Assembly (NCBI RefSeq): GCF_029625315.1
Contig: NZ_CP121110.1
Span: 4,818,501 to 4,882,500, forward strand
Length of the DNA stretch: 64,000 nucleotides
Reading direction: 5' to 3'
Source: Flavobacterium ginsengisoli
GTDB lineage: Bacteria; Bacteroidota; Bacteroidia; Flavobacteriales; Flavobacteriaceae
This document shows positions 1 to 64,000 of this stretch, piece after piece (positions within the stretch are counted from its first letter, which is position 1; the number at the start of each line of letters is the position of its first letter). The notes beneath the pieces were generated by a model that saw only the letters and a list, made by a program, of their open reading frames with translations, was not told the origin of the DNA and did no database searches. The translations under genes and the position numbers were made by a program.

Positions 1-1
1 C

Positions 2-1096
2 AGCAAAAACAAACTAAAATATGATATTACCGGAATCGAAAACCAAGAAAATGCGACTCAGCTGAAACTGAAACTAAGCAAGAAATTTTCAAACTTTTTT
101 AAGTTGTCTTTCGGAAGCGATTATTTCATTACAAAATACGATGAAAACGTAGCCGATAATATTTCACTTAATGTTACAAATGGTTATGATTCAAACATTT
201 TTGCAGCGTATACTGAAGGTGATATTTTATTTTCTAAAAGACTAGCCTTAAAAGTTGGTTTAAGATATTCAAACAATAGTTTATTAAATGAAAATAATAT
301 TGCGCCAAGAGCCTCATTAGGATATAAAGCTTCAAAAAACAGTCAGTTCTCGTTTGCTTATGGAGATTATTCTCAAACACCAGTTGTAGATTATATTAAA
401 TTTTCTAAATACCATCAGTTTGAAAGTGAAAAAGCAAGACATTATATTTTTAATTATACGTTTACAAGAATAGGTCAAACACTTAGAGCAGAGGCTTATT
501 ATAAAGATTACAGCAATTTAGTGCAATACGACACAAGAGATATTCAGTACAATTCGGTTTTTAATAATAATGGATCTGGTTATGCAAAAGGATTCGATTT
601 ATTTTGGAAAGACAGCAATTTGCACAAAAACCTAGAATATTGGATTTCGTACTCTTATATCGATTCAGAAAGACAATATAAAAACTTTCCAAACATGGCG
701 ACTCCAAGTTTTATTGCCAATCATAACTTATCTGTTGTAGCAAAATATTTTATTACAGATTGGAAATCTCAGGTTAGTTTAACAAACAGTTTCAGCTCAG
801 GTCGTCCATACAACGATCCGAACCAAACACAGTTTATGAATGGGAAAACGAAATCGTACAATAGTTTAAGTTTCAGCTGGGCGTATTTATTAACGACGCA
901 AAAAATCCTTTATTTCTCAGTTTCGAATGTTTTAGGAACTCAAAATATTTTCGGATACGATTACGCAAAATTACCAGATGCCAACGGAATTTATCAAAGA
1001 CAAGCCGTGGTGCCAACAGCAGACAGATTCTTCTTCGTAGGTTTCTTTTGGACGATCAGCCAGAACAAGAATGAGAATCAGTTGAAGAATCTTTAA
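2..1096 (+). CDS. TonB-dependent outer membrane receptor, C-terminal part
   Basis: The reading frame is open from the first bases of the window, so the gene begins upstream; an internal TTG at 104 is not a real start. About 364 residues of outer-membrane beta-barrel are visible: alternating aromatic/polar strands, the GYAKGFDLFWK and SYSYIDSERQY segments common in Bacteroidota TonB-dependent barrels, and a terminal strand rich in Phe just before a short charged tail. Plug domain and substrate clues lie outside the window. It is followed on the same strand by secreted proteins and the LytS/LytTR set, so it may supply the uptake function that this operon senses; that link is inference. Confidence 0.85.
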   Translation, partial: SKNKLKYDITGIENQENATQLKLKLSKKFSNFFKLSFGSDYFITKYDENVADNISLNVTNGYDSNIFAAYTEGDILFSKRLALKVGLRYSNNSLLNENNIAPRASLGYKASKNSQFSFAYGDYSQTPVVDYIKFSKYHQFESEKARHYIFNYTFTRIGQTLRAEAYYKDYSNLVQYDTRDIQYNSVFNNNGSGYAKGFDLFWKDSNLHKNLEYWISYSYIDSERQYKNFPNMATPSFIANHNLSVVAKYFITDWKSQVSLTNSFSSGRPYNDPNQTQFMNGKTKSYNSLSFSWAYLLTTQKILYFSVSNVLGTQNIFGYDYAKLPDANGIYQRQAVVPTADRFFFVGFFWTISQNKNENQLKNL

Positions 1097-1100
1097 AAAG

Positions 1101-1175
1101 GTTCTAAGATGCTAAGCTACTAAGGTTCTGAGGAAAAAAACTTAGAAGCTTAGTCCCTCAGAACCTTAGCAACTT
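1101..1175. repeat. TNCTRAGN octamer repeat arranged as a hairpin
   Basis: Four direct 8-base units (ttctaaga, tgctaagc, tactaagg, ttctgagg) are followed after seven A residues by the same units in inverted order (cttagaagcttag... gaaccttagc). The two arms can pair into a long imperfect hairpin directly behind the receptor stop codon, so it could terminate or stabilise that mRNA. The same octamer family recurs at 1398, 10129, 23366, 32513 and 43928. Confidence 0.75.
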
Positions 1176-1453
1176 TTAAAAAAAAACAATTCAGTAACCA
1201 AAATCAACAACTCAGTATCATTTAATTTTAAAAGATTAAAAACCAGCATACTTTTGAAGTGTAAATTAAAAGGAACAAATAAACAAAGGAATAAAGGTTC
1301 AAAGTTTTTTGAACACTAGTAATGAGAAAAACAAACCTCTGAACTTTTGCAACTCTGAACCTTTGAACCTAAAAAAGAGAGTTTTAATCATCAACAACAA
1401 AACTTAGAACCTTAGTAACTCAGAACCTTAGAAACTTAAAAAAAATAGAAATC
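1176..1453. repeat. Intergenic stretch with further short-period repeats
   Basis: No gene is seen. The segment holds a second inverted pair built from ggttcaaag and ctttgaacc (about 1290-1371) and another block of minus-orientation CTTAGAAC octamers (1398-1438). These two repeat families lie side by side between the receptor and the DUF2141 gene. Confidence 0.6.
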
Positions 1454-1862
1454 ATGACCAAAATTATTACAATAACTATTTTATTTATCTGCAGACTTAA
1501 TGTCTGCTCAAAATGTAAAATTAACTGTTGCCGTTTCAGGTTTGAAAAATGACATAGGAATCGTGAAAGTAGGATTATATAATTCAGACGGAACTTTCCT
1601 TAAAACAACTTACAAAAGTTTGGCTTCCGAAATTAAAGACAATAAAGCGGTTGTAACTTTTGATGATCTTCCAGCGGGAGAATATGCAATCTCAACGTAT
1701 CATGATGAAAATAGCAACGGAAAGCTTGACAGAAATGCAATGGGAGCTCCATCAGAAGAATATGCGACTTCAAACAATGCAAAAGGATTTATGGGATCTC
1801 CATCATATCAAGATGCTAAATTTAATGTCAGCAAAGATTCAAAAATTGAAATTGTATTCTAA
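1454..1862 (+). CDS. DUF2141 secreted protein (frame interrupted near 1495)
   Basis: A small secreted beta-sandwich protein of the DUF2141 family. The family hallmarks are visible: YHDENSNGKLDRNAMG followed by SNNAKGFMG and PSYQDAKF. The ATG at 1454 opens a typical signal peptide (MTKIITITILFIC), but this is one base out of frame with the mature part, which reads from the ATG at 1500. Removing the extra A at 1495 restores ...CSLMSAQNVKL, a normal signal peptide with a cleavage site after SAQ. The intact protein would be about 135 residues. It sits between the receptor and a TPR protein in the same apparent operon. Biochemical function is unknown; the frame break is probably a sequence error. 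Confidence 0.8.
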
Positions 1863-1911
1863 ATAAAACAAATAACTAATCCATATAAACAAACCATTAA
1901 TAACTTATAAA

Positions 1912-2532
1912 ATGAAAAAAATCATCACTTTAATTGCATTATTTGTAGCAGTAATAAGTTCAGCTCAAACACAATTTGAACAAGGAATGAACAAAGCATT
2001 CGGACTTTGGAAAGAAGGGAAAAATGCTGAAGCTTCGGCTTTATTCGAAAGAATTGCTGCGGCAGAAAAAAATAGCTATTTGCCAAATTATTATATTGCT
2101 ATGATCAATGCGACAGCTGTTTTTACAGAAAAAGACAAAACAAAAATCGATTTGTTATTGACAAAAGCGCAAGACGCCTTAGATCTTGAAATGATAAAAG
2201 ATCAAGCCAATTCAGAATTGTATGTTATGCAAGCCTTAATTTATACAGGATACGTTGTGGCTGACCCGATGACAAACGGAATGAAATATTCTGGCAAAGT
2301 AATGGAAGCTTACGCGAAAGCAAAAGCGCTGGATCCTACCAATCCGAGAGCGGTTTTTGGTGAAGCCGATTATCAATTAGGTGGTGCAAAATGGACAGGA
2401 GTAGATACAAAACCTTTATGCGCGCAAGTTGATAAATCTATTGAACTTTTTAATACTTTTAAACCAGCAACACCTTATTCTCCAAAATGGGGATTAGATA
2501 GAGCTTTAGAAATTCAAAAAACTTGTAAATAA
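1912..2532 (+). CDS. Secreted TPR-like protein
   Basis: 206 residues with an N-terminal signal peptide (MKKIITLIALFVAVISSAQ). The rest is alpha-helical with TPR-like spacing, for example EQGMNKAFGLWKEGKNAEA near residue 25 and AYAKAKALDPTNPRAVFGEA near residue 140. It is exported to the periplasm or cell surface and is likely a protein-interaction module. It starts 49 bases after the DUF2141 gene and ends 15 bases before the LytS kinase start, so it is probably cotranscribed with both. No enzymatic motif is visible. Homologues with this neighbourhood are common in Flavobacterium, but I know of no assigned role. Confidence 0.8.
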   Translation: MKKIITLIALFVAVISSAQTQFEQGMNKAFGLWKEGKNAEASALFERIAAAEKNSYLPNYYIAMINATAVFTEKDKTKIDLLLTKAQDALDLEMIKDQANSELYVMQALIYTGYVVADPMTNGMKYSGKVMEAYAKAKALDPTNPRAVFGEADYQLGGAKWTGVDTKPLCAQVDKSIELFNTFKPATPYSPKWGLDRALEIQKTCK

Positions 2533-2547
2533 TTCAGTATTATAAAT

Positions 2548-3888
2548 ATGATGATATTAAAACCTAATTTGTTAAAAGCATGCTTAGTTGGAGGAATAGT
2601 ATTTTTGTTCTCTTTTCTAATTCGGTTTGCCTCTTTAGGAACAGCAGTCTTTAACAAGAATCTTTACATTTATTTCTTGTACTGCATGCTTTACAGTGTG
2701 GTTTTATATATCGTAAATGTCGTTCTTTTTGATTTTTTAGATAGAGTATTCAGAGAAAATCCATATTCAGTAAAGAGAATTTTAATTGGTTTTGCAAGTT
2801 CTTTTTTAGTGTCGATGATCGTAATTGGAGTATTGCGTTTGTTTACAAGTGTAATAATCGAGAATAAGACAATTATTGGTTTTTTAGCAAATGAAAAGGC
2901 TGAAAATTATATAGAATCTGCAGTAATGACTTTTATTGTTTTATTGTTTTTTCACGGACTTAATTTTTATAAACTCTATCAGGAAAACAAAGTAACACAA
3001 CAAAAGATTATTGCGGGAACAGCAAATGCCAAATTTGAAAGCTTAAAAAACCAGATCGACCCGCATTTTCTTTTTAACAGCTTAAATGTTCTTAGTTCTT
3101 TAATAGAAGAAAATCCAGATAATGCGCAGCGTTTCACTACTTCATTATCTAAAATTTATCGATATGTTTTAGAACAGAAAGACAAAGAATTGGTTTCGGT
3201 TGAAGACGAATTGTCGTTTGCAAAAACCTATATGAATCTTCTGAAAATGCGTTTCGAAAATAGTTTGTTTTACGAATTGCCAACAGAAAACATTAACCCA
3301 GAAGCCAAAGTGGTGCCGCTTTCTTTACAGCTTTTATTAGAGAATACCGTAAAGCATAATGTGGTAAGTGAGCAAAAACCGCTTCATATTAGAATTTTTA
3401 TTGATAAAGATTATCTGGCCATTCAGAATGATCTTCAGAAAAAAGAAGTTTTGCAGGATAGGCAAGGTGTCGGACTGCAGAATATTGTAAACAGATACGG
3501 AATTATAACGGATAGAAAAGTGAAGATTGAGGAAGATGGAAAGAATTTCACTGTTAGAATTCCAATTTTAACCAAACAAATTGCAGTTATGGAAATGAGT
3601 GCAGAATATACCGACGAAGCAAAAGCTTATTATAGAGCCAAAAAACGTGTAGAAGAACTAAAAGGATTTTACGGAAATATAATTTCGTATTGCTGTGTGA
3701 TTCCGTTCTTGGTTTTTATCAATCTAAAATTTTCACTAGGATTTCAATGGTTTTGGTTTTCGGCTTTAGGCTGGGGATTTGGAGTTGCAATGCATGCTTT
3801 TAAAGTTTTTGGATACAGCTCTGATTGGGAAGAAAGAAAGATTCGAGAGATTTTAGAGAAAGATAACAAGCAAAAAACGTGGAAATAA
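2548..3888 (+). CDS. LytS-type sensor histidine kinase with C-terminal 2TM module
   Basis: 446 residues. Four hydrophobic helices occupy about 11-142, followed by a His_kinase (LytS/YehU) domain in which the phospho-accepting His is H173 in the DPHFLFNSLN motif. The N box is LLENTVKHN near 265 and a glycine motif QGVGLQNI follows near 310. Residues 350-440 form an extra 2TM domain: a charged RAKKRVEELKGFYGN helix, two membrane spans, then FKVFGYSSDWEERKIREILEK. The same 2TM unit is repeated as separate genes directly downstream, and a LytTR response regulator closes the group, so this is the kinase of that pair. The stop codon overlaps the next ATG (TAATG). The ligand is unknown. Confidence 0.92.
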   Translation: MMILKPNLLKACLVGGIVFLFSFLIRFASLGTAVFNKNLYIYFLYCMLYSVVLYIVNVVLFDFLDRVFRENPYSVKRILIGFASSFLVSMIVIGVLRLFTSVIIENKTIIGFLANEKAENYIESAVMTFIVLLFFHGLNFYKLYQENKVTQQKIIAGTANAKFESLKNQIDPHFLFNSLNVLSSLIEENPDNAQRFTTSLSKIYRYVLEQKDKELVSVEDELSFAKTYMNLLKMRFENSLFYELPTENINPEAKVVPLSLQLLLENTVKHNVVSEQKPLHIRIFIDKDYLAIQNDLQKKEVLQDRQGVGLQNIVNRYGIITDRKVKIEEDGKNFTVRIPILTKQIAVMEMSAEYTDEAKAYYRAKKRVEELKGFYGNIISYCCVIPFLVFINLKFSLGFQWFWFSALGWGFGVAMHAFKVFGYSSDWEERKIREILEKDNKQKTWK

Positions 3889-4157
3889 TGGAAAAAGATT
3901 TCATAGAAGCAAATCGTTATTATGACGCTCAGAAAAGGGTCAAAGAAATAAGAGGATTTTATGAGCATTTGACCGTGTACGTTTTATGTAATCCAATTGT
4001 GATTGTTGTAAATTATATGACTTCTCCAGGATACCTTTGGTGGATTTGGTCTGTAATGGGCTGGGGAATGGCAATAATCTTGCACGGACTGAAAGTTTTT
4101 AGTCTTCCGCCTTTCTTTAATAAGAAATGGGAAGAGAAAAAATTAGAGAAATTCTAG
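3888..4157 (+). CDS. 2TM domain protein 1 (C-terminus probably frameshifted)
   Basis: An 89-residue protein consisting almost only of a 2TM domain: YYDAQKRVKEIRGFYEHL, two membrane helices, then LHGLKVF and KKWEEKKLE. The ATG at 3888 overlaps the kinase stop and is preferred to a GTG at 3879. The end KLEKF-stop is short for the family; adding one A to the A6 run at 4137-4142 would give KKIREILEKENQQRLE, matching the paralogues' WEERKIREILEK ending, and would run to about 4206, overlapping the next gene. Probably a membrane partner of the LytS kinase. Confidence 0.8.
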   Translation: MEKDFIEANRYYDAQKRVKEIRGFYEHLTVYVLCNPIVIVVNYMTSPGYLWWIWSVMGWGMAIILHGLKVFSLPPFFNKKWEEKKLEKF

Positions 4158-4190
4158 AAAAAGAAAACCAACAACGATTAGAAAGTAATC

Positions 4191-4520
4191 ATGGAAACAA
4201 ATTTGAATAACGATCAGGAAGAAGCCATCTTGAAAGACTTGGCAACCAAAAAAGTGATTCAGTTAAAATATTTTTACAAACACTTGTTTGTTTATGGCTT
4301 TGCAATGATCCTTTTTCTTTTAAAAGAATATACCAATCTTCCCTTGCAATTTTTTTCAATTAGATATTTAAATTGGGTTGTTGTAATTATTTGTTCAGCT
4401 GTTGTAGTAGGCTCTGCAATTGATTTGTTTGCCTCGTATAAAATTTTCGGGCACGAATGGGAAGAGCGTAAATTGAGAAGCATCTTAGAAAAAAAATATA
4501 AAAAGCAAAAATGGGAATAA
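4191..4520 (+). CDS. 2TM domain protein 2 (divergent)
   Basis: 109 residues. The two membrane spans lie at about 29-46 and 60-80 and are framed by KKVIQLKYFYKHL on the N side and KIFGHEWEERKLRSILEKK on the C side, the same layout as the other 2TM proteins here. The inter-helix sequence is clearly diverged, lacking the P-x-Y-L-W-W-x-W pattern of its neighbours. It lies within the kinase-to-regulator operon and overlaps or abuts the genes on both sides. Its role is inferred only from the context. Confidence 0.75.
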   Translation: METNLNNDQEEAILKDLATKKVIQLKYFYKHLFVYGFAMILFLLKEYTNLPLQFFSIRYLNWVVVIICSAVVVGSAIDLFASYKIFGHEWEERKLRSILEKKYKKQKWE

Positions 4521-4522
4521 TC

Positions 4523-4828
4523 ATGGAAACGAATTTAAGCGAAGAAGAAAGATATATTCAGGCAAGAAAAAAAGTTGAAAATTTAAAAGGATTTTATGGA
4601 AATCTAGTTGCTTATATATTTGTAAACGCAATTTTGATTTTTATAAATCTTTATACATCGCCTCAATATCTATGGTTTTTCTGGCCATTATTATGGTGGG
4701 GAGTAGGAGTGGTTTTTCACGGATTAAAAGTCTTTGAAGTTTTTCCAGGAATGGGCAAAGAATGGGAAGAAAGAAAAATCAAAGAGTTTATGGAGAAGGA
4801 AAAACAGAATAAAAATAAGTGGAAATAA
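4523..4828 (+). CDS. 2TM domain protein 3
   Basis: About 101 residues beginning METNLSEEERYIQARKK, which parallels the start of the preceding paralogue (METNLNNDQEE) and supports the ATG at 4523 over the one at 4511 inside the previous gene. It carries the canonical 2TM domain: KKVENLKGFYGNLVAY, TSPQYLWFFWPLLWWG, FHGLKVF, then GKEWEERKIKEFMEKEK. The charged C-terminal helix closely matches that of the kinase. It is a small inner-membrane protein, likely a partner or modulator of the sensor kinase. Confidence 0.8.
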   Translation: METNLSEEERYIQARKKVENLKGFYGNLVAYIFVNAILIFINLYTSPQYLWFFWPLLWWGVGVVFHGLKVFEVFPGMGKEWEERKIKEFMEKEKQNKNKWK

Positions 4829-4841
4829 TTAAAATATAGTT

Positions 4842-5228
4842 ATGGGACGTTTTAGAAGAGAAATGTATGAAGATTACGCAAGACAGCATTTTGGAGAGTA
4901 TGCAGACGATCCAAATTACAATGTCGCTTATAAAAGAGTAAAAAGACTTAAAAGATTTTACTCGCATTTGAAAATTTTCATCATTGTAAATATTATTATC
5001 ATTGTATCAAGTTTGACTCGAGATAAATCTGCTGGTCTACTGGTAATGGATTTAAGTGGTTTAACAGAATGGCATACTTATTCAACTGCGTTTTTTTGGG
5101 GAATTGGTCTATTAGCACACGCATTATCGGTTTTTGGTACCGACTGGTTTTTTGGATCTGATTGGGAGAAAAGAAAAATCCAAAAATACATGGAAAAAGA
5201 TGCCGCAAATAAAAATAAATGGGAGTAA
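4842..5228 (+). CDS. 2TM domain protein 4
   Basis: 128 residues with a longer acidic/basic N-terminal segment (about 25 residues) before the 2TM unit AYKRVKRLKRFYSHLKIF. The loop between the spans is longer than in its paralogues. The C-terminus FGSDWEKRKIQKYMEKDA keeps the family's charged helix. It lies 13 bases after the preceding paralogue and 39 bases before the LytTR regulator. This is the fourth free-standing copy of the kinase's own C-terminal module. Confidence 0.78.
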   Translation: MGRFRREMYEDYARQHFGEYADDPNYNVAYKRVKRLKRFYSHLKIFIIVNIIIIVSSLTRDKSAGLLVMDLSGLTEWHTYSTAFFWGIGLLAHALSVFGTDWFFGSDWEKRKIQKYMEKDAANKNKWE

Positions 5229-5267
5229 ATTTGAATTAATATTTTTCAATTTTTTACAATATAGTAA

Positions 5268-6035
5268 ATGATCACATTAATTATAGAAGACGAAAAACCA
5301 GCGGCGAGGTTGCTGCAAAGAAAACTTGAAAAGCTAGATGTAACCGTAGAAACAATGCTTCACTCTGTTGAGGAATCGGTTCAGTGGTTTGAAAATAATC
5401 CGCATCCAGATCTAATTTTTTTGGATATCCAGCTTTCAGACGGTTTATCTTTTGAGATTTTTGAAAAAATAGATATCAAAAGCGCTATCATTTTTACTAC
5501 AGCTTATGATGAGTACGCTTTAAAAGCTTTTAAATTAAACAGTATAGATTATCTTCTAAAACCAATTGACGAAGATGATCTCGAAACGGCGGTTTCAAAA
5601 TATAAATCGCGTCTTCCGAAAGCCACGGCAGAATCTTCAAATATGCAGTTAGATTTCGAGCAAATTCGTCAAATGCTCTCAAATCCTTTTGAGAAAACGT
5701 ATAAAAAGAGATTTACGGTTAAAATAGGACAACATTTAAAAGTAATTACTACAGAAGAAATTGAATGTTTTTTCAGCGAAAATAAAGGAACTTATATTCA
5801 TACCTACGACAATCGAGATTATTTGATTGATTCGACTTTAGAAATTCTGGAACAGGAATTAGATAAAAAGGATTTCTTTCGCGTAAGCAGAAAATTTATT
5901 GTTCCGTTAAAAGCAATCAAAGAAATTCAAGTATATACCAATTCGAGATTGAAAGTTATTCTGCCAACTTATAAAGATGATGAGGTAATTGTAAGCCGAG
6001 AAAAAGTGCAGGATTTTAAAGCTTGGTTGGGATAA
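5268..6035 (+). CDS. LytTR family response regulator
   Basis: 255 residues. The receiver domain (1-115) has the acidic pair E8/D9, phospho-acceptor D53 (LIFLDIQLSDGL), T77/T78 and K98 in YLLKPI. A LytTR DNA-binding domain fills about 150-255, with FTVKIGQHLKVI, ENKGTYIHTYDNRDYLI and FFRVSRKFIVPLKAI. It is the cognate regulator of the LytS-2TM kinase encoded 1.4 kb upstream, separated from it only by 2TM genes. A hairpin with a T tract follows at 6105-6135, ending the operon. Confidence 0.93.
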   Translation: MITLIIEDEKPAARLLQRKLEKLDVTVETMLHSVEESVQWFENNPHPDLIFLDIQLSDGLSFEIFEKIDIKSAIIFTTAYDEYALKAFKLNSIDYLLKPIDEDDLETAVSKYKSRLPKATAESSNMQLDFEQIRQMLSNPFEKTYKKRFTVKIGQHLKVITTEEIECFFSENKGTYIHTYDNRDYLIDSTLEILEQELDKKDFFRVSRKFIVPLKAIKEIQVYTNSRLKVILPTYKDDEVIVSREKVQDFKAWLG

Positions 6036-6104
6036 AAATCCAAATAATAAAAATAGAAATTCATCAGATTTTAATTTTTTCGGATTAAAATCGATATCAT
6101 AATA

Positions 6105-6135
6105 AAAAGGCTATCTCAAAAGGATAGCTTTTTTT
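6105..6135 (+). terminator. Rho-independent terminator of the LytS/LytTR operon
   Basis: GCTATC (6110-6115) pairs with GATAGC (6123-6128) and is followed by seven T residues, 70 bases after the response regulator stop. Confidence 0.75.
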
Positions 6136-6188
6136 AAGCTTCAGAGAAGCGAAATATTTATAGCAAAAGATAAACGTGTACAACATAA

Positions 6189-6296
6189 AGCTCCGGAGGA
6201 GCGACATATTTTTGTAAAGTCTAAATATATGTCTCTCCTCCGGAGCTCTTTTTATTTGTCTTAATGTAATTCTATAAATATTTCACCCCGCAGGGG
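6189..6296. repeat. Intergenic palindromes between convergent operons
   Basis: A 13-base perfect inverted pair AGCTCCGGAGGAG / CTCCTCCGGAGCT (6189-6201 and 6235-6247) has a 33-base AT-rich loop, and a small GC-rich hairpin CCCC-gca-GGGG lies at 6286-6296. These are far richer in G+C than the surroundings and look like dispersed Flavobacterium intergenic palindromes. No gene is seen between 6036 and 6393. Confidence 0.65.
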
Positions 6297-6340
6297 TTTT
6301 GCACATAAAATAAATTTTAAAAATAATATTCCTTCCAACA

Positions 6341-6372
6341 AAAAAGCTGTCCTTGTGAGACAGCTTCTTTTT
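6341..6372. terminator. Bidirectional terminator behind ctaA
   Basis: AGCTGTC (6345-6351) pairs with GACAGCT (6358-6364), with A and T tracts on both sides. It lies just downstream of the minus-strand heme A synthase stop codon. Confidence 0.7.
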
Positions 6373-6393
6373 TATGTTTAAATATATTTCGAT

Positions 6394-7419
6394 TTATTTG
6401 CTTAATCGGTGTAAAGTATATGTCATAGCACTCAAAAGGAAAAACGCCATAATTTGGTGAATTAATCCTAAAGCCAAAGGCACACTGTATAATAAAGTGA
6501 AAACTCCCAATAAAAACTGAATGAAAACAAAAACAACTAAAGTTTTGATTCCGTTTGCTTGAGTATGTGTAAGCGTATATTTTTTGCTTTTGAAGAAAAG
6601 AAAAAGAATAATCGCTACAACTACATAAGCAAAAGTTCTGTGTACAAACTGAACACCACTTTTTCCTTCAATTAAATTTTTTATTAAAGAAGATTGCTCA
6701 ATAAAAACCGATTCGTGAATAAATTCTCCGTCGCTCATTAAAGGCCAATGATTGTGAATTAAACCTGCATTTAATCCAGCCACAAATCCGCCATAAATAA
6801 TTTGGATTAATAAAGCGACTAAAGCAAAACGAGCGATATTTCTAAGAGGTAAAATCTTATTGATATTTCTTTCTGGATAAATCAAGTCTAGGGCAACCCA
6901 AAGTGTATACGCAAATGTGATAAAAGCAAAAGTTAAGTGCAAAGAAAGTCTAAAGTGGCTTACATCTGGATTGTCAATTAATCCGCTTCTTACCATAAAC
7001 CAACCTAAAAAACCTTGGAAAGCTCCCATTCCTAAAAGCACTACGCATTTTTTGATAGTGTCGGTGTCTAATTTCTTTTTTGCTAAAAAGTAAACAAACG
7101 GCACAAAGAAAACCAAGCCAATAATACGGCCAATGAAACGGTGAAACCATTCCCAGAAATAGATGAATTTATAATCGGCTAACTGAAAATCATTGTGAAT
7201 ATTGATTTTCTGATACTCAGGAAACTTTTTATATTCGTCAAAAGCAGCCTGCCATTTTGCTTCTGTTAAAGGTGGAAAGGTATCGGTTACCAAATGCCAA
7301 TCAGTCATAGATAAACCTGAATTGGTCAAACGGGTAATTCCTCCCACGACAACCATTAAAAATAATAAAACACAGCCCGATAGTAACCAAATGATTACTG
7401 ATTTATTCTCTTTTTTCAT
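6394..7419 (-). CDS. ctaA: Heme A synthase, COX15/CtaA family
   Basis: 341 residues with about eight membrane helices. COX15/CtaA signatures are visible: GGITRLTNSGLSMTDWH near the N-terminus, FIYFWEWFHRFIGRIIG near residue 90, VSHFRLSLHLTFAF near 150 and QFVHRTFAYVV near 255. The conserved histidines in these helices bind heme b and heme o. The enzyme oxidises heme O to heme A for aa3-type oxidases at the inner membrane. It lies 15 bases after the CCA-adding enzyme gene, so the two may be cotranscribed. It is complete and of normal length. Confidence 0.93.
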   Translation of the reverse strand: MKKENKSVIIWLLSGCVLLFLMVVVGGITRLTNSGLSMTDWHLVTDTFPPLTEAKWQAAFDEYKKFPEYQKINIHNDFQLADYKFIYFWEWFHRFIGRIIGLVFFVPFVYFLAKKKLDTDTIKKCVVLLGMGAFQGFLGWFMVRSGLIDNPDVSHFRLSLHLTFAFITFAYTLWVALDLIYPERNINKILPLRNIARFALVALLIQIIYGGFVAGLNAGLIHNHWPLMSDGEFIHESVFIEQSSLIKNLIEGKSGVQFVHRTFAYVVVAIILFLFFKSKKYTLTHTQANGIKTLVVFVFIQFLLGVFTLLYSVPLALGLIHQIMAFFLLSAMTYTLHRLSK

Positions 7420-7434
7420 TTTATTAAATACTAC

Positions 7435-8868
7435 TTATTTCTCAACTTTTTTTAAGCCTAATTTTTCAGCTCTTTTGATTACGAAATCATAAGCGGCTTG
7501 ATATTCATTCGGAATATCGCCTTCCAAAATGGCTTCTTTTACAGCTTCTTTTAAAATTCCGATTTCTCGTGAAGGTTTTAAGTCGAATATTTCCATAATT
7601 TCTTCTCCCGTAATTGGTGGTTGAAAATTACGTACATGATCTCGCTCTTCTACTTCAACGATCTTCTTGCGGACAATTTCAAAGTTTTTATGATATTTCT
7701 TGAATTTCGATGGATTTTTGGTTGTGATATCCGCTTCGCACAAAGTCATTAAATTTTCTACATCTTCGCCAGCATCAAAAACCAAACGGCGAACAGCACT
7801 GTCGGTTACAATATCTTGTGCCAAAACAATCGGGCGCGAACTCATGATAACCATTTTCTGAACGAATTTCATTTTATGGTTTAAAGGCATATGCAAACGC
7901 TCGAAGATTTTTTTAGCCATTTTTCCGCCTAAGAATTCATGACCGTGAAAAGTCCATCCTTGTTTTTTAGTGAAACGTTTCGTTGGCGCTTTTCCAATAT
8001 CATGAAGTAATGCTGACCAGCGAAGCCAAACATCGTCTGTATTTGGGCAGATGTTGTCAACAACTTCCAACGTATGATAGAAATTGTTTTTATGTGTATG
8101 ACCTTCAATTTCTTCTACCTGATTCAACGCTGTTAATTCAGGTAAAATTAGATCTAAAAGCCCTGTTTTGTATAAAAGTAAAAATCCTGTTGAAGGTTTA
8201 TCGGTCATGAGAATTTTGTTTAACTCATCAACGATTCTTTCACCAGAAATAATTTTAATGCGATCAGCATTTTTGGTGATGGCATTTAGTGAATTTTCTT
8301 CAATTTCAAAATTCAATTGATTAGCAAAACGAATGGCGCGCAACATTCGCAAAGGATCATCAGAATAGGTAATATCTGGATCTAAAGGCGTTTTGATTGT
8401 TTTATTTTCTAAATCGGTTAATCCGTCAAACGGATCTAAAAGATCTCCGAAATTATTCTCGTTTAATGATAAAGCCAATGCATTGATGGTAAAATCACGA
8501 CGATTTTGGTCGTCTTGCAAAGTTCCATTTTCTACAATAGGATTTCGACTGTCTCGGGTATAAGATTCTTTTCGTGCGCCAACAAATTCAATATCGGTAT
8601 CTTCAAAACGAAGCATTGCAGTTCCGTAAGTTTTAAAAACCTGAACTTTTGGTTTGTTCGGCAGTAACTCTGAAACTTTAAGAGCCAATTCGATGCCGCT
8701 TCCAACTGCAACAACATCAATGTCTTTTTTAGAACCTCGGTTTAAAAGCAAATCACGAACAAATCCGCCGATTACATAAGAGTCAACTTTTAATTCCTGA
8801 GAAGCTTTCGAAATAATATCGAAGATTTTGTTTTGTAAAGCAGTTTTATAGTTTGTTTGTATCGCCAC
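7435..8868 (-). CDS. cca: CCA tRNA nucleotidyltransferase with HD domain
   Basis: Adds or repairs the 3' CCA end of tRNAs. The class II nucleotidyltransferase head is clear: SYVIGGFVRDLLL, the metal-binding KDIDVVAVG (DxD), then DDQNRRDFTINALA and YSDDPLRMLRAIRFANQL. The C-terminal half carries an HD phosphohydrolase domain (ALLHDIGKAPTKR). I choose the GTG at 8868, giving VAIQTNYKTALQ and about 477 residues; the frame extends upstream to a TTG at 8904 but there is no ATG, and the extra residues do not look like the family. A 490-base gap with repeats lies upstream. Confidence 0.9.
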   Translation of the reverse strand: MAIQTNYKTALQNKIFDIISKASQELKVDSYVIGGFVRDLLLNRGSKKDIDVVAVGSGIELALKVSELLPNKPKVQVFKTYGTAMLRFEDTDIEFVGARKESYTRDSRNPIVENGTLQDDQNRRDFTINALALSLNENNFGDLLDPFDGLTDLENKTIKTPLDPDITYSDDPLRMLRAIRFANQLNFEIEENSLNAITKNADRIKIISGERIVDELNKILMTDKPSTGFLLLYKTGLLDLILPELTALNQVEEIEGHTHKNNFYHTLEVVDNICPNTDDVWLRWSALLHDIGKAPTKRFTKKQGWTFHGHEFLGGKMAKKIFERLHMPLNHKMKFVQKMVIMSSRPIVLAQDIVTDSAVRRLVFDAGEDVENLMTLCEADITTKNPSKFKKYHKNFEIVRKKIVEVEERDHVRNFQPPITGEEIMEIFDLKPSREIGILKEAVKEAILEGDIPNEYQAAYDFVIKRAEKLGLKKVEK

Positions 8869-8994
8869 GAATTCACTAATTATTGAGTAAAAATGCAATT
8901 TCAAATTTCTAAGAAATGAAATGCATGCAAATTTACAACATAGAAAATGCCTATTATAATCTAGAGCTCACTTTTTTGAACAATTTCACATTTT

Positions 8995-9300
8995 GTCGTG
9001 CAGAATTTTATTAAAATGAGAATGGTTGCCACGAATTGCACGAATTTCCACGAATTTATTTTTCTGCCACAGATTAAAAGGATTAAAAAAGATTTTTAAT
9101 TAGTGAAAATTTGTGCAATTGCTTCGCCTGTTCGCTATCGCTCGGGTCGTGGCAGAAAAAATAGTAATAGATTAAGAAAATCTGTGTAAATCATTTTAAT
9201 CTGTGGCAAAAAAATATAACAATTTGCGCAAAAGAATAATTCGTGGAAATTTGTGCAATTAGTGGCAGAAAAAAATCTATACCCCAATAAAACAAATCAA
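8995..9300. repeat. GCCACGAATT / GCCACAGATT dispersed repeat block
   Basis: Upstream of cca and yaaA, both orientations of two related units occur: GCCACGAATTgCACGAATTtCCACGAATT (from 9031), GCCACAGATTAAAAGGATT (9067), then the reverse forms AATCTGTGTAAATC, AATCTGTGGCAAA and CGTGGAAATTTGTGC. The block can fold on itself. Related copies occur at 17570, 20733, 21593, 37560, 40719 and 41552. No gene is seen between 8869 and 9360. Confidence 0.7.
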
Positions 9301-9360
9301 TTGCGATAATCTGTTTTTAGAAATTCAATTTGTATTTTTGAATCATAGAAAAAAGCACAC

Positions 9361-10119
9361 ATGAAAATTGTTATATCTCCAGCGAAATCATTGAATTTCG
9401 AAAAAGAATTACCAACATCTCAATATACAGAACCTTCATTCTTAAAAGAAGCAAGAGTGGTTCATAAAGTAGTAAAAACAAAAAAGCCTTCTGAATTATC
9501 AGAACTAATGTCAATCTCAGACAAATTAGCCGATTTAAATTGGAAACGTAATCAGGATTGGAAAACACCTTTCACTCCAGAAAATGCACGTCCTGCAGTT
9601 TATACTTTTGATGGAGATGTTTATACAGGTTTAGACGCTTATACAATTCCCTTAGAAAAATTAGATGTTCTGCAAGATAAATTAAGAATTTTATCTGGAC
9701 TTTACGGTCTTTTAAAACCGCTTGATTTAATGCAAGCTTACCGTCTAGAAATGGGAACTAAAATGCCCGTTGGCGAATCTAAAAATTTACATGATTTCTG
9801 GAAACCAACGGTTACAAAAGCTTTAAACAAAGAATTGAAAAAAGGCGAATTATTTGTGAATTTAGCCAGTAATGAATATTTCTCGGCTGTTGATGTAAAA
9901 GCTCTGAAAGTTCCTGTAATTACTCCAGATTTTAAAGATTACAAAGACGGAAAACTAAAAATGATTAGTTTCTTTGCCAAAAAGGCTAGGGGAATGATGG
10001 TGCGTTATATTATTGATACTAATGCTGAAACTATAGATGATTTAAAAGGTTTTAATTACGAAGGGTATCAGTTTGACGCAAATCTTTCTAAGGGAAATCA
10101 TTTAGTTTTTACAAGATAA
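9361..10119 (+). CDS. yaaA: Peroxide stress protein YaaA (UPF0246)
   Basis: 252 residues covering the whole YaaA/DUF328 family: MKIVISPAKSLNFE at the start, FDGDVYTGLDA near residue 83, LRILSGLYGLLKPLDLMQAYRLEMGTKM in the middle (105-138), NLASNEYFSAVD near 170 and FFAKKARGMMVRY near 206. In E. coli the family limits iron-driven oxidative DNA damage during peroxide stress and binds DNA with a helix-hairpin-helix-like element. Single gene with repeats on both sides. A TATTTTTG element at about 9339 could be its -7 promoter box. Confidence 0.93.
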   Translation: MKIVISPAKSLNFEKELPTSQYTEPSFLKEARVVHKVVKTKKPSELSELMSISDKLADLNWKRNQDWKTPFTPENARPAVYTFDGDVYTGLDAYTIPLEKLDVLQDKLRILSGLYGLLKPLDLMQAYRLEMGTKMPVGESKNLHDFWKPTVTKALNKELKKGELFVNLASNEYFSAVDVKALKVPVITPDFKDYKDGKLKMISFFAKKARGMMVRYIIDTNAETIDDLKGFNYEGYQFDANLSKGNHLVFTR

Positions 10120-10128
10120 CTTTTTTTA

Positions 10129-10165
10129 AAGATTCTAAGGTTCTAAGTTGCTAAGATTCTGAGTT
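10129..10165. repeat. TNCTRAGN octamer repeat
   Basis: Four in-phase octamers (ttctaagg, ttctaagt, tgctaaga, ttctgagt) directly follow the yaaA stop codon. Same family as the hairpin at 1101. Confidence 0.75.
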
Positions 10166-10204
10166 TTTTAACTCCTCTTTAAAATAAATTCTTTGGTAAA
10201 TAAG

Positions 10205-10245
10205 AATAAAAAACAACGCCGAATTCAACTAAGAATTCGGCGTTT
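10205..10245 (-). terminator. Terminator of the tetR-tolC-emrAB operon
   Basis: A perfect 12-bp stem, AACGCCGAATTC (10215-10226) with GAATTCGGCGTT (10233-10244) and a six-base loop, has an A tract on the left that is a T tract for minus-strand transcripts. It lies 25 bases past the emrB stop. Confidence 0.8.
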
Positions 10246-10269
10246 ATGCGTATTATAAATCTATTATCA

Positions 10270-11856
10270 TTAATGCATTGCGTCGGCTGCACTAATTTTG
10301 TTCTTCCCTTTTTTAATAAAGAGAATAATCGGTATGCAACATAAAAACATAATTCCTAGATAAAGAAAGATGTCCATATAAGCCATTACAGTACTTTGTT
10401 TCATTACTGAATATTCTATGGCTTGATACGCTTTTTTCAAGGCAACATCCGCACTATATCCTTTTGCCATAAATGCGTGCTGCATTCCTGCAATGCGCTG
10501 CTGCACGTCAAACTTAGCAGGATCTAGGTTATTAATTAAATCGACTCTATGAGACTGGCTAAAACGAGTGATAAAAGTAGTAATAATTGCAATACCAAAA
10601 GATCCGCCTAATTGACGCATCATTCCTGTAAATGCAGCTCCTTCACCAATTTGTTTTCCTTTTAAAGTAGAAAGAGAAAGAGTTGTAATAGGCACGAAAA
10701 GTAATCCTAAACCAATTCCTCTTAAAATTAAAGGCCAATACATATGTTCAACTCCTGTATCTGGTGTCATTCGGCTATACATCATAAAGGTAAAGAAGAA
10801 GAAAATCAAAAATCCTACTCCAACCATATAACCCTGTGGTACACCTTTCTGAATCATATTTCCAACAAATGGCATCATGAATGCTGTTGTAATAGATCCT
10901 GGAATTAATAATAAACCTGCATCAGTTGCAGTCCAACCTAAAATAGATTGCGTATAAATCGGGATAATCAATGTTGAACCGTATAAACCAAAACCAAGAA
11001 TAAAACACATTATGGTTCCAATTCTTAAGTTTCCATCTTTTAGAACACTTAAGTTCACGATTGGATATTTATAAGTAAGCTCTCTCCATATAAATAAAAC
11101 CAATCCAAGAACGGTTACAACACTTAAGGTTACGATTAAAGAATCGTTAAACCAATCGTCTTGCTGCCCATGTTCTAGAACGAATTGTAAAGAACCAATA
11201 AAGGTACTCAACAAGATTATTCCCCACCAGTCAACCTGATTGGCTTTTAATTTTTCTCCATATTTCGGACTTCTAACGAATGTTAAAGCCAAAATTGTAG
11301 CGATAATTCCTAACGGAATATTAATGTAGAAAATATAAGGCCAAGAGTAATTGTCTACTAAATATCCTCCCAAAGGCGGACCTAAAGTTGGACCAACAAT
11401 TACACCCATTCCGTAAATCGCTTGCGCCATTCCACGTTTTGCTACAGGATAACTTTCTGTAATGATCGTTTGGGCTGTTACTAGAAGTGCTCCACCACCC
11501 ATACCTTGTACGAATCGGAAGGCTACAAGTTCCCAAATATTTGTGGCGTTACCACACAAAAAAGAACAGACTGTAAATATTATAATGGAAGCCACAAAAT
11601 AATTACGTCTTCCAAATTGCTGTGATAGCCAGCTCGTCATCGGAATTACAATAACATTCGCAATTGCGTATGCTGTAATTACCCATGCCACATCGGTCAA
11701 GGTAGCTCCAAGACTTCCGCGCATGTCTGTCAGCGCTACGTTTACAATCGTTGTATCTACAATTTCCAACAGTGCACAAAGCACTGCTGTAATCGTAATG
11801 ATAACACGTCTGAAACCGTATTCTACTAAATCGTCGTCTTGTACTGCTGTTGCCAT
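10270..11856 (-). CDS. emrB: DHA2 family MFS multidrug exporter, EmrB-like
   Basis: 528 residues with about 14 membrane helices. DHA2 features include EIVDTTIVNVAL near residue 37 in the first helix, the loop motif SQQFGRRNYF, RFVQGMGGGALLVTAQTI, and the antiporter motif GPTLGPPLGGYLVDNYSW. It exchanges protons for drugs at the inner membrane and works with the membrane-fusion protein and TolC-type channel encoded directly upstream. Its start lies five bases after the emrA stop. The gene is intact, unlike the three genes before it. Confidence 0.93.
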   Translation of the reverse strand: MATAVQDDDLVEYGFRRVIITITAVLCALLEIVDTTIVNVALTDMRGSLGATLTDVAWVITAYAIANVIVIPMTSWLSQQFGRRNYFVASIIIFTVCSFLCGNATNIWELVAFRFVQGMGGGALLVTAQTIITESYPVAKRGMAQAIYGMGVIVGPTLGPPLGGYLVDNYSWPYIFYINIPLGIIATILALTFVRSPKYGEKLKANQVDWWGIILLSTFIGSLQFVLEHGQQDDWFNDSLIVTLSVVTVLGLVLFIWRELTYKYPIVNLSVLKDGNLRIGTIMCFILGFGLYGSTLIIPIYTQSILGWTATDAGLLLIPGSITTAFMMPFVGNMIQKGVPQGYMVGVGFLIFFFFTFMMYSRMTPDTGVEHMYWPLILRGIGLGLLFVPITTLSLSTLKGKQIGEGAAFTGMMRQLGGSFGIAIITTFITRFSQSHRVDLINNLDPAKFDVQQRIAGMQHAFMAKGYSADVALKKAYQAIEYSVMKQSTVMAYMDIFLYLGIMFLCCIPIILFIKKGKNKISAADAMH

Positions 11857-11861
11857 TTATC

Positions 11862-12943
11862 TTATTTCAAATGTACATCAACGTCAACGTTCATACCTGG
11901 TCTTAAAAGTTTTACTTTTTCAGGATCGTTTGATTCGTCTATACTAATTTTTACTGGTAATCTTTGAATTGTTTTTACGAAGTTTCCTGTTGCGTTATCA
12001 GGAGGTAATAATGAAAAACGAGATCCTGTAGCAGGAGAAAATGATGTTACAGTTCCTTTGAATTCATAGTTTGGATAAGCATCAACTTTTAAGCTTACTT
12101 TTTGTCCCACAACCATTTTGTTTAATTGTGTTTCTTTGAAGTTAGCCACAACCCAAGCTTCGTTATTATTAATAATGTAGAATAAAGATTGTCCTGGCTG
12201 CACCAATTGTCCTGGCTGAATATCAACTTTAGAAACCTGACCGTCAATAGCAGCTGTAACTACAGTATAAGAAAGGTTTAAGTGAGCAACATCAAGCATC
12301 GTTTTTGCTTTTTTGATATTTGCCAGCTGCAACTTCTGTTTGTTTGTCTGAAACTTTAGATTTTGACTGAATAACAGATTTTTGGTAAGAAGTAGCTTTT
12401 TGTTGTTGTTCTAAAACTCGTACTTGGTTTTCTGCTTCTTCTTTTGCTGTTAACGCCTGCTCATATTGTTGTTTTGTAATAGTATGAGTTTTGTACAGGT
12501 TATTGTAACGGTTATAATCGTTTGTAAGCTGTCTCAATCTAATTTTTGCACTTTCGATAGAACCGCTTGCAGATCTCATTTGAGCATCTGAAACAGAAAT
12601 ACTTGCATAAGCACTTCCAATATCAGCTTTTGCAGCTTCGTATTGACCTTCAGCTCCTAATAATGCAAGCATTAGCTTCATCAATCTTTAATTGGTAATC
12701 TCTCTTATCGATAGTAAATAAAGTATCTCCTTTTTTTACATAATCATTATCTTTCACATAAACTTTGCTAATATATCCTGAAACTCTTGGGATAATTGGA
12801 TTCATTTTTTTCTCGATCTGAGCATCGTCTGTTTCTTCGTGAGCTTGACCGTGTAAATATTTTGATATTCCGTAAGTTCCTCCCAATAAAACCATTACGG
12901 TTAGTATGATGATGAATTTTTTATTTGTCTTTTTCTTTTCCAT
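11862..12943 (-). CDS. emrA: EmrA/HlyD membrane fusion protein (two frame breaks)
   Basis: The adaptor of the EmrAB-TolC export system, about 360 residues if whole. Visible in three frames: an N-terminal anchor (KFIIILTVMVLLGGTYGI) and biotinyl-lipoyl half YISKVYVKDNDYVKKGDTLF; the long coiled-coil hairpin; and the C-terminal lipoyl half and barrel (AAIDGQVSKVDIQPGQLVQPGQSL). The first break is at 12665-12670 where GCAAGC replaces GCAGC (minus strand GCTTGC for GCTGC, restoring NAALLGAEG). The second is at 12322-12330 where an extra base splits GCAGCTGC (restoring VAAANIKKAK). Order is tolC-emrA-emrB on the minus strand. Likely functional in the organism. Confidence 0.88.
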
Positions 12944-12955
12944 GAGAGCTATCGA

Positions 12956-14276
12956 TTATATTTTAGAAAGATTGAATGATTGTGATAATTGTCCTGATAC
13001 TGAAAGTAATTCGTAATATTTTTGAATAATTGTTGCTTTAGATAAAGCAGTTTGAATTTTGGCGTTTAAATGTTCTACATCCGCTTCTACCAAATCATTA
13101 GTGTCAGATAAACCGTTGTCAAATTTATCTTTAACTAATCTGTAATTTTCTGCAGCTTGCTGAAGTGCTTCATCATAAACAACACTTTGGTTGATTGCTA
13201 AGTCGTAATCTTCAATAGATTTCTGAACTTCAACCTTAATCTTGTCAGTCATAATAGCTTCAGTGTTTTTTATTTCAAGAGCTCTGCTTTCTGCTTCTTT
13301 AACATGCACATTGTTTTTTAGAATTCCAGATAAATCATAAGATAATCCGATTCCGAAATTCATAGCATATTTTACAGTAATAATATCTTTTAGATCTAAT
13401 GCCGTGTAACCACCAAGCAATGAAATCGCTGGGTAATATCCTGCTTTTGCTATTTTAATATTTGCTTCAGAAGCTTTTCCTTGTAATCTAACTGCTTCCA
13501 AATCTTTTCTATTTTCTAATGCTATAGCATCAGATGTTGGAGCATTGCTTGTTTTTAAATTAAAGAAATCTTCTTCGTTTACCTGAATTTTTACGCTAGG
13601 ATCTAATTTAAGCAACGTAGTTAGGTAGTAATTGATATTATTAATGTTATTATTGGCTTCATCAATAGATAATTGTGTTTTAGAAACCAACAACTGTGCT
13701 TTTAATAAATCATTTCTCGGAATGATTCCGTTTTTCTCCAACTCTGTAAAATCAGTAACACGTTGTTTTGCGCTTTTTTGGTTTTCATTTAAAACATCTA
13801 AAGTTTTTTGCGCTTTGTATAATGCCGTATAATAAGTGATTGTTTTTAAAGCAACATCTTCTTTTGTTTTAGCAAGCATTTGCACTTTCAGCTTCGTACA
13901 AATTGTCGTATGCATCGATGCTGCTTTGAATTTTAAATCCAGCAAAAATCGGTAAACTTAAATTTGCCATTCCTAACATAGCTCTGTCAGGAGAAGCTAG
14001 AGAAGCGCTTTCGCCTTGATTTGGCATATCAATCGACGCTTTGGTAAGACGCTGATATTGGCCAGAAATTTTAAGATCTGGGTATTGATTGTTTTTTACG
14101 GTTTTTAACTCGTATAGTTTTGTGTTTACCTTAGTATTGGCAAGCGTAACTTCGTTACTCTTTTCCCAAGCCATTTGTACGGCCTCGCCCAAGGTTAAAC
14201 TTGTTTTTTCTTGTGCTTCTGCTGAAGATATTCCGATGAAGAAAACTCCAAAGAGCATTAATTGACTAATTTTCAT
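12956..14276 (-). CDS. TolC family outer membrane channel (one frame break)
   Basis: About 440 residues if whole. It has a signal peptide (MKISQLMLFGVFFIGISSAEA) and TolC/OEP repeats rich in coiled coil: SLTLGEAVQMAWEKSNEVTLANTKV near the start and AKAGYYPAISLLGGYTAL in the second half. The frame breaks at 13872-13877, a GCAAGC (minus-strand GCTTGC); reading GCTGC restores YEAESANAAKTKEDVALK. I take the ATG at 14276; a TTG at 14282 is less likely. The 5' end overlaps the restored end of tetR by about 11 bases. It forms the outer-membrane exit duct for EmrAB. Confidence 0.88.
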
Positions 14277-14894
14277 AAACAAGTAGCGCTTTTATAGTTT
14301 GTTGAATGTGCTTTGTAAGATCGTTTTTAATGTAATTGTTAAACATTTCATCTGTTTTTAAATCCAATAATTCTTCGAAGAAAGAGCGATTCATGTGGAA
14401 ATGAAAAAAGGTTCCAATAATCGTCGGTGTTATAAGTTGGATATTAATATCTTTTCTAAAAACGCCTTGAGCTTGACCTTGGTTGATAATACTTTCGACA
14501 GATTTTAAGTTTCCTTTTTTTAATTCTGTAAAAGCTTGAAGGCTTTTTTCTCTTTTTTATTGTAAAGTTCAAAATGTAAAACTCTGTAAATCCCCTTGTT
14601 AAGACAAATTCTATTAATGTAAATTTCGATTAATTTATTGACTTTTTCAAGCGGTTGTAGATTTTCCTGCAATAAATTTTCAAGTTGTAATTTTAAATCA
14701 ACCGTTTTGTAGAAAATTAGAGCTTCCAGAAGTCTTTCTTTTGAACCAAAGTAATACGACACCATGGCAATATTAATTTTTGCCTCTTTGGAGATATCCC
14801 GTATCGATGTACCCTCAAATCCTTTCTCAGAAAAAAGCTTTTCAGCGACGTTTAGAATCTGAATTTTTTTATCGTTTAATTCGATGTTTGACAT
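14266..14894 (-). CDS. TetR family repressor of the efflux operon (one frame break)
   Basis: A TetR-type one-component regulator, about 209 residues when restored. The N-terminal helix-turn-helix reads GFEGTSIRDISKEAKINIAMVSYYFGS..., the classic TetR_N form. The ATG at 14894 (MSNIELNDKK) is preferred to a TTG at 14918, which lies inside the operator palindrome. A frame break occurs near the T6 run at 14553-14558; inserting one base joins the N-part to AFTELKKGNLKSVESI and the ligand-binding remainder ending KALLVYEN. It is the first gene of the tetR-tolC-emrA-emrB operon and faces a perfect palindrome, so it most likely represses its own operon in response to a drug-like ligand. Confidence 0.87.
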
Positions 14895-14918
14895 GATAGT
14901 GTTTCTAATCGGATGCAA

Positions 14919-14958
14919 AATTAAACAGTTGTTTAATTTAAACGCTTGTTTAATTTTA
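14919..14958. promoter_or_regulatory. Predicted TetR operator palindrome
   Basis: AATTAAACA-gt-TGTTTAATT (14919-14938) is a perfect 20-bp palindrome 24 bases upstream of the tetR ATG. A second half-site TGTTTAATT lies just outside it (about 14949-14957). Length, symmetry and position are those of a TetR-family autoregulatory site. Confidence 0.7.
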
Positions 14959-15025
14959 TTTTAACATAATATTAACATAAAACGGTTTCGAGGTCTATAG
15001 ATTAAAAAGGGCTCTATTGTTGGGA

Positions 15026-16702
15026 TTAATCGACTTTTTTAAGCGTTACATAAAAGTTTAAATCTATTTTTAATTCCTGAAGAGTGTCTTTATTCTCTAC
15101 TTTTATTGACTGCCAGAATGTCGAAGGATATATAAAATTCTCTCCTGTCCAATTAGTTTTAATTGGCATAGAAAAATTTTCAATACAGTCAATATAACGA
15201 TAGCTCAATTCTTCATTTTTGTATTTGAATTCTAAAATAGGAACTTTATTTGTCCTTAAGTATTGATCAAACAAAAAGGTAAAGCTAATTCCTGATTTTG
15301 AATTTAAATATGATTCGATTTCATTACTTGTAACCGTTTTATTATGAAAATCATGAGTGAGATCACGAATTATTTTTCGAAATTTTGAATCATCATTTAT
15401 TATGTTTTTAATCATGTGCATAATGGCCCAGCCCTTAATATAATTATCATTGCTACCATCTTCATTTATGCCATATCGACCAATAATGGGTTTATCATTT
15501 TCGATTGTTCTAAATCTTCCGTTCATGAATTCGTTTCCAGCTTGTTTTCCACATATATCTGCTATAACAAGTTCTTCGGCTAAACCAGCGAATCCTTCTT
15601 GAATCCATCGATCGGCAATGTCACTTGCAGTAACAGTATTGCCAAACCATTCGTGCGCTATTTCGTGAACAATTATTTTATCTGTTTTTTTGCCCCAACC
15701 AGTATTCGAAATATCGCCTCCTTTTTTATTTGTGCCTTTTTTGTATGAACTGCCATAAGCAATGGCGCTTTGATGTTCCATTCCTATATATGGGGCATCA
15801 ACCATCTTAAAACCATCTTCATAAAAAGGATAAGGTCCATACCAATGCTCTAAAGATTTTACTGTTAGTTTAACTTCCGGAATCATATGATTTAGTGCTT
15901 TTTCCTTATTGTAGTCAAGTACCCAAAAATCCATGCTCAAATTTCCTTTTTCGCCTTGAAACGTATCAGAGATATTGATATAATTGCCTATATAAAATGT
16001 AATTCCGTAATGATTTATAGGATTCTTAACTTCCCATGTAAAAGTTGAAGTAGTATCTGTATTTGTAATTTTCGATGTCAAACGGCCATTTGAAACAGCT
16101 ATTAGATTTTTAGGAGCAATAATATTTATTCTTGCACCTTTATCTGGTTCATCATAGAGAGCATTTTTACAAGGAAACCACAAACTTGCACCCTTATATT
16201 GGCAAGCAACAGAAATCCACGGACGGTTTAAAGAGTCTTTTGCCCAAACCAAACCACCATCCCAAGGCGGTTTAATGGACTCTGTTGGTTTTCCAGAATA
16301 ATAAATAGTTAGTTTGTTTTTCTTTGAAAGTACCTTTTTAGGCAGTTTTATATACCAGATGTTTTCATTTTGAGTATAATTGATCTTTTTTCCTTTCTGA
16401 AAAACACTGTCAATTTTTAAAGGAACAACAAGATCAATCTGCATTAAATCAGAATGTTTTTTGTTAACGACAGTATATTCAATTGTATTTTTTCCTGATA
16501 TCGTTTTGCTATTGTAATCAGGTTTTATAGTAAGATCATAATGTTGAATATCCCACCAGATTCTTTCAGGAGTTATCGAACCATTTAAAGTGTCTTGTTT
16601 TGTTGGTATATGCAATGCTATGTTTTCTTGCGCATATACCATACAAAACATTAAATTTATAATAAGTATGAAGAATACTTGTACAAATGAATATTGTCGC
16701 AT
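15026..16702 (-). CDS. M1 family aminopeptidase (secreted)
   Basis: 558 residues with an N-terminal signal peptide ending near YAQ (24). Gluzincin zinc motif HEIAH at 346-350 followed by WFGN, third zinc ligand E369 in WIQEGFAGLAEE, and the substrate-binding motif GMEHQSAIAYG near 307 standing in for GXMEN. The N-terminal domain (50-240) is the usual M1 beta saddle. It probably trims peptides in the periplasm or outside the cell. It lies downstream of trpA with a 44-base gap but is not functionally related to it. It is complete, unlike the second M1 enzyme at 44195. Confidence 0.9.
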   Translation of the reverse strand: MRQYSFVQVFFILIINLMFCMVYAQENIALHIPTKQDTLNGSITPERIWWDIQHYDLTIKPDYNSKTISGKNTIEYTVVNKKHSDLMQIDLVVPLKIDSVFQKGKKINYTQNENIWYIKLPKKVLSKKNKLTIYYSGKPTESIKPPWDGGLVWAKDSLNRPWISVACQYKGASLWFPCKNALYDEPDKGARINIIAPKNLIAVSNGRLTSKITNTDTTSTFTWEVKNPINHYGITFYIGNYINISDTFQGEKGNLSMDFWVLDYNKEKALNHMIPEVKLTVKSLEHWYGPYPFYEDGFKMVDAPYIGMEHQSAIAYGSSYKKGTNKKGGDISNTGWGKKTDKIIVHEIAHEWFGNTVTASDIADRWIQEGFAGLAEELVIADICGKQAGNEFMNGRFRTIENDKPIIGRYGINEDGSNDNYIKGWAIMHMIKNIINDDSKFRKIIRDLTHDFHNKTVTSNEIESYLNSKSGISFTFLFDQYLRTNKVPILEFKYKNEELSYRYIDCIENFSMPIKTNWTGENFIYPSTFWQSIKVENKDTLQELKIDLNFYVTLKKVD

Positions 16703-16746
16703 AACACGGTTTCTAAGATTGAAATACCGCGTAATTTACATCTATT

Positions 16747-17508
16747 TTATCGAATCTCTCCAACAAACTCAGCAATTTTCCCACTTCCGTTTTCGGCTAA
16801 GTGTTTAATAAAAGCACTTCCGATAATTGCACCTTTTGCATATTTAGTTGCCTGATTGAAAGTTTCTTTATTCGAAATTCCGAAACCAACAATTTGAGGA
16901 TTTTTCAAATTCATGTCCGCAATTCTTTCGAAATAAGTTTCCTGAGTATTTCCAAAACCAGATTGAGATCCTGTGACACTTGCTGAACTTACCATATAGA
17001 TAAATCCGTTTGAAACGCTGTCAATAAAACGAATACGTTCGTCTGAAGTTTGTGGTGTAATTAAAAACACATTAATTAAACCATATTTTTCGAAAATCGC
17101 TTTGTACTCATCTGCATAAACATCAACTGGAAGATCTGGAATAATTAAACCGTCAATTCCGATTTCAGCACATTTTTGGCAAAAAGCTTCAACGCCGTAT
17201 TGCAACATCGGATTAAAATATCCCATAATAATCAACGGAATTTTTACGCTTTCGCGGATGTTTTTTAGCTGATCGAAAAGGATTTGAGTTGTCATTCCGT
17301 TATGAAGCGCCTGTGTAGAACTCGCCTGAATGGTTGGTCCGTCTGCCAAAGGATCACTAAAAGGAAGTCCGATTTCGATTAAATCAACTCCGTTTTTTTC
17401 TAAATCCTGAATAATCTGCACAGTATCGTTTAAATTAGGATATCCGGCAGAAAAGTAAATCGAAAGGATTTTTTTATCTTCTTGTAATTTTTGAGTTATT
17501 CTGTTCAT
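16747..17508 (-). CDS. trpA: Tryptophan synthase alpha chain
   Basis: 253 residues. It cleaves indole-3-glycerol phosphate to indole, which is channelled to TrpB. Signature GVDLIEIGLPFSDPLADGPTIQ near residue 36-57, YFNPMLQYG near 100, DGLIIPDLPVD near 125 and GFGISNKETF near 205. I use the ATG at 17508 (MNRITQKLQ) rather than the upstream TTG at 17532. It is the last gene of the trp operon, separated from trpB by two small non-trp genes and a hairpin repeat block, which is unusual because trpB and trpA normally adjoin. Confidence 0.94.
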   Translation of the reverse strand: MNRITQKLQEDKKILSIYFSAGYPNLNDTVQIIQDLEKNGVDLIEIGLPFSDPLADGPTIQASSTQALHNGMTTQILFDQLKNIRESVKIPLIIMGYFNPMLQYGVEAFCQKCAEIGIDGLIIPDLPVDVYADEYKAIFEKYGLINVFLITPQTSDERIRFIDSVSNGFIYMVSSASVTGSQSGFGNTQETYFERIADMNLKNPQIVGFGISNKETFNQATKYAKGAIIGSAFIKHLAENGSGKIAEFVGEIR

Positions 17509-17520
17509 TTTTAGTATGTT

Positions 17521-17653
17521 TTTCTCCTGCAAGGTTTTTAAAACCTTGTAGGCATGTTATTTGTATTGCCACAGATTAAAGGATTTTAAATGATTTCTAA
17601 ATTAAAGGTTGTTTCTCTTTAATAATTAATCTGTGAAAATCCTTTAATCTGTG
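17521..17653. repeat. GCCACAGATTAAAGG hairpin inside the trp operon
   Basis: TGCCACAGATTAAAGGATTTTAAATG (17571 on) faces its inverse AAAATCCTTTAATCTGTGGCA (17635-17655), forming a long imperfect hairpin directly upstream of trpA. A short inverted pair (AAGGTTTTTAAAACCTT) precedes it at 17531-17547. Confidence 0.75.
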
Positions 17654-17672
17654 GCATACTTTATTTAAAATT

Positions 17673-18401
17673 TTATGATTTGGCTTTCCCAATCATCACC
17701 TTTTTTTCAACCAATAATAATCCAGAGTCAGAATCATTCATTTGCGCAATTAATTCGCCTTTATTATTCCAAAAAGCGCTTTGTCCAGCAGAAGGCGATC
17801 CCCAAGATTCTCCGCTAAAATTCGACATTAAAACATTCATTTTATGTTTTTCAGCATAATTTTGTAAATCTCTATAAGCATTTGGAATCCCGTTTGGCGA
17901 AAAGAAAATGCTTGCTACATAAATATCGGTATCATTTTTGGCCGCATTTTCAGGATGCAAAGGATTGTCAATATCAGCGCAAATTGCAAAAGAAATGTTT
18001 TGATCTTCTATAGTTAACATCGGATTAAAATCGAATGTCGAATCGAAGAATTCATCTTCGCCTTCATGCAAAAACTGTTTGGTATAAATTGAAACCGAAT
18101 CGTCTGGAGCTATAATAAATTCGCCAATATATAATTTCGAATCTATCTTAATTGGTGCTCCAGCTATAATAACAATGTTATTTCTAACCGATAATTCTTT
18201 TAAATGATCAATTCTATAATCGTCTTCTGTAAAGATCAATGCTTCTGCATTTTCTCTTTCGTAGCCTGTAATTGATAATTCTGGAAACGCAATTAAATTA
18301 GCACCGTTTTCGGCAGCCAATTCAATAAGCTGATAATGATTCAGTAAATTAGCAGATATATCTCCTCGTTTTGGTTTTGTTTGCGCTGCCGCTAAAATCA
18401 T
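17673..18401 (-). CDS. Carbon-nitrogen hydrolase (nitrilase superfamily)
   Basis: 242 residues. The Glu-Lys-Cys catalytic triad is present: E41 in IAFPELSITGYE, K108 in IYTKQFLHEGEDEFF and C141 in SFAICADIDNP. The family hydrolyses nitriles, amides or carbamoyl groups in the cytoplasm; the substrate cannot be told from sequence. It starts six bases after the preceding GGCT-like gene ends and lies between trpB and trpA, so it is probably carried on the trp transcript. No known step of tryptophan synthesis needs it. Confidence 0.88.
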   Translation of the reverse strand: MILAAAQTKPKRGDISANLLNHYQLIELAAENGANLIAFPELSITGYERENAEALIFTEDDYRIDHLKELSVRNNIVIIAGAPIKIDSKLYIGEFIIAPDDSVSIYTKQFLHEGEDEFFDSTFDFNPMLTIEDQNISFAICADIDNPLHPENAAKNDTDIYVASIFFSPNGIPNAYRDLQNYAEKHKMNVLMSNFSGESWGSPSAGQSAFWNNKGELIAQMNDSDSGLLLVEKKVMIGKAKS

Positions 18402-18407
18402 TTTTAA

Positions 18408-18728
18408 TTATTTATTTTCAGTATATACCCAAGCCGTTCTTCCTGATTGAAGTTTGACTTGCACTCTTTTGTATGAATTAGACTCGAATTGATCAACTTT
18501 TAATAATTCTGGATTAGAAACTTCAAAAGCAACACCATGTATAATGTCCTCCAAATTTTCACTTGGTACAGCCACAACATAATCTGCCATTCCAAATTCT
18601 TCTTCAATTTGTAAACTTTTAAGTTTGAAACCCAGTATTTGATCTGGACTTCCACTTAAAACTTTATTAAAAATCTGCATCTGAGTTTGTTTCGATCTTA
18701 ATGTTCCGTATGAGAATAATAGTTCCAT
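18408..18728 (-). CDS. Gamma-glutamylcyclotransferase-like (GGCT/AIG2) protein
   Basis: 106 residues. The start MELLFSYGTLRSKQTQ carries the YGTLR motif of the GGCT-like fold; GFKLKSLQIEE follows, and the general-base region reads IIHGVAFEVSNPELLKVDQFE, ending YKRVQVKL and TAWVYTEN. Small members cleave gamma-glutamylamines or act on unknown amide substrates. It is adjacent to the C-N hydrolase and could share a pathway with it. Inserted between trpB and trpA on the same strand. Confidence 0.83.
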   Translation of the reverse strand: MELLFSYGTLRSKQTQMQIFNKVLSGSPDQILGFKLKSLQIEEEFGMADYVVAVPSENLEDIIHGVAFEVSNPELLKVDQFESNSYKRVQVKLQSGRTAWVYTENK

Positions 18729-18808
18729 AATTATGATTTTCTCTTTATTTGTTAGCGTACAGTCTCCTGATAAGTATCGGGATTTGAACGCCCAAATTAC
18801 AATTTTTA

Positions 18809-19989
18809 TTACAATTTAAAGTAATCTATATAATTATCTAAATCTTTGTCTCCACGCCCAGAAAGACTGATTACAACAACATCTTCAGGTTTGAATTTCT
18901 TCTGATCTAGAACTGCAAATGCGTGAGCACTTTCTATAGCTGGAATAATTCCTTCTAATTTTGTAAGCTGTAGACCAGCATTCATAGCATCATCATCGGT
19001 TACAGAGAAAAATTCGCCGCGTCCTGTTTGTGCCAAATGAGCGTGTAATGGGCCAACTCCAGGATAATCTAATCCAGCTGAAATAGAATATGGTTCTGTA
19101 ATTTGTCCATCAGGAGTTTGCATTAAAAGCGTTTTACAGCCATGAATAACACCTACTTTTCCTAGTTTGCTTGTTGCTGCGCTATGACCGCTATCAACTC
19201 CTTTTCCAGCTGCTTCAACTGCAATGATTCCAACTTTCGGTTCGTGTAAAAAGTGATAATAAGTTCCTGCAGCATTACTTCCGCCACCAATACAAGCTAC
19301 TACATAATCAGGATTTTCGCGTCCTTCTTTTTCTTTTAATTGCCATTTAATTTCTTCCGAAATGATACTTTGAAAACGCGTTACCATATCTGGATAAGGA
19401 TGTGGTCCAATTGCCGATCCAATAATATAATGTGTATCAACAGGATTATTGATCCAGTCACGAATTGCTTCGTTTGTAGCATCTTTTAAAGTTCTAGAGC
19501 CTGAAAGTGCCGGACGAACTTCTGCGCCTAACATTTTCATACGAGCCACGTTAGGTGCTTGACGCGCGATGTCAATTTCGCCCATATAAACAATACATTC
19601 AATTCCCATCAAAGCACAAACTGTTGCTGTTGCTACACCGTGTTGGCCAGCTCCAGTTTCGGCAATAATTCTTTTTTTCCTAGACGTTTTGCAAGTAAAA
19701 TTTGCCCGATAGTATTGTTTACTTTGTGCGCTCCAGTATGGTTTAAGTCTTCTCTTTTTAGATAAACTTTGGTATTGTATTTTTCAGACAAACGTTTTGC
19801 AAAATACAACGGGCTAGGGCGCCCAACATAATCTTTCAACAATTGATTGAACTCTGCTTTAAAATCAGGTTCATCCATTATGCTTAAATACTTCTGACGT
19901 AGTTCTTCTACATTTGGATATAACATTTCAGGGATGTAAGCTCCTCCAAATTCTCCGTAATATCCTTTTTCGTTAACGTTAAAACTCAT
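18809..19989 (-). CDS. trpB: Tryptophan synthase beta chain (one frame break)
   Basis: About 393 residues when joined. It makes L-tryptophan from indole and serine with PLP. The N-part has the PLP lysine K89 in [10 protein letters not shown]; the C-part has the phosphate loop [10 protein letters not shown] and the C-terminal [11 protein letters not shown]. The frame breaks in the T7 run at 19672-19678; one more T (A on the coding strand) gives [20 protein letters not shown], the expected conserved stretch. The start ATG lies 12 bases after the trpF stop. The loss of one homopolymer base looks like an error rather than gene decay. Confidence 0.92.
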
Positions 19990-20001
19990 TTTATTTAAAT
20001 T

Positions 20002-20634
20002 TTAAAAGTTGGCAACATCAAATTTGCGTTTGAAATTGCTAAATAGATTTTTATTTTTCAGCCCTGGTTCGATTTCAAATTTACTGTTTACATCGACTGC
20101 GTAAATTGGTAGTTTTGTTTTTGAAATTTCTTCAATGGCTTTTAATTCATTCATTCCGATGCCACCGCTCAAAAAGAAAGGCTTTTTCGAATTGTATTTT
20201 TTTAATATGCTCCAGTCGAAAGTTGTTCCATTTCCGCCTGGAAGTTTTCCTTTTGTGTCAAACAGAAAATAATCGCAGACATTTTCAAAAGGCTTTATAA
20301 TCTCAAAATCAAAATTTTCATCGGCCGAAAATACTTTGATAATTTCAATTTTCTTTGGAAGTTTTTCCTTTAAAGCTGAACAAAATTCAACCGATTCTTC
20401 TCCGTGTAATTGAACTGCTTGCAAATTGTATTTTTCAACTTTTTCCAGAATTTCTTCCTGACTTTGGTTGACAAAAACACCCACTTTTTTGATTGTTTTG
20501 ATCAACTCGGGAACATTCCCGTTGCAATATCTAGCAGATTTTTCCCAGAAAATAAATCCCATATAATCGGGTAGGAGCGCGCCTACTTCGAGGATATTTT
20601 CTGGATATTTCATGCCGCATATTTTGAGTTTCAT
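20002..20634 (-). CDS. trpF: Phosphoribosylanthranilate isomerase
   Basis: 210 residues using the ATG at 20634 (MKLKICGMKYPENI). The frame is open far upstream through a repeat block, which should not be included. Features: KICGMK with the catalytic Cys, YMGFIFWEKSARY, GVFVNQSQEEI, LHGEES, DTKGKLPGGNGTTFDW and FLSGGIGMNE. It converts phosphoribosylanthranilate to CdRP. It lies between trpC and trpB; the gap to trpC (167 bases) holds two repeat families. Confidence 0.93.
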   Translation of the reverse strand: MKLKICGMKYPENILEVGALLPDYMGFIFWEKSARYCNGNVPELIKTIKKVGVFVNQSQEEILEKVEKYNLQAVQLHGEESVEFCSALKEKLPKKIEIIKVFSADENFDFEIIKPFENVCDYFLFDTKGKLPGGNGTTFDWSILKKYNSKKPFFLSGGIGMNELKAIEEISKTKLPIYAVDVNSKFEIEPGLKNKNLFSNFKRKFDVANF

Positions 20635-20639
20635 TTCGT

Positions 20640-20800
20640 TGTGTTTTTTTAACGCAAAGTGCGTTAAGGTTTTTTGTTTTTGTATTGTGTTTAAAATGCG
20701 AAAAAGTTCGCAAAGCTTTGCGCTTATATTGTTGCCACGAATTTCACGGATTAGCACGAATTTAATTAGTGGAAATTTGTGTAATTTGTGGCAAACCAAA
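20640..20800. repeat. Two repeat units between trpC and trpF
   Basis: An AACGCAAAGTGCGTT palindrome with a following GCGAAAAAGTTCGCAAAGCTTTGCGC dyad (20651-20728; shown here in pieces) is followed by GCCACGAATTTCACGG... and its inverse ...AATTTGTGGC (20733-20795). Both can form hairpins in the trp mRNA. Confidence 0.7.
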
Positions 20801-20801
20801 A

Positions 20802-21581
20802 TTATATCTTACTAATAAATTCCGTCGTCGCTAATCCAGCATTATCAGTTTTCATGAAGTTTTCTCCAATTAGGAAACCTTTGTAACCGTATGGTTTAAG
20901 TTCTTGAATGGCTTCAATTGATGAAATACCGCTTTCAGAAACTTTTACAAAATCGTTTGGAATTTGAGATGCCAATTCTTTACTGAAATCTAAGCTTACT
21001 TCAAACGTTTTTAGGTTTCTATTGTTTACGCCAATCATATCTAAAGTTGGCATAATTGATTTTTCTAGTTCTTCTTGATTGTGAACTTCTAAAAGAACTT
21101 CTAAACCTAAACTTTTTGCAAATTCAGATAAAGATTTAATTTCTTCACGCGTTAAAACGGCAACGATTAATAAAATTAAATCGGCTCCGTGAGCTTTTGC
21201 TTCTAGAATCTGATATTCGTCTACAATAAATTCTTTTCGTAAAAGCGGAATATTTACTGAAGCTCTTGCCAGAAGTAAATCGTCTAGAGAACCGCCAAAG
21301 TATTTTCCGTCAGTTAAAACGGAGATTCCGCATGCGCCAGCAGTTTCATAACCTTTAACTACTTCTTCAACTGTAAAATTATTGTTGATGATTGATTTTG
21401 AAGGAGAACGGCGTTTGTGTTCTGCAATAATTCCAGAATTACTTTCTTTTAATTTCTGACTAAGAGAAATCGTCTGTTTTCCAAAAAATACTGAAGCTTC
21501 CAATTGTGAAACCGGAATAATCGATTTCTTCAAAATCACTTCTCTTTTTTTGTCTATTATTATTTTATCTAAAATATTCAT
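20802..21581 (-). CDS. trpC: Indole-3-glycerol phosphate synthase
   Basis: 259 residues, complete. TIM-barrel motifs: IIAEHKRRSPSKSI near residue 52 (catalytic Lys), ISVLTDGKYFGGS near 84, PLLRKEFIVDEYQI near 108, ADLILLIVAVL near 132, GVNNRNLKTFEV near 185 and VKVSESGISS near 212. It closes the indole ring from CdRP. It lies between trpD and trpF. It is one of the trp genes with no frame break. Confidence 0.95.
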   Translation of the reverse strand: MNILDKIIIDKKREVILKKSIIPVSQLEASVFFGKQTISLSQKLKESNSGIIAEHKRRSPSKSIINNNFTVEEVVKGYETAGACGISVLTDGKYFGGSLDDLLLARASVNIPLLRKEFIVDEYQILEAKAHGADLILLIVAVLTREEIKSLSEFAKSLGLEVLLEVHNQEELEKSIMPTLDMIGVNNRNLKTFEVSLDFSKELASQIPNDFVKVSESGISSIEAIQELKPYGYKGFLIGENFMKTDNAGLATTEFISKI

Positions 21582-21592
21582 TGTTGTTGTTT

Positions 21593-21652
21593 TGCCACGA
21601 AGTCACAAAGGCGCAAATTTAATTAGTGCTAATTCGTGAAATTTGTGTTTGT
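21593..21652. repeat. GCCACGAA repeat between trpD and trpC
   Basis: GCCACGAAGTCACAAAGGCGCAAATT is followed by AATTAGTGCTAATTCGTGAAATTTGTG, forming a weak inverted pair. Same family as the block at 8995. Confidence 0.6.
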
Positions 21653-21655
21653 TTT

Positions 21656-22649
21656 TTATTTACTTAATTCTTGTAATTTCTGTAAAGCTGTTAATCCTTT
21701 TCCAGACAATAGGCTTTCTTTTGCTAATTCAAATCCTTCTTTTTGAGAGCATTTTGTAACGGTTGAAATTGCCATTGCAAGCATTGGCACAAACTACATT
21801 ATTTTGAGCTTCGTTTCCTTTTCCAGAAATGATATTCGTGAAAATTGCGAGAGATTCTTCAATTGTTTTTCCGCCTTCAATTTCTGTTTGCGATAAAAGA
21901 CGAACGCCAAAATCTTCTGGATTTAACATTCCTTCCATGTGGTTAGAAATTGTTTTTGTTGGACCAGTCAATGAAATTTCATCATATCCGTCAAGCGAAT
22001 GTAAGATCGTGAAATTGGTATTGGTGTTTTGATATAAATACGCATACATTCTCGCCAATTCTAAGTTGAAAACTCCAACCAATTGATTCTGTGGAAATGC
22101 TGGATTTACCATTGGACCTAACATATTAAAGAAGGTTTTTACCGCCAATTCTTTTCTAATTGGTCCAACATTTTTCATTGCTGGGTGGAATAGGGGAGCG
22201 TGCAAGACACAGATTCCAGCCTGATCAATACATTTTTCTAAAAATGATGGATCGTTGCTGAATTTAATTCCCATTTTTTCCATTACGTTGCTTGATCCAG
22301 AAATAGATGAAACTCCGTAATTTCCATGTTTTGCTACTTTTATTCCTGCTCCTGCAGATACAAAAGAGGCTAAAGTTGAAATATTGAAAGTGTCTTTTCC
22401 GTCACCGCCCGTTCCGCATAAATCGATTGTGTTGTAAGCTGATAAATCGACACGAATGCATAAATCCAATAAAGCTTCGCGAAAGCCCGAAAGTTCGTCA
22501 ATAGTAATGCTGCGCATCATAAAAACAGTCAAAAATGCCGAAATCTGACTTGGATTGTAGTGACCGCTTGAAATATTAATCAATACTTGTTTTGCTTCTT
22601 CTTTAGAAAGCACTTCGTGGTTGATTAATTTGTTTAATATAGTTTTCAT
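21656..22649 (-). CDS. trpD: Anthranilate phosphoribosyltransferase (one frame break)
   Basis: About 330 residues when joined. It transfers phosphoribosyl to anthranilate. Motifs: IDLCGTGGDGKDTFNIST (PRPP loop) near residue 76, KHGNYGVSSISGS near 106, HPAMKNVGPIRKELAVKTFFN near 160, and LDGYDEISLTGPT near 220. The frame breaks at 21777-21782, where GCAAGC (minus-strand GCTTGC) stands for GCAGC; repair gives CANAAMAISTVTKCSQKEG and a normal C-terminus ending ALQKLQELSK at 21656. Without repair the protein would end with a nonsense tail. Confidence 0.92.
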
Positions 22650-22659
22650 TGAAATTTAG

Positions 22660-22788
22660 TCTTAAAGTCTAAAGTCGAAGGCCTTAAAGTCCTTGACTTT
22701 GTAATTCATTTTTTTCTTGTGTTTTTTAGTTTTAAAATAGCGAAAGACCTTTTTTTGACTTTATGACTTTCGACTTTAAAACTTTTGA
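22660..22788. repeat. GACTTTAAG-type repeat between trpG and trpD
   Basis: Short units of the form (T)AAAGTC(G/T)AAGG and GACTTT(A)(T)GACTTTCGACTTTAAAAC occur in opposite orientation (22660-22700 and 22745-22788), able to pair. A fourth repeat family within the trp operon. Confidence 0.6.
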
Positions 22789-23355
22789 CTAGCTGTTAAT
22801 CCAATTCTCTAAAATCCTTTTTCCGTTTGGTGTTAAAACGCTTTCTGGGTGAAATTGAACGCCTCTTACATCATAATTTTTGTGACGTAAAGACATAATT
22901 TGTCCGTTTTCATCTACCGAAGTTGCTTCTAAATCTTCGGGTAAATTATTATCAACTACCCACGAATGGTATCTTCCAACTTCGAACTCGTTTCCTAAAC
23001 CTTCAAATAAAATTTCGTCGTCTACTAAAGTTTTTACGTTTGTTGCAACTCCGTGATATACTTTATCAAGGTTAGAAAGTGTTCCGCCAAAAACTTCTCC
23101 AATTGCCTGTTGTCCTAAACAAACGCCAAGAATACTTTTTGTTGGACTATATTTTTCGATTACTGCTTTTAACAAACCAGCTTCATCTGGAATTCCAGGT
23201 CCTGGAGAAAGTAATATTTTTTCGAAAGATGCAATTTCATCAATATCAAATTCGTCGTTTCTGTAAACAGTAACTTCGCAGTTTAAATCTTCTAAATAGT
23301 GCACTAAATTGTAAGTGAAACTATCGTAATTGTCTATAACTAAAATCTTTTTCAT
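22789..23355 (-). CDS. trpG: Anthranilate synthase component II (glutamine amidotransferase)
   Basis: 188 residues, complete. A class I glutamine amidotransferase: IDNYDSFTYNLVHYLE at the start, LLSPGPGIPDEAG near residue 50, nucleophile Cys in ILGVCLGQQAIGE near 79, and the His-Glu pair in VQFHPESVLTPNG near 170. It supplies ammonia to TrpE. It is separated from trpE by a small lipoprotein gene, so trpE and trpG are not adjacent here. Confidence 0.95.
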   Translation of the reverse strand: MKKILVIDNYDSFTYNLVHYLEDLNCEVTVYRNDEFDIDEIASFEKILLSPGPGIPDEAGLLKAVIEKYSPTKSILGVCLGQQAIGEVFGGTLSNLDKVYHGVATNVKTLVDDEILFEGLGNEFEVGRYHSWVVDNNLPEDLEATSVDENGQIMSLRHKNYDVRGVQFHPESVLTPNGKRILENWINS

Positions 23356-23365
23356 TTTTTTTTAA

Positions 23366-23405
23366 GTTGCTAAGTTGCTAAGGTTCTGAGATGCTAAGTT
23401 TTTTA
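23366..23405. repeat. TNCTRAGN octamer repeat upstream of trpG
   Basis: Octamers tgctaagt, tgctaagg, ttctgaga, tgctaagt run in phase between the lipoprotein gene and trpG. Same family as at 1101, 10129, 32513 and 43928. Confidence 0.75.
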
Positions 23406-23443
23406 CTAAAAACGGAGACTGAGACTGGCAACTAATTTTTTTA

Positions 23444-23887
23444 TTATTTTTCTCGAACGTATTTTTCTACTATAATACGATCTACTCCTAATTTTTCTAC
23501 TTTTTCTACTCCTTTTTGAATTAAGGTGTCGTTTTGAACTTTCACTACAAATTCAAATTTGTTGTTTTCCCAATCACGGTTGTTGAAGAACTCCAGATTT
23601 TCGGTGTAAATACTATCTTTCAAAGTATATTTTCCGCCTCCGCCAAAGAACAATGCTGATGTGGAATCTTTTCCATTTTTCAAATCATGATTAAAAAAAG
23701 CAAAATGTGTATCGTTTATAATTTTAATCATTTTTGTTTTTGTATTGAAAGTCGAAAAAGTAGAATCTTTCTCTGTCGTTTCAGCTGATATAAGACGCCA
23801 GGTTCCTTCAATAGGGTTTTGTTTTTTTTCTGAATTGCAAGAACTAAGGGTAATGATTAAAACTAAAATTGATACTGCTTTTTTCAT
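23444..23887 (-). CDS. Small lipoprotein, lipocalin-like, within the trp operon
   Basis: 147 residues. The signal peptide ends in a lipobox, IITLSSC, so it is a lipoprotein. The mature part begins NPIEGTWRLISAETT, the typical start of lipocalin-like or DUF4488-type small beta-barrels in Bacteroidota, followed by alternating strands (HFAFFNHDL, GGGGKYTLKDSIYTENLEFF). No tryptophan-related function is known. It lies on the same strand between trpE and trpG with repeat blocks on both sides, which suggests it was inserted into the operon. Weak recognition beyond the fold class. Confidence 0.78.
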   Translation of the reverse strand: MKKAVSILVLIITLSSCNSEKKQNPIEGTWRLISAETTEKDSTFSTFNTKTKMIKIINDTHFAFFNHDLKNGKDSTSALFFGGGGKYTLKDSIYTENLEFFNNRDWENNKFEFVVKVQNDTLIQKGVEKVEKLGVDRIIVEKYVREK

Positions 23888-23917
23888 AGTTTGTGGTTTT
23901 ATGGTTTGTTTTTAATT

Positions 23918-23956
23918 GTTTCAGGTTTCAAGTTTCACGTTTCAATAACTTGAAAC
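23918..23956. repeat. TTCARGT heptamer repeat with inverted end
   Basis: Units ttcaggt, ttcaagt, ttcacgt, ttcaat are followed by the inverse acttgaaac. The same heptamers occur six times in perfect phase at 30788-30829. Confidence 0.65.
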
Positions 23957-25357
23957 TAAATCTGTTCTGCCATTTCTAACGCTGTATTCAAGGCTCTCAA
24001 CTTATTGTAAACTTCTTGCATTTCACTTTCTTCGTCAGAACTTGCTACAATTCCAGCTCCTGCTTGACAATGCAATTGGTGATTTTTAGAAAGGAAAGTT
24101 CGAATCATAATCGCATGATTAAAGTTTCCGTCAAAATCCATAACTCCGATTGCGCCTCCATAGAAGTTACGATTTGTCTTTTCGCAATCTTCAATTAATT
24201 GCATAGCTCTGTGTTTTGGTGCTCCGCTTAAAGTTCCTGCTGGAAAAGTATCTGCTACGACTTGCATTGTTGTTGCTTTATCGTGTAAATGTCCTGTAAC
24301 TTTAGAAACTAAGTGAATTACGTGAGAGAAAAACTGAACTTCTCTGTATTTTTCTACATTTACATCATGTCCGTTTCTACTTAAATCGTTTCTCGCTAAA
24401 TCAACCAGCATAACGTGTTCACTGTTTTCTTTTTTATCTTCAGAAAGTTCTTTAGCTAAAAGTGCATCACGCTCATCATTTCCAGTTCTTTTGAAAGTTC
24501 CCGCAATTGGATGAATTTCGGCTTTTCTATCTTTTACGATAATTTGTGCTTCTGGTGAAGAACCGAATATTTTGAAATCTCCGTAATCAAAAAAGAATAA
24601 ATAAGGAGAAGGGTTAATGCTTCTTAAAGCTCTGTATACATTGAATTCATCTCCTTTGAAACCTTGAGTAAATCGTCGAGAAAGAACCAATTGAAAAACA
24701 TCTCCGCGATAGCAGTGTTTTTTGGCTAAAGCCACATTTGCTTTAAATTCTTCATCAGTCAAGTTAGAGAAACCTTCGCCTTCTTTAGAAAATTTATAAG
24801 AAGCAATATTTCTTGATTGCAATAATTGCTCGATTTCTGCAATATTATTTTTTCCGTCTAAACTGTGGCAGAAAATATAAGCTTCATTTTTAAAGTGGTT
24901 AATTGCAATAATGTTTTGATAAACAGCATAAAAAACATCTGGAATTGAAGTTGCATTGTCTTTTTTTGCAATAGATACTTTCTCGAAATAACGAACAGCG
25001 TCATAAGAAATGTATCCAAATAAACCGTTGTTGATGAATTTAAAATCGTTTTTTTCTGATTTGAATTGGCTTGAAAATTCCTGAATTACCTGAGGAATAT
25101 TTGTTGAAGCATCGATCACAGTTTTCTCAGAAGTTCCGTCAGGAAAAGTTTTTGAGATTGTCTCATTTTCGATTTTAATAGTAGCGATAGGATTGCAAGC
25201 AGATATAAGAGAAACTGTTATCATTTCCATGATAATCACTACTTTCTAGTAATAAACTATTTGGGAATTTATCTCTGATTTTAAAATAAATGCTTACTGG
25301 CGTTACTGTATCTGCCAGAATTTGTTTGTAATGTGTATTAAGAATAAAAGGTTTCAA
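23956..25357 (-). CDS. trpE: Anthranilate synthase component I (one frame break)
   Basis: About 467 residues when joined. It converts chorismate to anthranilate with TrpG. The N-part runs KPFILNTHYKQILADTVTPVSIY; the C-part holds the chorismate-binding core: YLFFFDYGDFKIFGSSPEAQI, PIAGTFKRTG, DERDALLAKELSEDKKE, HVMLVDLARND and TFPAGTLSGAPKHRAM. The frame breaks at 25195-25200 where GCAAGC stands for GCAGC; repair gives FSYICCNPIATIKIE. The likely start is the TTG at 25357; no in-frame ATG exists upstream, and the earlier TTG at 25429 lies inside the attenuator stem. The residues around the break (LLES-S-D) form part of the Trp feedback site in this family. Confidence 0.92.
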
Positions 25358-25402
25358 AATATATAGTTTTATGTTGTTCGTTAATTTGTTTTCAATTGAA
25401 TC

Positions 25403-25433
25403 AAAAAAAAGGGCTTGTCGTGATGACAAGCCC
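25403..25433 (-). terminator. trp attenuator hairpin
   Basis: GACAAGCCC pairs with GGGCTTGTC (25425-25433 and 25411-25419, 9-bp perfect stem, 5-base loop) and, on the minus strand, runs straight into eight T residues (25410-25403). It lies between the Trp-rich leader peptide and trpE, the position of a transcription attenuator. Confidence 0.85.
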
Positions 25434-25475
25434 TTTATATTTTTATATTTCTTACAATACCATAGGAAGCTTCGT

Positions 25476-25532
25476 TCACGACGTCTGACGTAAATTGCTC
25501 CACCACCAAGTATTGTTTAAAATTGTTCTCAT
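25476..25532 (-). CDS. trpL: trp operon leader peptide
   Basis: An 18-residue open frame reading MRTILNNTWWWSNLRQTS then TGA. It has three consecutive Trp codons (TGG at 25508-25500), the hallmark of attenuation control by charged tRNA-Trp. The stop lies 43 bases before the attenuator stem. A TATCTTTG -7 element ends about 19 bases upstream, so the leader RNA would begin close to its ATG. Stalling at the Trp codons would be expected to favour an antiterminator pairing; I can see the terminator clearly but did not resolve the alternative fold. Too short for usual gene callers. Confidence 0.82.
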   Translation of the reverse strand: MRTILNNTWWWSNLRQTS

Positions 25533-25550
25533 TTCTTTATTTTGATGTGA

Positions 25551-25558
25551 CAAAGATA
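25551..25558 (-). promoter_or_regulatory. Candidate -7 element for the trp operon
   Basis: TATCTTTG on the minus strand fits the Bacteroidota TAnnTTTG -7 consensus and ends 19 bases before the trpL ATG. A matching -33 TTG at the usual distance is not evident, so confidence is moderate. Confidence 0.45.
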
Positions 25559-25655
25559 TAAATGTAATTTTAATTAGAGTACATAAAATTCCAAAAAAAT
25601 CTTTTCGAATTTCTGAAATTTGTTAAATTTTAATCACAAATCTTCCTATAACTCC

Positions 25656-26936
25656 TTAATTTCCACTTGCTATGGTATTGTTTACATTTAATCTGAAATC
25701 TGGATTTCCTTTAATATTTGGAAGTGCAAACAGCTCACTAAGTTTCAATTTTGTATATTCTATTCCGTAAGCAGGGTTTCCATAATAGTTTTTTATGCCA
25801 GGAATATTGCTTCCAGATTCGCTTTCAATTTCACCTTGACAATTGTTTGCTACAATATTTTTAAAAGTGATTTTTGATAAATTTGCTTCACCATTTCCGA
25901 TATTTCCTTCCAACAAAATAAATGGTGCAAATCCAGAAACCACACTATTGGTTAGGTTGAAAAAGGTATTTTCTTTGATGTAAGCAGATTCTCTCACCAA
26001 GCCTTGATTGTTTTCCTCTAAATTAACCAAAGTAATGTTGTTTGCATTTATTTTAGTCATTTTTTTAGTCATGTCTGTATTCGCAACTTTCTCGTAAGAA
26101 TCAGCCTCAAAACATCTTGAACCCGAAATATCTGAAGAAAACGGATGGCGAATTGCAATACTATTGCTAATATTAATTTGAGCTCCTTGTGTAAAATCAA
26201 AATCGTCGTCTGTTGTTCTGAATGAAACCAAGTTGCTTAAATTCAAATCTCCGCCATAACATTCGAAAGAATCATCATTTGAAAAACTAATTTGAACGTG
26301 GCTCACAGTTGTTTTTCTTCCAACACCAGCAAGAGAAAGACCGTTTAACTCTTTTGAAGCGCTTAATTTTCTTCCGGCATATTCGATTCTAACATATTTT
26401 AGAGTTCCTGAATTGTCTTCTGGATCTTGCCCTCCATAATGATTTAAAGTTGGATCTAAATCGAAAGGCAAAGTATGAATACCTCCTAATGAGTTTATTG
26501 GTGCTTTTCCTAAAACTATAATTCCGCCCCAATCTCCTGGTTTTCTATTGTTTATTTCATTTTCTGATGTAAAGATAATAGGGTCAGTTTCTAATCCTTC
26601 AGCCATAATTTTAGCTCCATTGGTAATAACAAGCGTTCCGCATGTTTTATCGTCACCACGTATAACAGTTCCTGGCTCGATAGTTAACGTTGCATTGTTT
26701 GTAACATACACAACACCAACCAAATGATAAATATTACGTTTTACTAAACGTGTATCTTTATCGATTGTTCCGGCAATTATATTGGTTGCTTCGCCATAGT
26801 CATTTGCAGCTGGTCTAAAGCTCGTCCAGTTGGTCATCCAGTTTGAAGTACCAGTGATTCCTTTTGGCTGTTGTTGAGCTTGTGCGAAAAAGCTGATAAT
26901 GAAGAGTATGCATGCAATATGTAGTTTTGTTTTCAT
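25656..26936 (-). CDS. Secreted right-handed beta-helix protein
   Basis: 426 residues with a signal peptide ending AQAQ. The repeated pattern of short beta rungs (NNATLTIEPGTVIRGDD, GTLVITNGAKIMAEG, DPIIFTSEN, DWGGIIVLGKAP, LKYVRIEYAGR) is that of a parallel beta helix. Members are widespread in Bacteroidota and often sit near TonB-dependent receptors; some are mislabelled as multidrug transporters. No sorting domain is obvious at the C-terminus. Ligand and location (periplasm or surface) are unknown. It is a single gene with no receptor next to it here. Confidence 0.8.
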   Translation of the reverse strand: MKTKLHIACILFIISFFAQAQQQPKGITGTSNWMTNWTSFRPAANDYGEATNIIAGTIDKDTRLVKRNIYHLVGVVYVTNNATLTIEPGTVIRGDDKTCGTLVITNGAKIMAEGLETDPIIFTSENEINNRKPGDWGGIIVLGKAPINSLGGIHTLPFDLDPTLNHYGGQDPEDNSGTLKYVRIEYAGRKLSASKELNGLSLAGVGRKTTVSHVQISFSNDDSFECYGGDLNLSNLVSFRTTDDDFDFTQGAQINISNSIAIRHPFSSDISGSRCFEADSYEKVANTDMTKKMTKINANNITLVNLEENNQGLVRESAYIKENTFFNLTNSVVSGFAPFILLEGNIGNGEANLSKITFKNIVANNCQGEIESESGSNIPGIKNYYGNPAYGIEYTKLKLSELFALPNIKGNPDFRLNVNNTIASGN

Positions 26937-27070
26937 AACTATGATTTTAATTTCTAGTTTTTGATTTTTTTTAATTGTCCCAAAAATAGAAGCCGTATGT
27001 TAATCAAAGTCCTGATACTTATTACGAAAGAGTTACTTTATTATTAAGAATGTTAAGTTTTTGAAAAGTT

Positions 27071-27111
27071 TAAAAAAAATAAACCCCGAAAGTTTAAAAC
27101 TGTCGGGGTTT
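27071..27111 (-). terminator. Terminator of the marR-nitroreductase-yceI operon
   Basis: AAACCCCGA (27081-27089) pairs with TCGGGGTTT (27103-27111), and the flanking A8 becomes a T tract for minus-strand RNA; 32 bases past the yceI stop. Confidence 0.8.
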
Positions 27112-27142
27112 ACTGTATTTCTGAATTAGTAAGGTCTAAATA

Positions 27143-27710
27143 TTAGAATTTTAAAGCTACTGTCAATTCAAATTCGTCATTGATAGTTTTATCTCCTAAA
27201 CCGTCGAAGAAGCTACCTGAACCGTATTTAATATCGTATTTAGTTCTGTCAACTTTGAAAGCAGTTGTAGCAGTGTTTCCTTTTACAGTGATATCAAAAG
27301 TTACTGGTTTAGTAATTCCTTTGATAGTTAAATCTGCAGTTACAGTATAAACGTCAGCAGATTTTGCACCGATAGTTTTGAAAACTAATTTTGAAGTTGG
27401 GAATTTGTCAGTTCCGAAGAAATCGTCAGCTTTTAAGTGACCGTTTAATTTTCCTTGGTATTCTCCAGTTAAATCTGTAGAAGTTAATGAAGTCATATCA
27501 ACTGTAAAGTTACCACCAGCTAATTTTTTTCCTTTGAAAACTAAAGAACCTTCTTTAAAGTTTACAGTTCCAGAGTGCTCTCCAGTTACTTTTTTACCTA
27601 CCCATTTAATTGTAGATGCTTTTACGTCGATTTTTTTAGTTTGAGCGTTTACTGAGATTCCAGCTGCTTGCTACGAATAATGCTATTGCAATAGTTTTTA
27701 AATTTTTCAT
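27143..27710 (-). CDS. YceI family periplasmic protein (one frame break)
   Basis: About 188 residues when joined. The ATG at 27710 opens a signal peptide MKNLKTIAIALFVA. The frame breaks at 27666-27671 where GCTTGC stands for GCTGC; on the coding strand GCAGCAGCTGG restores VAAAGISVNAQ and a normal signal cleavage. The mature lipocalin-like barrel follows: STIKWVGKKVTGEHSGTVNF, NFTVDMTSLT, FPTSKLVFKTIGA, VTADLTIKGITKPVTFDITVKG. YceI proteins bind polyprenoid or amphiphilic ligands. It is the third gene of an operon with a MarR regulator and a nitroreductase, a common grouping for quinone or electrophile stress. Confidence 0.9.
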
Positions 27711-27748
27711 GTTTTTAAAATTAAAATTTGAATTTGATTAATAAATAA

Positions 27749-28381
27749 TTATAGAGTGATAAATAATTCTTCGTGTGATTTTCTAACTTTTTTGTGATGC
27801 TGAGATTTGTCGTCATCATGTCTGTAACCTACAGTTGCAATAACTGAAGCATTTAGGCCTAATTTATCGAAACCTAAGATTTCATTAAATTGAGCCGCAT
27901 TGAAACCTTCCATTGGTGTTGCATCAATTTTTAAGTCAGCAACTGCATTTAATAAGTTCCCCAAAGCTAAGTAAGTTTGTTTTGCAGTCCAGATGTGTTT
28001 TGCATCTTCAGATAAATTTGAAATTACATTTTTCATCATATCGCTAAATCCGCCTAAAGCTTCTGTAGGAACACCTCTTACTTCACTGATGTTGCTGATG
28101 TATTTGTCAACAGAACCTGCATCAAGACTTAAGTCGTTTGCAAAAATGAATAGGTGAGAAGCATCAGTAATTTGAGTTTGCCCCCAAGCTGCACCTTTTA
28201 ATTTTTCTCTCAATTCTGGATTTTCAACAATAACTACTTTGTAAGGTTGTAATCCGTATGAAGAAGCGCTTAATCTAACCGCTTCTTTTAATGTATTTAA
28301 ATCAGCTTCTGATATCTTTTTTGAAGCATCATATTGTTTAACTGCGTATCTCCAATTTTGATTGTCTAAGAAATTGCTCAT
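27749..28381 (-). CDS. NAD(P)H-dependent nitroreductase family oxidoreductase
   Basis: 210 residues, complete. FMN-binding nitroreductase fold: NWRYAVKQYDASKKISE at the start (NfsB-like R-x-S/A-x-R/K-x-y/f position), LKEAVRLSASSYGLQPYKVVIV near 30, then ALGNLLNAVADLKIDATPMEGFN near 145 and VIATVGYRHDDDK near 185. It reduces quinones, nitro compounds or flavins. It starts 12 bases after marR ends and is followed by yceI, so it is under MarR control. Confidence 0.9.
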   Translation of the reverse strand: MSNFLDNQNWRYAVKQYDASKKISEADLNTLKEAVRLSASSYGLQPYKVVIVENPELREKLKGAAWGQTQITDASHLFIFANDLSLDAGSVDKYISNISEVRGVPTEALGGFSDMMKNVISNLSEDAKHIWTAKQTYLALGNLLNAVADLKIDATPMEGFNAAQFNEILGFDKLGLNASVIATVGYRHDDDKSQHHKKVRKSHEELFITL

Positions 28382-28393
28382 ATTTTTATTACT

Positions 28394-28852
28394 TTATTTG
28401 TTGGTTCTATATTTTTCTAATAGTTGATTTAGGAAAACCAATTCTTCTGGTTTTAAATTATTTGCAAATGTTTGCTCATGCTCATCTACTTTTGGATCTA
28501 GTTCTTTCAATACATCTAATCCTTTTTGTGTAATCGAAACTTCAATTTTTCTTCGATTATCAGGACAGACATTTCGCGTTACAAAATCCTTTAATAATAG
28601 TTTATCTACCAAACGTGTTGTGTTGCTCGTTTTAGCAAGCATTCTCTCTTGTATCACGCACATATTAGCAGGTTTTCCTTTTTGTCCTCTTAATATACGT
28701 AACACATTATACTGTTCTCCAGATAAATCATACGGTTTGATCAACTCGTTGAAATGATCCTGAATCACATTTTGCGTGTACATGATATTCAGAATAACTT
28801 TTTTCGCATTATCCATCTTAACCGTACTCTTAATAACCTCTTCAATTGTCAT
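28394..28852 (-). CDS. MarR family transcriptional regulator
   Basis: 152 residues. Winged helix with NVIQDHFNELIKPYDLSGEQYNVLRIL near 30, recognition region CVIQERMLAKTSNTTRLVDKLLLKDFVTR near 84-112 and the wing CPDNRRKIEVSITQKG. First gene of the marR-nitroreductase-yceI operon. Two copies of TTGTATATACAA lie within 60 bases upstream of its ATG, so it likely represses its own operon and is released by an electrophile, quinone or phenolic ligand (inference from the family). Confidence 0.92.
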   Translation of the reverse strand: MTIEEVIKSTVKMDNAKKVILNIMYTQNVIQDHFNELIKPYDLSGEQYNVLRILRGQKGKPANMCVIQERMLAKTSNTTRLVDKLLLKDFVTRNVCPDNRRKIEVSITQKGLDVLKELDPKVDEHEQTFANNLKPEELVFLNQLLEKYRTNK

Positions 28853-28867
28853 AGTCGTAAGTGTATA

Positions 28868-28911
28868 ATTTGTATATACAAATGTATAACTTTTAATAGT
28901 TGTATATACAA
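28868..28911. promoter_or_regulatory. Twin MarR operators
   Basis: ATTTGTATATACAAAT (28868-28883) and TTGTATATACAA (28900-28911) are two perfect palindromes with identical cores. Their centres are 30 bp apart, about three helical turns, and lie 23 and 53 bases upstream of the marR start. Such an arrangement would let two MarR dimers bind the same face of the DNA. Confidence 0.8.
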
Positions 28912-29140
28912 ATGTTGTGTTAATTTTTTGTTAACATGAATAAAAAGGCTTTTTTAAAGAACTAAAAGAATAGTTTTCGATATTAAAATTAAAGTAATTT
29001 TTTAATATAACGTATTGATATGTTGTATATTAATGATTTTTTAAAACTAAAAGAAAGTTTTGATTTTAAATATTAGTCAAATGACTTTTTGTAAGATATT
29101 TTAAAAGTGTAAAACCTTAAAAATCAACTAGATTTATGAT

Positions 29141-30717
29141 TTATTGGAATTCTGAGAGCAGAAAACCTTTTGCAATTTGCTTGAAATTGGCAATTTCATT
29201 GTTTATCCAAGCTTCATCATGTCCCAATTCTTTGGCAATTACTCTAGCTGTTTTCTCCGAAACTTCAATTGCAGCTCTAGCATCTAAGAATAATAAACGA
29301 ACTCTTCTTGCCAGTATATCATCAACAGTTCTTGCCATTTCGTAACGAATTGCCCACACGACTTCTGCCATTGTAAATTCGTGATTAGAATGCAGTTTTT
29401 CTTTTAATGTCTGTTCGCTTTCTTGCAACTCGATTATTTTCGGAATATCTGTACCATATATATAGAGGTGATTTTCTCTATCAAGTGAAGTGGTAGGTTG
29501 GCTTCCGTGAATAGAAAGATGTTCTGTTGTACAGGTTCTCTTTGGTAATTTGCCTGTTTTGATGGCTTTGTCAATTATATCTTCAGCAATTTTTCGATAG
29601 GTAGTCCATTTTCCTCCTGTAATGGTAATGAGACCAGTTTCAGAAACTATAATTTTATGGCTTCTAGAAACTTCTTTAGTGCTTTTACCTTCTTCTTTTG
29701 GAGCTGCCAAAGGGCGTAATCCTGCAAAAACAGCTAACACATCTTTTCTTTCAGGTTTTTTTGCAAGGAATCGCTGGGCTGTTTCAAGTACAAATTGAAT
29801 TTCGCTTTCTAAAGCAATTGGTTCTAAACTTTGTTTTTTTATTAAAGTATCAGTCGTGCCAACTACAACTCGATTATGCCATGGAACTGCAAATAAAACT
29901 CTTCCGTCTTTTGTTTTCGGAATCATTAAGGCATGATCGCCAGGCAGAAATGATTTATCAAAAACCAAATGAATTCCTGGCTTGGGACAATGTATTTTTT
30001 ATAAACATTATCATTGAGTTTCATAATAGCATTTGTAAAAACTCCTGTAGCATTTATAATAGCAGAACCTTTTAAATCATATTTAATTCCGCTTTCTTGA
30101 TCCTGAACCTGAACTCCAATTACTTGATTGTTATTGTCTTTTAATAAATTAACAACCTTAGTATAATTTAAAACACAAGCTCCGTTTTCTACTGCAGTTT
30201 GGGCAAGATTGACAGCAAGACGAGAATCATCAAATTGTCCATCGTGATAAATTACGCCATTTACCAAACCATTTTCTTCTACGTTAGGAAGCATTTCAAT
30301 AGTTCTCTTTTTCGAAAGATATTTTGAACTGCCCAAACTTAAACCCCCAGATAAAAGATCATAGATTTTTAGTCCAATAGTGTAAAAGTAACCGCTTAAC
30401 CAATGATAATTCGGAATAATAAAAGATTGGTTTTTTACCAAATGACTTGCGTTTTGTGCCAATAATCCTCGTTCTTTTAATGCTTCTCTAACTAAATGCA
30501 CGTCTCCTTGTGCCAAATAGCGTACTCCGCCATGAACTAGTTTAGTGCTTCGGCTTGAAGTTCCTTTTGCAAAATCTACCGCTTCAAATAAAACGGTTTT
30601 ATACCCACGACTTACCGCATCAATTGCAGTTCCTAGTCCGCTTGCACCTCCACCAATAATTATTATGTCCCAATTTTCTGTATTTTGTAGTTTTAGTAAC
30701 TGCTCTGAGCGATTCAT
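29141..30717 (-). CDS. glpD: Aerobic glycerol-3-phosphate dehydrogenase (one frame break)
   Basis: About 525 residues when joined. FAD-dependent membrane-associated enzyme that oxidises glycerol-3-phosphate to DHAP and feeds the quinone pool. N-terminal FAD motif DIIIIGGGASGLGTAIDAVS, then SSRSTKLVHGGVRYLAQGD; middle ARFALV-like domain GDHALMIPKTKDGRVLFAVPW; C-terminal helical cap. The frame breaks near 29971-29977; one extra C/G (minus-strand CAGGGAATTC rather than CAGGAATTC) restores VPSQGIHLVFDKSFLPGDH. No glpK or glpF lies nearby. Confidence 0.92.
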
Positions 30718-30787
30718 ATCTTTTACGGGACTTTTTGTTTAAAGCAAACTTAACGAAATGAAATTAAAAATTGATGAAGAAAAAAGT

Positions 30788-30829
30788 TTCAGGCTTCAGG
30801 CTTCAGGTTTCAAGTTTCAAGTTTCAGGT
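30788..30829. repeat. Six in-phase TTCARGN heptamers
   Basis: ttcaggc, ttcaggc, ttcaggt, ttcaagt, ttcaagt, ttcaggt follow without interruption upstream of glpD. Perfect 7-base period for 42 bases. Confidence 0.8.
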
Positions 30830-30857
30830 TTTCGGTAGGCAACGTTAAACAAAAACA

Positions 30858-30888
30858 AACCCGACAGATTCATAGAACATGTCGGGTT
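30858..30888 (-). terminator. Terminator after the GNAT gene
   Basis: AACCCGACA (30858-30866) pairs with TGTCGGGTT (30880-30888), with a TTTGTTTTTG tract on the minus strand, 23 bases past the GNAT stop codon. Confidence 0.75.
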
Positions 30889-30910
30889 ATCAATTTTATA
30901 TATTGTTTAT

Positions 30911-31429
30911 TTAGATCAATCGTTTTTCAAATGCTTTTCTTGCAGAGCCTCTAAAATAGACTTCTCCGCAATACGTATATTTTAGTCTGTCTAAAATTTT
31001 CAACATCGGAGTATTATCGAAGTTTGTGTCTACTTTTATACTGTAAATTTTATTTTCGACAGATAAACTTTCGATGCTCTCAAATAGTTTGGTTGCAATT
31101 CCTTTTCCTTTTGCCAATTTCGAAACGGCTACACGATGCACAACAGTATAATTGCCATCAGTAAGCCATTTGCCTTCGATATTTTCGTAAGCAGGTTCTT
31201 TATCAAAAATAATAGCCGCATAAGCCAGAATGGATTCGTCCTCTGTAAAAACATATCCATAACCATTTTCGATATCATTTTTAATAGAAAGTTCGTTCGG
31301 ATAACCATCTTGCCACTGCGTGCTTCCGTCTAATCGTCTTTGTTCAATTGCATCTTGCAGTATTTCCCAAATTGCAGGTACTTCAGAAAGAACTGCTTTT
31401 CGTAATACTAACTGTTCTGTAGAATTCAT
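30911..31429 (-). CDS. GNAT family N-acetyltransferase
   Basis: 172 residues. Acyl-CoA-binding motif VHRVAVSKLAKGKGIATKLFESIESL (V-x-x-x-x-R/Q-x-x-G-x-G/A) near residues 98-123, with preceding strand EDESILAYAAIIFDKE and a C-terminal YCGEVYFRGSARKAFEK. Substrate not predictable. It lies 21 bases downstream of a YeeE gene on the same strand and shares the terminator at 30858, so it may be the last gene of the sulfur operon or simply read through. Confidence 0.85.
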   Translation of the reverse strand: MNSTEQLVLRKAVLSEVPAIWEILQDAIEQRRLDGSTQWQDGYPNELSIKNDIENGYGYVFTEDESILAYAAIIFDKEPAYENIEGKWLTDGNYTVVHRVAVSKLAKGKGIATKLFESIESLSVENKIYSIKVDTNFDNTPMLKILDRLKYTYCGEVYFRGSARKAFEKRLI

Positions 31430-31450
31430 TTTTTAGTTTACTATATAAAA

Positions 31451-31927
31451 TTAATGAGGCAATTTATCTTTAATCAAACCGTAAACCCAAGTTCCAGCAA
31501 TTGCACTTAATAAAGTAACTACAATTACAGTGGCGCCTGTGCCAATTTGAGCAAAAAGCGGACCTGGACAAGCTCCAGTAATAGCCCATCCGAAACCGAA
31601 TAATAAGCCACCGTAAATTTGTCCTTTATTAAAAGTCTTTGGTTGGATTTCGATTTTTTCGCCATCAAGAGTTTTGATGTTGAATTTTTTAATCAATTGT
31701 ACCGATATTAATCCAACTACGACAGCGCATCCAATTACGCCATACATGTGAAATGACTCTAGATTGAACATCTCTTGAATACGAAACCAGCTGATGATTT
31801 CTGCTTTTACGAATACAATTCCGAAAAAGATACCAACGACTAAATACTTAAGATTTCCCAATGCAGTTTCTTTTTTCTGGCTTGCGTTGATTCCTTCGCT
31901 GTCTATATTTTTATTTTCTAAATTCAT
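31451..31927 (-). CDS. YeeE/YedE family transporter subunit B
   Basis: 158 residues with four membrane helices. The second half carries the family signature GQIYGGLLFGFGWAITGACPGPLFAQIG, with a conserved Cys in the ACPGP turn. YeeE/YedE proteins move thiosulfate or other reduced sulfur through Cys relays. It pairs with the other YeeE gene 10 bases upstream, forming the split two-gene version seen in many Bacteroidota, just downstream of an MBL-rhodanese enzyme. Confidence 0.9.
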   Translation of the reverse strand: MNLENKNIDSEGINASQKKETALGNLKYLVVGIFFGIVFVKAEIISWFRIQEMFNLESFHMYGVIGCAVVVGLISVQLIKKFNIKTLDGEKIEIQPKTFNKGQIYGGLLFGFGWAITGACPGPLFAQIGTGATVIVVTLLSAIAGTWVYGLIKDKLPH

Positions 31928-31937
31928 TTTCTAAATT

Positions 31938-32501
31938 TTAAAGTGAAAGAATATATGGTAAAATCAAAAGTGCCATTACAAAACCACCAATCATAAAACA
32001 GATAGTAGCTACCAATGATGGCCATTGTAAGTTTGATAATCCCATAATCGCGTGTCCGCTTGTGCATCCGCCAGCGTAACGAGTTCCGAAGCCAACTAAA
32101 AATCCGCCGACAACAATCATGATAAATCCGCGAAACGTTAGTAAACTTTCCCAAGAAAATAATTGTGCAGGAACCAAACCACTATGATCTGTGATTCCGT
32201 AAGTTGCTAATTTCTCTGATAATTCAGGAGCAATCTCTATCGGATTTGGATTCGATAAAAAATGAGCAGTGATAAAACCGCCTAGAAATATTCCTAAAAC
32301 AAAGAATAAATTCCAGCTTTCTTTTTTCCAGTCGTATTTAAAAAATGAAATATTCGCGGGAATACAAGCCGCACAAATATGACGAAGTGAAGAACTAATC
32401 CCGAAAGATTTATTCCCAATAATTAATAAAATTGGAACAGTTAATCCAATCAAAGGGCCTGCAACGTACCAAGGCCATGGTTCTTTTATTATTTCTAGCA
32501 T
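31938..32501 (-). CDS. YeeE/YedE family transporter subunit A
   Basis: 187 residues with about five membrane helices. Two family cores are visible: SSSLRHICAACIPANISFF near residue 35-55 (paired Cys) and GFLVGFGTRYAGGCTSGHAIMGLSNLQWPS near 135-160, the GGCTSGH motif that is the YeeE/YedE hallmark. Presumed importer or exporter of thiosulfate/sulfane sulfur together with subunit B. Between it and the upstream MBL-rhodanese gene lies a 122-base octamer-repeat block. Confidence 0.92.
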   Translation of the reverse strand: MLEIIKEPWPWYVAGPLIGLTVPILLIIGNKSFGISSSLRHICAACIPANISFFKYDWKKESWNLFFVLGIFLGGFITAHFLSNPNPIEIAPELSEKLATYGITDHSGLVPAQLFSWESLLTFRGFIMIVVGGFLVGFGTRYAGGCTSGHAIMGLSNLQWPSLVATICFMIGGFVMALLILPYILSL

Positions 32502-32509
32502 ATTTTTTT

Positions 32510-32620
32510 AGGTTCTAAGGTACTAAGATTCTAAGGTTCTAAGTTTTTTTAGATTCTGAGTTGTTAAGTCCTAAAGGTCAAAAATCTTAGAACCTTAGAA
32601 TCTTAGCAACTCAGAACCCT
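32510..32620. repeat. Octamer repeat hairpin in the sulfur operon
   Basis: Direct octamers (ttctaagg, tactaaga, ttctaagg, ttctaagt; about 32513-32545) with ttctgagt, tgttaagt and then inverted units (cttagaacctt, agaatcttagcaactcagaac; 32584-32618). The two arms can fold into a long hairpin between the MBL-rhodanese gene and yeeE. Confidence 0.75.
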
Positions 32621-32623
32621 TAA

Positions 32624-34040
32624 TTATTTTAATACTTTGCTTTGACAAACAAAATCTGATTTTGGAACATTGGTTTTAGAAATTGCTCCGAAACCACCTT
32701 CAACCTCAGAGAAATTTCTGAAGCCTCTTGCTTGAAGGATAGAAGCCGCAATCATACTTCTGTAACCTCCTGCGCAATGCAGATAAAAATGCTCATTTGG
32801 ATTAATGTCTTTTACCCAATCATTAATATAAGCGAGAGGTTTGCTGTAAGCATCGTCAATATGTTCTGCTTCGTATTCTGTTTCTTTACGAATATCTATT
32901 ACTTTGTCTTCGCCAAGTTTAAATTCATTAGCAAATTGCTCTGCTGTAATTCGGTTTACAGTGTCAATTTCGAAACCTGCATTTTGCCAAGCTTCAAAAC
33001 CGCCTTCCAAATGTCCGATAATCGTATCAAAACCTATACGGCTTAAACGAGTTACAGTTTCTTCTTCCATACCAGCAGCAGTAACCAATATAATTGGCTG
33101 TTTTACATCGGCAATTAAAGTTCCAACCCACGGTGCAAAATCACCGTTGATTCCAATATTTATAGACTGCGGAATAAATCCTTTACTGAAATCAGCAAGC
33201 ACTTCTTGTGTCTAGAATTAAAGCGCCAGTTTCTTCAGCTACAGCTTCAAAATCTTTTACGTTTATAGCTTTCATTCCGTTGTTTAAAACAGTCTCAAAA
33301 CTTTCATAGCCACCTTTGTTCATCGCGACATTCATGCTGAAATAGGCAGGAGGAGGTAATAAACCGTCAGTAACTTCTTTGATGAATTCTTCTTCGGTCA
33401 TATTAGCGCGTAAAGCATAATTGGTCGCTTTTTGATTTCCAATAGTAGAAACAGTTTCTTTGCTCATGTTTTTTCCGCAAGCACTTCCCGCACCATGCGC
33501 TGGGTAAACGATTACGTCATCAGCCAAAGTCATGATTTTATCTCTTAACGAATGATATAAAATTCCAGCTAATTGATCTTGTGTCATTCCAGCGGCTTTT
33601 TGAGCTAAATCTGGACGTCCAACATCTCCAATAAACAAAGTGTCTCCAGAGAAAATGGCGTGATCTTTTCCGTTTTCGTCAATCAGTAAAAAAGTAGTGC
33701 TTTCCATAGTATGTCCTGGAGTGTGCAATACTTTAATAGTTATTTTTCCGATTTTAAATTCCTGTCCGTCTTTTGCAGAAATGCAGTCAAATTCGCAGGC
33801 AGCATTTGGTCCGTAAACAATTGGAGCTCCAGTTTCTTTGCTTAAATCAACGTGACCCGAAACGAAATCGGCGTGAAAATGCGTTTCAAAAATATATTTT
33901 AGTTTAACGCCATCACGCTCTAAACGATCCAGATAAGGCTGAATTTCTCTAAGCGGATCAATAATGGCCGCTTCACCATTTGAAGTGATATAGTATGCAC
34001 CTTGAGCAAGGCATCCGGTGTAAATTTGTTCTATTTTCAT
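32624..34040 (-). CDS. MBL-fold persulfide dioxygenase-rhodanese fusion, CstB-like (one frame break)
   Basis: About 471 residues when joined. Residues 1-230 are a metallo-beta-lactamase domain of the ETHE1/CstB type: FETHFHADFVSGH, HTPGHTMEST, FSGDTLFIGDVGRPDLAQ and VYPAHGAGSACG. Two rhodanese domains follow; the first lacks the catalytic Cys (LVTAAGMEEE), the second has it (YLHCAGGYRS). The frame breaks at 33195-33200, GCAAGC for GCAGC, repaired to LDTRSAADFSKGFIP at the entry of the first rhodanese domain. It oxidises or transfers persulfide sulfur in the cytoplasm and heads the group with two YeeE transporters. Two dyads upstream suggest regulation by a Crp/Fnr-type protein. Confidence 0.9.
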
Positions 34041-34062
34041 GATAGGTATTGTAAAATGATGG

Positions 34063-34110
34063 GTTACAAAGGTAACTTTGTTTTTTAAAAAAATAGGTGA
34101 CTAATGTTAC
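34063..34110. promoter_or_regulatory. Promoter and paired dyads upstream of the MBL-rhodanese gene
   Basis: Minus-strand -7 box TACCTTTG (34074-34067) is overlapped by the dyad GTTAC-aaag-GTAAC (34063-34076). A second dyad GTGAC-taat-GTTAC lies at 34097-34110, centred about 43 bases upstream of the start point expected from the -7 box, a position typical for a class II Crp/Fnr activator. A near-identical dyad precedes tauE at 40692-40705. Confidence 0.55.
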
Positions 34111-34244
34111 AGAAATTAGGTTTTTATGTAAAAAAAAGTGGAGTTTGGCATATTTGATTGAGATAACTTAATTTTAAGTTGAGCAATTACGCTTTAAGCT
34201 TTAATTTTGCGTATGACGAATGTCATTTTAAAACAAAAAAGAAA

Positions 34245-34835
34245 ATGAACACACAGGACTTAATAGATCAAATTGCTTTTATAAAAGAAATTGATAAAGT
34301 AAAATACATTCAGCGCAAGACAAAATTGTTCAATAGCGACCGATGCGAAAATGATGCAGAACACAGCTGGCATTTGGCTTTAATGGCAATTGTTTTGGCA
34401 GAACATTCCAATGAACCGATTGATGTTTTGAAAGTCGTAAAAATGGTTTTGATCCATGATATTGTCGAAATTGACGCAGGCGACGTTTTTATTTATGATA
34501 CCGTAAAAAGTCATGACAATACAGATGAAGAACGTTTAGCCGCCAATAGAATTTTTGGATTACTGCCAGAAAAACAAGCCAAAGAGTTAATTGCTATTTG
34601 GGAAGAATTTGAAGCGGGAGAAACCAACGAAGCCAAATTTGCAAGATCTATGGACAGATTAGAGCCTTTGTTGCAAAACACATCAAACAACGGCGGAACT
34701 TGGAAAGAGTTCGGTGTGAAATACGATAAAGTTTACGAAAAGAAAAGTGTTATTAAAAATGGTTCGGAATCTTTATGGAATTATGCTGAAGGTTTGATTA
34801 ATGAAAGTGTAGAAAAAGGAATTTTGGAGAAATAG
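34245..34835 (+). CDS. HD domain phosphohydrolase (YfbR/HDDC2-like)
   Basis: 196 residues from the ATG at 34245 (MNTQDLIDQIAFIKEIDKVKYIQRKT); upstream in-frame TTG is rejected because the family starts here. HD metal site: DAEHSWHLALMAIVLAEH with the first His, VVKMVLIHDIVEIDAGD with the HD pair, and a final Asp in FARSMDRLEPLLQN. Related enzymes are 5'-deoxynucleotidases acting on dNMPs. A single gene on the plus strand, followed by a 28-bp perfect inverted repeat. Confidence 0.88.
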   Translation: MNTQDLIDQIAFIKEIDKVKYIQRKTKLFNSDRCENDAEHSWHLALMAIVLAEHSNEPIDVLKVVKMVLIHDIVEIDAGDVFIYDTVKSHDNTDEERLAANRIFGLLPEKQAKELIAIWEEFEAGETNEAKFARSMDRLEPLLQNTSNNGGTWKEFGVKYDKVYEKKSVIKNGSESLWNYAEGLINESVEKGILEK

Positions 34836-34871
34836 TTTCTTACCCTTTTTTAGCAATTATTCTACACAATC

Positions 34872-34973
34872 TTGTCATTTCGACGAAGGAGAAATCTTCG
34901 CAAGTAACTCCGCAACGAAAGTCAAATCTTTGTCGAGCTTCTTGTGAAGATTTCTCCTTCGTCGAAATGACAA
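34872..34973. repeat. Long perfect inverted repeat with TGTCATTTCGACGAAGG arms
   Basis: The 28-base left arm (34872-34899, beginning TTGTCATTTCGACGAAGG) is exactly matched in inverse at 34946-34973, with a 46-base loop containing AAGTAACTCCGCAACG. It lies between the HD phosphohydrolase and cydA. Looks like a dispersed intergenic palindrome family. Confidence 0.85.
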
Positions 34974-35090
34974 ACTGGATGTAACTCAAAAAATGACAAG
35001 TGTCATTTCTACCCTTTAAATTGTTGAAAAGTTTAACAAATATCAGACGATAAACTTTTTTTAAAGGGCGTTAATTCGGGTTCTAATGGT

Positions 35091-35098
35091 TAAATTTG
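35091..35098 (+). promoter_or_regulatory. Candidate -7 element for cydAB
   Basis: TAAATTTG matches TAnnTTTG and ends 26 bases before the cydA ATG at 35125; this favours that start over an in-frame ATG at 35086, which overlaps the box. Confidence 0.45.
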
Positions 35099-35124
35099 TG
35101 GAACTTCATAAACAAATTACCATT

Positions 35125-36471
35125 ATGGAAGAAATGCTCTTTTATGATCGAATGCAATTTGCCTTCACGATCACCTTTCATTATCTTTTTCCACAACTTA
35201 CAATGGGTCTTTCGTTGATCATTGTGTACTTCAAGTGGAAATATCTCAAAACTAAAGACGAACAATACAATCACGCCACCCATTTCTGGATGAAAATCTT
35301 CGCCCTCAATTTTGCAATGGGCGTTGTAACCGAATTCCGATGGAGTTTCAGTTTGGAACCAATTGGGCAAAATTCTCCGAACTTACTGGAGGAATCATTG
35401 GCCAGACATTGGCGATGGAAGGAATGTTCTCGTTCTTCCTAGAATCTTCTTTTCTTGGATTATTTTTGTTCGGAGAAAAACTACTCGGGCATAAATGGCA
35501 TTTTGTAACGGGATTGCTAATTATGATTGGTTCGTGGGCGAGCGGTTACCTAATTATTGCCACACATTCTTGGATGCAGAATCCTGTGGGTTACGAAATC
35601 TTAGAAAATGGAAAATTTGTATTGAATAATTTTCAAGCTTTATTCTTAAATCCTTGGCTTTGGCCTTCTTATCTGCACAATCAAGTCGCTTCTTTGGTAA
35701 CGAGTTCTTTTATTGTTGCTGGAATTGGAGCTTTCTATATTTTAAGTAAAAAGAATGTTGATTTCGGAAAATTATTCCTTAAGACGGGAGTAATCTTCGG
35801 ATTGATTTCGAGTGTTATTGTGGCTGTTCCAACAGGAGATTTATTGGCTAAAAATGTAGTGAAATACCAACCGGTAACTTTTGTCTGCGATGGAAGGAAT
35901 TTTTCATACCGAAAAGAAAGGTTCTGAAATTGTCTTAATCGGTCAGCCTGATGTAAAAGATAAAAAATTGGATAATAAAATCGCTGTTCCAAACATTCTA
36001 AGTTTCCTGACTTATGGAAACTGGGATCAGGAAATAAAAGGTTTAGATCAGTTTGAAGAAGACTTGCATCCAACGAATATTTCTGGATTGTATTATGCCT
36101 ATCATATTATGGTTGGACTCGGAACGGTTTTTATTGGACTGATGGTGCTTTCGCTTTTCCAATTAATTAGAGGAAAATTGTTTGAAACCAAATGGATTTT
36201 ATGGTCTCTGATGTTCATGATGCCGTTTCCGTACATTGCCAATACAACAGGCTGGTACACGGCCGAATTAGGAAGACAGCCTTGGTTGGTTTATAATTTA
36301 CTGAGAACGGCAGCTGGAGCTTCGCCAACGGTTTCTTCTGGAAACACCTTATTTACTCTACTCGGTTTTATTGGTTTATACCTTTTACTGGGAATGCTGT
36401 TTTTACTTTTAGTTGGGAAAATTATCAATAAAGGTCCTCGTCATGTGGAACTTTCAACAGAAAAAATATAA
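35125..36471 (+). CDS. cydA: Cytochrome bd ubiquinol oxidase subunit I (two frame breaks)
   Basis: About 448 residues when joined. Membrane quinol oxidase subunit that binds hemes b558, b595 and d. Motifs: MEEMLFYDRMQFAFTITFHYLFPQL with the His ligand H19, then MEFQFGTNWAKFS, and GWYTAELGRQPW near the C-terminus. The first break is near 35332: one missing G (ACCGGAATTCC read as ACCGAATTCC) restores VVTGIPMEFQFG. The second is at 35883-35888: GTCTGC for GCTGC, restoring VTFAAMEGIFHTE at the conserved Q-loop region. It starts at 35125, 26 bases past a -7 box, and ends two bases before cydB. Confidence 0.92.
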
Positions 36472-36473
36472 GT

Positions 36474-37550
36474 ATGGAATTTTTTTGGTACGTAGTTTTA
36501 ATGGGAATTCTGGCCGTTTATCTGGTTTTGGACGGTTACGATTTTGGTGCAGGAATTATTCATTTATTTTTTGCTGATACAGAAAAAGATAAAAAGGCAA
36601 TTACCAATGCCATTGGTCCCTTTTGGGATGCCAATGAAGTTTGGCTGATTGCAGCGGGAGGCGTTTTGTTTTTTGCTTTTCCGACTTTATATGCATCATC
36701 TTTCAGCGGATTTTATTTGCCTCTGATTATGATTTTATGGCTTTTGATTTTCCGCGCGATCGGATTAGAAATGCGCGGACAAATTCACAATCATATGTGG
36801 GAAAGCATTTGGGATAAAGTTTTCGGAATCGCGAGTCTGCTTTTGGCTCTTTTCTTTGGAATTGCTTTAGGAAACATCGTTCGCGGTGTGAATCTCGGAA
36901 TGGTTCAAAACGGAGTTTCTACGCAAGAAGCGCATTTTTTCTTTTTGCCTTTATGGAATCCTACTTTTAGTCCGCAAGCAGATGAATTGGGAATTATTGA
37001 CTGGTTTACACTTTTCTTAGGAATTGTGAGTGTTGTGGCATTAACGATTCATGGTGCAAACTGGATTATTTATAAAACGAATTCGGCGCTGAATCCGAAA
37101 TTGAAAAATGTAATCTTTAGACTTAACTTTGTTCTGTTGATTTTAGTCTTTATTTCTTTGGGAATTTGGCACTTTATCGAACCGAAACCCTTTCATAATT
37201 TCGTTGAAAATCCAATTCTGTGGTTTTTTCCTTTAATAACTTTTGCCGGAATTGCAGGATTATTCAAAGTTCGGTCCTTCAAAAAAGACGGTCACGGATT
37301 TATTTTTTCAACTTTATTCTTAGTTGGCGGATTTGCCTCGACTGCGGTTTCAATTTTTCCGAATGTTTTGCCTTCAACCAATAAAGTGAATCCGTCTTTA
37401 ACGATTTATAACACGGCCGCTCACGAATACGGATTGAATGCTGGATTAAGCTGGTTTTTTGTGGCTTTGTTTCTTGTGATTATTTATTTCATTATTCAAT
37501 ATCGCGTTTTCAGCGGAAAGATGGATGATATTGGGTATGGAGAACATTGA
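36474..37550 (+). CDS. cydB: Cytochrome bd ubiquinol oxidase subunit II
   Basis: 358 residues, complete, with about nine membrane helices. Family motifs: YLVLDGYDFGAGIIH near residue 16, ITNAIGPFWDANEVWLIAAGG near 44, FRAIGLEMRGQI near 92 and a C-terminal helix LSWFFVALFLVIIYF. It works with CydA in oxygen reduction at the inner membrane; the enzyme is resistant to sulfide and NO, which fits the sulfur genes on either side. Short subunit CydX was not found. Confidence 0.94.
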   Translation: MEFFWYVVLMGILAVYLVLDGYDFGAGIIHLFFADTEKDKKAITNAIGPFWDANEVWLIAAGGVLFFAFPTLYASSFSGFYLPLIMILWLLIFRAIGLEMRGQIHNHMWESIWDKVFGIASLLLALFFGIALGNIVRGVNLGMVQNGVSTQEAHFFFLPLWNPTFSPQADELGIIDWFTLFLGIVSVVALTIHGANWIIYKTNSALNPKLKNVIFRLNFVLLILVFISLGIWHFIEPKPFHNFVENPILWFFPLITFAGIAGLFKVRSFKKDGHGFIFSTLFLVGGFASTAVSIFPNVLPSTNKVNPSLTIYNTAAHEYGLNAGLSWFFVALFLVIIYFIIQYRVFSGKMDDIGYGEH

Positions 37551-37559
37551 TTTTTTGTT

Positions 37560-37590
37560 TGCCACTAATTACACGAATTTTCACGAATTG
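37560..37590. repeat. GCCACTAATTACACGAATT repeat
   Basis: GCCACTAATTACACGAATTTTCACGAATT directly follows cydB; same family as at 8995. Confidence 0.6.
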
Positions 37591-37612
37591 AATTTACTGT
37601 CGATATTATATG

Positions 37613-37740
37613 AATTGCCTCCAGCTTCAGCTGGAGGTTTTTTGTTTGAATTTGAATTGGGCTTTAGCCAAACCTTGCGATTTTGGCTAAAGCCTTTTTA
37701 TATATATTTGTTTACCTCCAGCTAAAGCTGGAGGCAATTT
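37613..37740. repeat. Multi-hairpin element, copy A
   Basis: Outer arms AATTGCCTCCAGC and GCTGGAGGCAATT enclose three perfect hairpins: CCTCCAGCT-tc-AGCTGGAGG, GGCTTTAGCCAAA...TTTTGGCTAAAGCC, and CCTCCAGC-taaa-GCTGGAGG. A second copy in the same orientation lies at 38251-38382. The two copies frame the XRE gene at 37814. Confidence 0.85.
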
Positions 37741-37813
37741 AATTGTATAGTGAGAAAAATATGTATTTTTACGAATCAAATAATTTTTCAAGAATTTTAA
37801 ATATCTTTGAATT

Positions 37814-38227
37814 ATGAGCACAACAGCAAAACCAAAACATATAGGACGAAACATAAGCCGAATTAGAGAGCTTAAAGGAATGAAGCAAGAAGCTTTGGCA
37901 ATTGCGATTGGTTTAAGCCAGCAGACTATTTCGAATATTGAAGCTAGCGAAACAATTGATAAAGAAAAATTGACTGAAATAGCAAAAGCACTAGGCGTTA
38001 CAATTGAAGCAATTGAAAATTTTTCGGAAGAATCTGTTTTCAATTTCTTTAATAATTTTTATGATAATAGCGCAAGTAATGGTCAAGGTGCATCTGGACC
38101 AATTTTCACTTTTAATCCTTTAGATAAAATGGTTGAACTTTACGAGCGTTTGGTTGAGGCTGAAAAAGCATTAGTTCAAGCCGAAAAAGAAAAAGTAGAA
38201 TATTTAGAAAAACTGCTGAAAAAATAG
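37814..38227 (+). CDS. XRE family helix-turn-helix regulator 1
   Basis: 137 residues. N-terminal HTH: HIGRNISRIRELKGMKQEALAIAIGLSQQTISNIEASETIDKE (residues 9-55), then an acidic linker and Ser/Gly-rich segment, and a C-terminal coiled coil (DKMVELYERLVEAEKALVQAEKEKVEYLEKLLKK). Same architecture as XRE gene 2 at 39386. It is framed on both sides by the 130-bp multi-hairpin repeats, within 75 bases upstream and 24 bases downstream. Its target is unknown; no toxin partner is visible. Confidence 0.87.
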   Translation: MSTTAKPKHIGRNISRIRELKGMKQEALAIAIGLSQQTISNIEASETIDKEKLTEIAKALGVTIEAIENFSEESVFNFFNNFYDNSASNGQGASGPIFTFNPLDKMVELYERLVEAEKALVQAEKEKVEYLEKLLKK

Positions 38228-38250
38228 TAGAAAACATAAAGATAGATATC

Positions 38251-38382
38251 AATTGCCTCCAGCTTTAGCTGGAGGTTTTTTTGTTTGAATTTGAATCAGG
38301 CTTTAGCCAAACTTTGCGGTTTTGGCTAAAGCCCTTTTTATATATACATTTGTTTACCTCCAGCTGAAGCTGGAGGCAATTC
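38251..38382. repeat. Multi-hairpin element, copy B
   Basis: Near-identical to copy A at 37613: outer AATTGCCTCCAGC/GCTGGAGGCAATT arms, internal GGCTTTAGCCAAA / TTTTGGCTAAAGCC hairpin and CCTCCAGC hairpins. Differences (for example ttgaattgg versus ttgaatcagg and aagcc versus agccc) show some drift. Confidence 0.85.
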
Positions 38383-38399
38383 ATTGAAAATTTTAAAGG

Positions 38400-38756
38400 C
38401 TAAAACGTCATTTTGCCTGAGTTTGCATTAGGGATAGGATCGATATGTCCCAATTTAGAAAAACAAGGCTTTTTAGCCGTAGCTTTTGTTAATCGGGAAT
38501 AAAGCAGATAGCCTGGCCGAAGAAAACGCCCAAATTATTGCCTTCTAAAAATAAATATATTTTAGCAGTTAAAAGTGTATGATAATTTTTACGAAAGATT
38601 TAATTACAACTGATAGTTATATTCTATAATGTTAATTGTAAGAAAAAAAGTGGTTAATGCTTAATATTGCGTATCTAAGAGTTTTTCCCCCTAAAGATTT
38701 TTAGAAATTGATTTTTACTAGAAGCTTAAATCTATTTTTACCTACTAAATTATTAT
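38400..38756. other. Gene-poor stretch with a possible coding remnant
   Basis: No complete gene. At 38412-38550 one frame reads LPEFALGIGSICPNLEKQG then FLAVAFV, and a shifted frame continues IGNKADSLAEENAQIIAF before a stop; joined they give about 45 residues of protein-like sequence with no start region. I do not recognise the family. The rest (38550-38756) is AT-rich without visible features. Confidence 0.4.
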
Positions 38757-39158
38757 GCCTTTAACAATTTTTTCCGACAAGGTTAGATTTCGTTACAAAT
38801 CTAAAAATTGGCAGTATCAGTTTGATGAAATTAAAGAACTTGGACTGCTTAAAAAAAGAAAAAATATTTTCTTGAAAACGGTGCTTTTATAGCTGTTACC
38901 GCTGCAACGTATTATTGTATGTTATTTTCCAATTTAATGGATCTGTATTACATTATTCCTGCAATTTTGTGTTATGCACTTATTATTGTCGCGAGATTTA
39001 GCAATAAGGCGGAGTTCGTATATTTTGTTTTTGTGAAAGATATTTACAAAAATGAGATAAGAACTAAAATTGCATTAAAAGACCGCAAATTGGTTGGTAA
39101 GCAAATCGATGCTTATTTAGATCTTCAGTTTGAACGAAGTGTAAAGAGAACCGCTTAA
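38757..39158 (+). CDS. Small membrane protein of unknown function (one frame break)
   Basis: About 133 residues when joined. The ATG at 38757 reads MPLTIFSDKVRFRYKSKNW...FDEIKELGLLKKRKN, a domain resembling a small PH-like or bacterial membrane-linked module, followed after the break by IAVTAATYYCMLFSN with a hydrophobic span (LYYIIPAILCYALIIVARF) and a basic C-terminus. One extra T in the run at 38867-38870 joins the parts as KNIFLENGAFIAVTAATYY. It precedes a tiny hydrophobic frame at 39170 and the second XRE gene. Function unknown. Confidence 0.6.
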
Positions 39159-39169
39159 AAAAATCAGAG

Positions 39170-39271
39170 ATGTTTGTATTTGATATTTTCCATTATGATA
39201 CTTTTTTCATAATGGTGGCTTTGATATATGGTTACCTCATTACCAAAAAGAAAAAATTAACGAAACGCTAG
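39170..39271 (+). CDS. Possible 33-residue single-span membrane peptide
   Basis: MFVFDIFHYDTFFIMVAL is followed by IYGYLITKKKKLTKR and a stop. One hydrophobic helix and a strongly basic tail fit an inner-membrane small protein. It starts 12 bases after the preceding membrane protein and has no other support, so it may be chance. Confidence 0.35.
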   Translation: MFVFDIFHYDTFFIMVALIYGYLITKKKKLTKR

Positions 39272-39385
39272 TTCGTAATTTATTATGAAGTAGTTTTTAT
39301 GAATACCCAAAACATGTATGGTTATGCCGTTACGATTTAACGGGAGGCTGTTTTTAGCTATACATGACCCAAATCAGAAAAAGAT

Positions 39386-39772
39386 ATGGCCACAACAATA
39401 AAAAATAAAATTAGAAATATTAGAGAGTTAAAAAATTACACTCAGGAATACATGGCAGAAAGATTAGGTGTAACTCAGGCGGGTTACAGTAAAATTGAGA
39501 AAGGAAAAACATCTTTGAGTTATGAAAAATTGGTCGAGATAGGAAGAATCCTAGATGTGAGTGTAGAAGATATAATTAGTTTTGAATACGATAAATATTT
39601 TAGTAATTACGGAAAAATAACAGGTAATAATAATGGAAGTATCTTAATTAATGCAGATAACACTTCGGTATTAAAAGAGCTTTATGAAGATAAAATCCAA
39701 TTATTAGAAAAATTGCTTAATAGAACTGAAATTGAGCTTGAACGCTATAAAGATAAATTTGGAGAACTTTGA
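39386..39772 (+). CDS. XRE family helix-turn-helix regulator 2
   Basis: 128 residues. HTH: KIRNIRELKNYTQEYMAERLGVTQAGYSKIEKGKTSLSYEKLVEIGRIL (residues 8-56), then an Asn/Gly-rich linker and a coiled-coil tail SVLKELYEDKIQLLEKLLNRTEIELERYK. Same layout as XRE gene 1 1.6 kb upstream, but the HTH residues differ, so the two probably bind different sites. An inverted pair CATGTAT (39314) and ATACATG (39360) brackets the 45 bases just upstream and could be its operator. Confidence 0.86.
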   Translation: MATTIKNKIRNIRELKNYTQEYMAERLGVTQAGYSKIEKGKTSLSYEKLVEIGRILDVSVEDIISFEYDKYFSNYGKITGNNNGSILINADNTSVLKELYEDKIQLLEKLLNRTEIELERYKDKFGEL

Positions 39773-39859
39773 ATATTTTAGTTTCATCTTTGTCAAAGTT
39801 TAATGCTTTGACAAAGATTACTCTACAAGTGAAACTAAATAAAGTTTTGAAGATTGCTA

Positions 39860-40645
39860 TTAGAAAAAAACTTCTTTAGCAATGATATAAAATCCCATTA
39901 CAAGAACAAACCAGCCAAAGAGGGGTTTTAATTTTGCGCCATCAATTTTTTTAGAAAGTTGGCTTCCAACAAACATTCCGATTAAGGCCATTGCAGAAAC
40001 GCTTAGTAAGAAAGTGTAATTTATAGCTGTTCCGATGTATAAATCGCCTGCAAAACCAAGTGAAGAATTAATAGTAATGATTAACAATGAAGTTCCAACC
40101 GCTTGCTTCATTGGTAAATTGGCGAAAAAAAGCAAGGCAGGAATAATTAAAAATCCGCCACCAGCGCCTAGAAATCCAGTTACGATTCCGACCAAAAAGC
40201 CAATCAAACTCAATCGCGAATAATTGGGTTCTGCTAATTTTATTTCGGGCTGATTTTTTTAATCATCGAAATTGCTCGCCGTAATCATTAGAATCGAAAA
40301 GATAATCATAATCAGAAAATCTTTTGAAACGGTATAAGAAGCAACAGAAAATAGCGTTGCCGCAATTTGCGGAAATATAACTTCGCGTATAATTAAAATT
40401 GAAACAATTGAAGGAATAGCAAAATACAAAGCCGATTTCAGCTTCAAATTTCCCATTTTATAATGGCTGTAACTTCCAAATAAAGACGTTAAGCCAACAA
40501 TGAATAAAGAATAAGAAGTCGCCTGATCGGGATTCACTTTAAATAAATAAACTAAAATTGGAATAGTCAAAATAGAACCGCCACCGCCAATTAAGCCAAG
40601 TGTGATTCCGATTATGATTGAGGCAAAAAATCCTAAATATTCCAT
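39860..40645 (-). CDS. TauE/SafE sulfite exporter family protein (in-frame stop)
   Basis: About 261 residues if read through. Two homologous four-helix halves: the N half has GLIGGGGSILTIPILVYLF and the C half has GFLGAGGGFLIIPALLFFANLPMKQAVGTSL, the duplicated GxGGG signature of TauE/SafE anion exporters. A TAA at 40259-40261 separates the halves in the same frame (ASNFDD-stop-KNQPEIKLAEP), so this is a nonsense codon rather than a frame shift; a T for A in the neighbouring A run would explain it. It may be a sequence error or true inactivation. It lies next to a Crp/Fnr regulator, and a shared dyad precedes it. Confidence 0.82.
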
Positions 40646-40691
40646 TGCATTTATTTTAATGCAAAGTTGCCTCGGAAATTAGAATCCTACA

Positions 40692-40705
40692 GTAACATTT
40701 ATCAC
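40692..40705. promoter_or_regulatory. Candidate Crp/Fnr dyad upstream of tauE
   Basis: On the minus strand GTGATAAATGTTAC, 12 of 14 bases identical to GTGACTAATGTTAC at 34097-34110 in front of the MBL-rhodanese gene. It lies 46 bases upstream of the tauE start. Confidence 0.5.
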
Positions 40706-40718
40706 AGAAGATTTTTTT

Positions 40719-40908
40719 TGCCACGAATTTCACAAATTTTCACGAATTATTTTGTCACATTGAGCGATGTCGAATTGCTTTGTGAGGCTTCGACTTCGCT
40801 CAATCTGACAATAGGAAATATTTTTGCCACAGATTAAAAGGATTAGATGGATTTTTCTATTCCTAATAAAAAGAAATCCTAATAATCCTTTTAATCTGTG
40901 GCAAAAAA
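40719..40908. repeat. Composite of three intergenic repeat families
   Basis: GCCACGAATTTCACAAATTTTCACGAATT (40720), then TGTCACATTGAGCGATGTCG facing CGACTTCGCTCAATCTGACA (40752-40811, inverted), then GCCACAGATTAAAAGGATT facing AATCCTTTTAATCTGTGGC (40827-40901, inverted). No gene is present. Confidence 0.75.
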
Positions 40909-40910
40909 AA

Positions 40911-41537
40911 CTATTTCAATAACTCAATCTGGTTTCGATTGAGTTTGACCAGACCGCGCTGTTCCATTTTTTTGAGTAATCTGGAAACGACTTCGCGAGA
41001 TGTATTTAATTCGGTTGCAATTTCTTGGTGTGAGAGATTTACTTCAGAACAACCACAAGCATCAGAATGTCTTTTTAAGTAAAACTCTAATCTTTCATCC
41101 ATAGAACGGAAAGCGATATTATCAACGACTTCTAAAACTTCTTCAAAACGGCTTCGATAAGTTTCAATTACAAATTCGTACCAACTTCTATGTTCCATCA
41201 TCCATTTATCCATCAATTGCAACGGAATCATCATCACAGTAACATCTTCGACGACTTTTGCCATAATTTGGCTTTTTTCGCTTTTGGCAGTACAGATCAT
41301 CGAAATGGCACAGGCTTGTCCAGGTTGTAGATAATACATTAAAAACTCTCCACCATCTTCGCCTTCTCGATAGATTTTAATTTTTCCTTTAATAATCAAA
41401 ACAGTATTTTTAATATACTGTCCGGTACGCATTAAAATGGTTCCTGCTTCAAAATCTTGAAGACTTCCGTTTTCTTCAATTGTAGCGATTAGTTCGTTAG
41501 AAAAATTAGGAAATATGGTTTTTAAGGAATGTTGCAT
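40911..41537 (-). CDS. Crp/Fnr family transcriptional regulator
   Basis: 208 residues. Cyclic-nucleotide-binding-like jelly roll (about 20-120: GTILMRTGQYIKNTVLIIKGKIKIYREGEDGGEFLMYYLQPGQACAISMI) and a winged helix with recognition part SHQEIATELNTSREVVSRLLKKMEQRGLV. Two cysteines sit in the linker (DACGCSE, about residue 152-156) and another pair in the sensor domain, so it may sense redox or sulfur species rather than cAMP. It is next to tauE, and matching dyads precede tauE and the MBL-rhodanese gene, suggesting it controls sulfur detoxification. Confidence 0.9.
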   Translation of the reverse strand: MQHSLKTIFPNFSNELIATIEENGSLQDFEAGTILMRTGQYIKNTVLIIKGKIKIYREGEDGGEFLMYYLQPGQACAISMICTAKSEKSQIMAKVVEDVTVMMIPLQLMDKWMMEHRSWYEFVIETYRSRFEEVLEVVDNIAFRSMDERLEFYLKRHSDACGCSEVNLSHQEIATELNTSREVVSRLLKKMEQRGLVKLNRNQIELLK

Positions 41538-41551
41538 TGTGTATTTTTTTT

Positions 41552-41615
41552 ACCGCTAATTACACGAATTTACATTAATTAATTTGTGAAAATCGATGTA
41601 ATTTGTGGTGAATAT
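41552..41615. repeat. CCGCTAATTACACGAATT hairpin repeat
   Basis: ACCGCTAATTACACGAATTT faces AAATCGATGTAATTTGTGGT across 20 bases, directly upstream of the Crp/Fnr gene. The rest of the gap to 41897 has no visible feature. Confidence 0.6.
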
Positions 41616-41897
41616 ATTTGTCAAAATCGAATTAAAAAATGTATTTGTTTGCAAAGATAATGGTTTGAAGTGGGAATAATTATCAGAAAACTAGATTTAA
41701 GATTAATTTTATGAAAATGAAAAAATCCTATTTTCTATCGATTTTGTAGGCTGAATTTTTAAAAATAGTAACTAAATTTGTAATTCACTGATTATAATAC
41801 TTTCTCTAAAACGTTTTCTGAGAATAATAATCGAAATCGCATTTGGTACGTTTTTCATATAGAGAAACGTCGTAATTTTACAAAAACACATTTTATT

Positions 41898-42209
41898 ATG
41901 AATTTATCACAAGAAGATTGGGTTGCTCAGTTAGAAGCTGACGAAAATGCAGTTATACTTGATGTAAGAACTGAAGACGAATTTAATGACGGCTACATTG
42001 AGAATGCTCTAAATATTGATATCAATAAAGGGCAGGCATTTATCTATGAAATCGAAGAATTAGACAAAAATAAAAATTATTACGTATACTGTCGTTCTGG
42101 AGCTAGAAGCGCAAAAGCGTGTCAGATTATGAACGAATTGGGTATCGAAAACGCCTACAATCTGCTTGGAGGAATCCTGGATTGGGAAGGCGAAACAGTA
42201 CAACCATAA
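41898..42209 (+). CDS. Rhodanese-like sulfurtransferase
   Basis: 103 residues, a single rhodanese domain: AVILDVRTEDEFNDGYIENALNIDI, active-site loop YYVYCRSGARSAKA with catalytic Cys near residue 68, and YNLLGGILDWEG at the end. Carries persulfide sulfur in the cytoplasm. It is divergent from the Crp/Fnr gene, so it belongs to the same sulfur neighbourhood. A strong terminator follows at once. Confidence 0.92.
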   Translation: MNLSQEDWVAQLEADENAVILDVRTEDEFNDGYIENALNIDINKGQAFIYEIEELDKNKNYYVYCRSGARSAKACQIMNELGIENAYNLLGGILDWEGETVQP

Positions 42210-42216
42210 AAGAAGA

Positions 42217-42242
42217 AGAGGCACTAAAAAAGCCTCTTTTTT
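42217..42242 (+). terminator. Terminator of the rhodanese gene
   Basis: GAGGC (42218-42222) pairs with GCCTC (42232-42236), followed by seven T residues, eight bases past the stop codon. Confidence 0.75.
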
Positions 42243-42282
42243 CTTTTGAAAATGAATTACCAGACCATTAAATAACCAAATT

Positions 42283-43862
42283 ATGAGTTTTATACCAGAA
42301 GAATATCAGATTAAAAGTTTGATAAATCAAGATACTTATCTTGTAAATGGAGAATTGAAACAATGGACAGGGCAAACCACACCTGTGTTTTCTACTATTT
42401 CTTCAACTGAAAAGTATTCGCCTACTTTATTAGGATCTATTCCTTTTATGGGAGAAAAAGAAGCAACAGAAGTTGTCGAAGCTGCCACCAATGCATACGA
42501 TATGGGGCAAGGTTTATGGCCAACTATGAAAGTAGTGGATCGTATTAAATGCATGGAAAAATTTGTGAAGCAAATGAAAGAAACCCGCGAAGAAGTAGTA
42601 AAACTTTTGATGTGGGAAATTGGAAAAACCTTGGAGATTCACAAAAAGAATTCGACAGAACAGTAGAATATATTTACGATACTATTGCGAGTTATAAAGA
42701 ATTAAACGGACGCAGTTCGCATTTTGAAAAAGTGCAAGGCGTAAATGCTATGATTCGCCGTGGGCCTCTTGGAGTGGTTTTATGTCTTGGACCATATAAT
42801 TATCCTTTAAATGAAACTTTCTCATTGCTTATTCCAGCTTTGATTATGGGAAATACAGTAATCTTCAAGCCTGCTAAACATGGTGTTTTATGTATCTCGC
42901 CATTGTTAGAGGCTTTCAGAAGCAGTTTTCCAAAAGGTGTAATCAATATTGTTTATGGTAGAGGGCGTGAAGTGGCTTCTCCGATTATGAAATCTGGAAA
43001 AATTGATGTTTTAGCATTAATTGGAAACAGTAAATCGGCGATTGCTTTACAAGATCAGCATCCAAACAAAAATAGATTGCGTTTAATCTTAGGTTTAGAA
43101 GCTAAAAATCCAGCGATTATTCTTCCAGATGCCGATTTAGATTTGGCTATTCAAGAATGTATCACAGGAAGTTTATCTTTTAACGGACAGCGTTGTACGG
43201 CTTTAAAAGTGTTGTATGTTCACGAATCAATTTCGGAAGAATTCAACAAACGTTTTGCTGAAAAAGTAGACAGTTTACTTTTCGGAAATCCGTGGGAAAA
43301 AGGAGTTTCATTAACGCCACTTCCAGAAACAGATAAACCAAAATATATTCAAGGATTAATTGATGACGCTCTTCACAAAGGAGCTAAAGTGATTAATGAA
43401 AAAGGAGGAAAACATACCGATAATTATATTTTTCCAGCAGTTTTATATCCAGTAAATAAAGAAATGCGCGTGTATCACGAAGAGCAGTTCGGACCAGTTG
43501 TTCCTGTACTTTCGTTTAAAGATATTAAAGAACCTTTAAAAGATATGGCAGAATCAAATTACGGACAGCAAGTAAGTTTGTTTGGTAAAGATATTAAAAC
43601 GCTTGCACCGCTAATTGATGCTTTGGTTAATTTAGTTTGTAGAGTAAACCTCAACAGTTCTTGCCAAAGAGGGCCAGATGCTTTCCCTTTCACAGGAAGA
43701 AAAGATTCTGCAGTAGGAACTTTGAGTATTCCAGATGCTTTGCGTTCTTTCTCAATTCGTACGTTTGTAGCTTCAAAAGATATCGATTATAATAATGAGA
43801 TTCTGCAGGAATTGCTTAACAGCAAAGAATCGAATTTTATTAATACCGATTATATTTTGTAG
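42283..43862 (+). CDS. NADP-dependent aldehyde dehydrogenase, GapN-like (one frame break)
   Basis: About 526 residues when joined. Rossmann and catalytic domains of the ALDH superfamily: [45 protein letters not shown], catalytic Glu in [18 protein letters not shown] and catalytic Cys in [14 protein letters not shown]. Bacteroidota homologues are called non-phosphorylating NADP-GAPDH. The frame breaks at 42624-42630 (AAAAACC); one more A or C joins WEIGK to [15 protein letters not shown]. It starts 73 bases after the rhodanese stop, past a terminator, so it is transcribed separately. Confidence 0.88.
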
Positions 43863-43889
43863 CCATCAAGGTTATATATTAATTGTAGA

Positions 43890-43928
43890 TGCCGTCTGTT
43901 GCCTTTGGTGATAGACGGTTTTTCTTTT
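43890..43928 (+). terminator. Terminator of the aldehyde dehydrogenase gene
   Basis: CCGTCT (43892-43897) pairs with AGACGG (43913-43918), followed by TTTTTCTTTT. Confidence 0.7.
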
Positions 43929-44150
43929 AAAGTGGCTAAGGTTTTTTTTAGAGATTCTAAGGATCTAAGACGCTAAGATTCTAAGTTTTTTTCTTTTAAG
44001 GATTCTAAGTTTCTAAGATTTTAGTTTTTTTTTGTAAAAGTTTGATGTAAAATATAAAATGAAGTTTTTCTATATCTCACATTTCACCATTTACAATTCA
44101 CAACTTACAATTCACAATTAATAATTAAATTTGTAACATTGTTTTAAAAC
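43928..44150. repeat. Octamer and decamer repeats
   Basis: Octamers ttctaagg, atctaaga, cgctaaga, ttctaagt (43963-43994) and ttctaagt, ttctaaga (44001 on) are followed by ATTCACAA / TTACAATTCACAA units of about 10-14 bases (44084-44125). A TAAATTTG box at 44126 could be the promoter -7 element for the M1 peptidase. No gene. Confidence 0.6.
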
Positions 44151-44194
44151 AGCAGTCTTATAAAAGAAATAATTTAAAGATTCAAAAGTCACTT

Positions 44195-46073
44195 ATGAAA
44201 AAGAAATTTTTGCAGTTTGCATTAATAGCATTTGTTTTTTTTGCCCAAAATAGCTTTGCACAAGAGCTTTATATGCCTAGAAACATAAAAAAAGCTTATG
44301 AGAACGGCACACGTTCTAAAGATGGAAAACCTGGTGCAAACTATTGGCAGAACCGTGGAAAATATAACATGGAAATTTCAGTTGATCCAAAAACAAGATT
44401 AGTCAGCGGGACTGAAAGTATTATTTACGAAAACAATAGCAAGGATACTTTAAGAAACTTAGTGATCCGTTTTGTAAATAATCTGCATAAACCTTCTTCT
44501 CCAAGAGGTGGTGAAGTAAGCAACGATTTTTTAAGCGATGGATTAACGATCACTTCATTAAAAATTGAAAATGAAGTTTACAAAGAAGACGCTAAAAATT
44601 GGGGAACTGTTGGAAATGTGAAATTGCAAAAACCAATTTTACCAAATTCAAAAACAATTATTAATATTCAGTGGAATTATCCTTTGTCTAAAGAAAGTGG
44701 TAGAGAAGGGCAGATTGACGAAACAACATTTTTTGTAGCCTACAGTTATCCTCGCGTTTCTGTTTTTGATGATTATAACGGATGGGATAGATTAGCGCAT
44801 ACAGACCGTCAAGAATTTTACAATGATTTCAACGATTACATTTTTTCTGTAAAAGCACCTAAAAATTATGTGGTGTATGCAACAGGAGATTTGTTAAATC
44901 CAGATGAGGTTTTACAACCTGAATTTGCTTCACGCTTAAAAAAATCATACACAACAGATGAAATTTTGCATATCGCTAATGAGCAAGAAATGAAAAGTGG
45001 TGTTGTAACGAAACAATACGATTGGAATATCTGGAAATTTGAAGCGAAAAACATCTCTGATGTTTGCTTTGGTTTAAGCGATCACTATTTATGGGATGCT
45101 AGCAGTGTTGTAGTAGATAAGAAAACAAATCGTCGTGCAAGTATTCAGGCAACCTATAATGTTAAAGGAACTGATTTTGTAAACTCAGTAAAAAATAACC
45201 AGTATGCTTTAGACTGGTTTTCTAACAATTGGCCAGGAGTTCCGTATCCGTTTTCTAAAATGACAGCTTTTCAGGGTTTCGCAGATATGGAATATCCTAT
45301 GATGTGTAACGATTCTCAGATGGATGACCCTGTTTTTGCACAATTAGTTCAAGACCACGAAGTAGCTCATACCTATTTCCCGTTTTATATGGGAATTAAC
45401 GAAACTCGTTATGCATTTATGGATGAAGGTTGGGCAACAACTTTTGAGTATTTAATTGGAATTGCTGAGCATGGAAAAGAAGCGAGCAGATAAATTTTAC
45501 CAAGATTTTAGAGTAAAAAGTTATATTAAGGATCGTTCTGCAGAGCAAGATCAGCCTATTATAACAATGTCAACTCAGGTTTCTGGAGCTGGTTATGGAA
45601 ATAATTCTTATGGTAAAGCTTCTCTATCTTACTTAGCTTTGAAAGATATGTTGGGAGATGATATGTTTAAAAAAGCACTTCATTTTTATATGGATACTTG
45701 GAACGGGAAACATCCAATTCCTTGGGATTACTTTAATTCATTTAATACAGCAACAGGAAAGAATTTAAATTGGTTTTTCAATAATTGGTTCTTTACAAAC
45801 AATTATTTAGATATTGCAGTAAAGGGCCTTTCTGCCGATAAGAAAACTATAACAGTAGAAAATATTGGAGGCTTTGCAATTCCGTTTGATGTTGTAATTA
45901 CTTATGCAGATAAATCGAAAGCAATTGTACATCAAACACCCGCTATTTGGGAAAAAAATGAGAAAATAGCGAAGATAGTTTTGAAAAGCACAAAAAAAAT
46001 AGAAAAAATAGAACTTGATGGAGGAATTTTCATGGATGCAACTCCAGAAAACAATATTTTTTATGTTAAATAA
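44195..46073 (+). CDS. M1 family metallopeptidase 2 (one frame break)
   Basis: About 625 residues when joined. Signal peptide ending SFAQ. The zinc motif HEVAH lies in QDHEVAHTYFPFYMG near residue 390, with the third ligand in FMDEGWATTFEY 22 residues on; the GXMEN equivalent is FADMEYPMM. The frame breaks at 45482-45487: GCGAGC for GCAGC, restoring EHGKEAADKFYQDFRVK. The C-terminal part ends in a beta domain (VVITYADKSKAIVHQ). Exported aminopeptidase-type enzyme, much longer than the one at 15026 and only distantly similar. It stands alone with a terminator behind it. Confidence 0.9.
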
Positions 46074-46100
46074 ACTAGTTGAAGTTTAACGATATGTTTA

Positions 46101-46140
46101 AAAATGCCATTTTATTTTAATGAAGTGGCATTTTTTATTT
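46101..46140 (+). terminator. Terminator after M1 peptidase 2
   Basis: AATGCCA (46103-46109) pairs with TGGCATT (46126-46132), followed by TTTTATTT, 30 bases past the stop codon. Confidence 0.75.
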
Positions 46141-46231
46141 AAAATAATTATAAATATTAAAAATACGGAAAACCGTAAAAGGATTTGTGTAAAATATATT
46201 ATGTTAGCATGCCCTAAAAAAACAAAATAAC

Positions 46232-46846
46232 ATGAAAAATACATTTGTCCTACTTGTTTTACTAACTACCTTTCAGTTTTTTGGACAAAATGATCAAAAG
46301 GCAACATTTCAAAAAAATAAATATGAACTAGCTGTTTCCTACTATAAGAAAGCCGATTTTGTAAAAGCTATCGATTTGTTTTCTTTAGCGACTAAAATTA
46401 AACCTGAAAATGAGATCGCTCAAGAATCAGGGAAAATGGTAGATACATTACGTGAGGTTTTAAGAAAGGAAATTTTAGATCAAGCAATTGGAACTTGGAA
46501 ACGTTCAGGAAACCAGCCAGTTTGGGTATCTGCATTAGATGATTCTACTGGTGAAACTTTATTTGATGAAGTGATTGAAATTAAAGAAGATTCAATATTG
46601 TTTTTTGAAGTCGACAAAAAGACTAAAATAAAAAAATTGATAAAAACAGAAAACTTAATTTATAATGATTCAAATAATACAGTCTCATTATTTTCAGAAA
46701 TTATACTTTCAGACGGAACAATTTGGAATTGCAATATCGATGAAAGAGCAAATGTGCTTCATGTTGTGAATGTTGCTGTTAAAAGAATAGAAAGAGTAGA
46801 AAAGATTGAAGGTAATAATGAAGAAAGTTATTACATTAAAATCTAG
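46232..46846 (+). CDS. Secreted TPR-containing protein of unknown function
   Basis: 204 residues. Signal peptide MKNTFVLLVLLTTFQFFGQ. One TPR-like pair near residues 28-60 (ELAVSYYKKADFVKAIDLFSLATKIKPENEIA), then a beta-rich domain beginning AIGTWKRSGNQPVWVSALDD, similar in pattern to lipocalin-like small barrels, and ending in alternating charged strands. No catalytic motif. Flanked by terminators, so a single-gene unit. Exact family not recognised. Confidence 0.72.
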   Translation: MKNTFVLLVLLTTFQFFGQNDQKATFQKNKYELAVSYYKKADFVKAIDLFSLATKIKPENEIAQESGKMVDTLREVLRKEILDQAIGTWKRSGNQPVWVSALDDSTGETLFDEVIEIKEDSILFFEVDKKTKIKKLIKTENLIYNDSNNTVSLFSEIILSDGTIWNCNIDERANVLHVVNVAVKRIERVEKIEGNNEESYYIKI

Positions 46847-46870
46847 AAATAAATAAAAAAGAGAATTATT

Positions 46871-46916
46871 TGAACTGCCTCCAAAAAGTTAGATACTATT
46901 TGGAGGCATTTTTATA
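46871..46916. terminator. Bidirectional terminator
   Basis: TGCCTCCAAA (46875-46884) pairs with TTTGGAGGCA (46901-46910), followed by TTTTTAT; it lies between two convergent genes. Confidence 0.75.
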
Positions 46917-47478
46917 GAAATTTAAATCCAAGCGAAAAATTTGTAACCCCAGTTTTGATTTCGCCATTACTAGAAGCGTCAATATCACTAAGTCCCGCAA
47001 GATATCTTAAATCAAAAGTCAATCTCCAGACATCAACCCCGACGCCTCCAAGAATACTGTGATTGTTTTTTTCGAATGTTACAGAATTGAGATTATTGCT
47101 TCTACTTATATCAGAATAATTTTTCCAGTTGTACCCAACAAAAAGCCTTACATTTCCCAATTTGCCAAGCGGAATAATTTTAAGCCCTGCAATTAATGAC
47201 GCATCTGTTCCTGCAAGTTTAAATTCGGTTTCTCCAATGGCATCTTGATAAACACTAAAATTGGTTTGAGCATATCCAAATTCTCCCTGAGCATAAAAAA
47301 GTGCAAGATTTAACCTAGCAAATGCTGCAGCGCCAATTCCTGTATTAGTATGGTCGGAGCTGAAATTTTTGGTATTAACAGAAGTAATATTTGTCGAAAT
47401 TTGTGGTCCGATTTGTATTAACTGTGCAAATCCATTTGCACAAATACATAAAAATGCTACTAAAAAGAATTTTTTCAT
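46912..47478 (-). CDS. Outer membrane beta-barrel protein, OmpX/PorT-like
   Basis: 188 residues. Signal peptide ANGFA near residue 19. Then eight or so amphipathic strands typical of small eight-stranded barrels: LIQIGPQISTNITSV, GIGAAAFARLNLALFYAQGEFGYAQTNF, ASLIAGLKIIPLG, VRLFVGYNWKNYSD, LGGVGVDVWRLTFDLRYLAGL, and a terminal FSLGFKFL ending in Leu after an aromatic residue. Structural or adhesion protein in the outer membrane; no ligand can be assigned. Confidence 0.84.
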   Translation of the reverse strand: MKKFFLVAFLCICANGFAQLIQIGPQISTNITSVNTKNFSSDHTNTGIGAAAFARLNLALFYAQGEFGYAQTNFSVYQDAIGETEFKLAGTDASLIAGLKIIPLGKLGNVRLFVGYNWKNYSDISRSNNLNSVTFEKNNHSILGGVGVDVWRLTFDLRYLAGLSDIDASSNGEIKTGVTNFSLGFKFL

Positions 47479-47650
47479 AACAGGGTTTATTTGATTTTGG
47501 TACTATAAAAATAAGCATAATAGATTAAAAATGAATGATTTATCTGTTTTATTTTTTTGTAATGTTTTGAAAATTAACAACATCAATATTTTTTCTTTGC
47601 TTTTTTACAATCAATTCAAAATGAATTATTTTTGAGAAGATTTAAGAAAT

Positions 47651-48058
47651 ATGGAAATTAAAACAATAAACGCGTCCGATACTTGGCAGATAAGACACGA
47701 GGTAATGTGGCCAGATCAACCTTTTGAATTTGTCCAACTTAAAGAAGATGATTTAGGATTTCATTTTGGAGCTTTTGAAGAAAATAAATTAGTTTCTATA
47801 GTTTCATGTTTTATTGAAGGAGAAGAAATGCAGTTTAGAAAACTCGCAACTTTAGAAGAATACCAAGGAAAAGGAATTGCCTCTGAGCTTTTAATACAAA
47901 TACTGGAATTTGCGAAAAAGAAGGGACTGAAAAAAGTTTGGTGCAATGCTAGAACCAATAAAAAAGCATTTTACGAGAAATTTGGAATGAAAAATGCTTT
48001 TAAAACTTTTGAAAAAGCGGGTCAAGAGTTTACAATTATGGAAATTATTCTTTTTTGA
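47651..48058 (+). CDS. GNAT family N-acetyltransferase
   Basis: 135 residues. Acetyl-CoA loop FRKLATLEEYQGKGIASELLIQILEFA near residues 61-87 and KKVWCNARTNKKAFYEKFGM near 95-115, the typical GNAT core, preceded by HFGAFEENKLVSIVSCF. Close to a family of small ElaA-like acetyltransferases. Single gene between the porin-like protein and a secreted hypothetical gene. Substrate unknown. Confidence 0.9.
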   Translation: MEIKTINASDTWQIRHEVMWPDQPFEFVQLKEDDLGFHFGAFEENKLVSIVSCFIEGEEMQFRKLATLEEYQGKGIASELLIQILEFAKKKGLKKVWCNARTNKKAFYEKFGMKNAFKTFEKAGQEFTIMEIILF

Positions 48059-48226
48059 GTTTAGTTCTAAATAGTTGGTTTTTAAATATATGGTAATAAT
48101 TGTAAGATAATAGACTAGAATATTGCTAAATATTAAACGAATGAAAACGTTTTCGTTTTATGTAATTGTTAAACCTTCTTAAAAAATCTTTTTTTGTTTT
48201 AATTCTTTTACTACTTTCGCACCCAA

Positions 48227-48604
48227 ATGAGAAAGTTAATAGTATTTTTAGTATTCATGAATTTGCTTCTGTTCGGCGGAGGCCAATATCTTAATGCTAG
48301 TACACTTTCACATCATCACAATTTTGAACATAAACATAGAGTTAAGTTCACTAGTCAAGATCGCGGTAGTTCTGTAATTGAAGATGCTGATATCGATCTT
48401 GAAGAAGATCTTCTAGGAGGCGGTGATGATATTAATTTACTTACGAATAAGTATTTTACTGCTTCGTATAGTTTGGTAGACGCTTTGTATCTGGCACTTT
48501 CAGATCAGTCTGCAGCGAATGATTCAAATCGTTTTAAAATTTCTACGCCTGTTTTTGGGCATTCAAATCCTATCTACATTACTCAGAGAGTATTAAGAAT
48601 TTGA
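48227..48604 (+). CDS. Hypothetical exported protein upstream of the RND operon
   Basis: 125 residues. Signal peptide MRKLIVFLVFMNLLLFGGGQYLNA, then a His-rich segment (SHHHNFEHKHRVKF) and an acidic Gly-rich middle (EDADIDLEEDLLGGGDD). The His cluster could bind metal but there is no known fold. A TTTG and TACTTTCG pair 15 bases apart lies about 25-45 bases upstream and could be a promoter. Located 175 bases before the RND adaptor gene; relationship unclear. Conserved only as a hypothetical in my judgement. Confidence 0.65.
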   Translation: MRKLIVFLVFMNLLLFGGGQYLNASTLSHHHNFEHKHRVKFTSQDRGSSVIEDADIDLEEDLLGGGDDINLLTNKYFTASYSLVDALYLALSDQSAANDSNRFKISTPVFGHSNPIYITQRVLRI

Positions 48605-48778
48605 TTTTATAATATACATCGGTTACCTGAGTTACGATCTGTGTATCTTGCTGTTGTATATTTTTCTACTTCTGCTTATATGAAAGTTAAGGTCTGGGCT
48701 ACGGCTGACTGATGCATTTTAACATCCAAAGGAATTTTCATTCCAAAGCATTCAATCGCTTAATTTCCAAACTAAATC

Positions 48779-49861
48779 ATGAAAAAAATCATTGTGTTCA
48801 CAGGCTTAATGGCCTTGGTGTGCTTAACGAGCTGTACATCTAAAAAAGAAGAAAAAGAAGAAGTTGAAAAATTTACTGTTACTAATCCGGTTAAAATTGA
48901 TACTTCATTTACCAAAGAATACGTTTCACAAATAAAATCAGTTCGAAATATCGAACTTCGTGCCCAAGAAAAAGGGTTTTTGCAAAATATATATGTTGAT
49001 GAAGGGCAATTTGTAAAAAAAGGACAGTTGTTGTTTAAAATTATGCCAAACATGTATCAGTCTGAATTGCTTAAAGCACAGGCTGAACAAAAATCGGCAG
49101 AAATTGAATTGCAAAATTCAAAATTATTGGCTGATAAAAATATCGTTTCTAAAAACGAATTGAGTGTAGCTCAAGCAAAATTACAATCTGCAAAAGCTGA
49201 AGTGGCACTGGCAAAATTACATTTATCATTCACAGAAATTAGAGCTCCATTTGATGGAACAATTGACCGTATTCCTTTAAAACTAGGAAGTTTAATTGAT
49301 GAAGGGGAATTGTTGACGAGTCTTTCAGACAACAGTCAGATGTTTGCATACTTCAATGTTTCTGAACCAGAATATATTAGCTATGAAACGAATATAAAGG
49401 ATCGTGCTGATAATAAGGTGAATTTAGTTTTGGCTAATGGAGATATTTTTAAAGAGAAAGGAAATGTTGAAGTTATAGAAAGTGAATTCAATAATGAAAC
49501 TGGAAATATTGCTTTCAGAGCAAGATTCCCTAATTCTGGAAAATTACTTAGAAATGGAGAAACAGGACAAGTTCAGATGAATGTTCCTCTTAAGAATGCT
49601 ATCATAATTCCACAAAAAGCAACTTACGAAATACAGGATAAAAAATATGTTTTTGTAATAGGTAAAGATGATAAAGTAAGCTCAAGAGAGATCACTATTA
49701 CGGGTGAGATTCCTGATTTGTATGTAATCAGAAGCGGTATTACAGAGAATGATAAAATCTTACTTGAAGGTGTTCAGAAAGTAAAAGAAAACGATAAGAT
49801 TAAATACGATTACCAATCTCCTAATAAAGTAATCAATAATTTACGCTTAAAAGCAGAATAG
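48779..49861 (+). CDS. RND efflux periplasmic adaptor (membrane fusion lipoprotein)
   Basis: 360 residues. Lipobox VCLTSC near residue 20 marks a lipoprotein. The barrel-sandwich lipoyl domain (ELRAQEKGFLQNIYVDEGQFVKKGQLLF), alpha-hairpin (LLKAQAEQKSAEIELQNSKLLADKNIVSKNEL), and second lipoyl half (EIRAPFDGTIDRIPLKLGSLIDEGELL) follow the AcrA order. It joins the RND pump to the outer-membrane channel, both encoded downstream. Complete. First gene of a three-gene operon. Confidence 0.93.
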   Translation: MKKIIVFTGLMALVCLTSCTSKKEEKEEVEKFTVTNPVKIDTSFTKEYVSQIKSVRNIELRAQEKGFLQNIYVDEGQFVKKGQLLFKIMPNMYQSELLKAQAEQKSAEIELQNSKLLADKNIVSKNELSVAQAKLQSAKAEVALAKLHLSFTEIRAPFDGTIDRIPLKLGSLIDEGELLTSLSDNSQMFAYFNVSEPEYISYETNIKDRADNKVNLVLANGDIFKEKGNVEVIESEFNNETGNIAFRARFPNSGKLLRNGETGQVQMNVPLKNAIIIPQKATYEIQDKKYVFVIGKDDKVSSREITITGEIPDLYVIRSGITENDKILLEGVQKVKENDKIKYDYQSPNKVINNLRLKAE

Positions 49862-49895
49862 GTTTACTGGGTTTTAATCATTAAAATATACAAAA

Positions 49896-52800
49896 ATGTT
49901 TAATAAATTTATTCAAAGACCTGTTCTTTCGATAGTGATATCGTTGATTATTGTCTTTTTAGGGATATTGTCGGTTTTAAATTTACCAATTACACAATTC
50001 CCGACAATTTCACCTCCAATGGTTAACGTTACGGCAGATTATCCTGGATCTAACGGTGAGTTGATGATCAAGGCAGTTGTTATTCCTTTGGAAAGAGCCT
50101 TAAATGGTGTTCCGGGAATGAAATATATGGCTTCAGATGCTGGAAACGATGGTGAAGCAACAATCAAAGTAGTTTTTAACTTAGGTACAGATCCTAACCA
50201 AGCAAGCAATTAACGTTCAGAACCGTGTGGCTTCTGTTACCAATAAACTTCCTCCTTTGGTAATTCGTGAGGGTATTAAAATTACGAGAGAAGTACCGAG
50301 TATGTTGATGTACGTGAACCTTTACAGTACAGACAAAAATACCGACATGAAGTTCTTGTATAACTATGCCGATATTAACGTACTTTCTGAATTAAAAAGG
50401 GTAAATGGTATTGGTTCTGGAGATATCTTAGGAACACGTGAATATGCAATGCGTATCTGGTTAAAACCGGACCGTATGTTGGCTTATAAAATTTCTGCTG
50501 ATGAGGTAATGGAAGCATTATCAAGTCAGAGTTTGGAAGCTTCTCCTGGTAAAACGGGTGAAAGTTCTGGTAAACGTTCTCAAGCATTCGAATATGTATT
50601 GAAATATTCTGGGCGTTATACAACAAAAGAGCAATATGAGAATATTGTGGTAAAAGCAAATCCAAATGGAGAGCTTTTGAGATTGAAAGATGTTGCTAAA
50701 GTTGAATTTGGAAGCTCGATGTATGATATCTATTCTAATTTGAATGGAAAACCATCTGCAGCGATCGTATTAAAACAATCTTTTGGAAGTAATGCGAATC
50801 AGGTTATTGAAGAGGTAAAAGCAAAACTGGAAAAAATCAAACAAAGATTTCCAAAAGGAATGGATTACGAAATTTCATATGACGTTTCTAAATTCCTTGA
50901 TGCTTCTATCGAAAAAGTAATCCATACTTTGGTTGAAGCTTTCATTCTGGTAGGTCTAGTAGTTTTCCTTTTCTTAGGAGACTGGCGTTCTACGGTTATT
51001 CCGGCTATCGCGGTTCCTGTATCATTGGTAGGAACGTTTGTGTTCATGACATTCTTTGATATTTCGTTGAACTTAATTACGCTATTTGCACTTGTATTAG
51101 CGATTGGGGTCGTGGTCGATGATGCGATTGTGGTTATTGAGGCCGTCCACGCCAAGATGGAAGAAGAACATCTCTCGCCATTTAAAGCAACTAAACAAGC
51201 CATGCACGAGATTGCGGGAGCTATTATTGCAATTACATTCTTAATGGCCGCAGTATTTATTCCGGTTGCGTTCATGTCGGGACCTGTTGGAGTATTCTAC
51301 AGACAATTCTCTGTAACTATGGCAACTGCGATTATTCTTTCTGGTATTGTGGCCTTGACCTTAACGCCTGCGCTTTGTGCGATGATGTTAAAAAATAATC
51401 ACGGCGTACCTAAAAAGAAAACTCCTGCAAATAGATTTATTGATGCTTTCAACGAAAAATTCAATTTAGCACAAGGTAAATATCAAAACCTATTAGGTAA
51501 AATTGTTGACAGAAGAGTGGTTACAATTGTAGCGCTTTTAGGTTTCTGTGCTGGAACATGGATCATTAGTAGCAATGTTCCTTCTGGTTTTATTCCGAAT
51601 GAGGACCAAGGAATGTTTTATGCTGTAATTCAGACACCACCAGGTTCATCTTTAGAAAGAACTAATAGTATTGCAGAACGAGTTCAAAAAATTGCAGAAG
51701 ATATTGATGGAGTAAAATCGGTTTCTTCATTGGCAGGTTATGAGATTTTATCTGAAGGTACAGGATCGAACTCTGGAACTTGTTTGGTTAACCTTAAAGA
51801 CTGGAGCGATAGAAAAGAATCTGTTTTGGAGATCATGCATGAAATGGAGGAAAAATGTAAAGATATTACAGGAGCTAATATCGAATTTTTCCAACCGCCT
51901 GCTGTACCAGGATATGGTGCTGCTGGAGGATTTGAGCTTCGTTTACTAGATAAAACAGGTTCTGTAGATTACAAGAAAATGGAACAGGTAAATAATGAGT
52001 TTGTGGCTGAATTAAATAAACAGCCAGAATTGTCAAACGTATTTAGTTTCTACAGTTCTAGTTTCCCTCAGTACATGATGAAAGTTGATAATGACTTGGC
52101 ACAGCAAAAAGGAGTTTCTATTGAAAATGCCATGAATACGCTGTCAACTCTTGTGGGAAGTAATTACGAAATCAGTTTTATTAAATTTGGTATTAACTAT
52201 AAAGTAATTGTTCAGGCTTCGCCAGAATATCGTGCACAGCCAGATGATATCTTGAAATTGTATGTTAAAAACGACCGTGATGAAATGGTGCCTTATTCTG
52301 CTTTTATGAAATTAGAAAAAGTGTATGGACTTTCAGAAATCACACGTCATAACATGTATACCTCAACACAAATTAGTGGTTCGCCAGCTCCAGGATTTAG
52401 TTCTGGTACAGCAATTAAAGTGATTCAGAAAGTAGTCGCTGAAAAGTTACCAAGAGGATATGACATTGACTGGGCAGGTATTTCTGCCGATGAGGTGGCA
52501 CAAGGTAATCAAGCTATTTGGGTATTCTTAATCTGTTTAGGATTCGTTTACTTGGTATTAGCGACTCAATACGAAAGTTTTATTTTGCCATTGTCAGTAA
52601 TTCTTTCTTTACCAGCGGGTATTTTTGGAGCTTTCCTTTTATTGAAATTAACAGGATTAGAAAACAATATCTATGCTCAGGTTGCCATGGTAATGCTTAT
52701 CGGTTTATTAGGTAAGAATGCCGTGTTGATTGTCGAGTTTGCGATCCAGAGACATGCAGCAGGAAAATCTGTTTTGGATGCAACGAATGGAAGGAGCAAA

Positions 52801-53065
52801 AGCAAGGTTCCGTCCAATTTTGATGACTTCGTTTGCCTTTATTGCTGGTTTATTACCGCTTGCATTTGCAACTGGTCCAGGTAAAATAGGTAACAGAACA
52901 ATTGGTACTGCGGCGGCAGGAGGTATGCTTATTGGAACCATTTGTGGTGTCTTTGTAATTCCGGGCTTGTATTTCATATTTGCTAAAATTGCCGAAAAAC
53001 ACAAATTGGTAAAACATGAAGAAGAAAACCCATTAACAGAAGAAATTGATAACAATCATGTATAA
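49896..53065 (+). CDS. RND family efflux pump, HAE1/AcrB type (two frame breaks)
   Basis: About 1056 residues when joined. Inner-membrane proton-driven drug pump. Signatures: MFNKFIQRPVLSIVISLIIVFLG at the start, TVLNLPITQFPTISPP-like porter region, and in TM4 GVVVDDAIVVIEAVHAKMEEE with the essential paired Asp residues; the second repeat has GLLGKNAVLIVEFA. The first break is at 50202-50207 (GCAAGC for GCAGC), restoring PNQAAINVQNRVAS. The second is at about 52780-52790; removing one base restores VLDA(A/T)MEGAKARFRPILMTS. It ends overlapping the channel gene by eight bases. Confidence 0.93.
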
Positions 53066-54512
53066 AGTTAAAACATATCAATATAGTATTGTATTAGCCG
53101 CATGTCTAGCAGTTGCAGGGTGTAAAACCCCTGCACCTGAAGCAGCAGTAACTACAAGTACGCCAGTTCCTGATTCGTTTGGTGCAACTGTTCAAACACA
53201 AGATGCAAACAATAATACAGCTAAGCATTAAACTGGAAAGATTATTTTAAAGATCAGAATCTAGTTGATTTAATTGATGTCGCTCTTAAAAATAACCAAG
53301 AACTAAATATTACTTTACAGGAAATAGAAATCGCAAAGAATGATATTCGTGTAAAAAAAGGACTTTTACTGCCAACTGCAGGTTTACGTGCTGGAGCTGG
53401 AGTAGAAAAAGTGGGTAGATATACAAGTCAAGGAGCGGGTGATGCTACAACTGAAATTAAACCAGGTAAAGAGATGCCAGATCCGCTTGGAGATTTTACT
53501 ATTGCCGCTTATGCAAACTGGGAAGTAGATATTTGGAAAAAACTTCGCAATTCTAAAAAAGCAGACTTTAAATAGATATTTGGCGACTGTTGAAGGTAAA
53601 AATTTTGTTATTACAAACCTTATTGCCGAAGTTGCCGATTCGTATTATGAATTATTAGCTTTAGATAATCAATTAGATATTGTAAAACAAACTATCAAAT
53701 TGCAAACTAATGCTTTAGAAATTGTAAAAGTTCAAAAACAAGCCGCAAGAGCAACAGAACTTGGAGTTAAGAAATTTGAAGCTGAGGTTTTAACTTCGCA
53801 AAGTATGGAGTTTGATATCTTACAGCAGATAAAAGAAACAGAAAACAAGATCAACTTTTTGCTTGGAAGATATCCGCAGGAAATTAAAAGAACAAGTAAT
53901 ACTAATTTCTTAAGTCTTTTACCAGCGGCTGTAAGTTCTGGAATTCCTTCTCAATTGTTAGAGAATCGTCCAGATGTAAAACAAGCAGAACTAGAATTAG
54001 TAGCAACAAAATTAGATGTAAAAGTAGCTCGTGCTGAGTTTTATCCTTCTTTGGATATTACAGCCGCAATTGGGGTAAATGCTTTCAAACCTTCTTATTT
54101 GTTTACAATGCCAGAATCGCTATTGTACTCATTGGCAGGAGATCTTGTTGCGCCTTTGATTAATAGAAATGCAATTAAAGCAGAGTTTGCAAGTGCAAAT
54201 GCAAGACAAATTCAAGCATTATACAATTACGATCGTACGGTTTTAAATGCTTATTTAGAAGTGTCAAATCAAATGTCTAAGATTGAGAATCTTCAAAAAG
54301 GTTACGATCTTAAATCAAAACAAGTTGATGCCTTAAATACTTCTATTGACGTTTCAAACGATTTGTTTAAATCGGCAAGAGTAGATTATTTCGAAGTTTT
54401 AATGACGCAGAGAGATGCATTAGAAGCTAAATTGGAATTAATCGATACTAAAAAAGAACAATTAAATGCTGCAGTCCATGTTTACAGAGACTTGGGCGGT
54501 GGATGGAAATAA
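53058..54512 (+). CDS. Outer membrane efflux lipoprotein, NodT/TolC type (two frame breaks)
   Basis: About 484 residues when joined. The ATG at 53058 opens a lipoprotein signal (AACLAVAGC). The mature protein has two OEP repeats: LVDLIDVALKNNQELNITLQEIEIAK and LLENRPDVKQAELELVATKLDVKVARAEFYPSLDI, ending YRDLGGGWK as usual for NodT-like channels. The first break is at about 53219-53226 (CAGCTAAGC), the second at 53561-53566 where GCAGAC stands for GCAGC, restoring NSKKAALNRYLATVEG. The third member of the RND operon, forming the outer-membrane exit. Confidence 0.9.
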
Positions 54513-54532
54513 AATTGCCACTTAATTTGTAG

Positions 54533-54575
54533 TAAAAAAGCCTTTTGGGAGTAAAATCCTGAAAGGCTTTTTTTG
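54533..54575. terminator. Bidirectional terminator between the RND operon and deoR
   Basis: AAGCCTTTTGG and CCTGAAAGGCTT pair with A and T tracts on either side, serving the plus-strand efflux operon and the minus-strand DeoR gene. Confidence 0.75.
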
Positions 54576-54581
54576 TTTTGG

Positions 54582-55328
54582 CTAAAGAACCGTTACTTGT
54601 TTTTTATACGGTTTTAATATTTCTTCGTCAGGCGAAATATTAGTTACCAAAACATCAATGTCTTTTAAATGAGAAACAAAATAAGTTTCTCCAGTATCGA
54701 TTTTTTCACTTGAACCCAAAGCAATTATGAAATTCGAATTCTGAATCATATTTTTTTTGATTTGCGAATCGTCGTATAAAATTCCAGTTAGACCACGTTC
54801 ATGATGGATACCGCATGTTCCCAAAATGCAAACATCTGCTCTAAAACTTCTAAAAAAATCAAGTGATTCCATGCTCGAAGTTGTAAAAGAGGTTTTACAC
54901 ATTTTTCCTCCAGCAAAAATCAATTCAATGTTCGGCAAATCTTCAACCAAAACTGCAACAGGAAAACTGTTTGTTATAACAGTGAGTTTTAAATCATGTG
55001 GAAAACTTGCTACAAGAGCCAAAGAAGTTGTTCCTCCATCAATAAAAACTACTTGACCATCTTTTAGATAAGAAATTGCTTTTTCTGCAATAATCTTTTT
55101 GTTTTCAAGATCGTGTTTTTCTCTTTTTCTGTAATGCAAAGGCATTGGAGAAGGAGCAACCGCACCACCACGCACAGCTTTTAAAAGCCCTTGATCTGAA
55201 AGTTCTTTTAGATCACGTCTAATTGTGTCTTCAGAAACACTCAAATACTCACTTAATTCTACCGAAGTTACCCGATGTTCTTTAGATAAATATTCTAAAA
55301 TTGTCTGCTGTCGTTCTTCCTTTCTCAT
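54582..55328 (-). CDS. DeoR/GlpR family transcriptional regulator
   Basis: 248 residues from the ATG at 55328 (MRKEERQQTILEYLSKEHRVTS). Winged HTH with the DeoR signature SVSEDTIRRDLKELSDQGLLKAVRGGAV, then a sugar-phosphate-binding domain: VVFIDGGTTSLALV, LTVITNSFPVAVLVED, IELIFAGGKMCKTSFT and DVCILGTCGIHHERGLT. These bind a phosphorylated sugar or nucleoside-derived effector. It is divergent from a deoxyribonucleotidase gene; three TTGCAA boxes 20 bp apart lie between. It probably controls both. Confidence 0.9.
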   Translation of the reverse strand: MRKEERQQTILEYLSKEHRVTSVELSEYLSVSEDTIRRDLKELSDQGLLKAVRGGAVAPSPMPLHYRKREKHDLENKKIIAEKAISYLKDGQVVFIDGGTTSLALVASFPHDLKLTVITNSFPVAVLVEDLPNIELIFAGGKMCKTSFTTSSMESLDFFRSFRADVCILGTCGIHHERGLTGILYDDSQIKKNMIQNSNFIIALGSSEKIDTGETYFVSHLKDIDVLVTNISPDEEILKPYKKQVTVL

Positions 55329-55344
55329 TTGTTTTGCGGTTTTA

Positions 55345-55402
55345 TATTGCAAAAATAAATAAAAAATTGCAATATTTTGCTGTTTGTTGCAATTTTTGCA
55401 TA
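55345..55402. promoter_or_regulatory. Three phased TTGCAA boxes in the deoR/deoxyribonucleotidase gap
   Basis: TTGCAA starts at 55347, 55367 and 55387, exactly 20 bp apart. The second and third are followed by an inverted TTTTGC or TTTTTGCA, making partial dyads. They occupy the divergent intergenic region and are good candidates for the DeoR operators. Confidence 0.6.
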
Positions 55403-55426
55403 ATTTAGCAGCAAAATAAATTTACA

Positions 55427-55960
55427 ATGAAAAAGAAATCAATTGCAGTCGACATGGACGGAGTGCTTGCTGATGTAGAAGCACACCTAATAACTTACTT
55501 CGAAAGAGATTTCGGAATAACAATTTTAAGAGAAGAAATTCAAGGTTTGACAGAAGAAGAAGCTTTTTATGGCCGAGAGAAAGTACGCAGTGTTTTAAAC
55601 TCTAAAGATTTTTTTAGAACCTTGCCAGTAATAGATGATGCGGTAGAAAGCTTAAAGTTATTACAGGAAAATTTTGAGATTTATATTGTATCTGCGGCGA
55701 CAGAATTTCCGCTTTCGCTGAATGAAAAAATAGAATGGCTCGCAGAACATTTTCCTTTTATTCAATGGCAAAATATCGTTTTATGCGGAAGCAAAACCAT
55801 TATCAATACTGATTATCTAATCGATGATCATCCAAAGAATTTAGATTTTTGCATGGGTAAGCCTATTATGTTTACAGCATTTCATAATGCCAAAAAAGAG
55901 AATTATTTGAGAGTAAATAATTGGAAAGAAGCTGTTGCTGTTTTGAAAGAGGCAGTTTAA
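55427..55960 (+). CDS. 5'(3')-deoxyribonucleotidase (HAD family)
   Basis: 177 residues. HAD motif I is IAVDMDGVLADVEAH (residues 7-21; the nucleophile and general acid are the two Asp of DMD), motif II YIVSAATEFP, motif III/IV with NIVLCGSKTIINTDYLIDDHPKN. This is the NT5C family that dephosphorylates deoxynucleoside monophosphates in the cytoplasm, and it fits with a DeoR-type regulator encoded divergently. Complete, with a terminator immediately downstream. Confidence 0.9.
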   Translation: MKKKSIAVDMDGVLADVEAHLITYFERDFGITILREEIQGLTEEEAFYGREKVRSVLNSKDFFRTLPVIDDAVESLKLLQENFEIYIVSAATEFPLSLNEKIEWLAEHFPFIQWQNIVLCGSKTIINTDYLIDDHPKNLDFCMGKPIMFTAFHNAKKENYLRVNNWKEAVAVLKEAV

Positions 55961-55996
55961 CGCAAGGTAATTTTAAAAATTACTTGTTTTTTGAAG

Positions 55997-56034
55997 AAAA
56001 AGCCTTTCAGGAATATTCCGAAAGGCTTTTGTTT
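55997..56034. terminator. Bidirectional terminator
   Basis: GCCTTTC (56002-56008) pairs with GAAAGGC (56020-56026), flanked by A and T tracts, between convergent genes. Confidence 0.75.
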
Positions 56035-57746
56035 ATTTAGGTATTACTATTTTAGCTTTAAATCCGTTTTCGGGTTCTGTTTCAAATTCGATAGTTCCTT
56101 TAACGGTCTGAATACGGTGTTCCATATTTTGGAGACCATTTTTAGAAATCTTCGTTTTTTCACAGCCAATTCCGTTATCGGTGTAACGTATTAGAATTGA
56201 TTTTGGATCACTTTCAAATTTTATTACAACAAGAGAGGCCTTACTGTGTTTCTTCATATTTACCATTAATTCTTGTAAAACGCGCCCAATGGTAATTTTC
56301 TTTATATCATCAACATCTTCCCATTCTACGCTTTCTAAGTTTGTAGCAATAATATTTCTTTCAATAGTATTGTAAGCAGAAAGCATTTCCTTGATGCTTT
56401 TGGTAAAATCTTTGCCCGTTTCGATCTTATTGTTTTCTTTTGAAATTCCTCTAACCCGCCCATAAATATCATCTAACTTCTGGAGAAGATTCTCTTTGGT
56501 ATTTTCTTTGGCTAATGGTTGAGATTCGGCGAAAGCAATTACTTGAAATACATCATTTGCCAATTCATCATGTATTTTTTTAGAAATTCTCGTTTCGGTG
56601 TCGTACGAACTTTTAAATTCGATTGCCTTATTTTTATTTTTATAATAGCGAATTAAAATTGCAATTAAAATCACCAAAAAGAAAAAACAATTATAAAAAC
56701 AATTCGAAGATATTTAGCCTTTTGAAGTGATAGTTGATTTTCTGCTTTTTCTAAACGAAGTTTTTCGTTTTCGTCTTTTTCTTTTTTTGCATCGTATTTA
56801 ATCTTGGCAGACTTATTTTTAAAATTGTTTCGAACTTTAATAATGCTGTCGTTTAACGTAAAATACTTTTGGATATATTTTGCCGTGTTAAGGCTATTAT
56901 CATTTGAAATTAGTATTTGAAGCGCTTCTAATCTTTCGTCAATGCTATTCAGTTGTGTAGAAGCTTTATAAGCTAAAAGAGCATTTTCGTCTGATTTTGT
57001 TTTGTTTTGTTTAGAATAATAATCAGCAAGATGGAGATAGCTTTCAATGCTTCCGTAGGTGTCCTTAGTATCAAGTCTAATTTGCAGACCTTCCTTCATT
57101 AAATGAAAACTTTTATCATCTATTCCGTTCTTAAAGTTGGCATACCCTAAATTGTCTAGTAGGATAGCTTTGTCATATGGTGTGACTTTCTCTTTTAAAT
57201 CTTTACTTGAAAGAGATTGTAAAAGGGAGTCCAAGATCGGAATTGCTTTGTCATATTTTTTTTGATAAATATATACAGCCGCAATATTTTGTATAGGTGC
57301 TTGTTTTAAAAGTAGATCTGTATATTCATTTGTCGCTTTTTTGTAGTAAAAAATAGCATCGTCATAAAGAGAAAGTTCTTTGTCTGCAATGCCTAACGCA
57401 TTATTTGCACTCGCAGAATAAACTCCTTTTTTTATATACGGTAATGCCTCGGTTATAATTTCTTTGCTTCCATAATAATCTCCATTCCTCTGATGAATAT
57501 CCGCGATTTTAAGAAGGATATATGAGATATTGGCACTGTCTTTTATGATTTCATAAAGTGCCTTTGATTTATTGTATAAATTATACGAAGTATTAAAATC
57601 TTGTTTGTCAAAACTTTCAATGGCTTTGTTCCGTAAAAAGAGTGCCTCTTTCCGAATAGATTCATTATCAGGATTAACAGGCTTTTTTCTTCGCAGGAAA
57701 AAAGCAAAAGCAAAATAATACAATAAAAAAACGGGGATCGTAACAT
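56033..57746 (-). CDS. TPR-sensor histidine kinase (two frame breaks)
   Basis: About 570 residues when joined. The ATG at 57746 opens a lipoprotein-like signal (CIILLLLFSCEEK). A periplasmic TPR array fills roughly 40-320 (for example SYNLYNKSKALYEIIKD, AIFYYKKATNEYTDLLLKQ). One transmembrane helix (RIVFIIVFF...LVILIAILIRYYK) leads to a kinase with SKKIHDELANDVFQVI (His) and an HATPase region RYTDNGIGCEKTKISKNGLQNMEHRIQ. The breaks are in the T6 run at 57683-57688 and the A6 run at 56682-56687; one base in each restores EEKKPVNPDN and VFFFLVILIA. No partner response regulator is encoded nearby, so it must act with one elsewhere. Confidence 0.87.
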
Positions 57747-57801
57747 TTAAATTTACTTTCCCCGAAAATAGTAATTAATTAGATACTAAAAACTTTTTTT
57801 A

Positions 57802-57981
57802 TTATGGACCTGGTGGTGGCGGATTTCCATTTCCTTTGTCACCAGGACCCTCATTATACTCTGCTGACGGTGTGCCAACTTTTTCAATTTTCTTTTTTGG
57901 TTGTGTCTCATACTCATCAGGAGTACAAGAAAATATCGTGAACAATAGCGCAAAAGCGATAAATAGTATTAGTTTTTTCAT
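57802..57981 (-). CDS. Small proline-rich lipoprotein
   Basis: 59 residues, too short for many gene callers. It starts MKKLILFIAFALLFTIFSC, a signal peptide with lipobox FSC, then a short charged segment (TPDEYETQPKKKIEKVG) and a Gly/Pro tail (NEGPGDKGNGNPPPPGP). It lies 55 bases upstream of the kinase on the same strand, probably cotranscribed. A plausible ligand-linked partner or small surface lipoprotein; function unknown. Confidence 0.7.
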   Translation of the reverse strand: MKKLILFIAFALLFTIFSCTPDEYETQPKKKIEKVGTPSAEYNEGPGDKGNGNPPPPGP

Positions 57982-58547
57982 TTTAGTTTATTTTAGAAAT
58001 TAGACATAGGTATGGCTGTCCGGAGTTGATCCAGATCTTGGAATGCGATACCAAAATTGGTTTTGGGAAGTAGATCGTGTAGACCTGTAAGACGTAATTT
58101 ATACTTCCCGAATAAACTCGGTCTTACGGTTTTCCACAATGTTAATTAGAACTAGTTTTATATTTTTGTTTTAGTCTGCAGACAAAACTTGAACTAATTT
58201 CTGATGCAAAGTAAAGGCACTTTTAGATCACTGTTGACAAGGGATTCTCGAATTCCTGCGTTTTCCTGAGATTCCCGAGAATTCCCAATAAAACTAAAAT
58301 AGAAGGCCTTTTTTGGGTTAATTATTATTTAATTTTAATCGAATCTCTATATTATAATAGATGCAATAAGTTGTTCAAAAGTTGGTTTGAACGGCAAAAA
58401 AAAATATAGAAAAAATATAGAAATTGGAACAGAAATTGAAAGTGCTGAAAAAGCATTTAAATCTAGAATTCGAAAATAAAGGCATATAAAAAGTTTTAGT
58501 TAAAAAATGAAAATACAAAGTCAAAAGAAGTTCCTAAAAGAGGCAAG
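57982..58547. other. Gene-free stretch with a structured upstream segment
   Basis: No gene. In 58065-58127 two pairs interleave: GGGAAGTA (58065-58072) with TACTTCCC (58102-58109), and GTAAGAC (58087-58093) with GTCTTAC (58121-58127), the order needed for an H-type pseudoknot. It lies in the 5' region of the minus-strand lipoprotein-kinase pair. Near 58239-58290 GGGATTCTCGAATTCC and GATTCCCGAGAATTCCC form a further dyad-like block. The rest is AT-rich and featureless. Confidence 0.4.
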
Positions 58548-59177
58548 ATGAATAATACATTAGAAGCATATAAAAAGGCGATTAAAATTAAATATGAGAT
58601 CGAAAAAGAGGGCGAATATTTTGATTTTTTATACAACCCTTCGCGCGGAAAACTCCGCGATTTGTGTTGGCTTATTTTTGAAGATAAACCAACGCAAGAC
58701 GATTTGAATGTTTTTAGGAATTTATTGTGCTTAGATTTTGATCATACTCAAAAGAATAAGTTTAAGGATCAAAAAGATAAGTTTAGGCCTATTGAAACTT
58801 TCTTTAAGGGAGAAACAGATCCGTCAAATATTGATGCGATAAATCTTGCCGCTGTAATAGTCGATTTTCAGCCACGCCCTTTTAAAAAGTTCAATGAAAA
58901 ATGTAGAATTGAAGAAGCAAAACAAACTAAAAGTGTCGTTAAGAATGTAACGGGCGAAATCGATAATAATGGCATAGAAGAAATGGTTTTAGTGAAAAAT
59001 GAACATGAAGAGTCGAAAGAAGTTCCTCAAAAAGGAAATCTTTTATGGAATTTTAGGAATCTATTTTCTAAAAAACTGGCTCAGAAAATATATCCTCGCA
59101 AAATAATTACGATTGCGGTTGGAGCAGTTGCTCTAGTTTCTTCGGCCTGCATATACTTGGTGCAGAAAAAAGATTAG
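58548..59177 (+). CDS. Hypothetical protein with C-terminal membrane anchor
   Basis: 209 residues. The N-terminal 125 residues are soluble and charged (EAYKKAIKIKYEIEKEGEYFDFLYNPSRGKLRDLCWLIFED, then FRPIETFFKGETDPSNIDAINLAAVIVDFQPRPF), followed by an acidic linker and a single C-terminal membrane helix (IITIAVGAVALVSSACIYLV), so it is a tail-anchored-type protein. No known domain recognised. A single plus-strand gene between long non-coding stretches; the weak start context and AT-rich surroundings suggest low expression or conditional use. Confidence 0.65.
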   Translation: MNNTLEAYKKAIKIKYEIEKEGEYFDFLYNPSRGKLRDLCWLIFEDKPTQDDLNVFRNLLCLDFDHTQKNKFKDQKDKFRPIETFFKGETDPSNIDAINLAAVIVDFQPRPFKKFNEKCRIEEAKQTKSVVKNVTGEIDNNGIEEMVLVKNEHEESKEVPQKGNLLWNFRNLFSKKLAQKIYPRKIITIAVGAVALVSSACIYLVQKKD

Positions 59178-59541
59178 AAAAATAGTTTCGATATGAAACG
59201 AAAAAGCATTTTGAAAAATAAAATGCATAAAGCGGGAAAAAGAATGGTTTTGTGAAGTGTAATTTTGGTAGTTAAAAAGTCTGTTTTTCGGCATATATTT
59301 ACTGTTATTTACACTATAAAGATAAGAAAAAAATCCCGTTAAACCTAATAAAAATCAATGAAATAGCACTTTTTTTAGCTAAAAAAGTGTATTTTTTTTG
59401 ACCATTTTTAATGGAGTAAAAACTAGTTGCAAAGACCGAAAAACTTGCTTTTCTAAGCAATCGATTTGCAATAAAATTATCTATATTTATAAAATTAAAA
59501 ATAGATTTTGAATCTATTAGTATCAGTTAAAAACATTATTT
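59178..59541. other. AT-rich intergenic with a terminator-like hairpin
   Basis: No gene. A hairpin CACTTTTTTT / AAAAAAGTG (59367-59389) is followed by TATTTTTTTT, a likely terminator 190 bases behind the preceding gene. Confidence 0.5.
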
Positions 59542-59907
59542 ATGAAAAAGCTTCTCTTACTATTAATCGTTTTATGCACCGTAAGCTGTAAAAAATATGT
59601 TGTCTCATTTGAACAGCCAACCGATATGAAATTGGACAATTTAAAACTAGAAGTATTTCTGGATAAAGAGAAAGTTCAAGATATTAATTTAAAAGCAACA
59701 GAGGCATTGCCAACTTACGAAACAGTTGGACTATCGACCTCTAGTGAAGGAAAACATTTGCTTCAAGTGAAAGTAAGAGATACAACCTTTAATTTTGAGG
59801 TGAAATATCCCGAAGAAAAATATATCATGATGACGACTCATTTAAAAACCAATGGAAAGATTCATGTTGGAATTTTAAAACAGAATTATAAATATAGATT
59901 TCGTTAA
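59542..59907 (+). CDS. Hypothetical lipoprotein
   Basis: 121 residues. Signal peptide with lipobox VLCTVSC at residue 16; the rest reads as a small beta-rich domain (EQPTDMKLDNLKLEVFLDKEKVQDINLKATE, then HLLQVKVRDTTFNFEVKYPEEKYIMMTTHLKTNGKIHVGIL). The pattern resembles small Bacteroidota lipoproteins that carry one immunoglobulin-like sandwich. Not recognised as a named family. It is followed by a terminator shared with the GH1 gene. Confidence 0.7.
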   Translation: MKKLLLLLIVLCTVSCKKYVVSFEQPTDMKLDNLKLEVFLDKEKVQDINLKATEALPTYETVGLSTSSEGKHLLQVKVRDTTFNFEVKYPEEKYIMMTTHLKTNGKIHVGILKQNYKYRFR

Positions 59908-59927
59908 AAGATAATCTTATTTCAAAT

Positions 59928-59966
59928 AAAAAAGCCTTTCGCAATTATTAGTACGAAAGGCTTTTT
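59928..59966. terminator. Bidirectional terminator
   Basis: GCCTTTCG (59934-59941) pairs with CGAAAGGC (59954-59961) with A and T tracts on both sides, between convergent genes. Confidence 0.8.
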
Positions 59967-59986
59967 CTATTTTTTGAGAATAGGTT

Positions 59987-61340
59987 TTAAGATAAAAAGT
60001 CTTTAAACCACAACCCTGAATTTTTAATAGTACGTTTTTGTGTTTCGAAATCGACATGAATCAACCCAAAGCGAGCATTGTATCCTTCAGCCCATTCAAA
60101 ATTATCAGTTAGAGTCCAGACAAAATAACCATCGACATTTAAACCGTCTTGTTTGGCTTTTAAAATCTGCTCTAAATGATCCTGAATGTAGTGCGTCCGT
60201 TTTATATCATGAACTTTTCCATTTTTTACAGTATCAGGAAAAGCGGCACCATTTTCAGTTACAATGATTTTTCTGATTCCGTCATATTCATTAAACTTTT
60301 TAAGAATATGATACATTGCTGGCGGATAAACTTCCCAACCCATATCGGTAGAAATTACATTTCGTTTTTCGGCACTTACTAATTCTGCACCAATATACGG
60401 AATCAGCATTGCCGATTTTACAACTTCACGAGTATAACATTGCAAACCAATAAAATCAAAATCGAAATCGAGATTATTTAAATCGCCTTCTAAAATGTAA
60501 TTATTAAGTTTTTTAAGAACTGGAAGATCTTTCTGCGGATAACCTAATCCTAAAATAGGTTCTATAAAAGTTCGGTTTAATAAAGTATCTACACGTTTAG
60601 CAAACTTCGACATCTTTTGAGTTTTCTGTTGCAGGTTCGATATGCGTGCACGAAAATGTAGTTCCGATATTAGAATCCGAAATTCGCTCTCGAATTATTT
60701 TAGCTCCAGCTGCAGTTGCCAAAGTAACATGATGCATGGCTTTTAGGTAATTTGTAATTCCTTTTTTGCCTGGCGCGTGAATACCTAAAAAATAACCTGC
60801 TCCCGTAAATACGGAAGGTTCGTTAATGACCATCCAGTTTTTGACACGATCGCCAAAATACTGTACACAGACTTCGACATAATCTTTAAACCACGAAACA
60901 GATTCTCGGTTTGTCCAACCTCCTTTTACTTCCAGATCATGTGGTAAATCCCAGTGATAAAGAGTTATCCAAGGTTCGATTCCAGAAGCCAGTAGCGAAT
61001 CTATGATTTTATTGTAATAATCGATTCCCGCTTGGTTTACAGGATGAACACCAGTTGGCATAATTCTGGGCCAGCTGATAGAAAATCTAAAATTAGGAAT
61101 ATTAAGTTCCTTAATTAGATTAATATCGTCCTGATAAGAGTTGTAGAAATCGCAGGCGGTTATGGCATGATGACCGTTTTTAATTTTTCCTTTTTGAGAA
61201 GTAAAAACATCCCAGATAGAAGAACCTTTTCCGTCCGAATCATGCGCACCTTCAATTTGGAAAGCGGCAGTTGAGACACCCCACAAGAAATCTTCACCAA
61301 ATTGGTTTTTATTCAGAAATGAGCTTTCGACTTTATTCAT
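59987..61340 (-). CDS. Family GH1 beta-glucosidase (one frame break)
   Basis: About 451 residues when joined, normal for GH1. FLWGVSTAAFQIEGAHDSDGKG at the N-terminus, acid/base Glu in WMVINEPSVF near 170 and nucleophile Glu in KIIVTENGAAFPD in the C-part, then YFVWTLTDNFEWAEGYNARFGL. The frame breaks at 60600-60605 (GCAAAC forward, GTTTGC on the coding strand); deletion of a base gives DVE(V/A)AKRVDTLLNR. Hydrolyses beta-glucosides and related oligosaccharides in the cytoplasm; no signal peptide. Isolated gene, with no transporter or regulator beside it. Confidence 0.92.
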
Positions 61341-61552
61341 TCAATCGTATTTTCCTTTATAATTAAGTTGTTTATTAATGTAGGAAAGAAGATTGCATTG
61401 CTCTCAAGAAAAGCCATTCTTTGAATGATACTAGAAATTTTAGATTAAAAAGTTTCATAACGATTAGTTTTATATCAAATTAATAAAACTAATGTGAATT
61501 TATTGTAAAGTGATTATTATCAAATAGTTAAAGTATGTGGGTGAGGAGGTTT

Positions 61553-61762
61553 TTAATCTTCCCACCCACAAAGTGTCAATCCTAAACCTTGTGCTTGTTT
61601 AAGAGATGTTTTTACAACTCCATGACTACAGGAGCTTAAACCGCGACAATTTTCGTTATAATGATACTTTTTTGCACCACTAGGTCCACAAATAAAAACG
61701 TTTGTTTCTATAGAAGAAAAAGAAGTGCAAAAAACAAAAAGTAAGAGTAAAGTATATTTCAT
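61553..61762 (-). CDS. Small secreted Cys-rich protein
   Basis: About 69 residues from the ATG at 61762 (MKYTLLLLFVFC). After the signal peptide comes a compact domain with four cysteines: FICGPSGAKKYHYNENCRGLSSCSHGVVK and GLTLCGWED. The Y-H-x-x-x-x-C-R-G-L pattern is shared with a small family of exported proteins in Bacteroidota resembling the Ada-type zinc domain; metal binding is inference. It starts five bases after the preceding lipoprotein gene, so it is likely cotranscribed. Confidence 0.7.
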   Translation of the reverse strand: MKYTLLLLFVFCTSFSSIETNVFICGPSGAKKYHYNENCRGLSSCSHGVVKTSLKQAQGLGLTLCGWED

Positions 61763-61766
61763 TAGT

Positions 61767-62180
61767 TTATTTGACAATTAGATTGTATTCGTTTCCTTTT
61801 TTATCGAGAGCTTTTAGTTTTCCGTGAGAAATCCATTCTGTAGAAATTTCTAGCTCGGGTATACTATCTGTTATTAGAATTCCAGCACCATATTTTCCTT
61901 CTGTATTAATGTTTCCAAAAACAGAATCGCCATGAATGTTTACTCCTTTTACATGATAGTTGTACTTATAATGTCCCGGATGTCCAGTTCTGTATTCGTA
62001 TTTAAATGCAGTATTGACATGATACGTTTTGGCTTCTTCTGCAGTAATAGTTTTGCGGTCGTCTGCTGTAACGGCACTTTTGTAGAACGAATTTACTTGC
62101 GGCAGTGGAGGCGGAGCATCAGCTTTTTTACAAGAAAATATAAAAAGAAATAAGAATAGTAGGGAGTAGTTTTTTAGCAT
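61767..62180 (-). CDS. Hypothetical lipoprotein
   Basis: 137 residues from the ATG at 62180 (MLKNYSLLFLFLFIFSC lipobox). The mature part has a Pro-rich stretch (KKADAPPPLPQ) and a beta-rich domain (KYEYRTGHPGHYKYNYHVKGVNIHGDSVFGNINTEGKYGAG). Similar proteins occur widely in Flavobacterium with no assigned function. Located directly upstream of the Cys-rich protein gene. Confidence 0.75.
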   Translation of the reverse strand: MLKNYSLLFLFLFIFSCKKADAPPPLPQVNSFYKSAVTADDRKTITAEEAKTYHVNTAFKYEYRTGHPGHYKYNYHVKGVNIHGDSVFGNINTEGKYGAGILITDSIPELEISTEWISHGKLKALDKKGNEYNLIVK

Positions 62181-62347
62181 AGGCAATGTGGTATTTAGTT
62201 AGTTGCGATAAATCTACTTAGAATTATATTCTTTAAAGTGAGTACTTATACGGGATTTACTTCTGTTTTATGAAGCGATAGCATCTCATCGGATAATACT
62301 ATTTAATATTATTTTCGAAAGGACTTTTTTTCTCTCATATTTTTAGT

Positions 62348-62629
62348 TTAGTCAATAAGTCTATCGGCTATTTCTTCTTTGTCAATTATTAATTGAGAAG
62401 GAAGAATCATTTGAATTTTGTTATCTATTGGGTTCTTAAAAATTGAAAAGTTTCCCCGACAGTTTTGGAATCTAAATTGAAATGCTTTTATTCCCTTTAT
62501 AAATCCGTCTTTTTGACTTATTTCAAAAACATAATTTGAACAAGATTTTTTAAAAATGCACTTTCTTCTTTTAGATTGAGGAATTAAAAGCCAGTAGCAT
62601 CTAATAATTAATAAGATGATATATTTCAT
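62348..62629 (-). CDS. yidD: YidD-like membrane protein insertion factor
   Basis: 93 residues. YidD family signature RRKCIFKKSCSNYVFEISQKDGFIKGIKAFQFRFQNC: conserved Cys-x-F-x-x-SCSxY and RxxxC positions are visible. YidD assists YidC in inserting membrane proteins. Here the protein is divergent (the usual YP-TCS-YA motif is altered), and the start overlaps the stop of the preceding gene by four bases, an ATGA-type coupling. It is not next to yidC, rnpA or rpmH, so it may be a second, accessory copy. Confidence 0.72.
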   Translation of the reverse strand: MKYIILLIIRCYWLLIPQSKRRKCIFKKSCSNYVFEISQKDGFIKGIKAFQFRFQNCRGNFSIFKNPIDNKIQMILPSQLIIDKEEIADRLID

Positions 62630-62859
62630 TTTTTCTGAAAAACAACCATTTGACTATTTGTTGTGTAGCCTGGTTTAGCACCTAATCCAAAACATCCACT
62701 ATCAGGATGAACAAATGTTGATACGCTTTCCAAACGTACATATTCCCAGCCTTGATTTGTGAAATTTTTTATCAGGTTTTCAAGTTGCTCAGCAACATGA
62801 TTTGAATTTCCTTTTTTTGGATCGATTGATGCAACGAATGGTACTACCTTGTATTCCAT
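62626..62859 (-). CDS. DUF4177 domain protein
   Basis: 77 residues. EYKVVPFVASIDPKKG starts a small alpha/beta DUF4177-type fold; HVAEQLENLIKNFTNQGWEYVRLESV is the characteristic helix-strand pair with the NQGWEYVR/HL motif. Cytoplasmic small protein of unknown function. Translationally coupled to the yidD-like gene by overlapping stop and start codons. Confidence 0.8.
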   Translation of the reverse strand: MEYKVVPFVASIDPKKGNSNHVAEQLENLIKNFTNQGWEYVRLESVSTFVHPDSGCFGLGAKPGYTTNSQMVVFQKK

Positions 62860-62992
62860 AATTTTTTAGTTTTAATTAGTATTAAATTGATTTGTAATTC
62901 AAAAGTAAAACCAAACAAAACCAGTATTTTATGGAAATCCGTAATCGAGTAAAATTTTGAAGAGAAGTTTTCTTAGAGATGGATTTAAACAC

Positions 62993-63020
62993 AAAAAAGA
63001 GGACAATGAAGTTCCTCTTT
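62993..63020 (-). terminator. Terminator of the VWA-like lipoprotein gene
   Basis: AAAGAGGA (62996-63003) pairs with TCCTCTTT (63013-63020), and the A tract on the left becomes a T tract for minus-strand RNA, 22 bases past the stop codon. Confidence 0.65.
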
Positions 63021-63041
63021 AAAGCATATTGGTTTGATATT

Positions 63042-63941
63042 TTATTCTTTCTTTAAAATAAAATCTTTAATGATTTTATCCATATTAGAAGGTAAGTCGG
63101 CATTTTTAATTTCGAAATGTTTTATTTTCATTTCAGAAAGCCATTTAGTCCAATAAGCTTTTATTATTTTTTCTTCGAAAGGATTATTTTTACTTGGATT
63201 TATTCCTAAAACTAGGACATCAAGATCAGACAAGTCGGCATTAATTTTAATGAAACCAAAGTTTCCTTTTTCAAACTTTTTCTCCCAACCATTTGTACTT
63301 AAGCCATTTTGTTTAATAAGTTGAGGTGTTAAATAACTGGATAAATTGCCGTCTTTGATTTGGTTTCCTTCATAAAACATATATCCATCGGTTAAAATAA
63401 CTAAGATGTTTCTGAAGTTCTTGTCAATACATTGATCTTGTACTTTACTGTCGAAAAAATTCCAAATATCTGAGCCAATATATTTATCATCTTTAATTGC
63501 CGATTCATAAATAACAGTAGTTTTTGAGGAATAGTTGTCATTAATAGAATTAAGTAACTCTTTTGAAGCGTTGTCTTTAGTAACAATAATTCTCAAGTCT
63601 TTCGAAATGGAATTAATTTCTGCATTCTCAGGTTCGGGATTAAAAAATAATTGCATTTTATCGTCAATCTGTCTCATTCTTTTTGATTTTAAATGCTCAG
63701 TGAAAGCCTCAGAAATCGATTTAATATATCCTAAGTCTCGTTGATATATTTCCATTGAAGGATTTGGATTTTTTTTAAGGCTTATTCGATCAGATAAATC
63801 AACAAGTATGCTAATATTATAATTTTCTGAAACAGACGTTTTAATAGTGGTTTCTTTTTCTTCTTTTTTAGTTTCTTCTTTGCATGAAAAAACTAAAATC
63901 AATAATAAGAATAGAAGTGATTTATGTAAAGTATTTTTCAT
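63042..63941 (-). CDS. Lipoprotein with a VWA-like domain
   Basis: 299 residues. Signal peptide with lipobox LLILVFSC. From about residue 45 a von Willebrand A-like Rossmann fold is suggested by ISILVDLSDRISL (D-x-S metal-site motif) and FRNILVILTDGYMFYEG (the ILTDG strand), with a late DLDVLVLGINP strand. Surface or periplasmic adhesion or sensing function is likely, but a single VWA domain does not define it. The start at 63941 is an ATG with a normal signal peptide. Upstream sequence to 64000 shows no gene. Confidence 0.75.
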   Translation of the reverse strand: MKNTLHKSLLFLLLILVFSCKEETKKEEKETTIKTSVSENYNISILVDLSDRISLKKNPNPSMEIYQRDLGYIKSISEAFTEHLKSKRMRQIDDKMQLFFNPEPENAEINSISKDLRIIVTKDNASKELLNSINDNYSSKTTVIYESAIKDDKYIGSDIWNFFDSKVQDQCIDKNFRNILVILTDGYMFYEGNQIKDGNLSSYLTPQLIKQNGLSTNGWEKKFEKGNFGFIKINADLSDLDVLVLGINPSKNNPFEEKIIKAYWTKWLSEMKIKHFEIKNADLPSNMDKIIKDFILKKE

Positions 63942-64000
63942 AGTTATTAATTTTTAGAATATACTAAATGTTGAAAGTCAGGATCAATTAAATTTAATTT

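Follow-up and report, generated by a model that had tools for sequence, protein, structure and literature searches.

The reading frames interrupted in the 64-kb window (the whole stretch of Flavobacterium DNA analyzed here) are, very probably, products of the assembly and not of the organism: errors in a long-read consensus, most likely based on nanopore reads only, which arise in a flank-dependent manner at GCWGC sites methylated by an orphan HhaI-like C5 methyltransferase. The errors are systematic, and their origin in nanopore reads is probable. According to this explanation, GCWGC would be methylated, with the first cytosine on both strands as the most likely target, by an orphan HhaI-like C5 enzyme that has a Vsr mismatch endonuclease as its partner. 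With the signal shifted by the modified base, the base caller would get the middle of the motif wrong in most reads, and the majority misreading would survive polishing. Flanking bases would decide which sites are misread, and whether a substitution, an inserted base or a lost base results.

Frame breaks in the window and changes along the chromosome

The window was aligned with its close relative Flavobacterium sp. IB48. A preliminary description, based on frame repair, had placed GCWGC at a list of break intervals, and the alignment bears this out: IB48 carries the motif at all 12 listed intervals, each with a length difference, while the window sequence lacks it in 11 of them (12322-12330 still has one). 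When an indel is assigned to GCWGC if it touches the five bases or the one that follows, 15 of the 50 indels in the window involve the motif (P = 7e-18), namely the 12 already listed and those at 40277, 52785 and 60603. These breaks, located by alignment with IB48, are the following:

1491..1496, DUF2141 gene (IB48 GCWGC aligned; family assigned from the intact IB48 frame)
12322..12330, efflux periplasmic adaptor family gene
12665..12670, second break in the same efflux periplasmic adaptor gene
13872..13877, outer membrane efflux protein, PF02321
21777..21782, trpD
25195..25200, trpE family, anthranilate synthase component I (below the NCBIfam curated cut-off)
27666..27671, YceI-like protein
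33195..33200, metallo-hydrolase/rhodanese-like protein (below curated cut-offs)
35883..35888, cytochrome bd oxidase subunit I family (below curated cut-off)
40277..40277, TauE/SafE exporter gene (new to the list)
45482..45487, peptidase M1 domain protein
50202..50207, AcrB/AcrD/AcrF-family transporter
52785..52785, the AcrB/AcrD/AcrF-family transporter also broken at 50202..50207 (new to the list)
53561..53566, outer membrane efflux protein, PF02321
60603..60603, glycoside hydrolase family 1 (new to the list)

Altogether, 27 frame-shifting indels interrupt 21 IB48 open frames of at least 120 aa, in agreement with the earlier estimate of about 20 split genes. The concentration of breaks at GCWGC holds for 15 of these 27 and for 15 of all 50 indels, but the remaining 35 indels, including 12 frame-shifting ones, lie elsewhere. 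From the 80 GCWGC sites of IB48 in this region, 38 are intact in the window, 29 are substituted and 13 have an indel inside the five bases; the intact sites that had been pointed out are indeed present, but at 10286, 19176, 50758 and 54468, up to a few bases off the quoted positions.

Beyond the window, 365 kb of the assembly were aligned with IB48. In this sample, 505 IB48 GCWGC sites correspond to 231 kept sites, 182 substitutions and 92 indels in the assembly (274 changed), whereas in the reverse direction only 29 of 260 assembly sites differ in IB48, one of them by an indel (Fisher P = 8e-34); the errors are concentrated in one short motif, and such differences are few in the relative. Of the 511 five-mers represented by 20 or more sites, GCAGC/GCTGC ranks first for indels (P = 5e-129), and 96 of 246 indels touch GCWGC, as compared to an expectation of 2.7 and a maximum of 9 in 1000 random draws, a clear excess over random positions. 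When changes were polarised by a third strain, ACN2, the assembly was found to be changed at 70 of 141 GCWGC sites and IB48 at 7 of 78. The change falls on the assembly's side, not on that of IB48, whose SPAdes-type NODE titles suggest short-read data. Moreover, 20 scattered 20-kb samples of the assembly contain 0.72 GCWGC per kb (observed/expected ratio, O/E, 0.61), with GTCGC/GCGAC at O/E 1.36, while the corresponding values in IB48 are 1.35 per kb (O/E 0.92) and O/E 1.00. Scaled up from the aligned 365 kb, the whole genome would be expected to hold about 7,300 GCWGC sites, of which about 4,000 would differ, about 430 of these by natural divergence. Overall, the preliminary description of a site-specific but incomplete systematic error is confirmed, and was even understated; its reading of the cause is supported, the methylation itself being what we infer from the footprint.

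Form and sequence context of the misreadings

At GCWGC there are two substitutions for every indel (182 versus 92). It had been proposed that GCTTGC/GCAAGC is the leading misreading, which is not the case: among the 505 sites, read in the GCAGC orientation, GCGAC is the commonest form (79), followed by GCGGC (43), and the insertions GCAGAC (26), GCAAGC (25) and GCGAGC (24) are about equally frequent. Forms explained by C-to-T or G-to-A only are few (GCAAC 17, ACAGC 8, GTAGC 3). As a general observation, substitutions escape any frame-based reading of a sequence.

The outcome at a given site is predicted by the flanks within 6 bases (cross-validated AUC 0.80), and changed sites are randomly distributed along the chromosome (runs z 0.03). 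Sites at most 10 bp from another GCWGC were changed in 22 of 60 cases, versus 252 of 445 for the rest; regional protection was considered and rejected, as closely spaced sites are changed less often, yet no clustering is seen along the chromosome. Outside the selected open frames 12 of 16 sites were changed, versus 262 of 489 inside, the former being too few to compare.

No such asymmetry was found for CCWGG, GCGC, GATC or GCWTC/GAWGC when IB48 and the assembly were compared in both directions, and polarised changes at GCSGC (4/42), GCWTC/GAWGC (22/684), GCGC (17/157) and CCWGG (3/83) are close to those of the reverse direction. CAGCT/AGCTG is also asymmetric (31/207 versus 9/185), a motif that overlaps GCAGCT/AGCTGC, both being counted together. 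CCCGG/CCGGG has indels at 8 of 45 sites, compared with 10 in the 1747 other CCC/GGG runs, matching the C5 methyltransferase of this genome that adjoins an HpaII-family nuclease. GCSGC shows 5 indels in 216 sites versus none in 245 in the reverse direction, which strict W specificity leaves unexplained, and its polarised substitutions amount to 4/42 versus 6/44 in reverse. The indel counts lean towards GCSGC being targeted as well, as it is by M.BatI, and the polarised substitutions do not.

Candidate methyltransferase and competing explanations

A search of the genome, as had been suggested, revealed a plausible C5 candidate. The inventory covered five families (PF00145, PF01555, PF02086, PF02384 and PF07669), and profile search found two PF00145 methyltransferases. 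One adjoins an HpaII-type nuclease (CCGG), and the other is an orphan located beside Vsr, outside the window (G000:C1:4007468-4008451, minus strand). The orphan matches PF00145 with E 8.6e-85 over residues 6-313 of 328, and the solved structure it matches best is M.HhaI (E 3.1e-56, residues 9-311), a GCGC enzyme. The Vsr protein scores 145.8 bits against TIGR00632 (cut-off 97.85) and 101.7 bits against PF03852 (cut-off 27), and the two genes are convergent and overlapping. PF01555 and PF02086 gave no match in the genome, while PF02384/PF07669 matched PrmC (above the curated cut-off), a TrmN-like tRNA methyltransferase (below it) and one other protein, which has no NCBIfam match and reads like a small-molecule methyltransferase. 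By elimination, and considering the error motif and the locus partners, the orphan Vsr-linked enzyme is the candidate GCWGC methyltransferase.

The methyltransferase is found close to ribE in all 33 relatives with at least 80% identity, and close to Vsr in 32 of them. In 6 of the 33, the same locus encodes a 408-aa protein with an NgoFVII B3-like DNA-binding domain; PF20731 (B3-like DNA-binding) is found in 27 of 27 aligned members of this family, and the L023 member matches PADLOC REase_II with E 2.5e-115. No further Pfam domain was detected, and no PDB match was obtained against solved structures including R.NgoAVII, even as a 27-member profile; in NCBI, some members are annotated as 'phospholipase D-like domain-containing protein'. 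A 'PLD/B3-type' label was dropped, as the B3-like domain alone was found. B3-like-domain enzymes of the CglI/NgoAVII group are reported to read GCCGC, and their relative BceSIV GCWGC (PMC4267653); the link of the 408-aa protein to CglI/BceSIV would rest on one shared domain. In relatives, this locus can also carry a 250-aa protein, with 637 homologues found. The members tested gave no Pfam or NCBIfam match, remote homology searches yielded a PDB match at chance level (E 0.46) and scattered Pfam matches (E 0.024 or worse), and one of two members had a weak PADLOC match (E 0.0063). This unannotated family may comprise the cognate nuclease of the candidate GCWGC methyltransferase.

It could be argued that the base caller simply handles the unmodified GCWGC five-mer badly, and flank dependence would also fit a purely sequence-driven error. 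However, more than half of the sites of a single five-mer differ, while GCSGC, GCWTC/GAWGC, GCGC and CCWGG match the reverse direction, and two motifs are affected in a genome whose PF00145 methyltransferases are also two in number, one of them next to an HpaII-type nuclease. This explanation is very improbable. The modification might instead be real but due to another enzyme or mark (N4-methylcytosine, N6-methyladenine or an unlisted family), given that the Vsr-linked enzyme is tied to GCWGC by elimination and neighbourhood, that the search covered five families only, and that a verified N4-methylcytosine enzyme for GCWGC is reported in Chloroflexi (PMC6329791). We regard this as unlikely, in view of the empty PF01555 and PF02086 searches, the nature of the PF02384/PF07669 matches, the similarity to M.HhaI, and the NgoFVII-domain nuclease adjoining in some relatives.

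Deamination of 5-methylcytosine mutates methylated sites in general, and the strain could be decaying or hypermutating at GCWGC. Real changes are nevertheless extremely unlikely: a frameshift at GCWGC would be present in 69 of the 274 IB48 frames that aligned in full, trpD and the trpE-family gene among them, base swaps and insertions in the middle of the motif prevail over the deamination-type forms, and in the same assembly A/T runs of 8 are shortened (assembly shorter in 26 cases, IB48 in 1). Against the preferred explanation, the composition expected from Vsr acting on deaminated GCWGC, with GTWGC loss and GCWGC excess, was looked for and not found in IB48 (O/E 1.05 and 0.92, respectively); GTWGC/GCWAC showed no Vsr footprint, with O/E 1.05 in IB48, 1.05 in methyltransferase-positive drafts and 1.07 in genomes without the enzyme.

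The preferred explanation, consensus errors at methylated GCWGC, was also examined in genomes with a related enzyme. In 40 kb each of the one- or two-contig genomes G044, G084, G087 and G104 no clear error footprint was seen, as expected only if they were polished or sequenced on another platform. GCWGC is scarce in the drafts G037 (O/E 0.56) and G059 (O/E 0.72), and GCGAC is not in clear excess there.

Known systems and implications

Nanopore errors at GCWGC are already known: in Listeria monocytogenes ST87, modification-mediated errors at GCAGC/GCTGC are reported to remain after polishing, being ascribed to an untrained modification, and M.BatI is named as a known GCWGC enzyme (PMC10687267). 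The same motif and systematic errors are seen here, but Flavobacterium belongs to another phylum, and about a third of its changed sites (92/274) are indels, so that frames break. Reported GCWGC methyltransferases include M.BatI (PMC8936443), M.Pin25611FIII of Prevotella intermedia (PMC5608340) and M.AbaBS3I of Chloroflexi, which makes N4-methylcytosine (PMC6329791). The first two are described as orphan C5 enzymes, with the mark placed on the first cytosine by bisulfite (PMC8936443, PMC5608340); of the GCWGC sites examined in P. intermedia (n = 11), only 66% were protected (PMC5608340), and M.BatI also marks one strand of GCSGC (PMC8936443). Compared by description rather than sequence, M.BatI is prophage-borne (PMC8936443), whereas the Flavobacterium enzyme lies near ribE and Vsr. 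Literature searches on GCWGC in Flavobacterium and on Vsr with GCWGC returned nothing on the subject, judged by title and beginning of the abstract, and a search combining Flavobacterium, nanopore, methylation and systematic errors gave no match.

In Escherichia coli dcm-vsr, a solitary C5 methyltransferase gene adjoins the Vsr gene. The Flavobacterium C5 methyltransferase is likewise solitary and adjoins Vsr, but its probable motif is different, the genes are convergent and overlapping, and composition shows no Vsr footprint. It is possible, at a weight we place a little short of even, that the errors are the methylation footprint of an undescribed restriction-modification family, combining HhaI-like GCWGC methyltransferases with the 250-aa proteins as a new restriction endonuclease family, and that one soil Flavobacterium lineage lost the nuclease while retaining the methyltransferase and Vsr, which would form a fixed orphan pair resembling dcm-vsr but with another motif.

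About half of the GCAGC/GCTGC sites of the assembly are apparently misread, which would break many genes on paper only. Interrupted genes in this assembly are not to be counted as pseudogenes; protein sets derived from it, and pairwise identities, would be distorted by the errors. A motif that is likely to be methylated can be recognised from a finished assembly and one close relative. In this case the footprint points to a candidate methyltransferase-Vsr pair and a candidate nuclease family, the new leads being the Flavobacterium case and the unannotated 250-aa family.

Distribution of GCWGC differences between the assembly and its relatives

The genome containing the window is one contig of 5,414,540 bases. 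One of its methyltransferases, used as a query, has close relatives in many Flavobacterium, the nearest being in Flavobacterium sp. IB48, which has a record title of the SPAdes NODE type and is 98% identical to a 5-kb piece of the window. The genome entry G067, identified as IB48 through its methyltransferase coordinates, is listed under the same species (listed completeness 100%, and 95.5% for the window's assembly). Aligning 400 kb from the window and its surroundings to an equal length of IB48 gave 17 one-to-one blocks, totaling 365 kb with 5115 mismatched bases. Within this alignment, 231 of the 505 GCWGC sites of IB48 were kept and 274 differ in the window's assembly (182 substitutions and 92 indels); in the reverse direction, 29 of 260 sites differ in IB48, one of them by an indel. 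Two-way comparison was near symmetric for GATC, GCGC, CCWGG and GCWTC/GAWGC, and GCSGC was almost normal, with a few indels (5/216) that strict W specificity would not account for. CAGCT/AGCTG, picked as a control, was asymmetric too (31/207 versus 9/185); as GCAGCT/AGCTGC contains both motifs, it is no clean control. The differences were polarized with a third strain, ACN2 (297 kb taken, covering 233 kb of IB48 at 89% identity): where ACN2 and IB48 share GCWGC, the window's assembly differs at 70 of 141 sites; where ACN2 and the window share it, IB48 differs at 7 of 78.

When five-mers were ranked by indels, with no motif preselected, GCAGC/GCTGC came first of 511, and its six-base extensions took ranks 1–3. 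The preliminary description had placed GCWGC at 12 frame breaks, and IB48 has GCWGC at all 12 places, with a length difference each time. Over the alignment, 96 of 246 indels touch the motif (random mean 2.7, maximum 9, 1000 draws). Moreover, twenty 20-kb chromosome samples contain 0.72 GCWGC per kb, compared to 1.35 in IB48, with the misread form GCGAC/GTCGC in excess.

Of the IB48 frames aligned over their whole length (120 aa or longer, n = 274), 104 contain a frame-shifting indel in the window's assembly, and 69 of these have at least one at GCWGC; altogether, 147 such indels were counted (91 at GCWGC, 10 at CCGG and 46 elsewhere). Within the window, 21 IB48 frames are interrupted, in agreement with the earlier estimate of about 20 split genes. 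Names were assigned for the 13 with a GCWGC break, and include trpD, a trpE-family gene, a cytochrome bd-family gene and efflux-pump parts. The trpE-family gene is preceded by an RNA element:

25425-25552, minus strand: Bacteroidete tryptophan peptide leader RNA (RF01692, 71.3 bits)

Error signature

The GCWGC differences appear to be errors rather than biology, because six bases of flanking sequence on either side predict how a site is read (AUC 0.80; sites with A/T-rich flanks are misread more often), changed sites do not cluster along the chromosome (runs z 0.03), plain deamination transitions are a minority of the spectrum, and A/T runs are shortened. In the GCAGC orientation, the misreadings were GCGAC (79), GCGGC (43), GCAGAC (26), GCAAGC (25), GCGAGC (24), GCAAC (17) and rarer others, falling mainly at motif positions 3–4; position 4 faces the first cytosine on the complementary strand. 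Where A/T runs of 4 to 8 contain an indel (365 kb, window included), the window's assembly has the shorter run in 26 cases and IB48 in one at length 8, and in 11 and 3 cases, respectively, at length 7; lengths 4–6 are balanced. This shortening makes up another class of errors, independent of GCWGC. Shortened homopolymers together with errors at modified motifs are typical of a nanopore consensus.

Intact GCWGC sites may have been correctly read or may be unmethylated; in Prevotella intermedia, only 66% of the examined GCWGC sites were protected (PMC5608340). For Listeria ST87, an untrained modification has already been described as a source of nanopore errors at GCWGC (PMC10687267), and GCWGC methyltransferases are published for Bacillus (PMC8936443), P. 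intermedia (PMC5608340) and Chloroflexi (PMC6329791); the Flavobacterium errors are therefore a well-supported instance of a known phenomenon. Judged by titles and abstract openings, no literature on GCWGC in Flavobacterium was found.

Candidate methyltransferase

The genome was searched for methyltransferase families PF00145, PF01555, PF02086, PF02384 and PF07669. PF00145 matched two enzymes:

G000:C1 near 3188600 (L001:1306-3629): HpaII-type restriction-modification pair
G000:C1:4007468-4008451, minus strand (locus L002): HhaI-like C5 methyltransferase, paired with Vsr

The first has an HpaII-family nuclease (PF09561, E 1.5e-93) downstream, so its expected motif is CCGG. The error footprint of CCGG is weaker than that of GCWGC and confined to CCCGG/CCGGG, with indels at 8 of 45 sites versus 10 of 1747 in other CCC/GGG runs; CCGG outside such runs showed no indel excess (4/150 versus 7/152). 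The second gene overlaps a convergent Vsr gene, and the best match of its product among solved structures is M.HhaI. PF01555 and PF02086 had no match in the genome, PF02384 had two weak matches over the cut-off, and PF07669 had two. The match common to the latter families is PrmC (TIGR03534 over cut-off), another is TrmN-like (NF047853 at 244.5 bits, short of the 350-bit cut-off), and the remaining one, with no NCBIfam match, resembles by eye a small-molecule methyltransferase. By elimination among the families searched, the Vsr-linked enzyme is thus the candidate for GCWGC. By eye, CPTLTANMGTGGHNVP, which presumably lies in the recognition region, is identical in this enzyme and in those of the related loci L023, L026, L033, L034 and L036. 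A Vsr footprint was sought in genome composition and none was seen. Genomes with the enzyme are somewhat poor in GCWGC, with observed/expected ratios of 0.80 (six drafts pooled), 0.90 (four closed) and 0.92 (IB48), compared to 1.05 in ten genomes without it, in a comparison of 40 kb per genome across differing lineages.

Putative nucleases at the locus in relatives

At 33 related loci the enzyme is at least 80% identical to the candidate; all of them have ribE upstream, and 32 have Vsr downstream. In six (L023, L024, L025, L026, L028 and L039), a 408-aa protein is encoded between methyltransferase and Vsr:

L023:3980-5206: 408-aa restriction-enzyme-like protein with NgoFVII B3-like domain

All 27 aligned family members, two from these loci, carry the NgoFVII B3-like DNA-binding domain (PF20731). 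In PADLOC, the copy at L023 hits a model of type II nucleases; NCBI names for members are 'restriction endonuclease' or 'phospholipase D-like domain-containing protein', and solved structures gave no match. Two enzymes with B3-like domains, CglI and NgoAVII, recognize GCCGC, and their relative BceSIV recognizes GCWGC (PMC4267653). By analogy, the domain is suggestive of a GC-N-GC target, independently of the errors, without being conclusive.

A VOC-family gene adjoining Vsr in the window's genome was not found within 3 kb in IB48 and several other relatives (L003 compared with L156; G000:C1:4000001-4020000), which suggests insertions at the methyltransferase-Vsr locus.

An unannotated protein of 243–253 aa occurs in 5 of the 33 loci, and in four of five Bacteroidota loci of 64–71% identity (L033–L035 and, partial, L037; not L038). 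In these four, its gene converges on that of the methyltransferase, with an overlap or a gap of at most about 260 bases, and no homologue of this Vsr was found in the flanking DNA examined. Members include:

L033:3959-4720: unannotated 243–253-aa family
L023:5669-6400: same family
L026:5653-6384: same family
L034:4029-4763: same family

Among 930 candidates, 637 homologues reached E 1e-5 or better. Pfam gave nothing convincing in 62 aligned members, NCBIfam no match in four members tested, PADLOC one weak match in one of two members (E 0.0063), and PDB no match. In UniRef, the member from F. aquicola is labelled 'Restriction endonuclease', and a further one 'YqaJ viral recombinase domain-containing'. 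The protein is present in 14 of 250 Flavobacterium genomes, all of which belong to the 41 that encode a related methyltransferase (E 1e-60 or better). It is a candidate for the cognate nuclease.

With neither the 408-aa nor the 250-aa nuclease found by sequence search, the methyltransferase of the window's genome looks like an orphan with Vsr; such blanks need a positive control, and the 250-aa profile used did match in the 14 other genomes. The 250-aa proteins may constitute a new restriction endonuclease family, and the finding of errors at GCWGC gives a testable lead to it.
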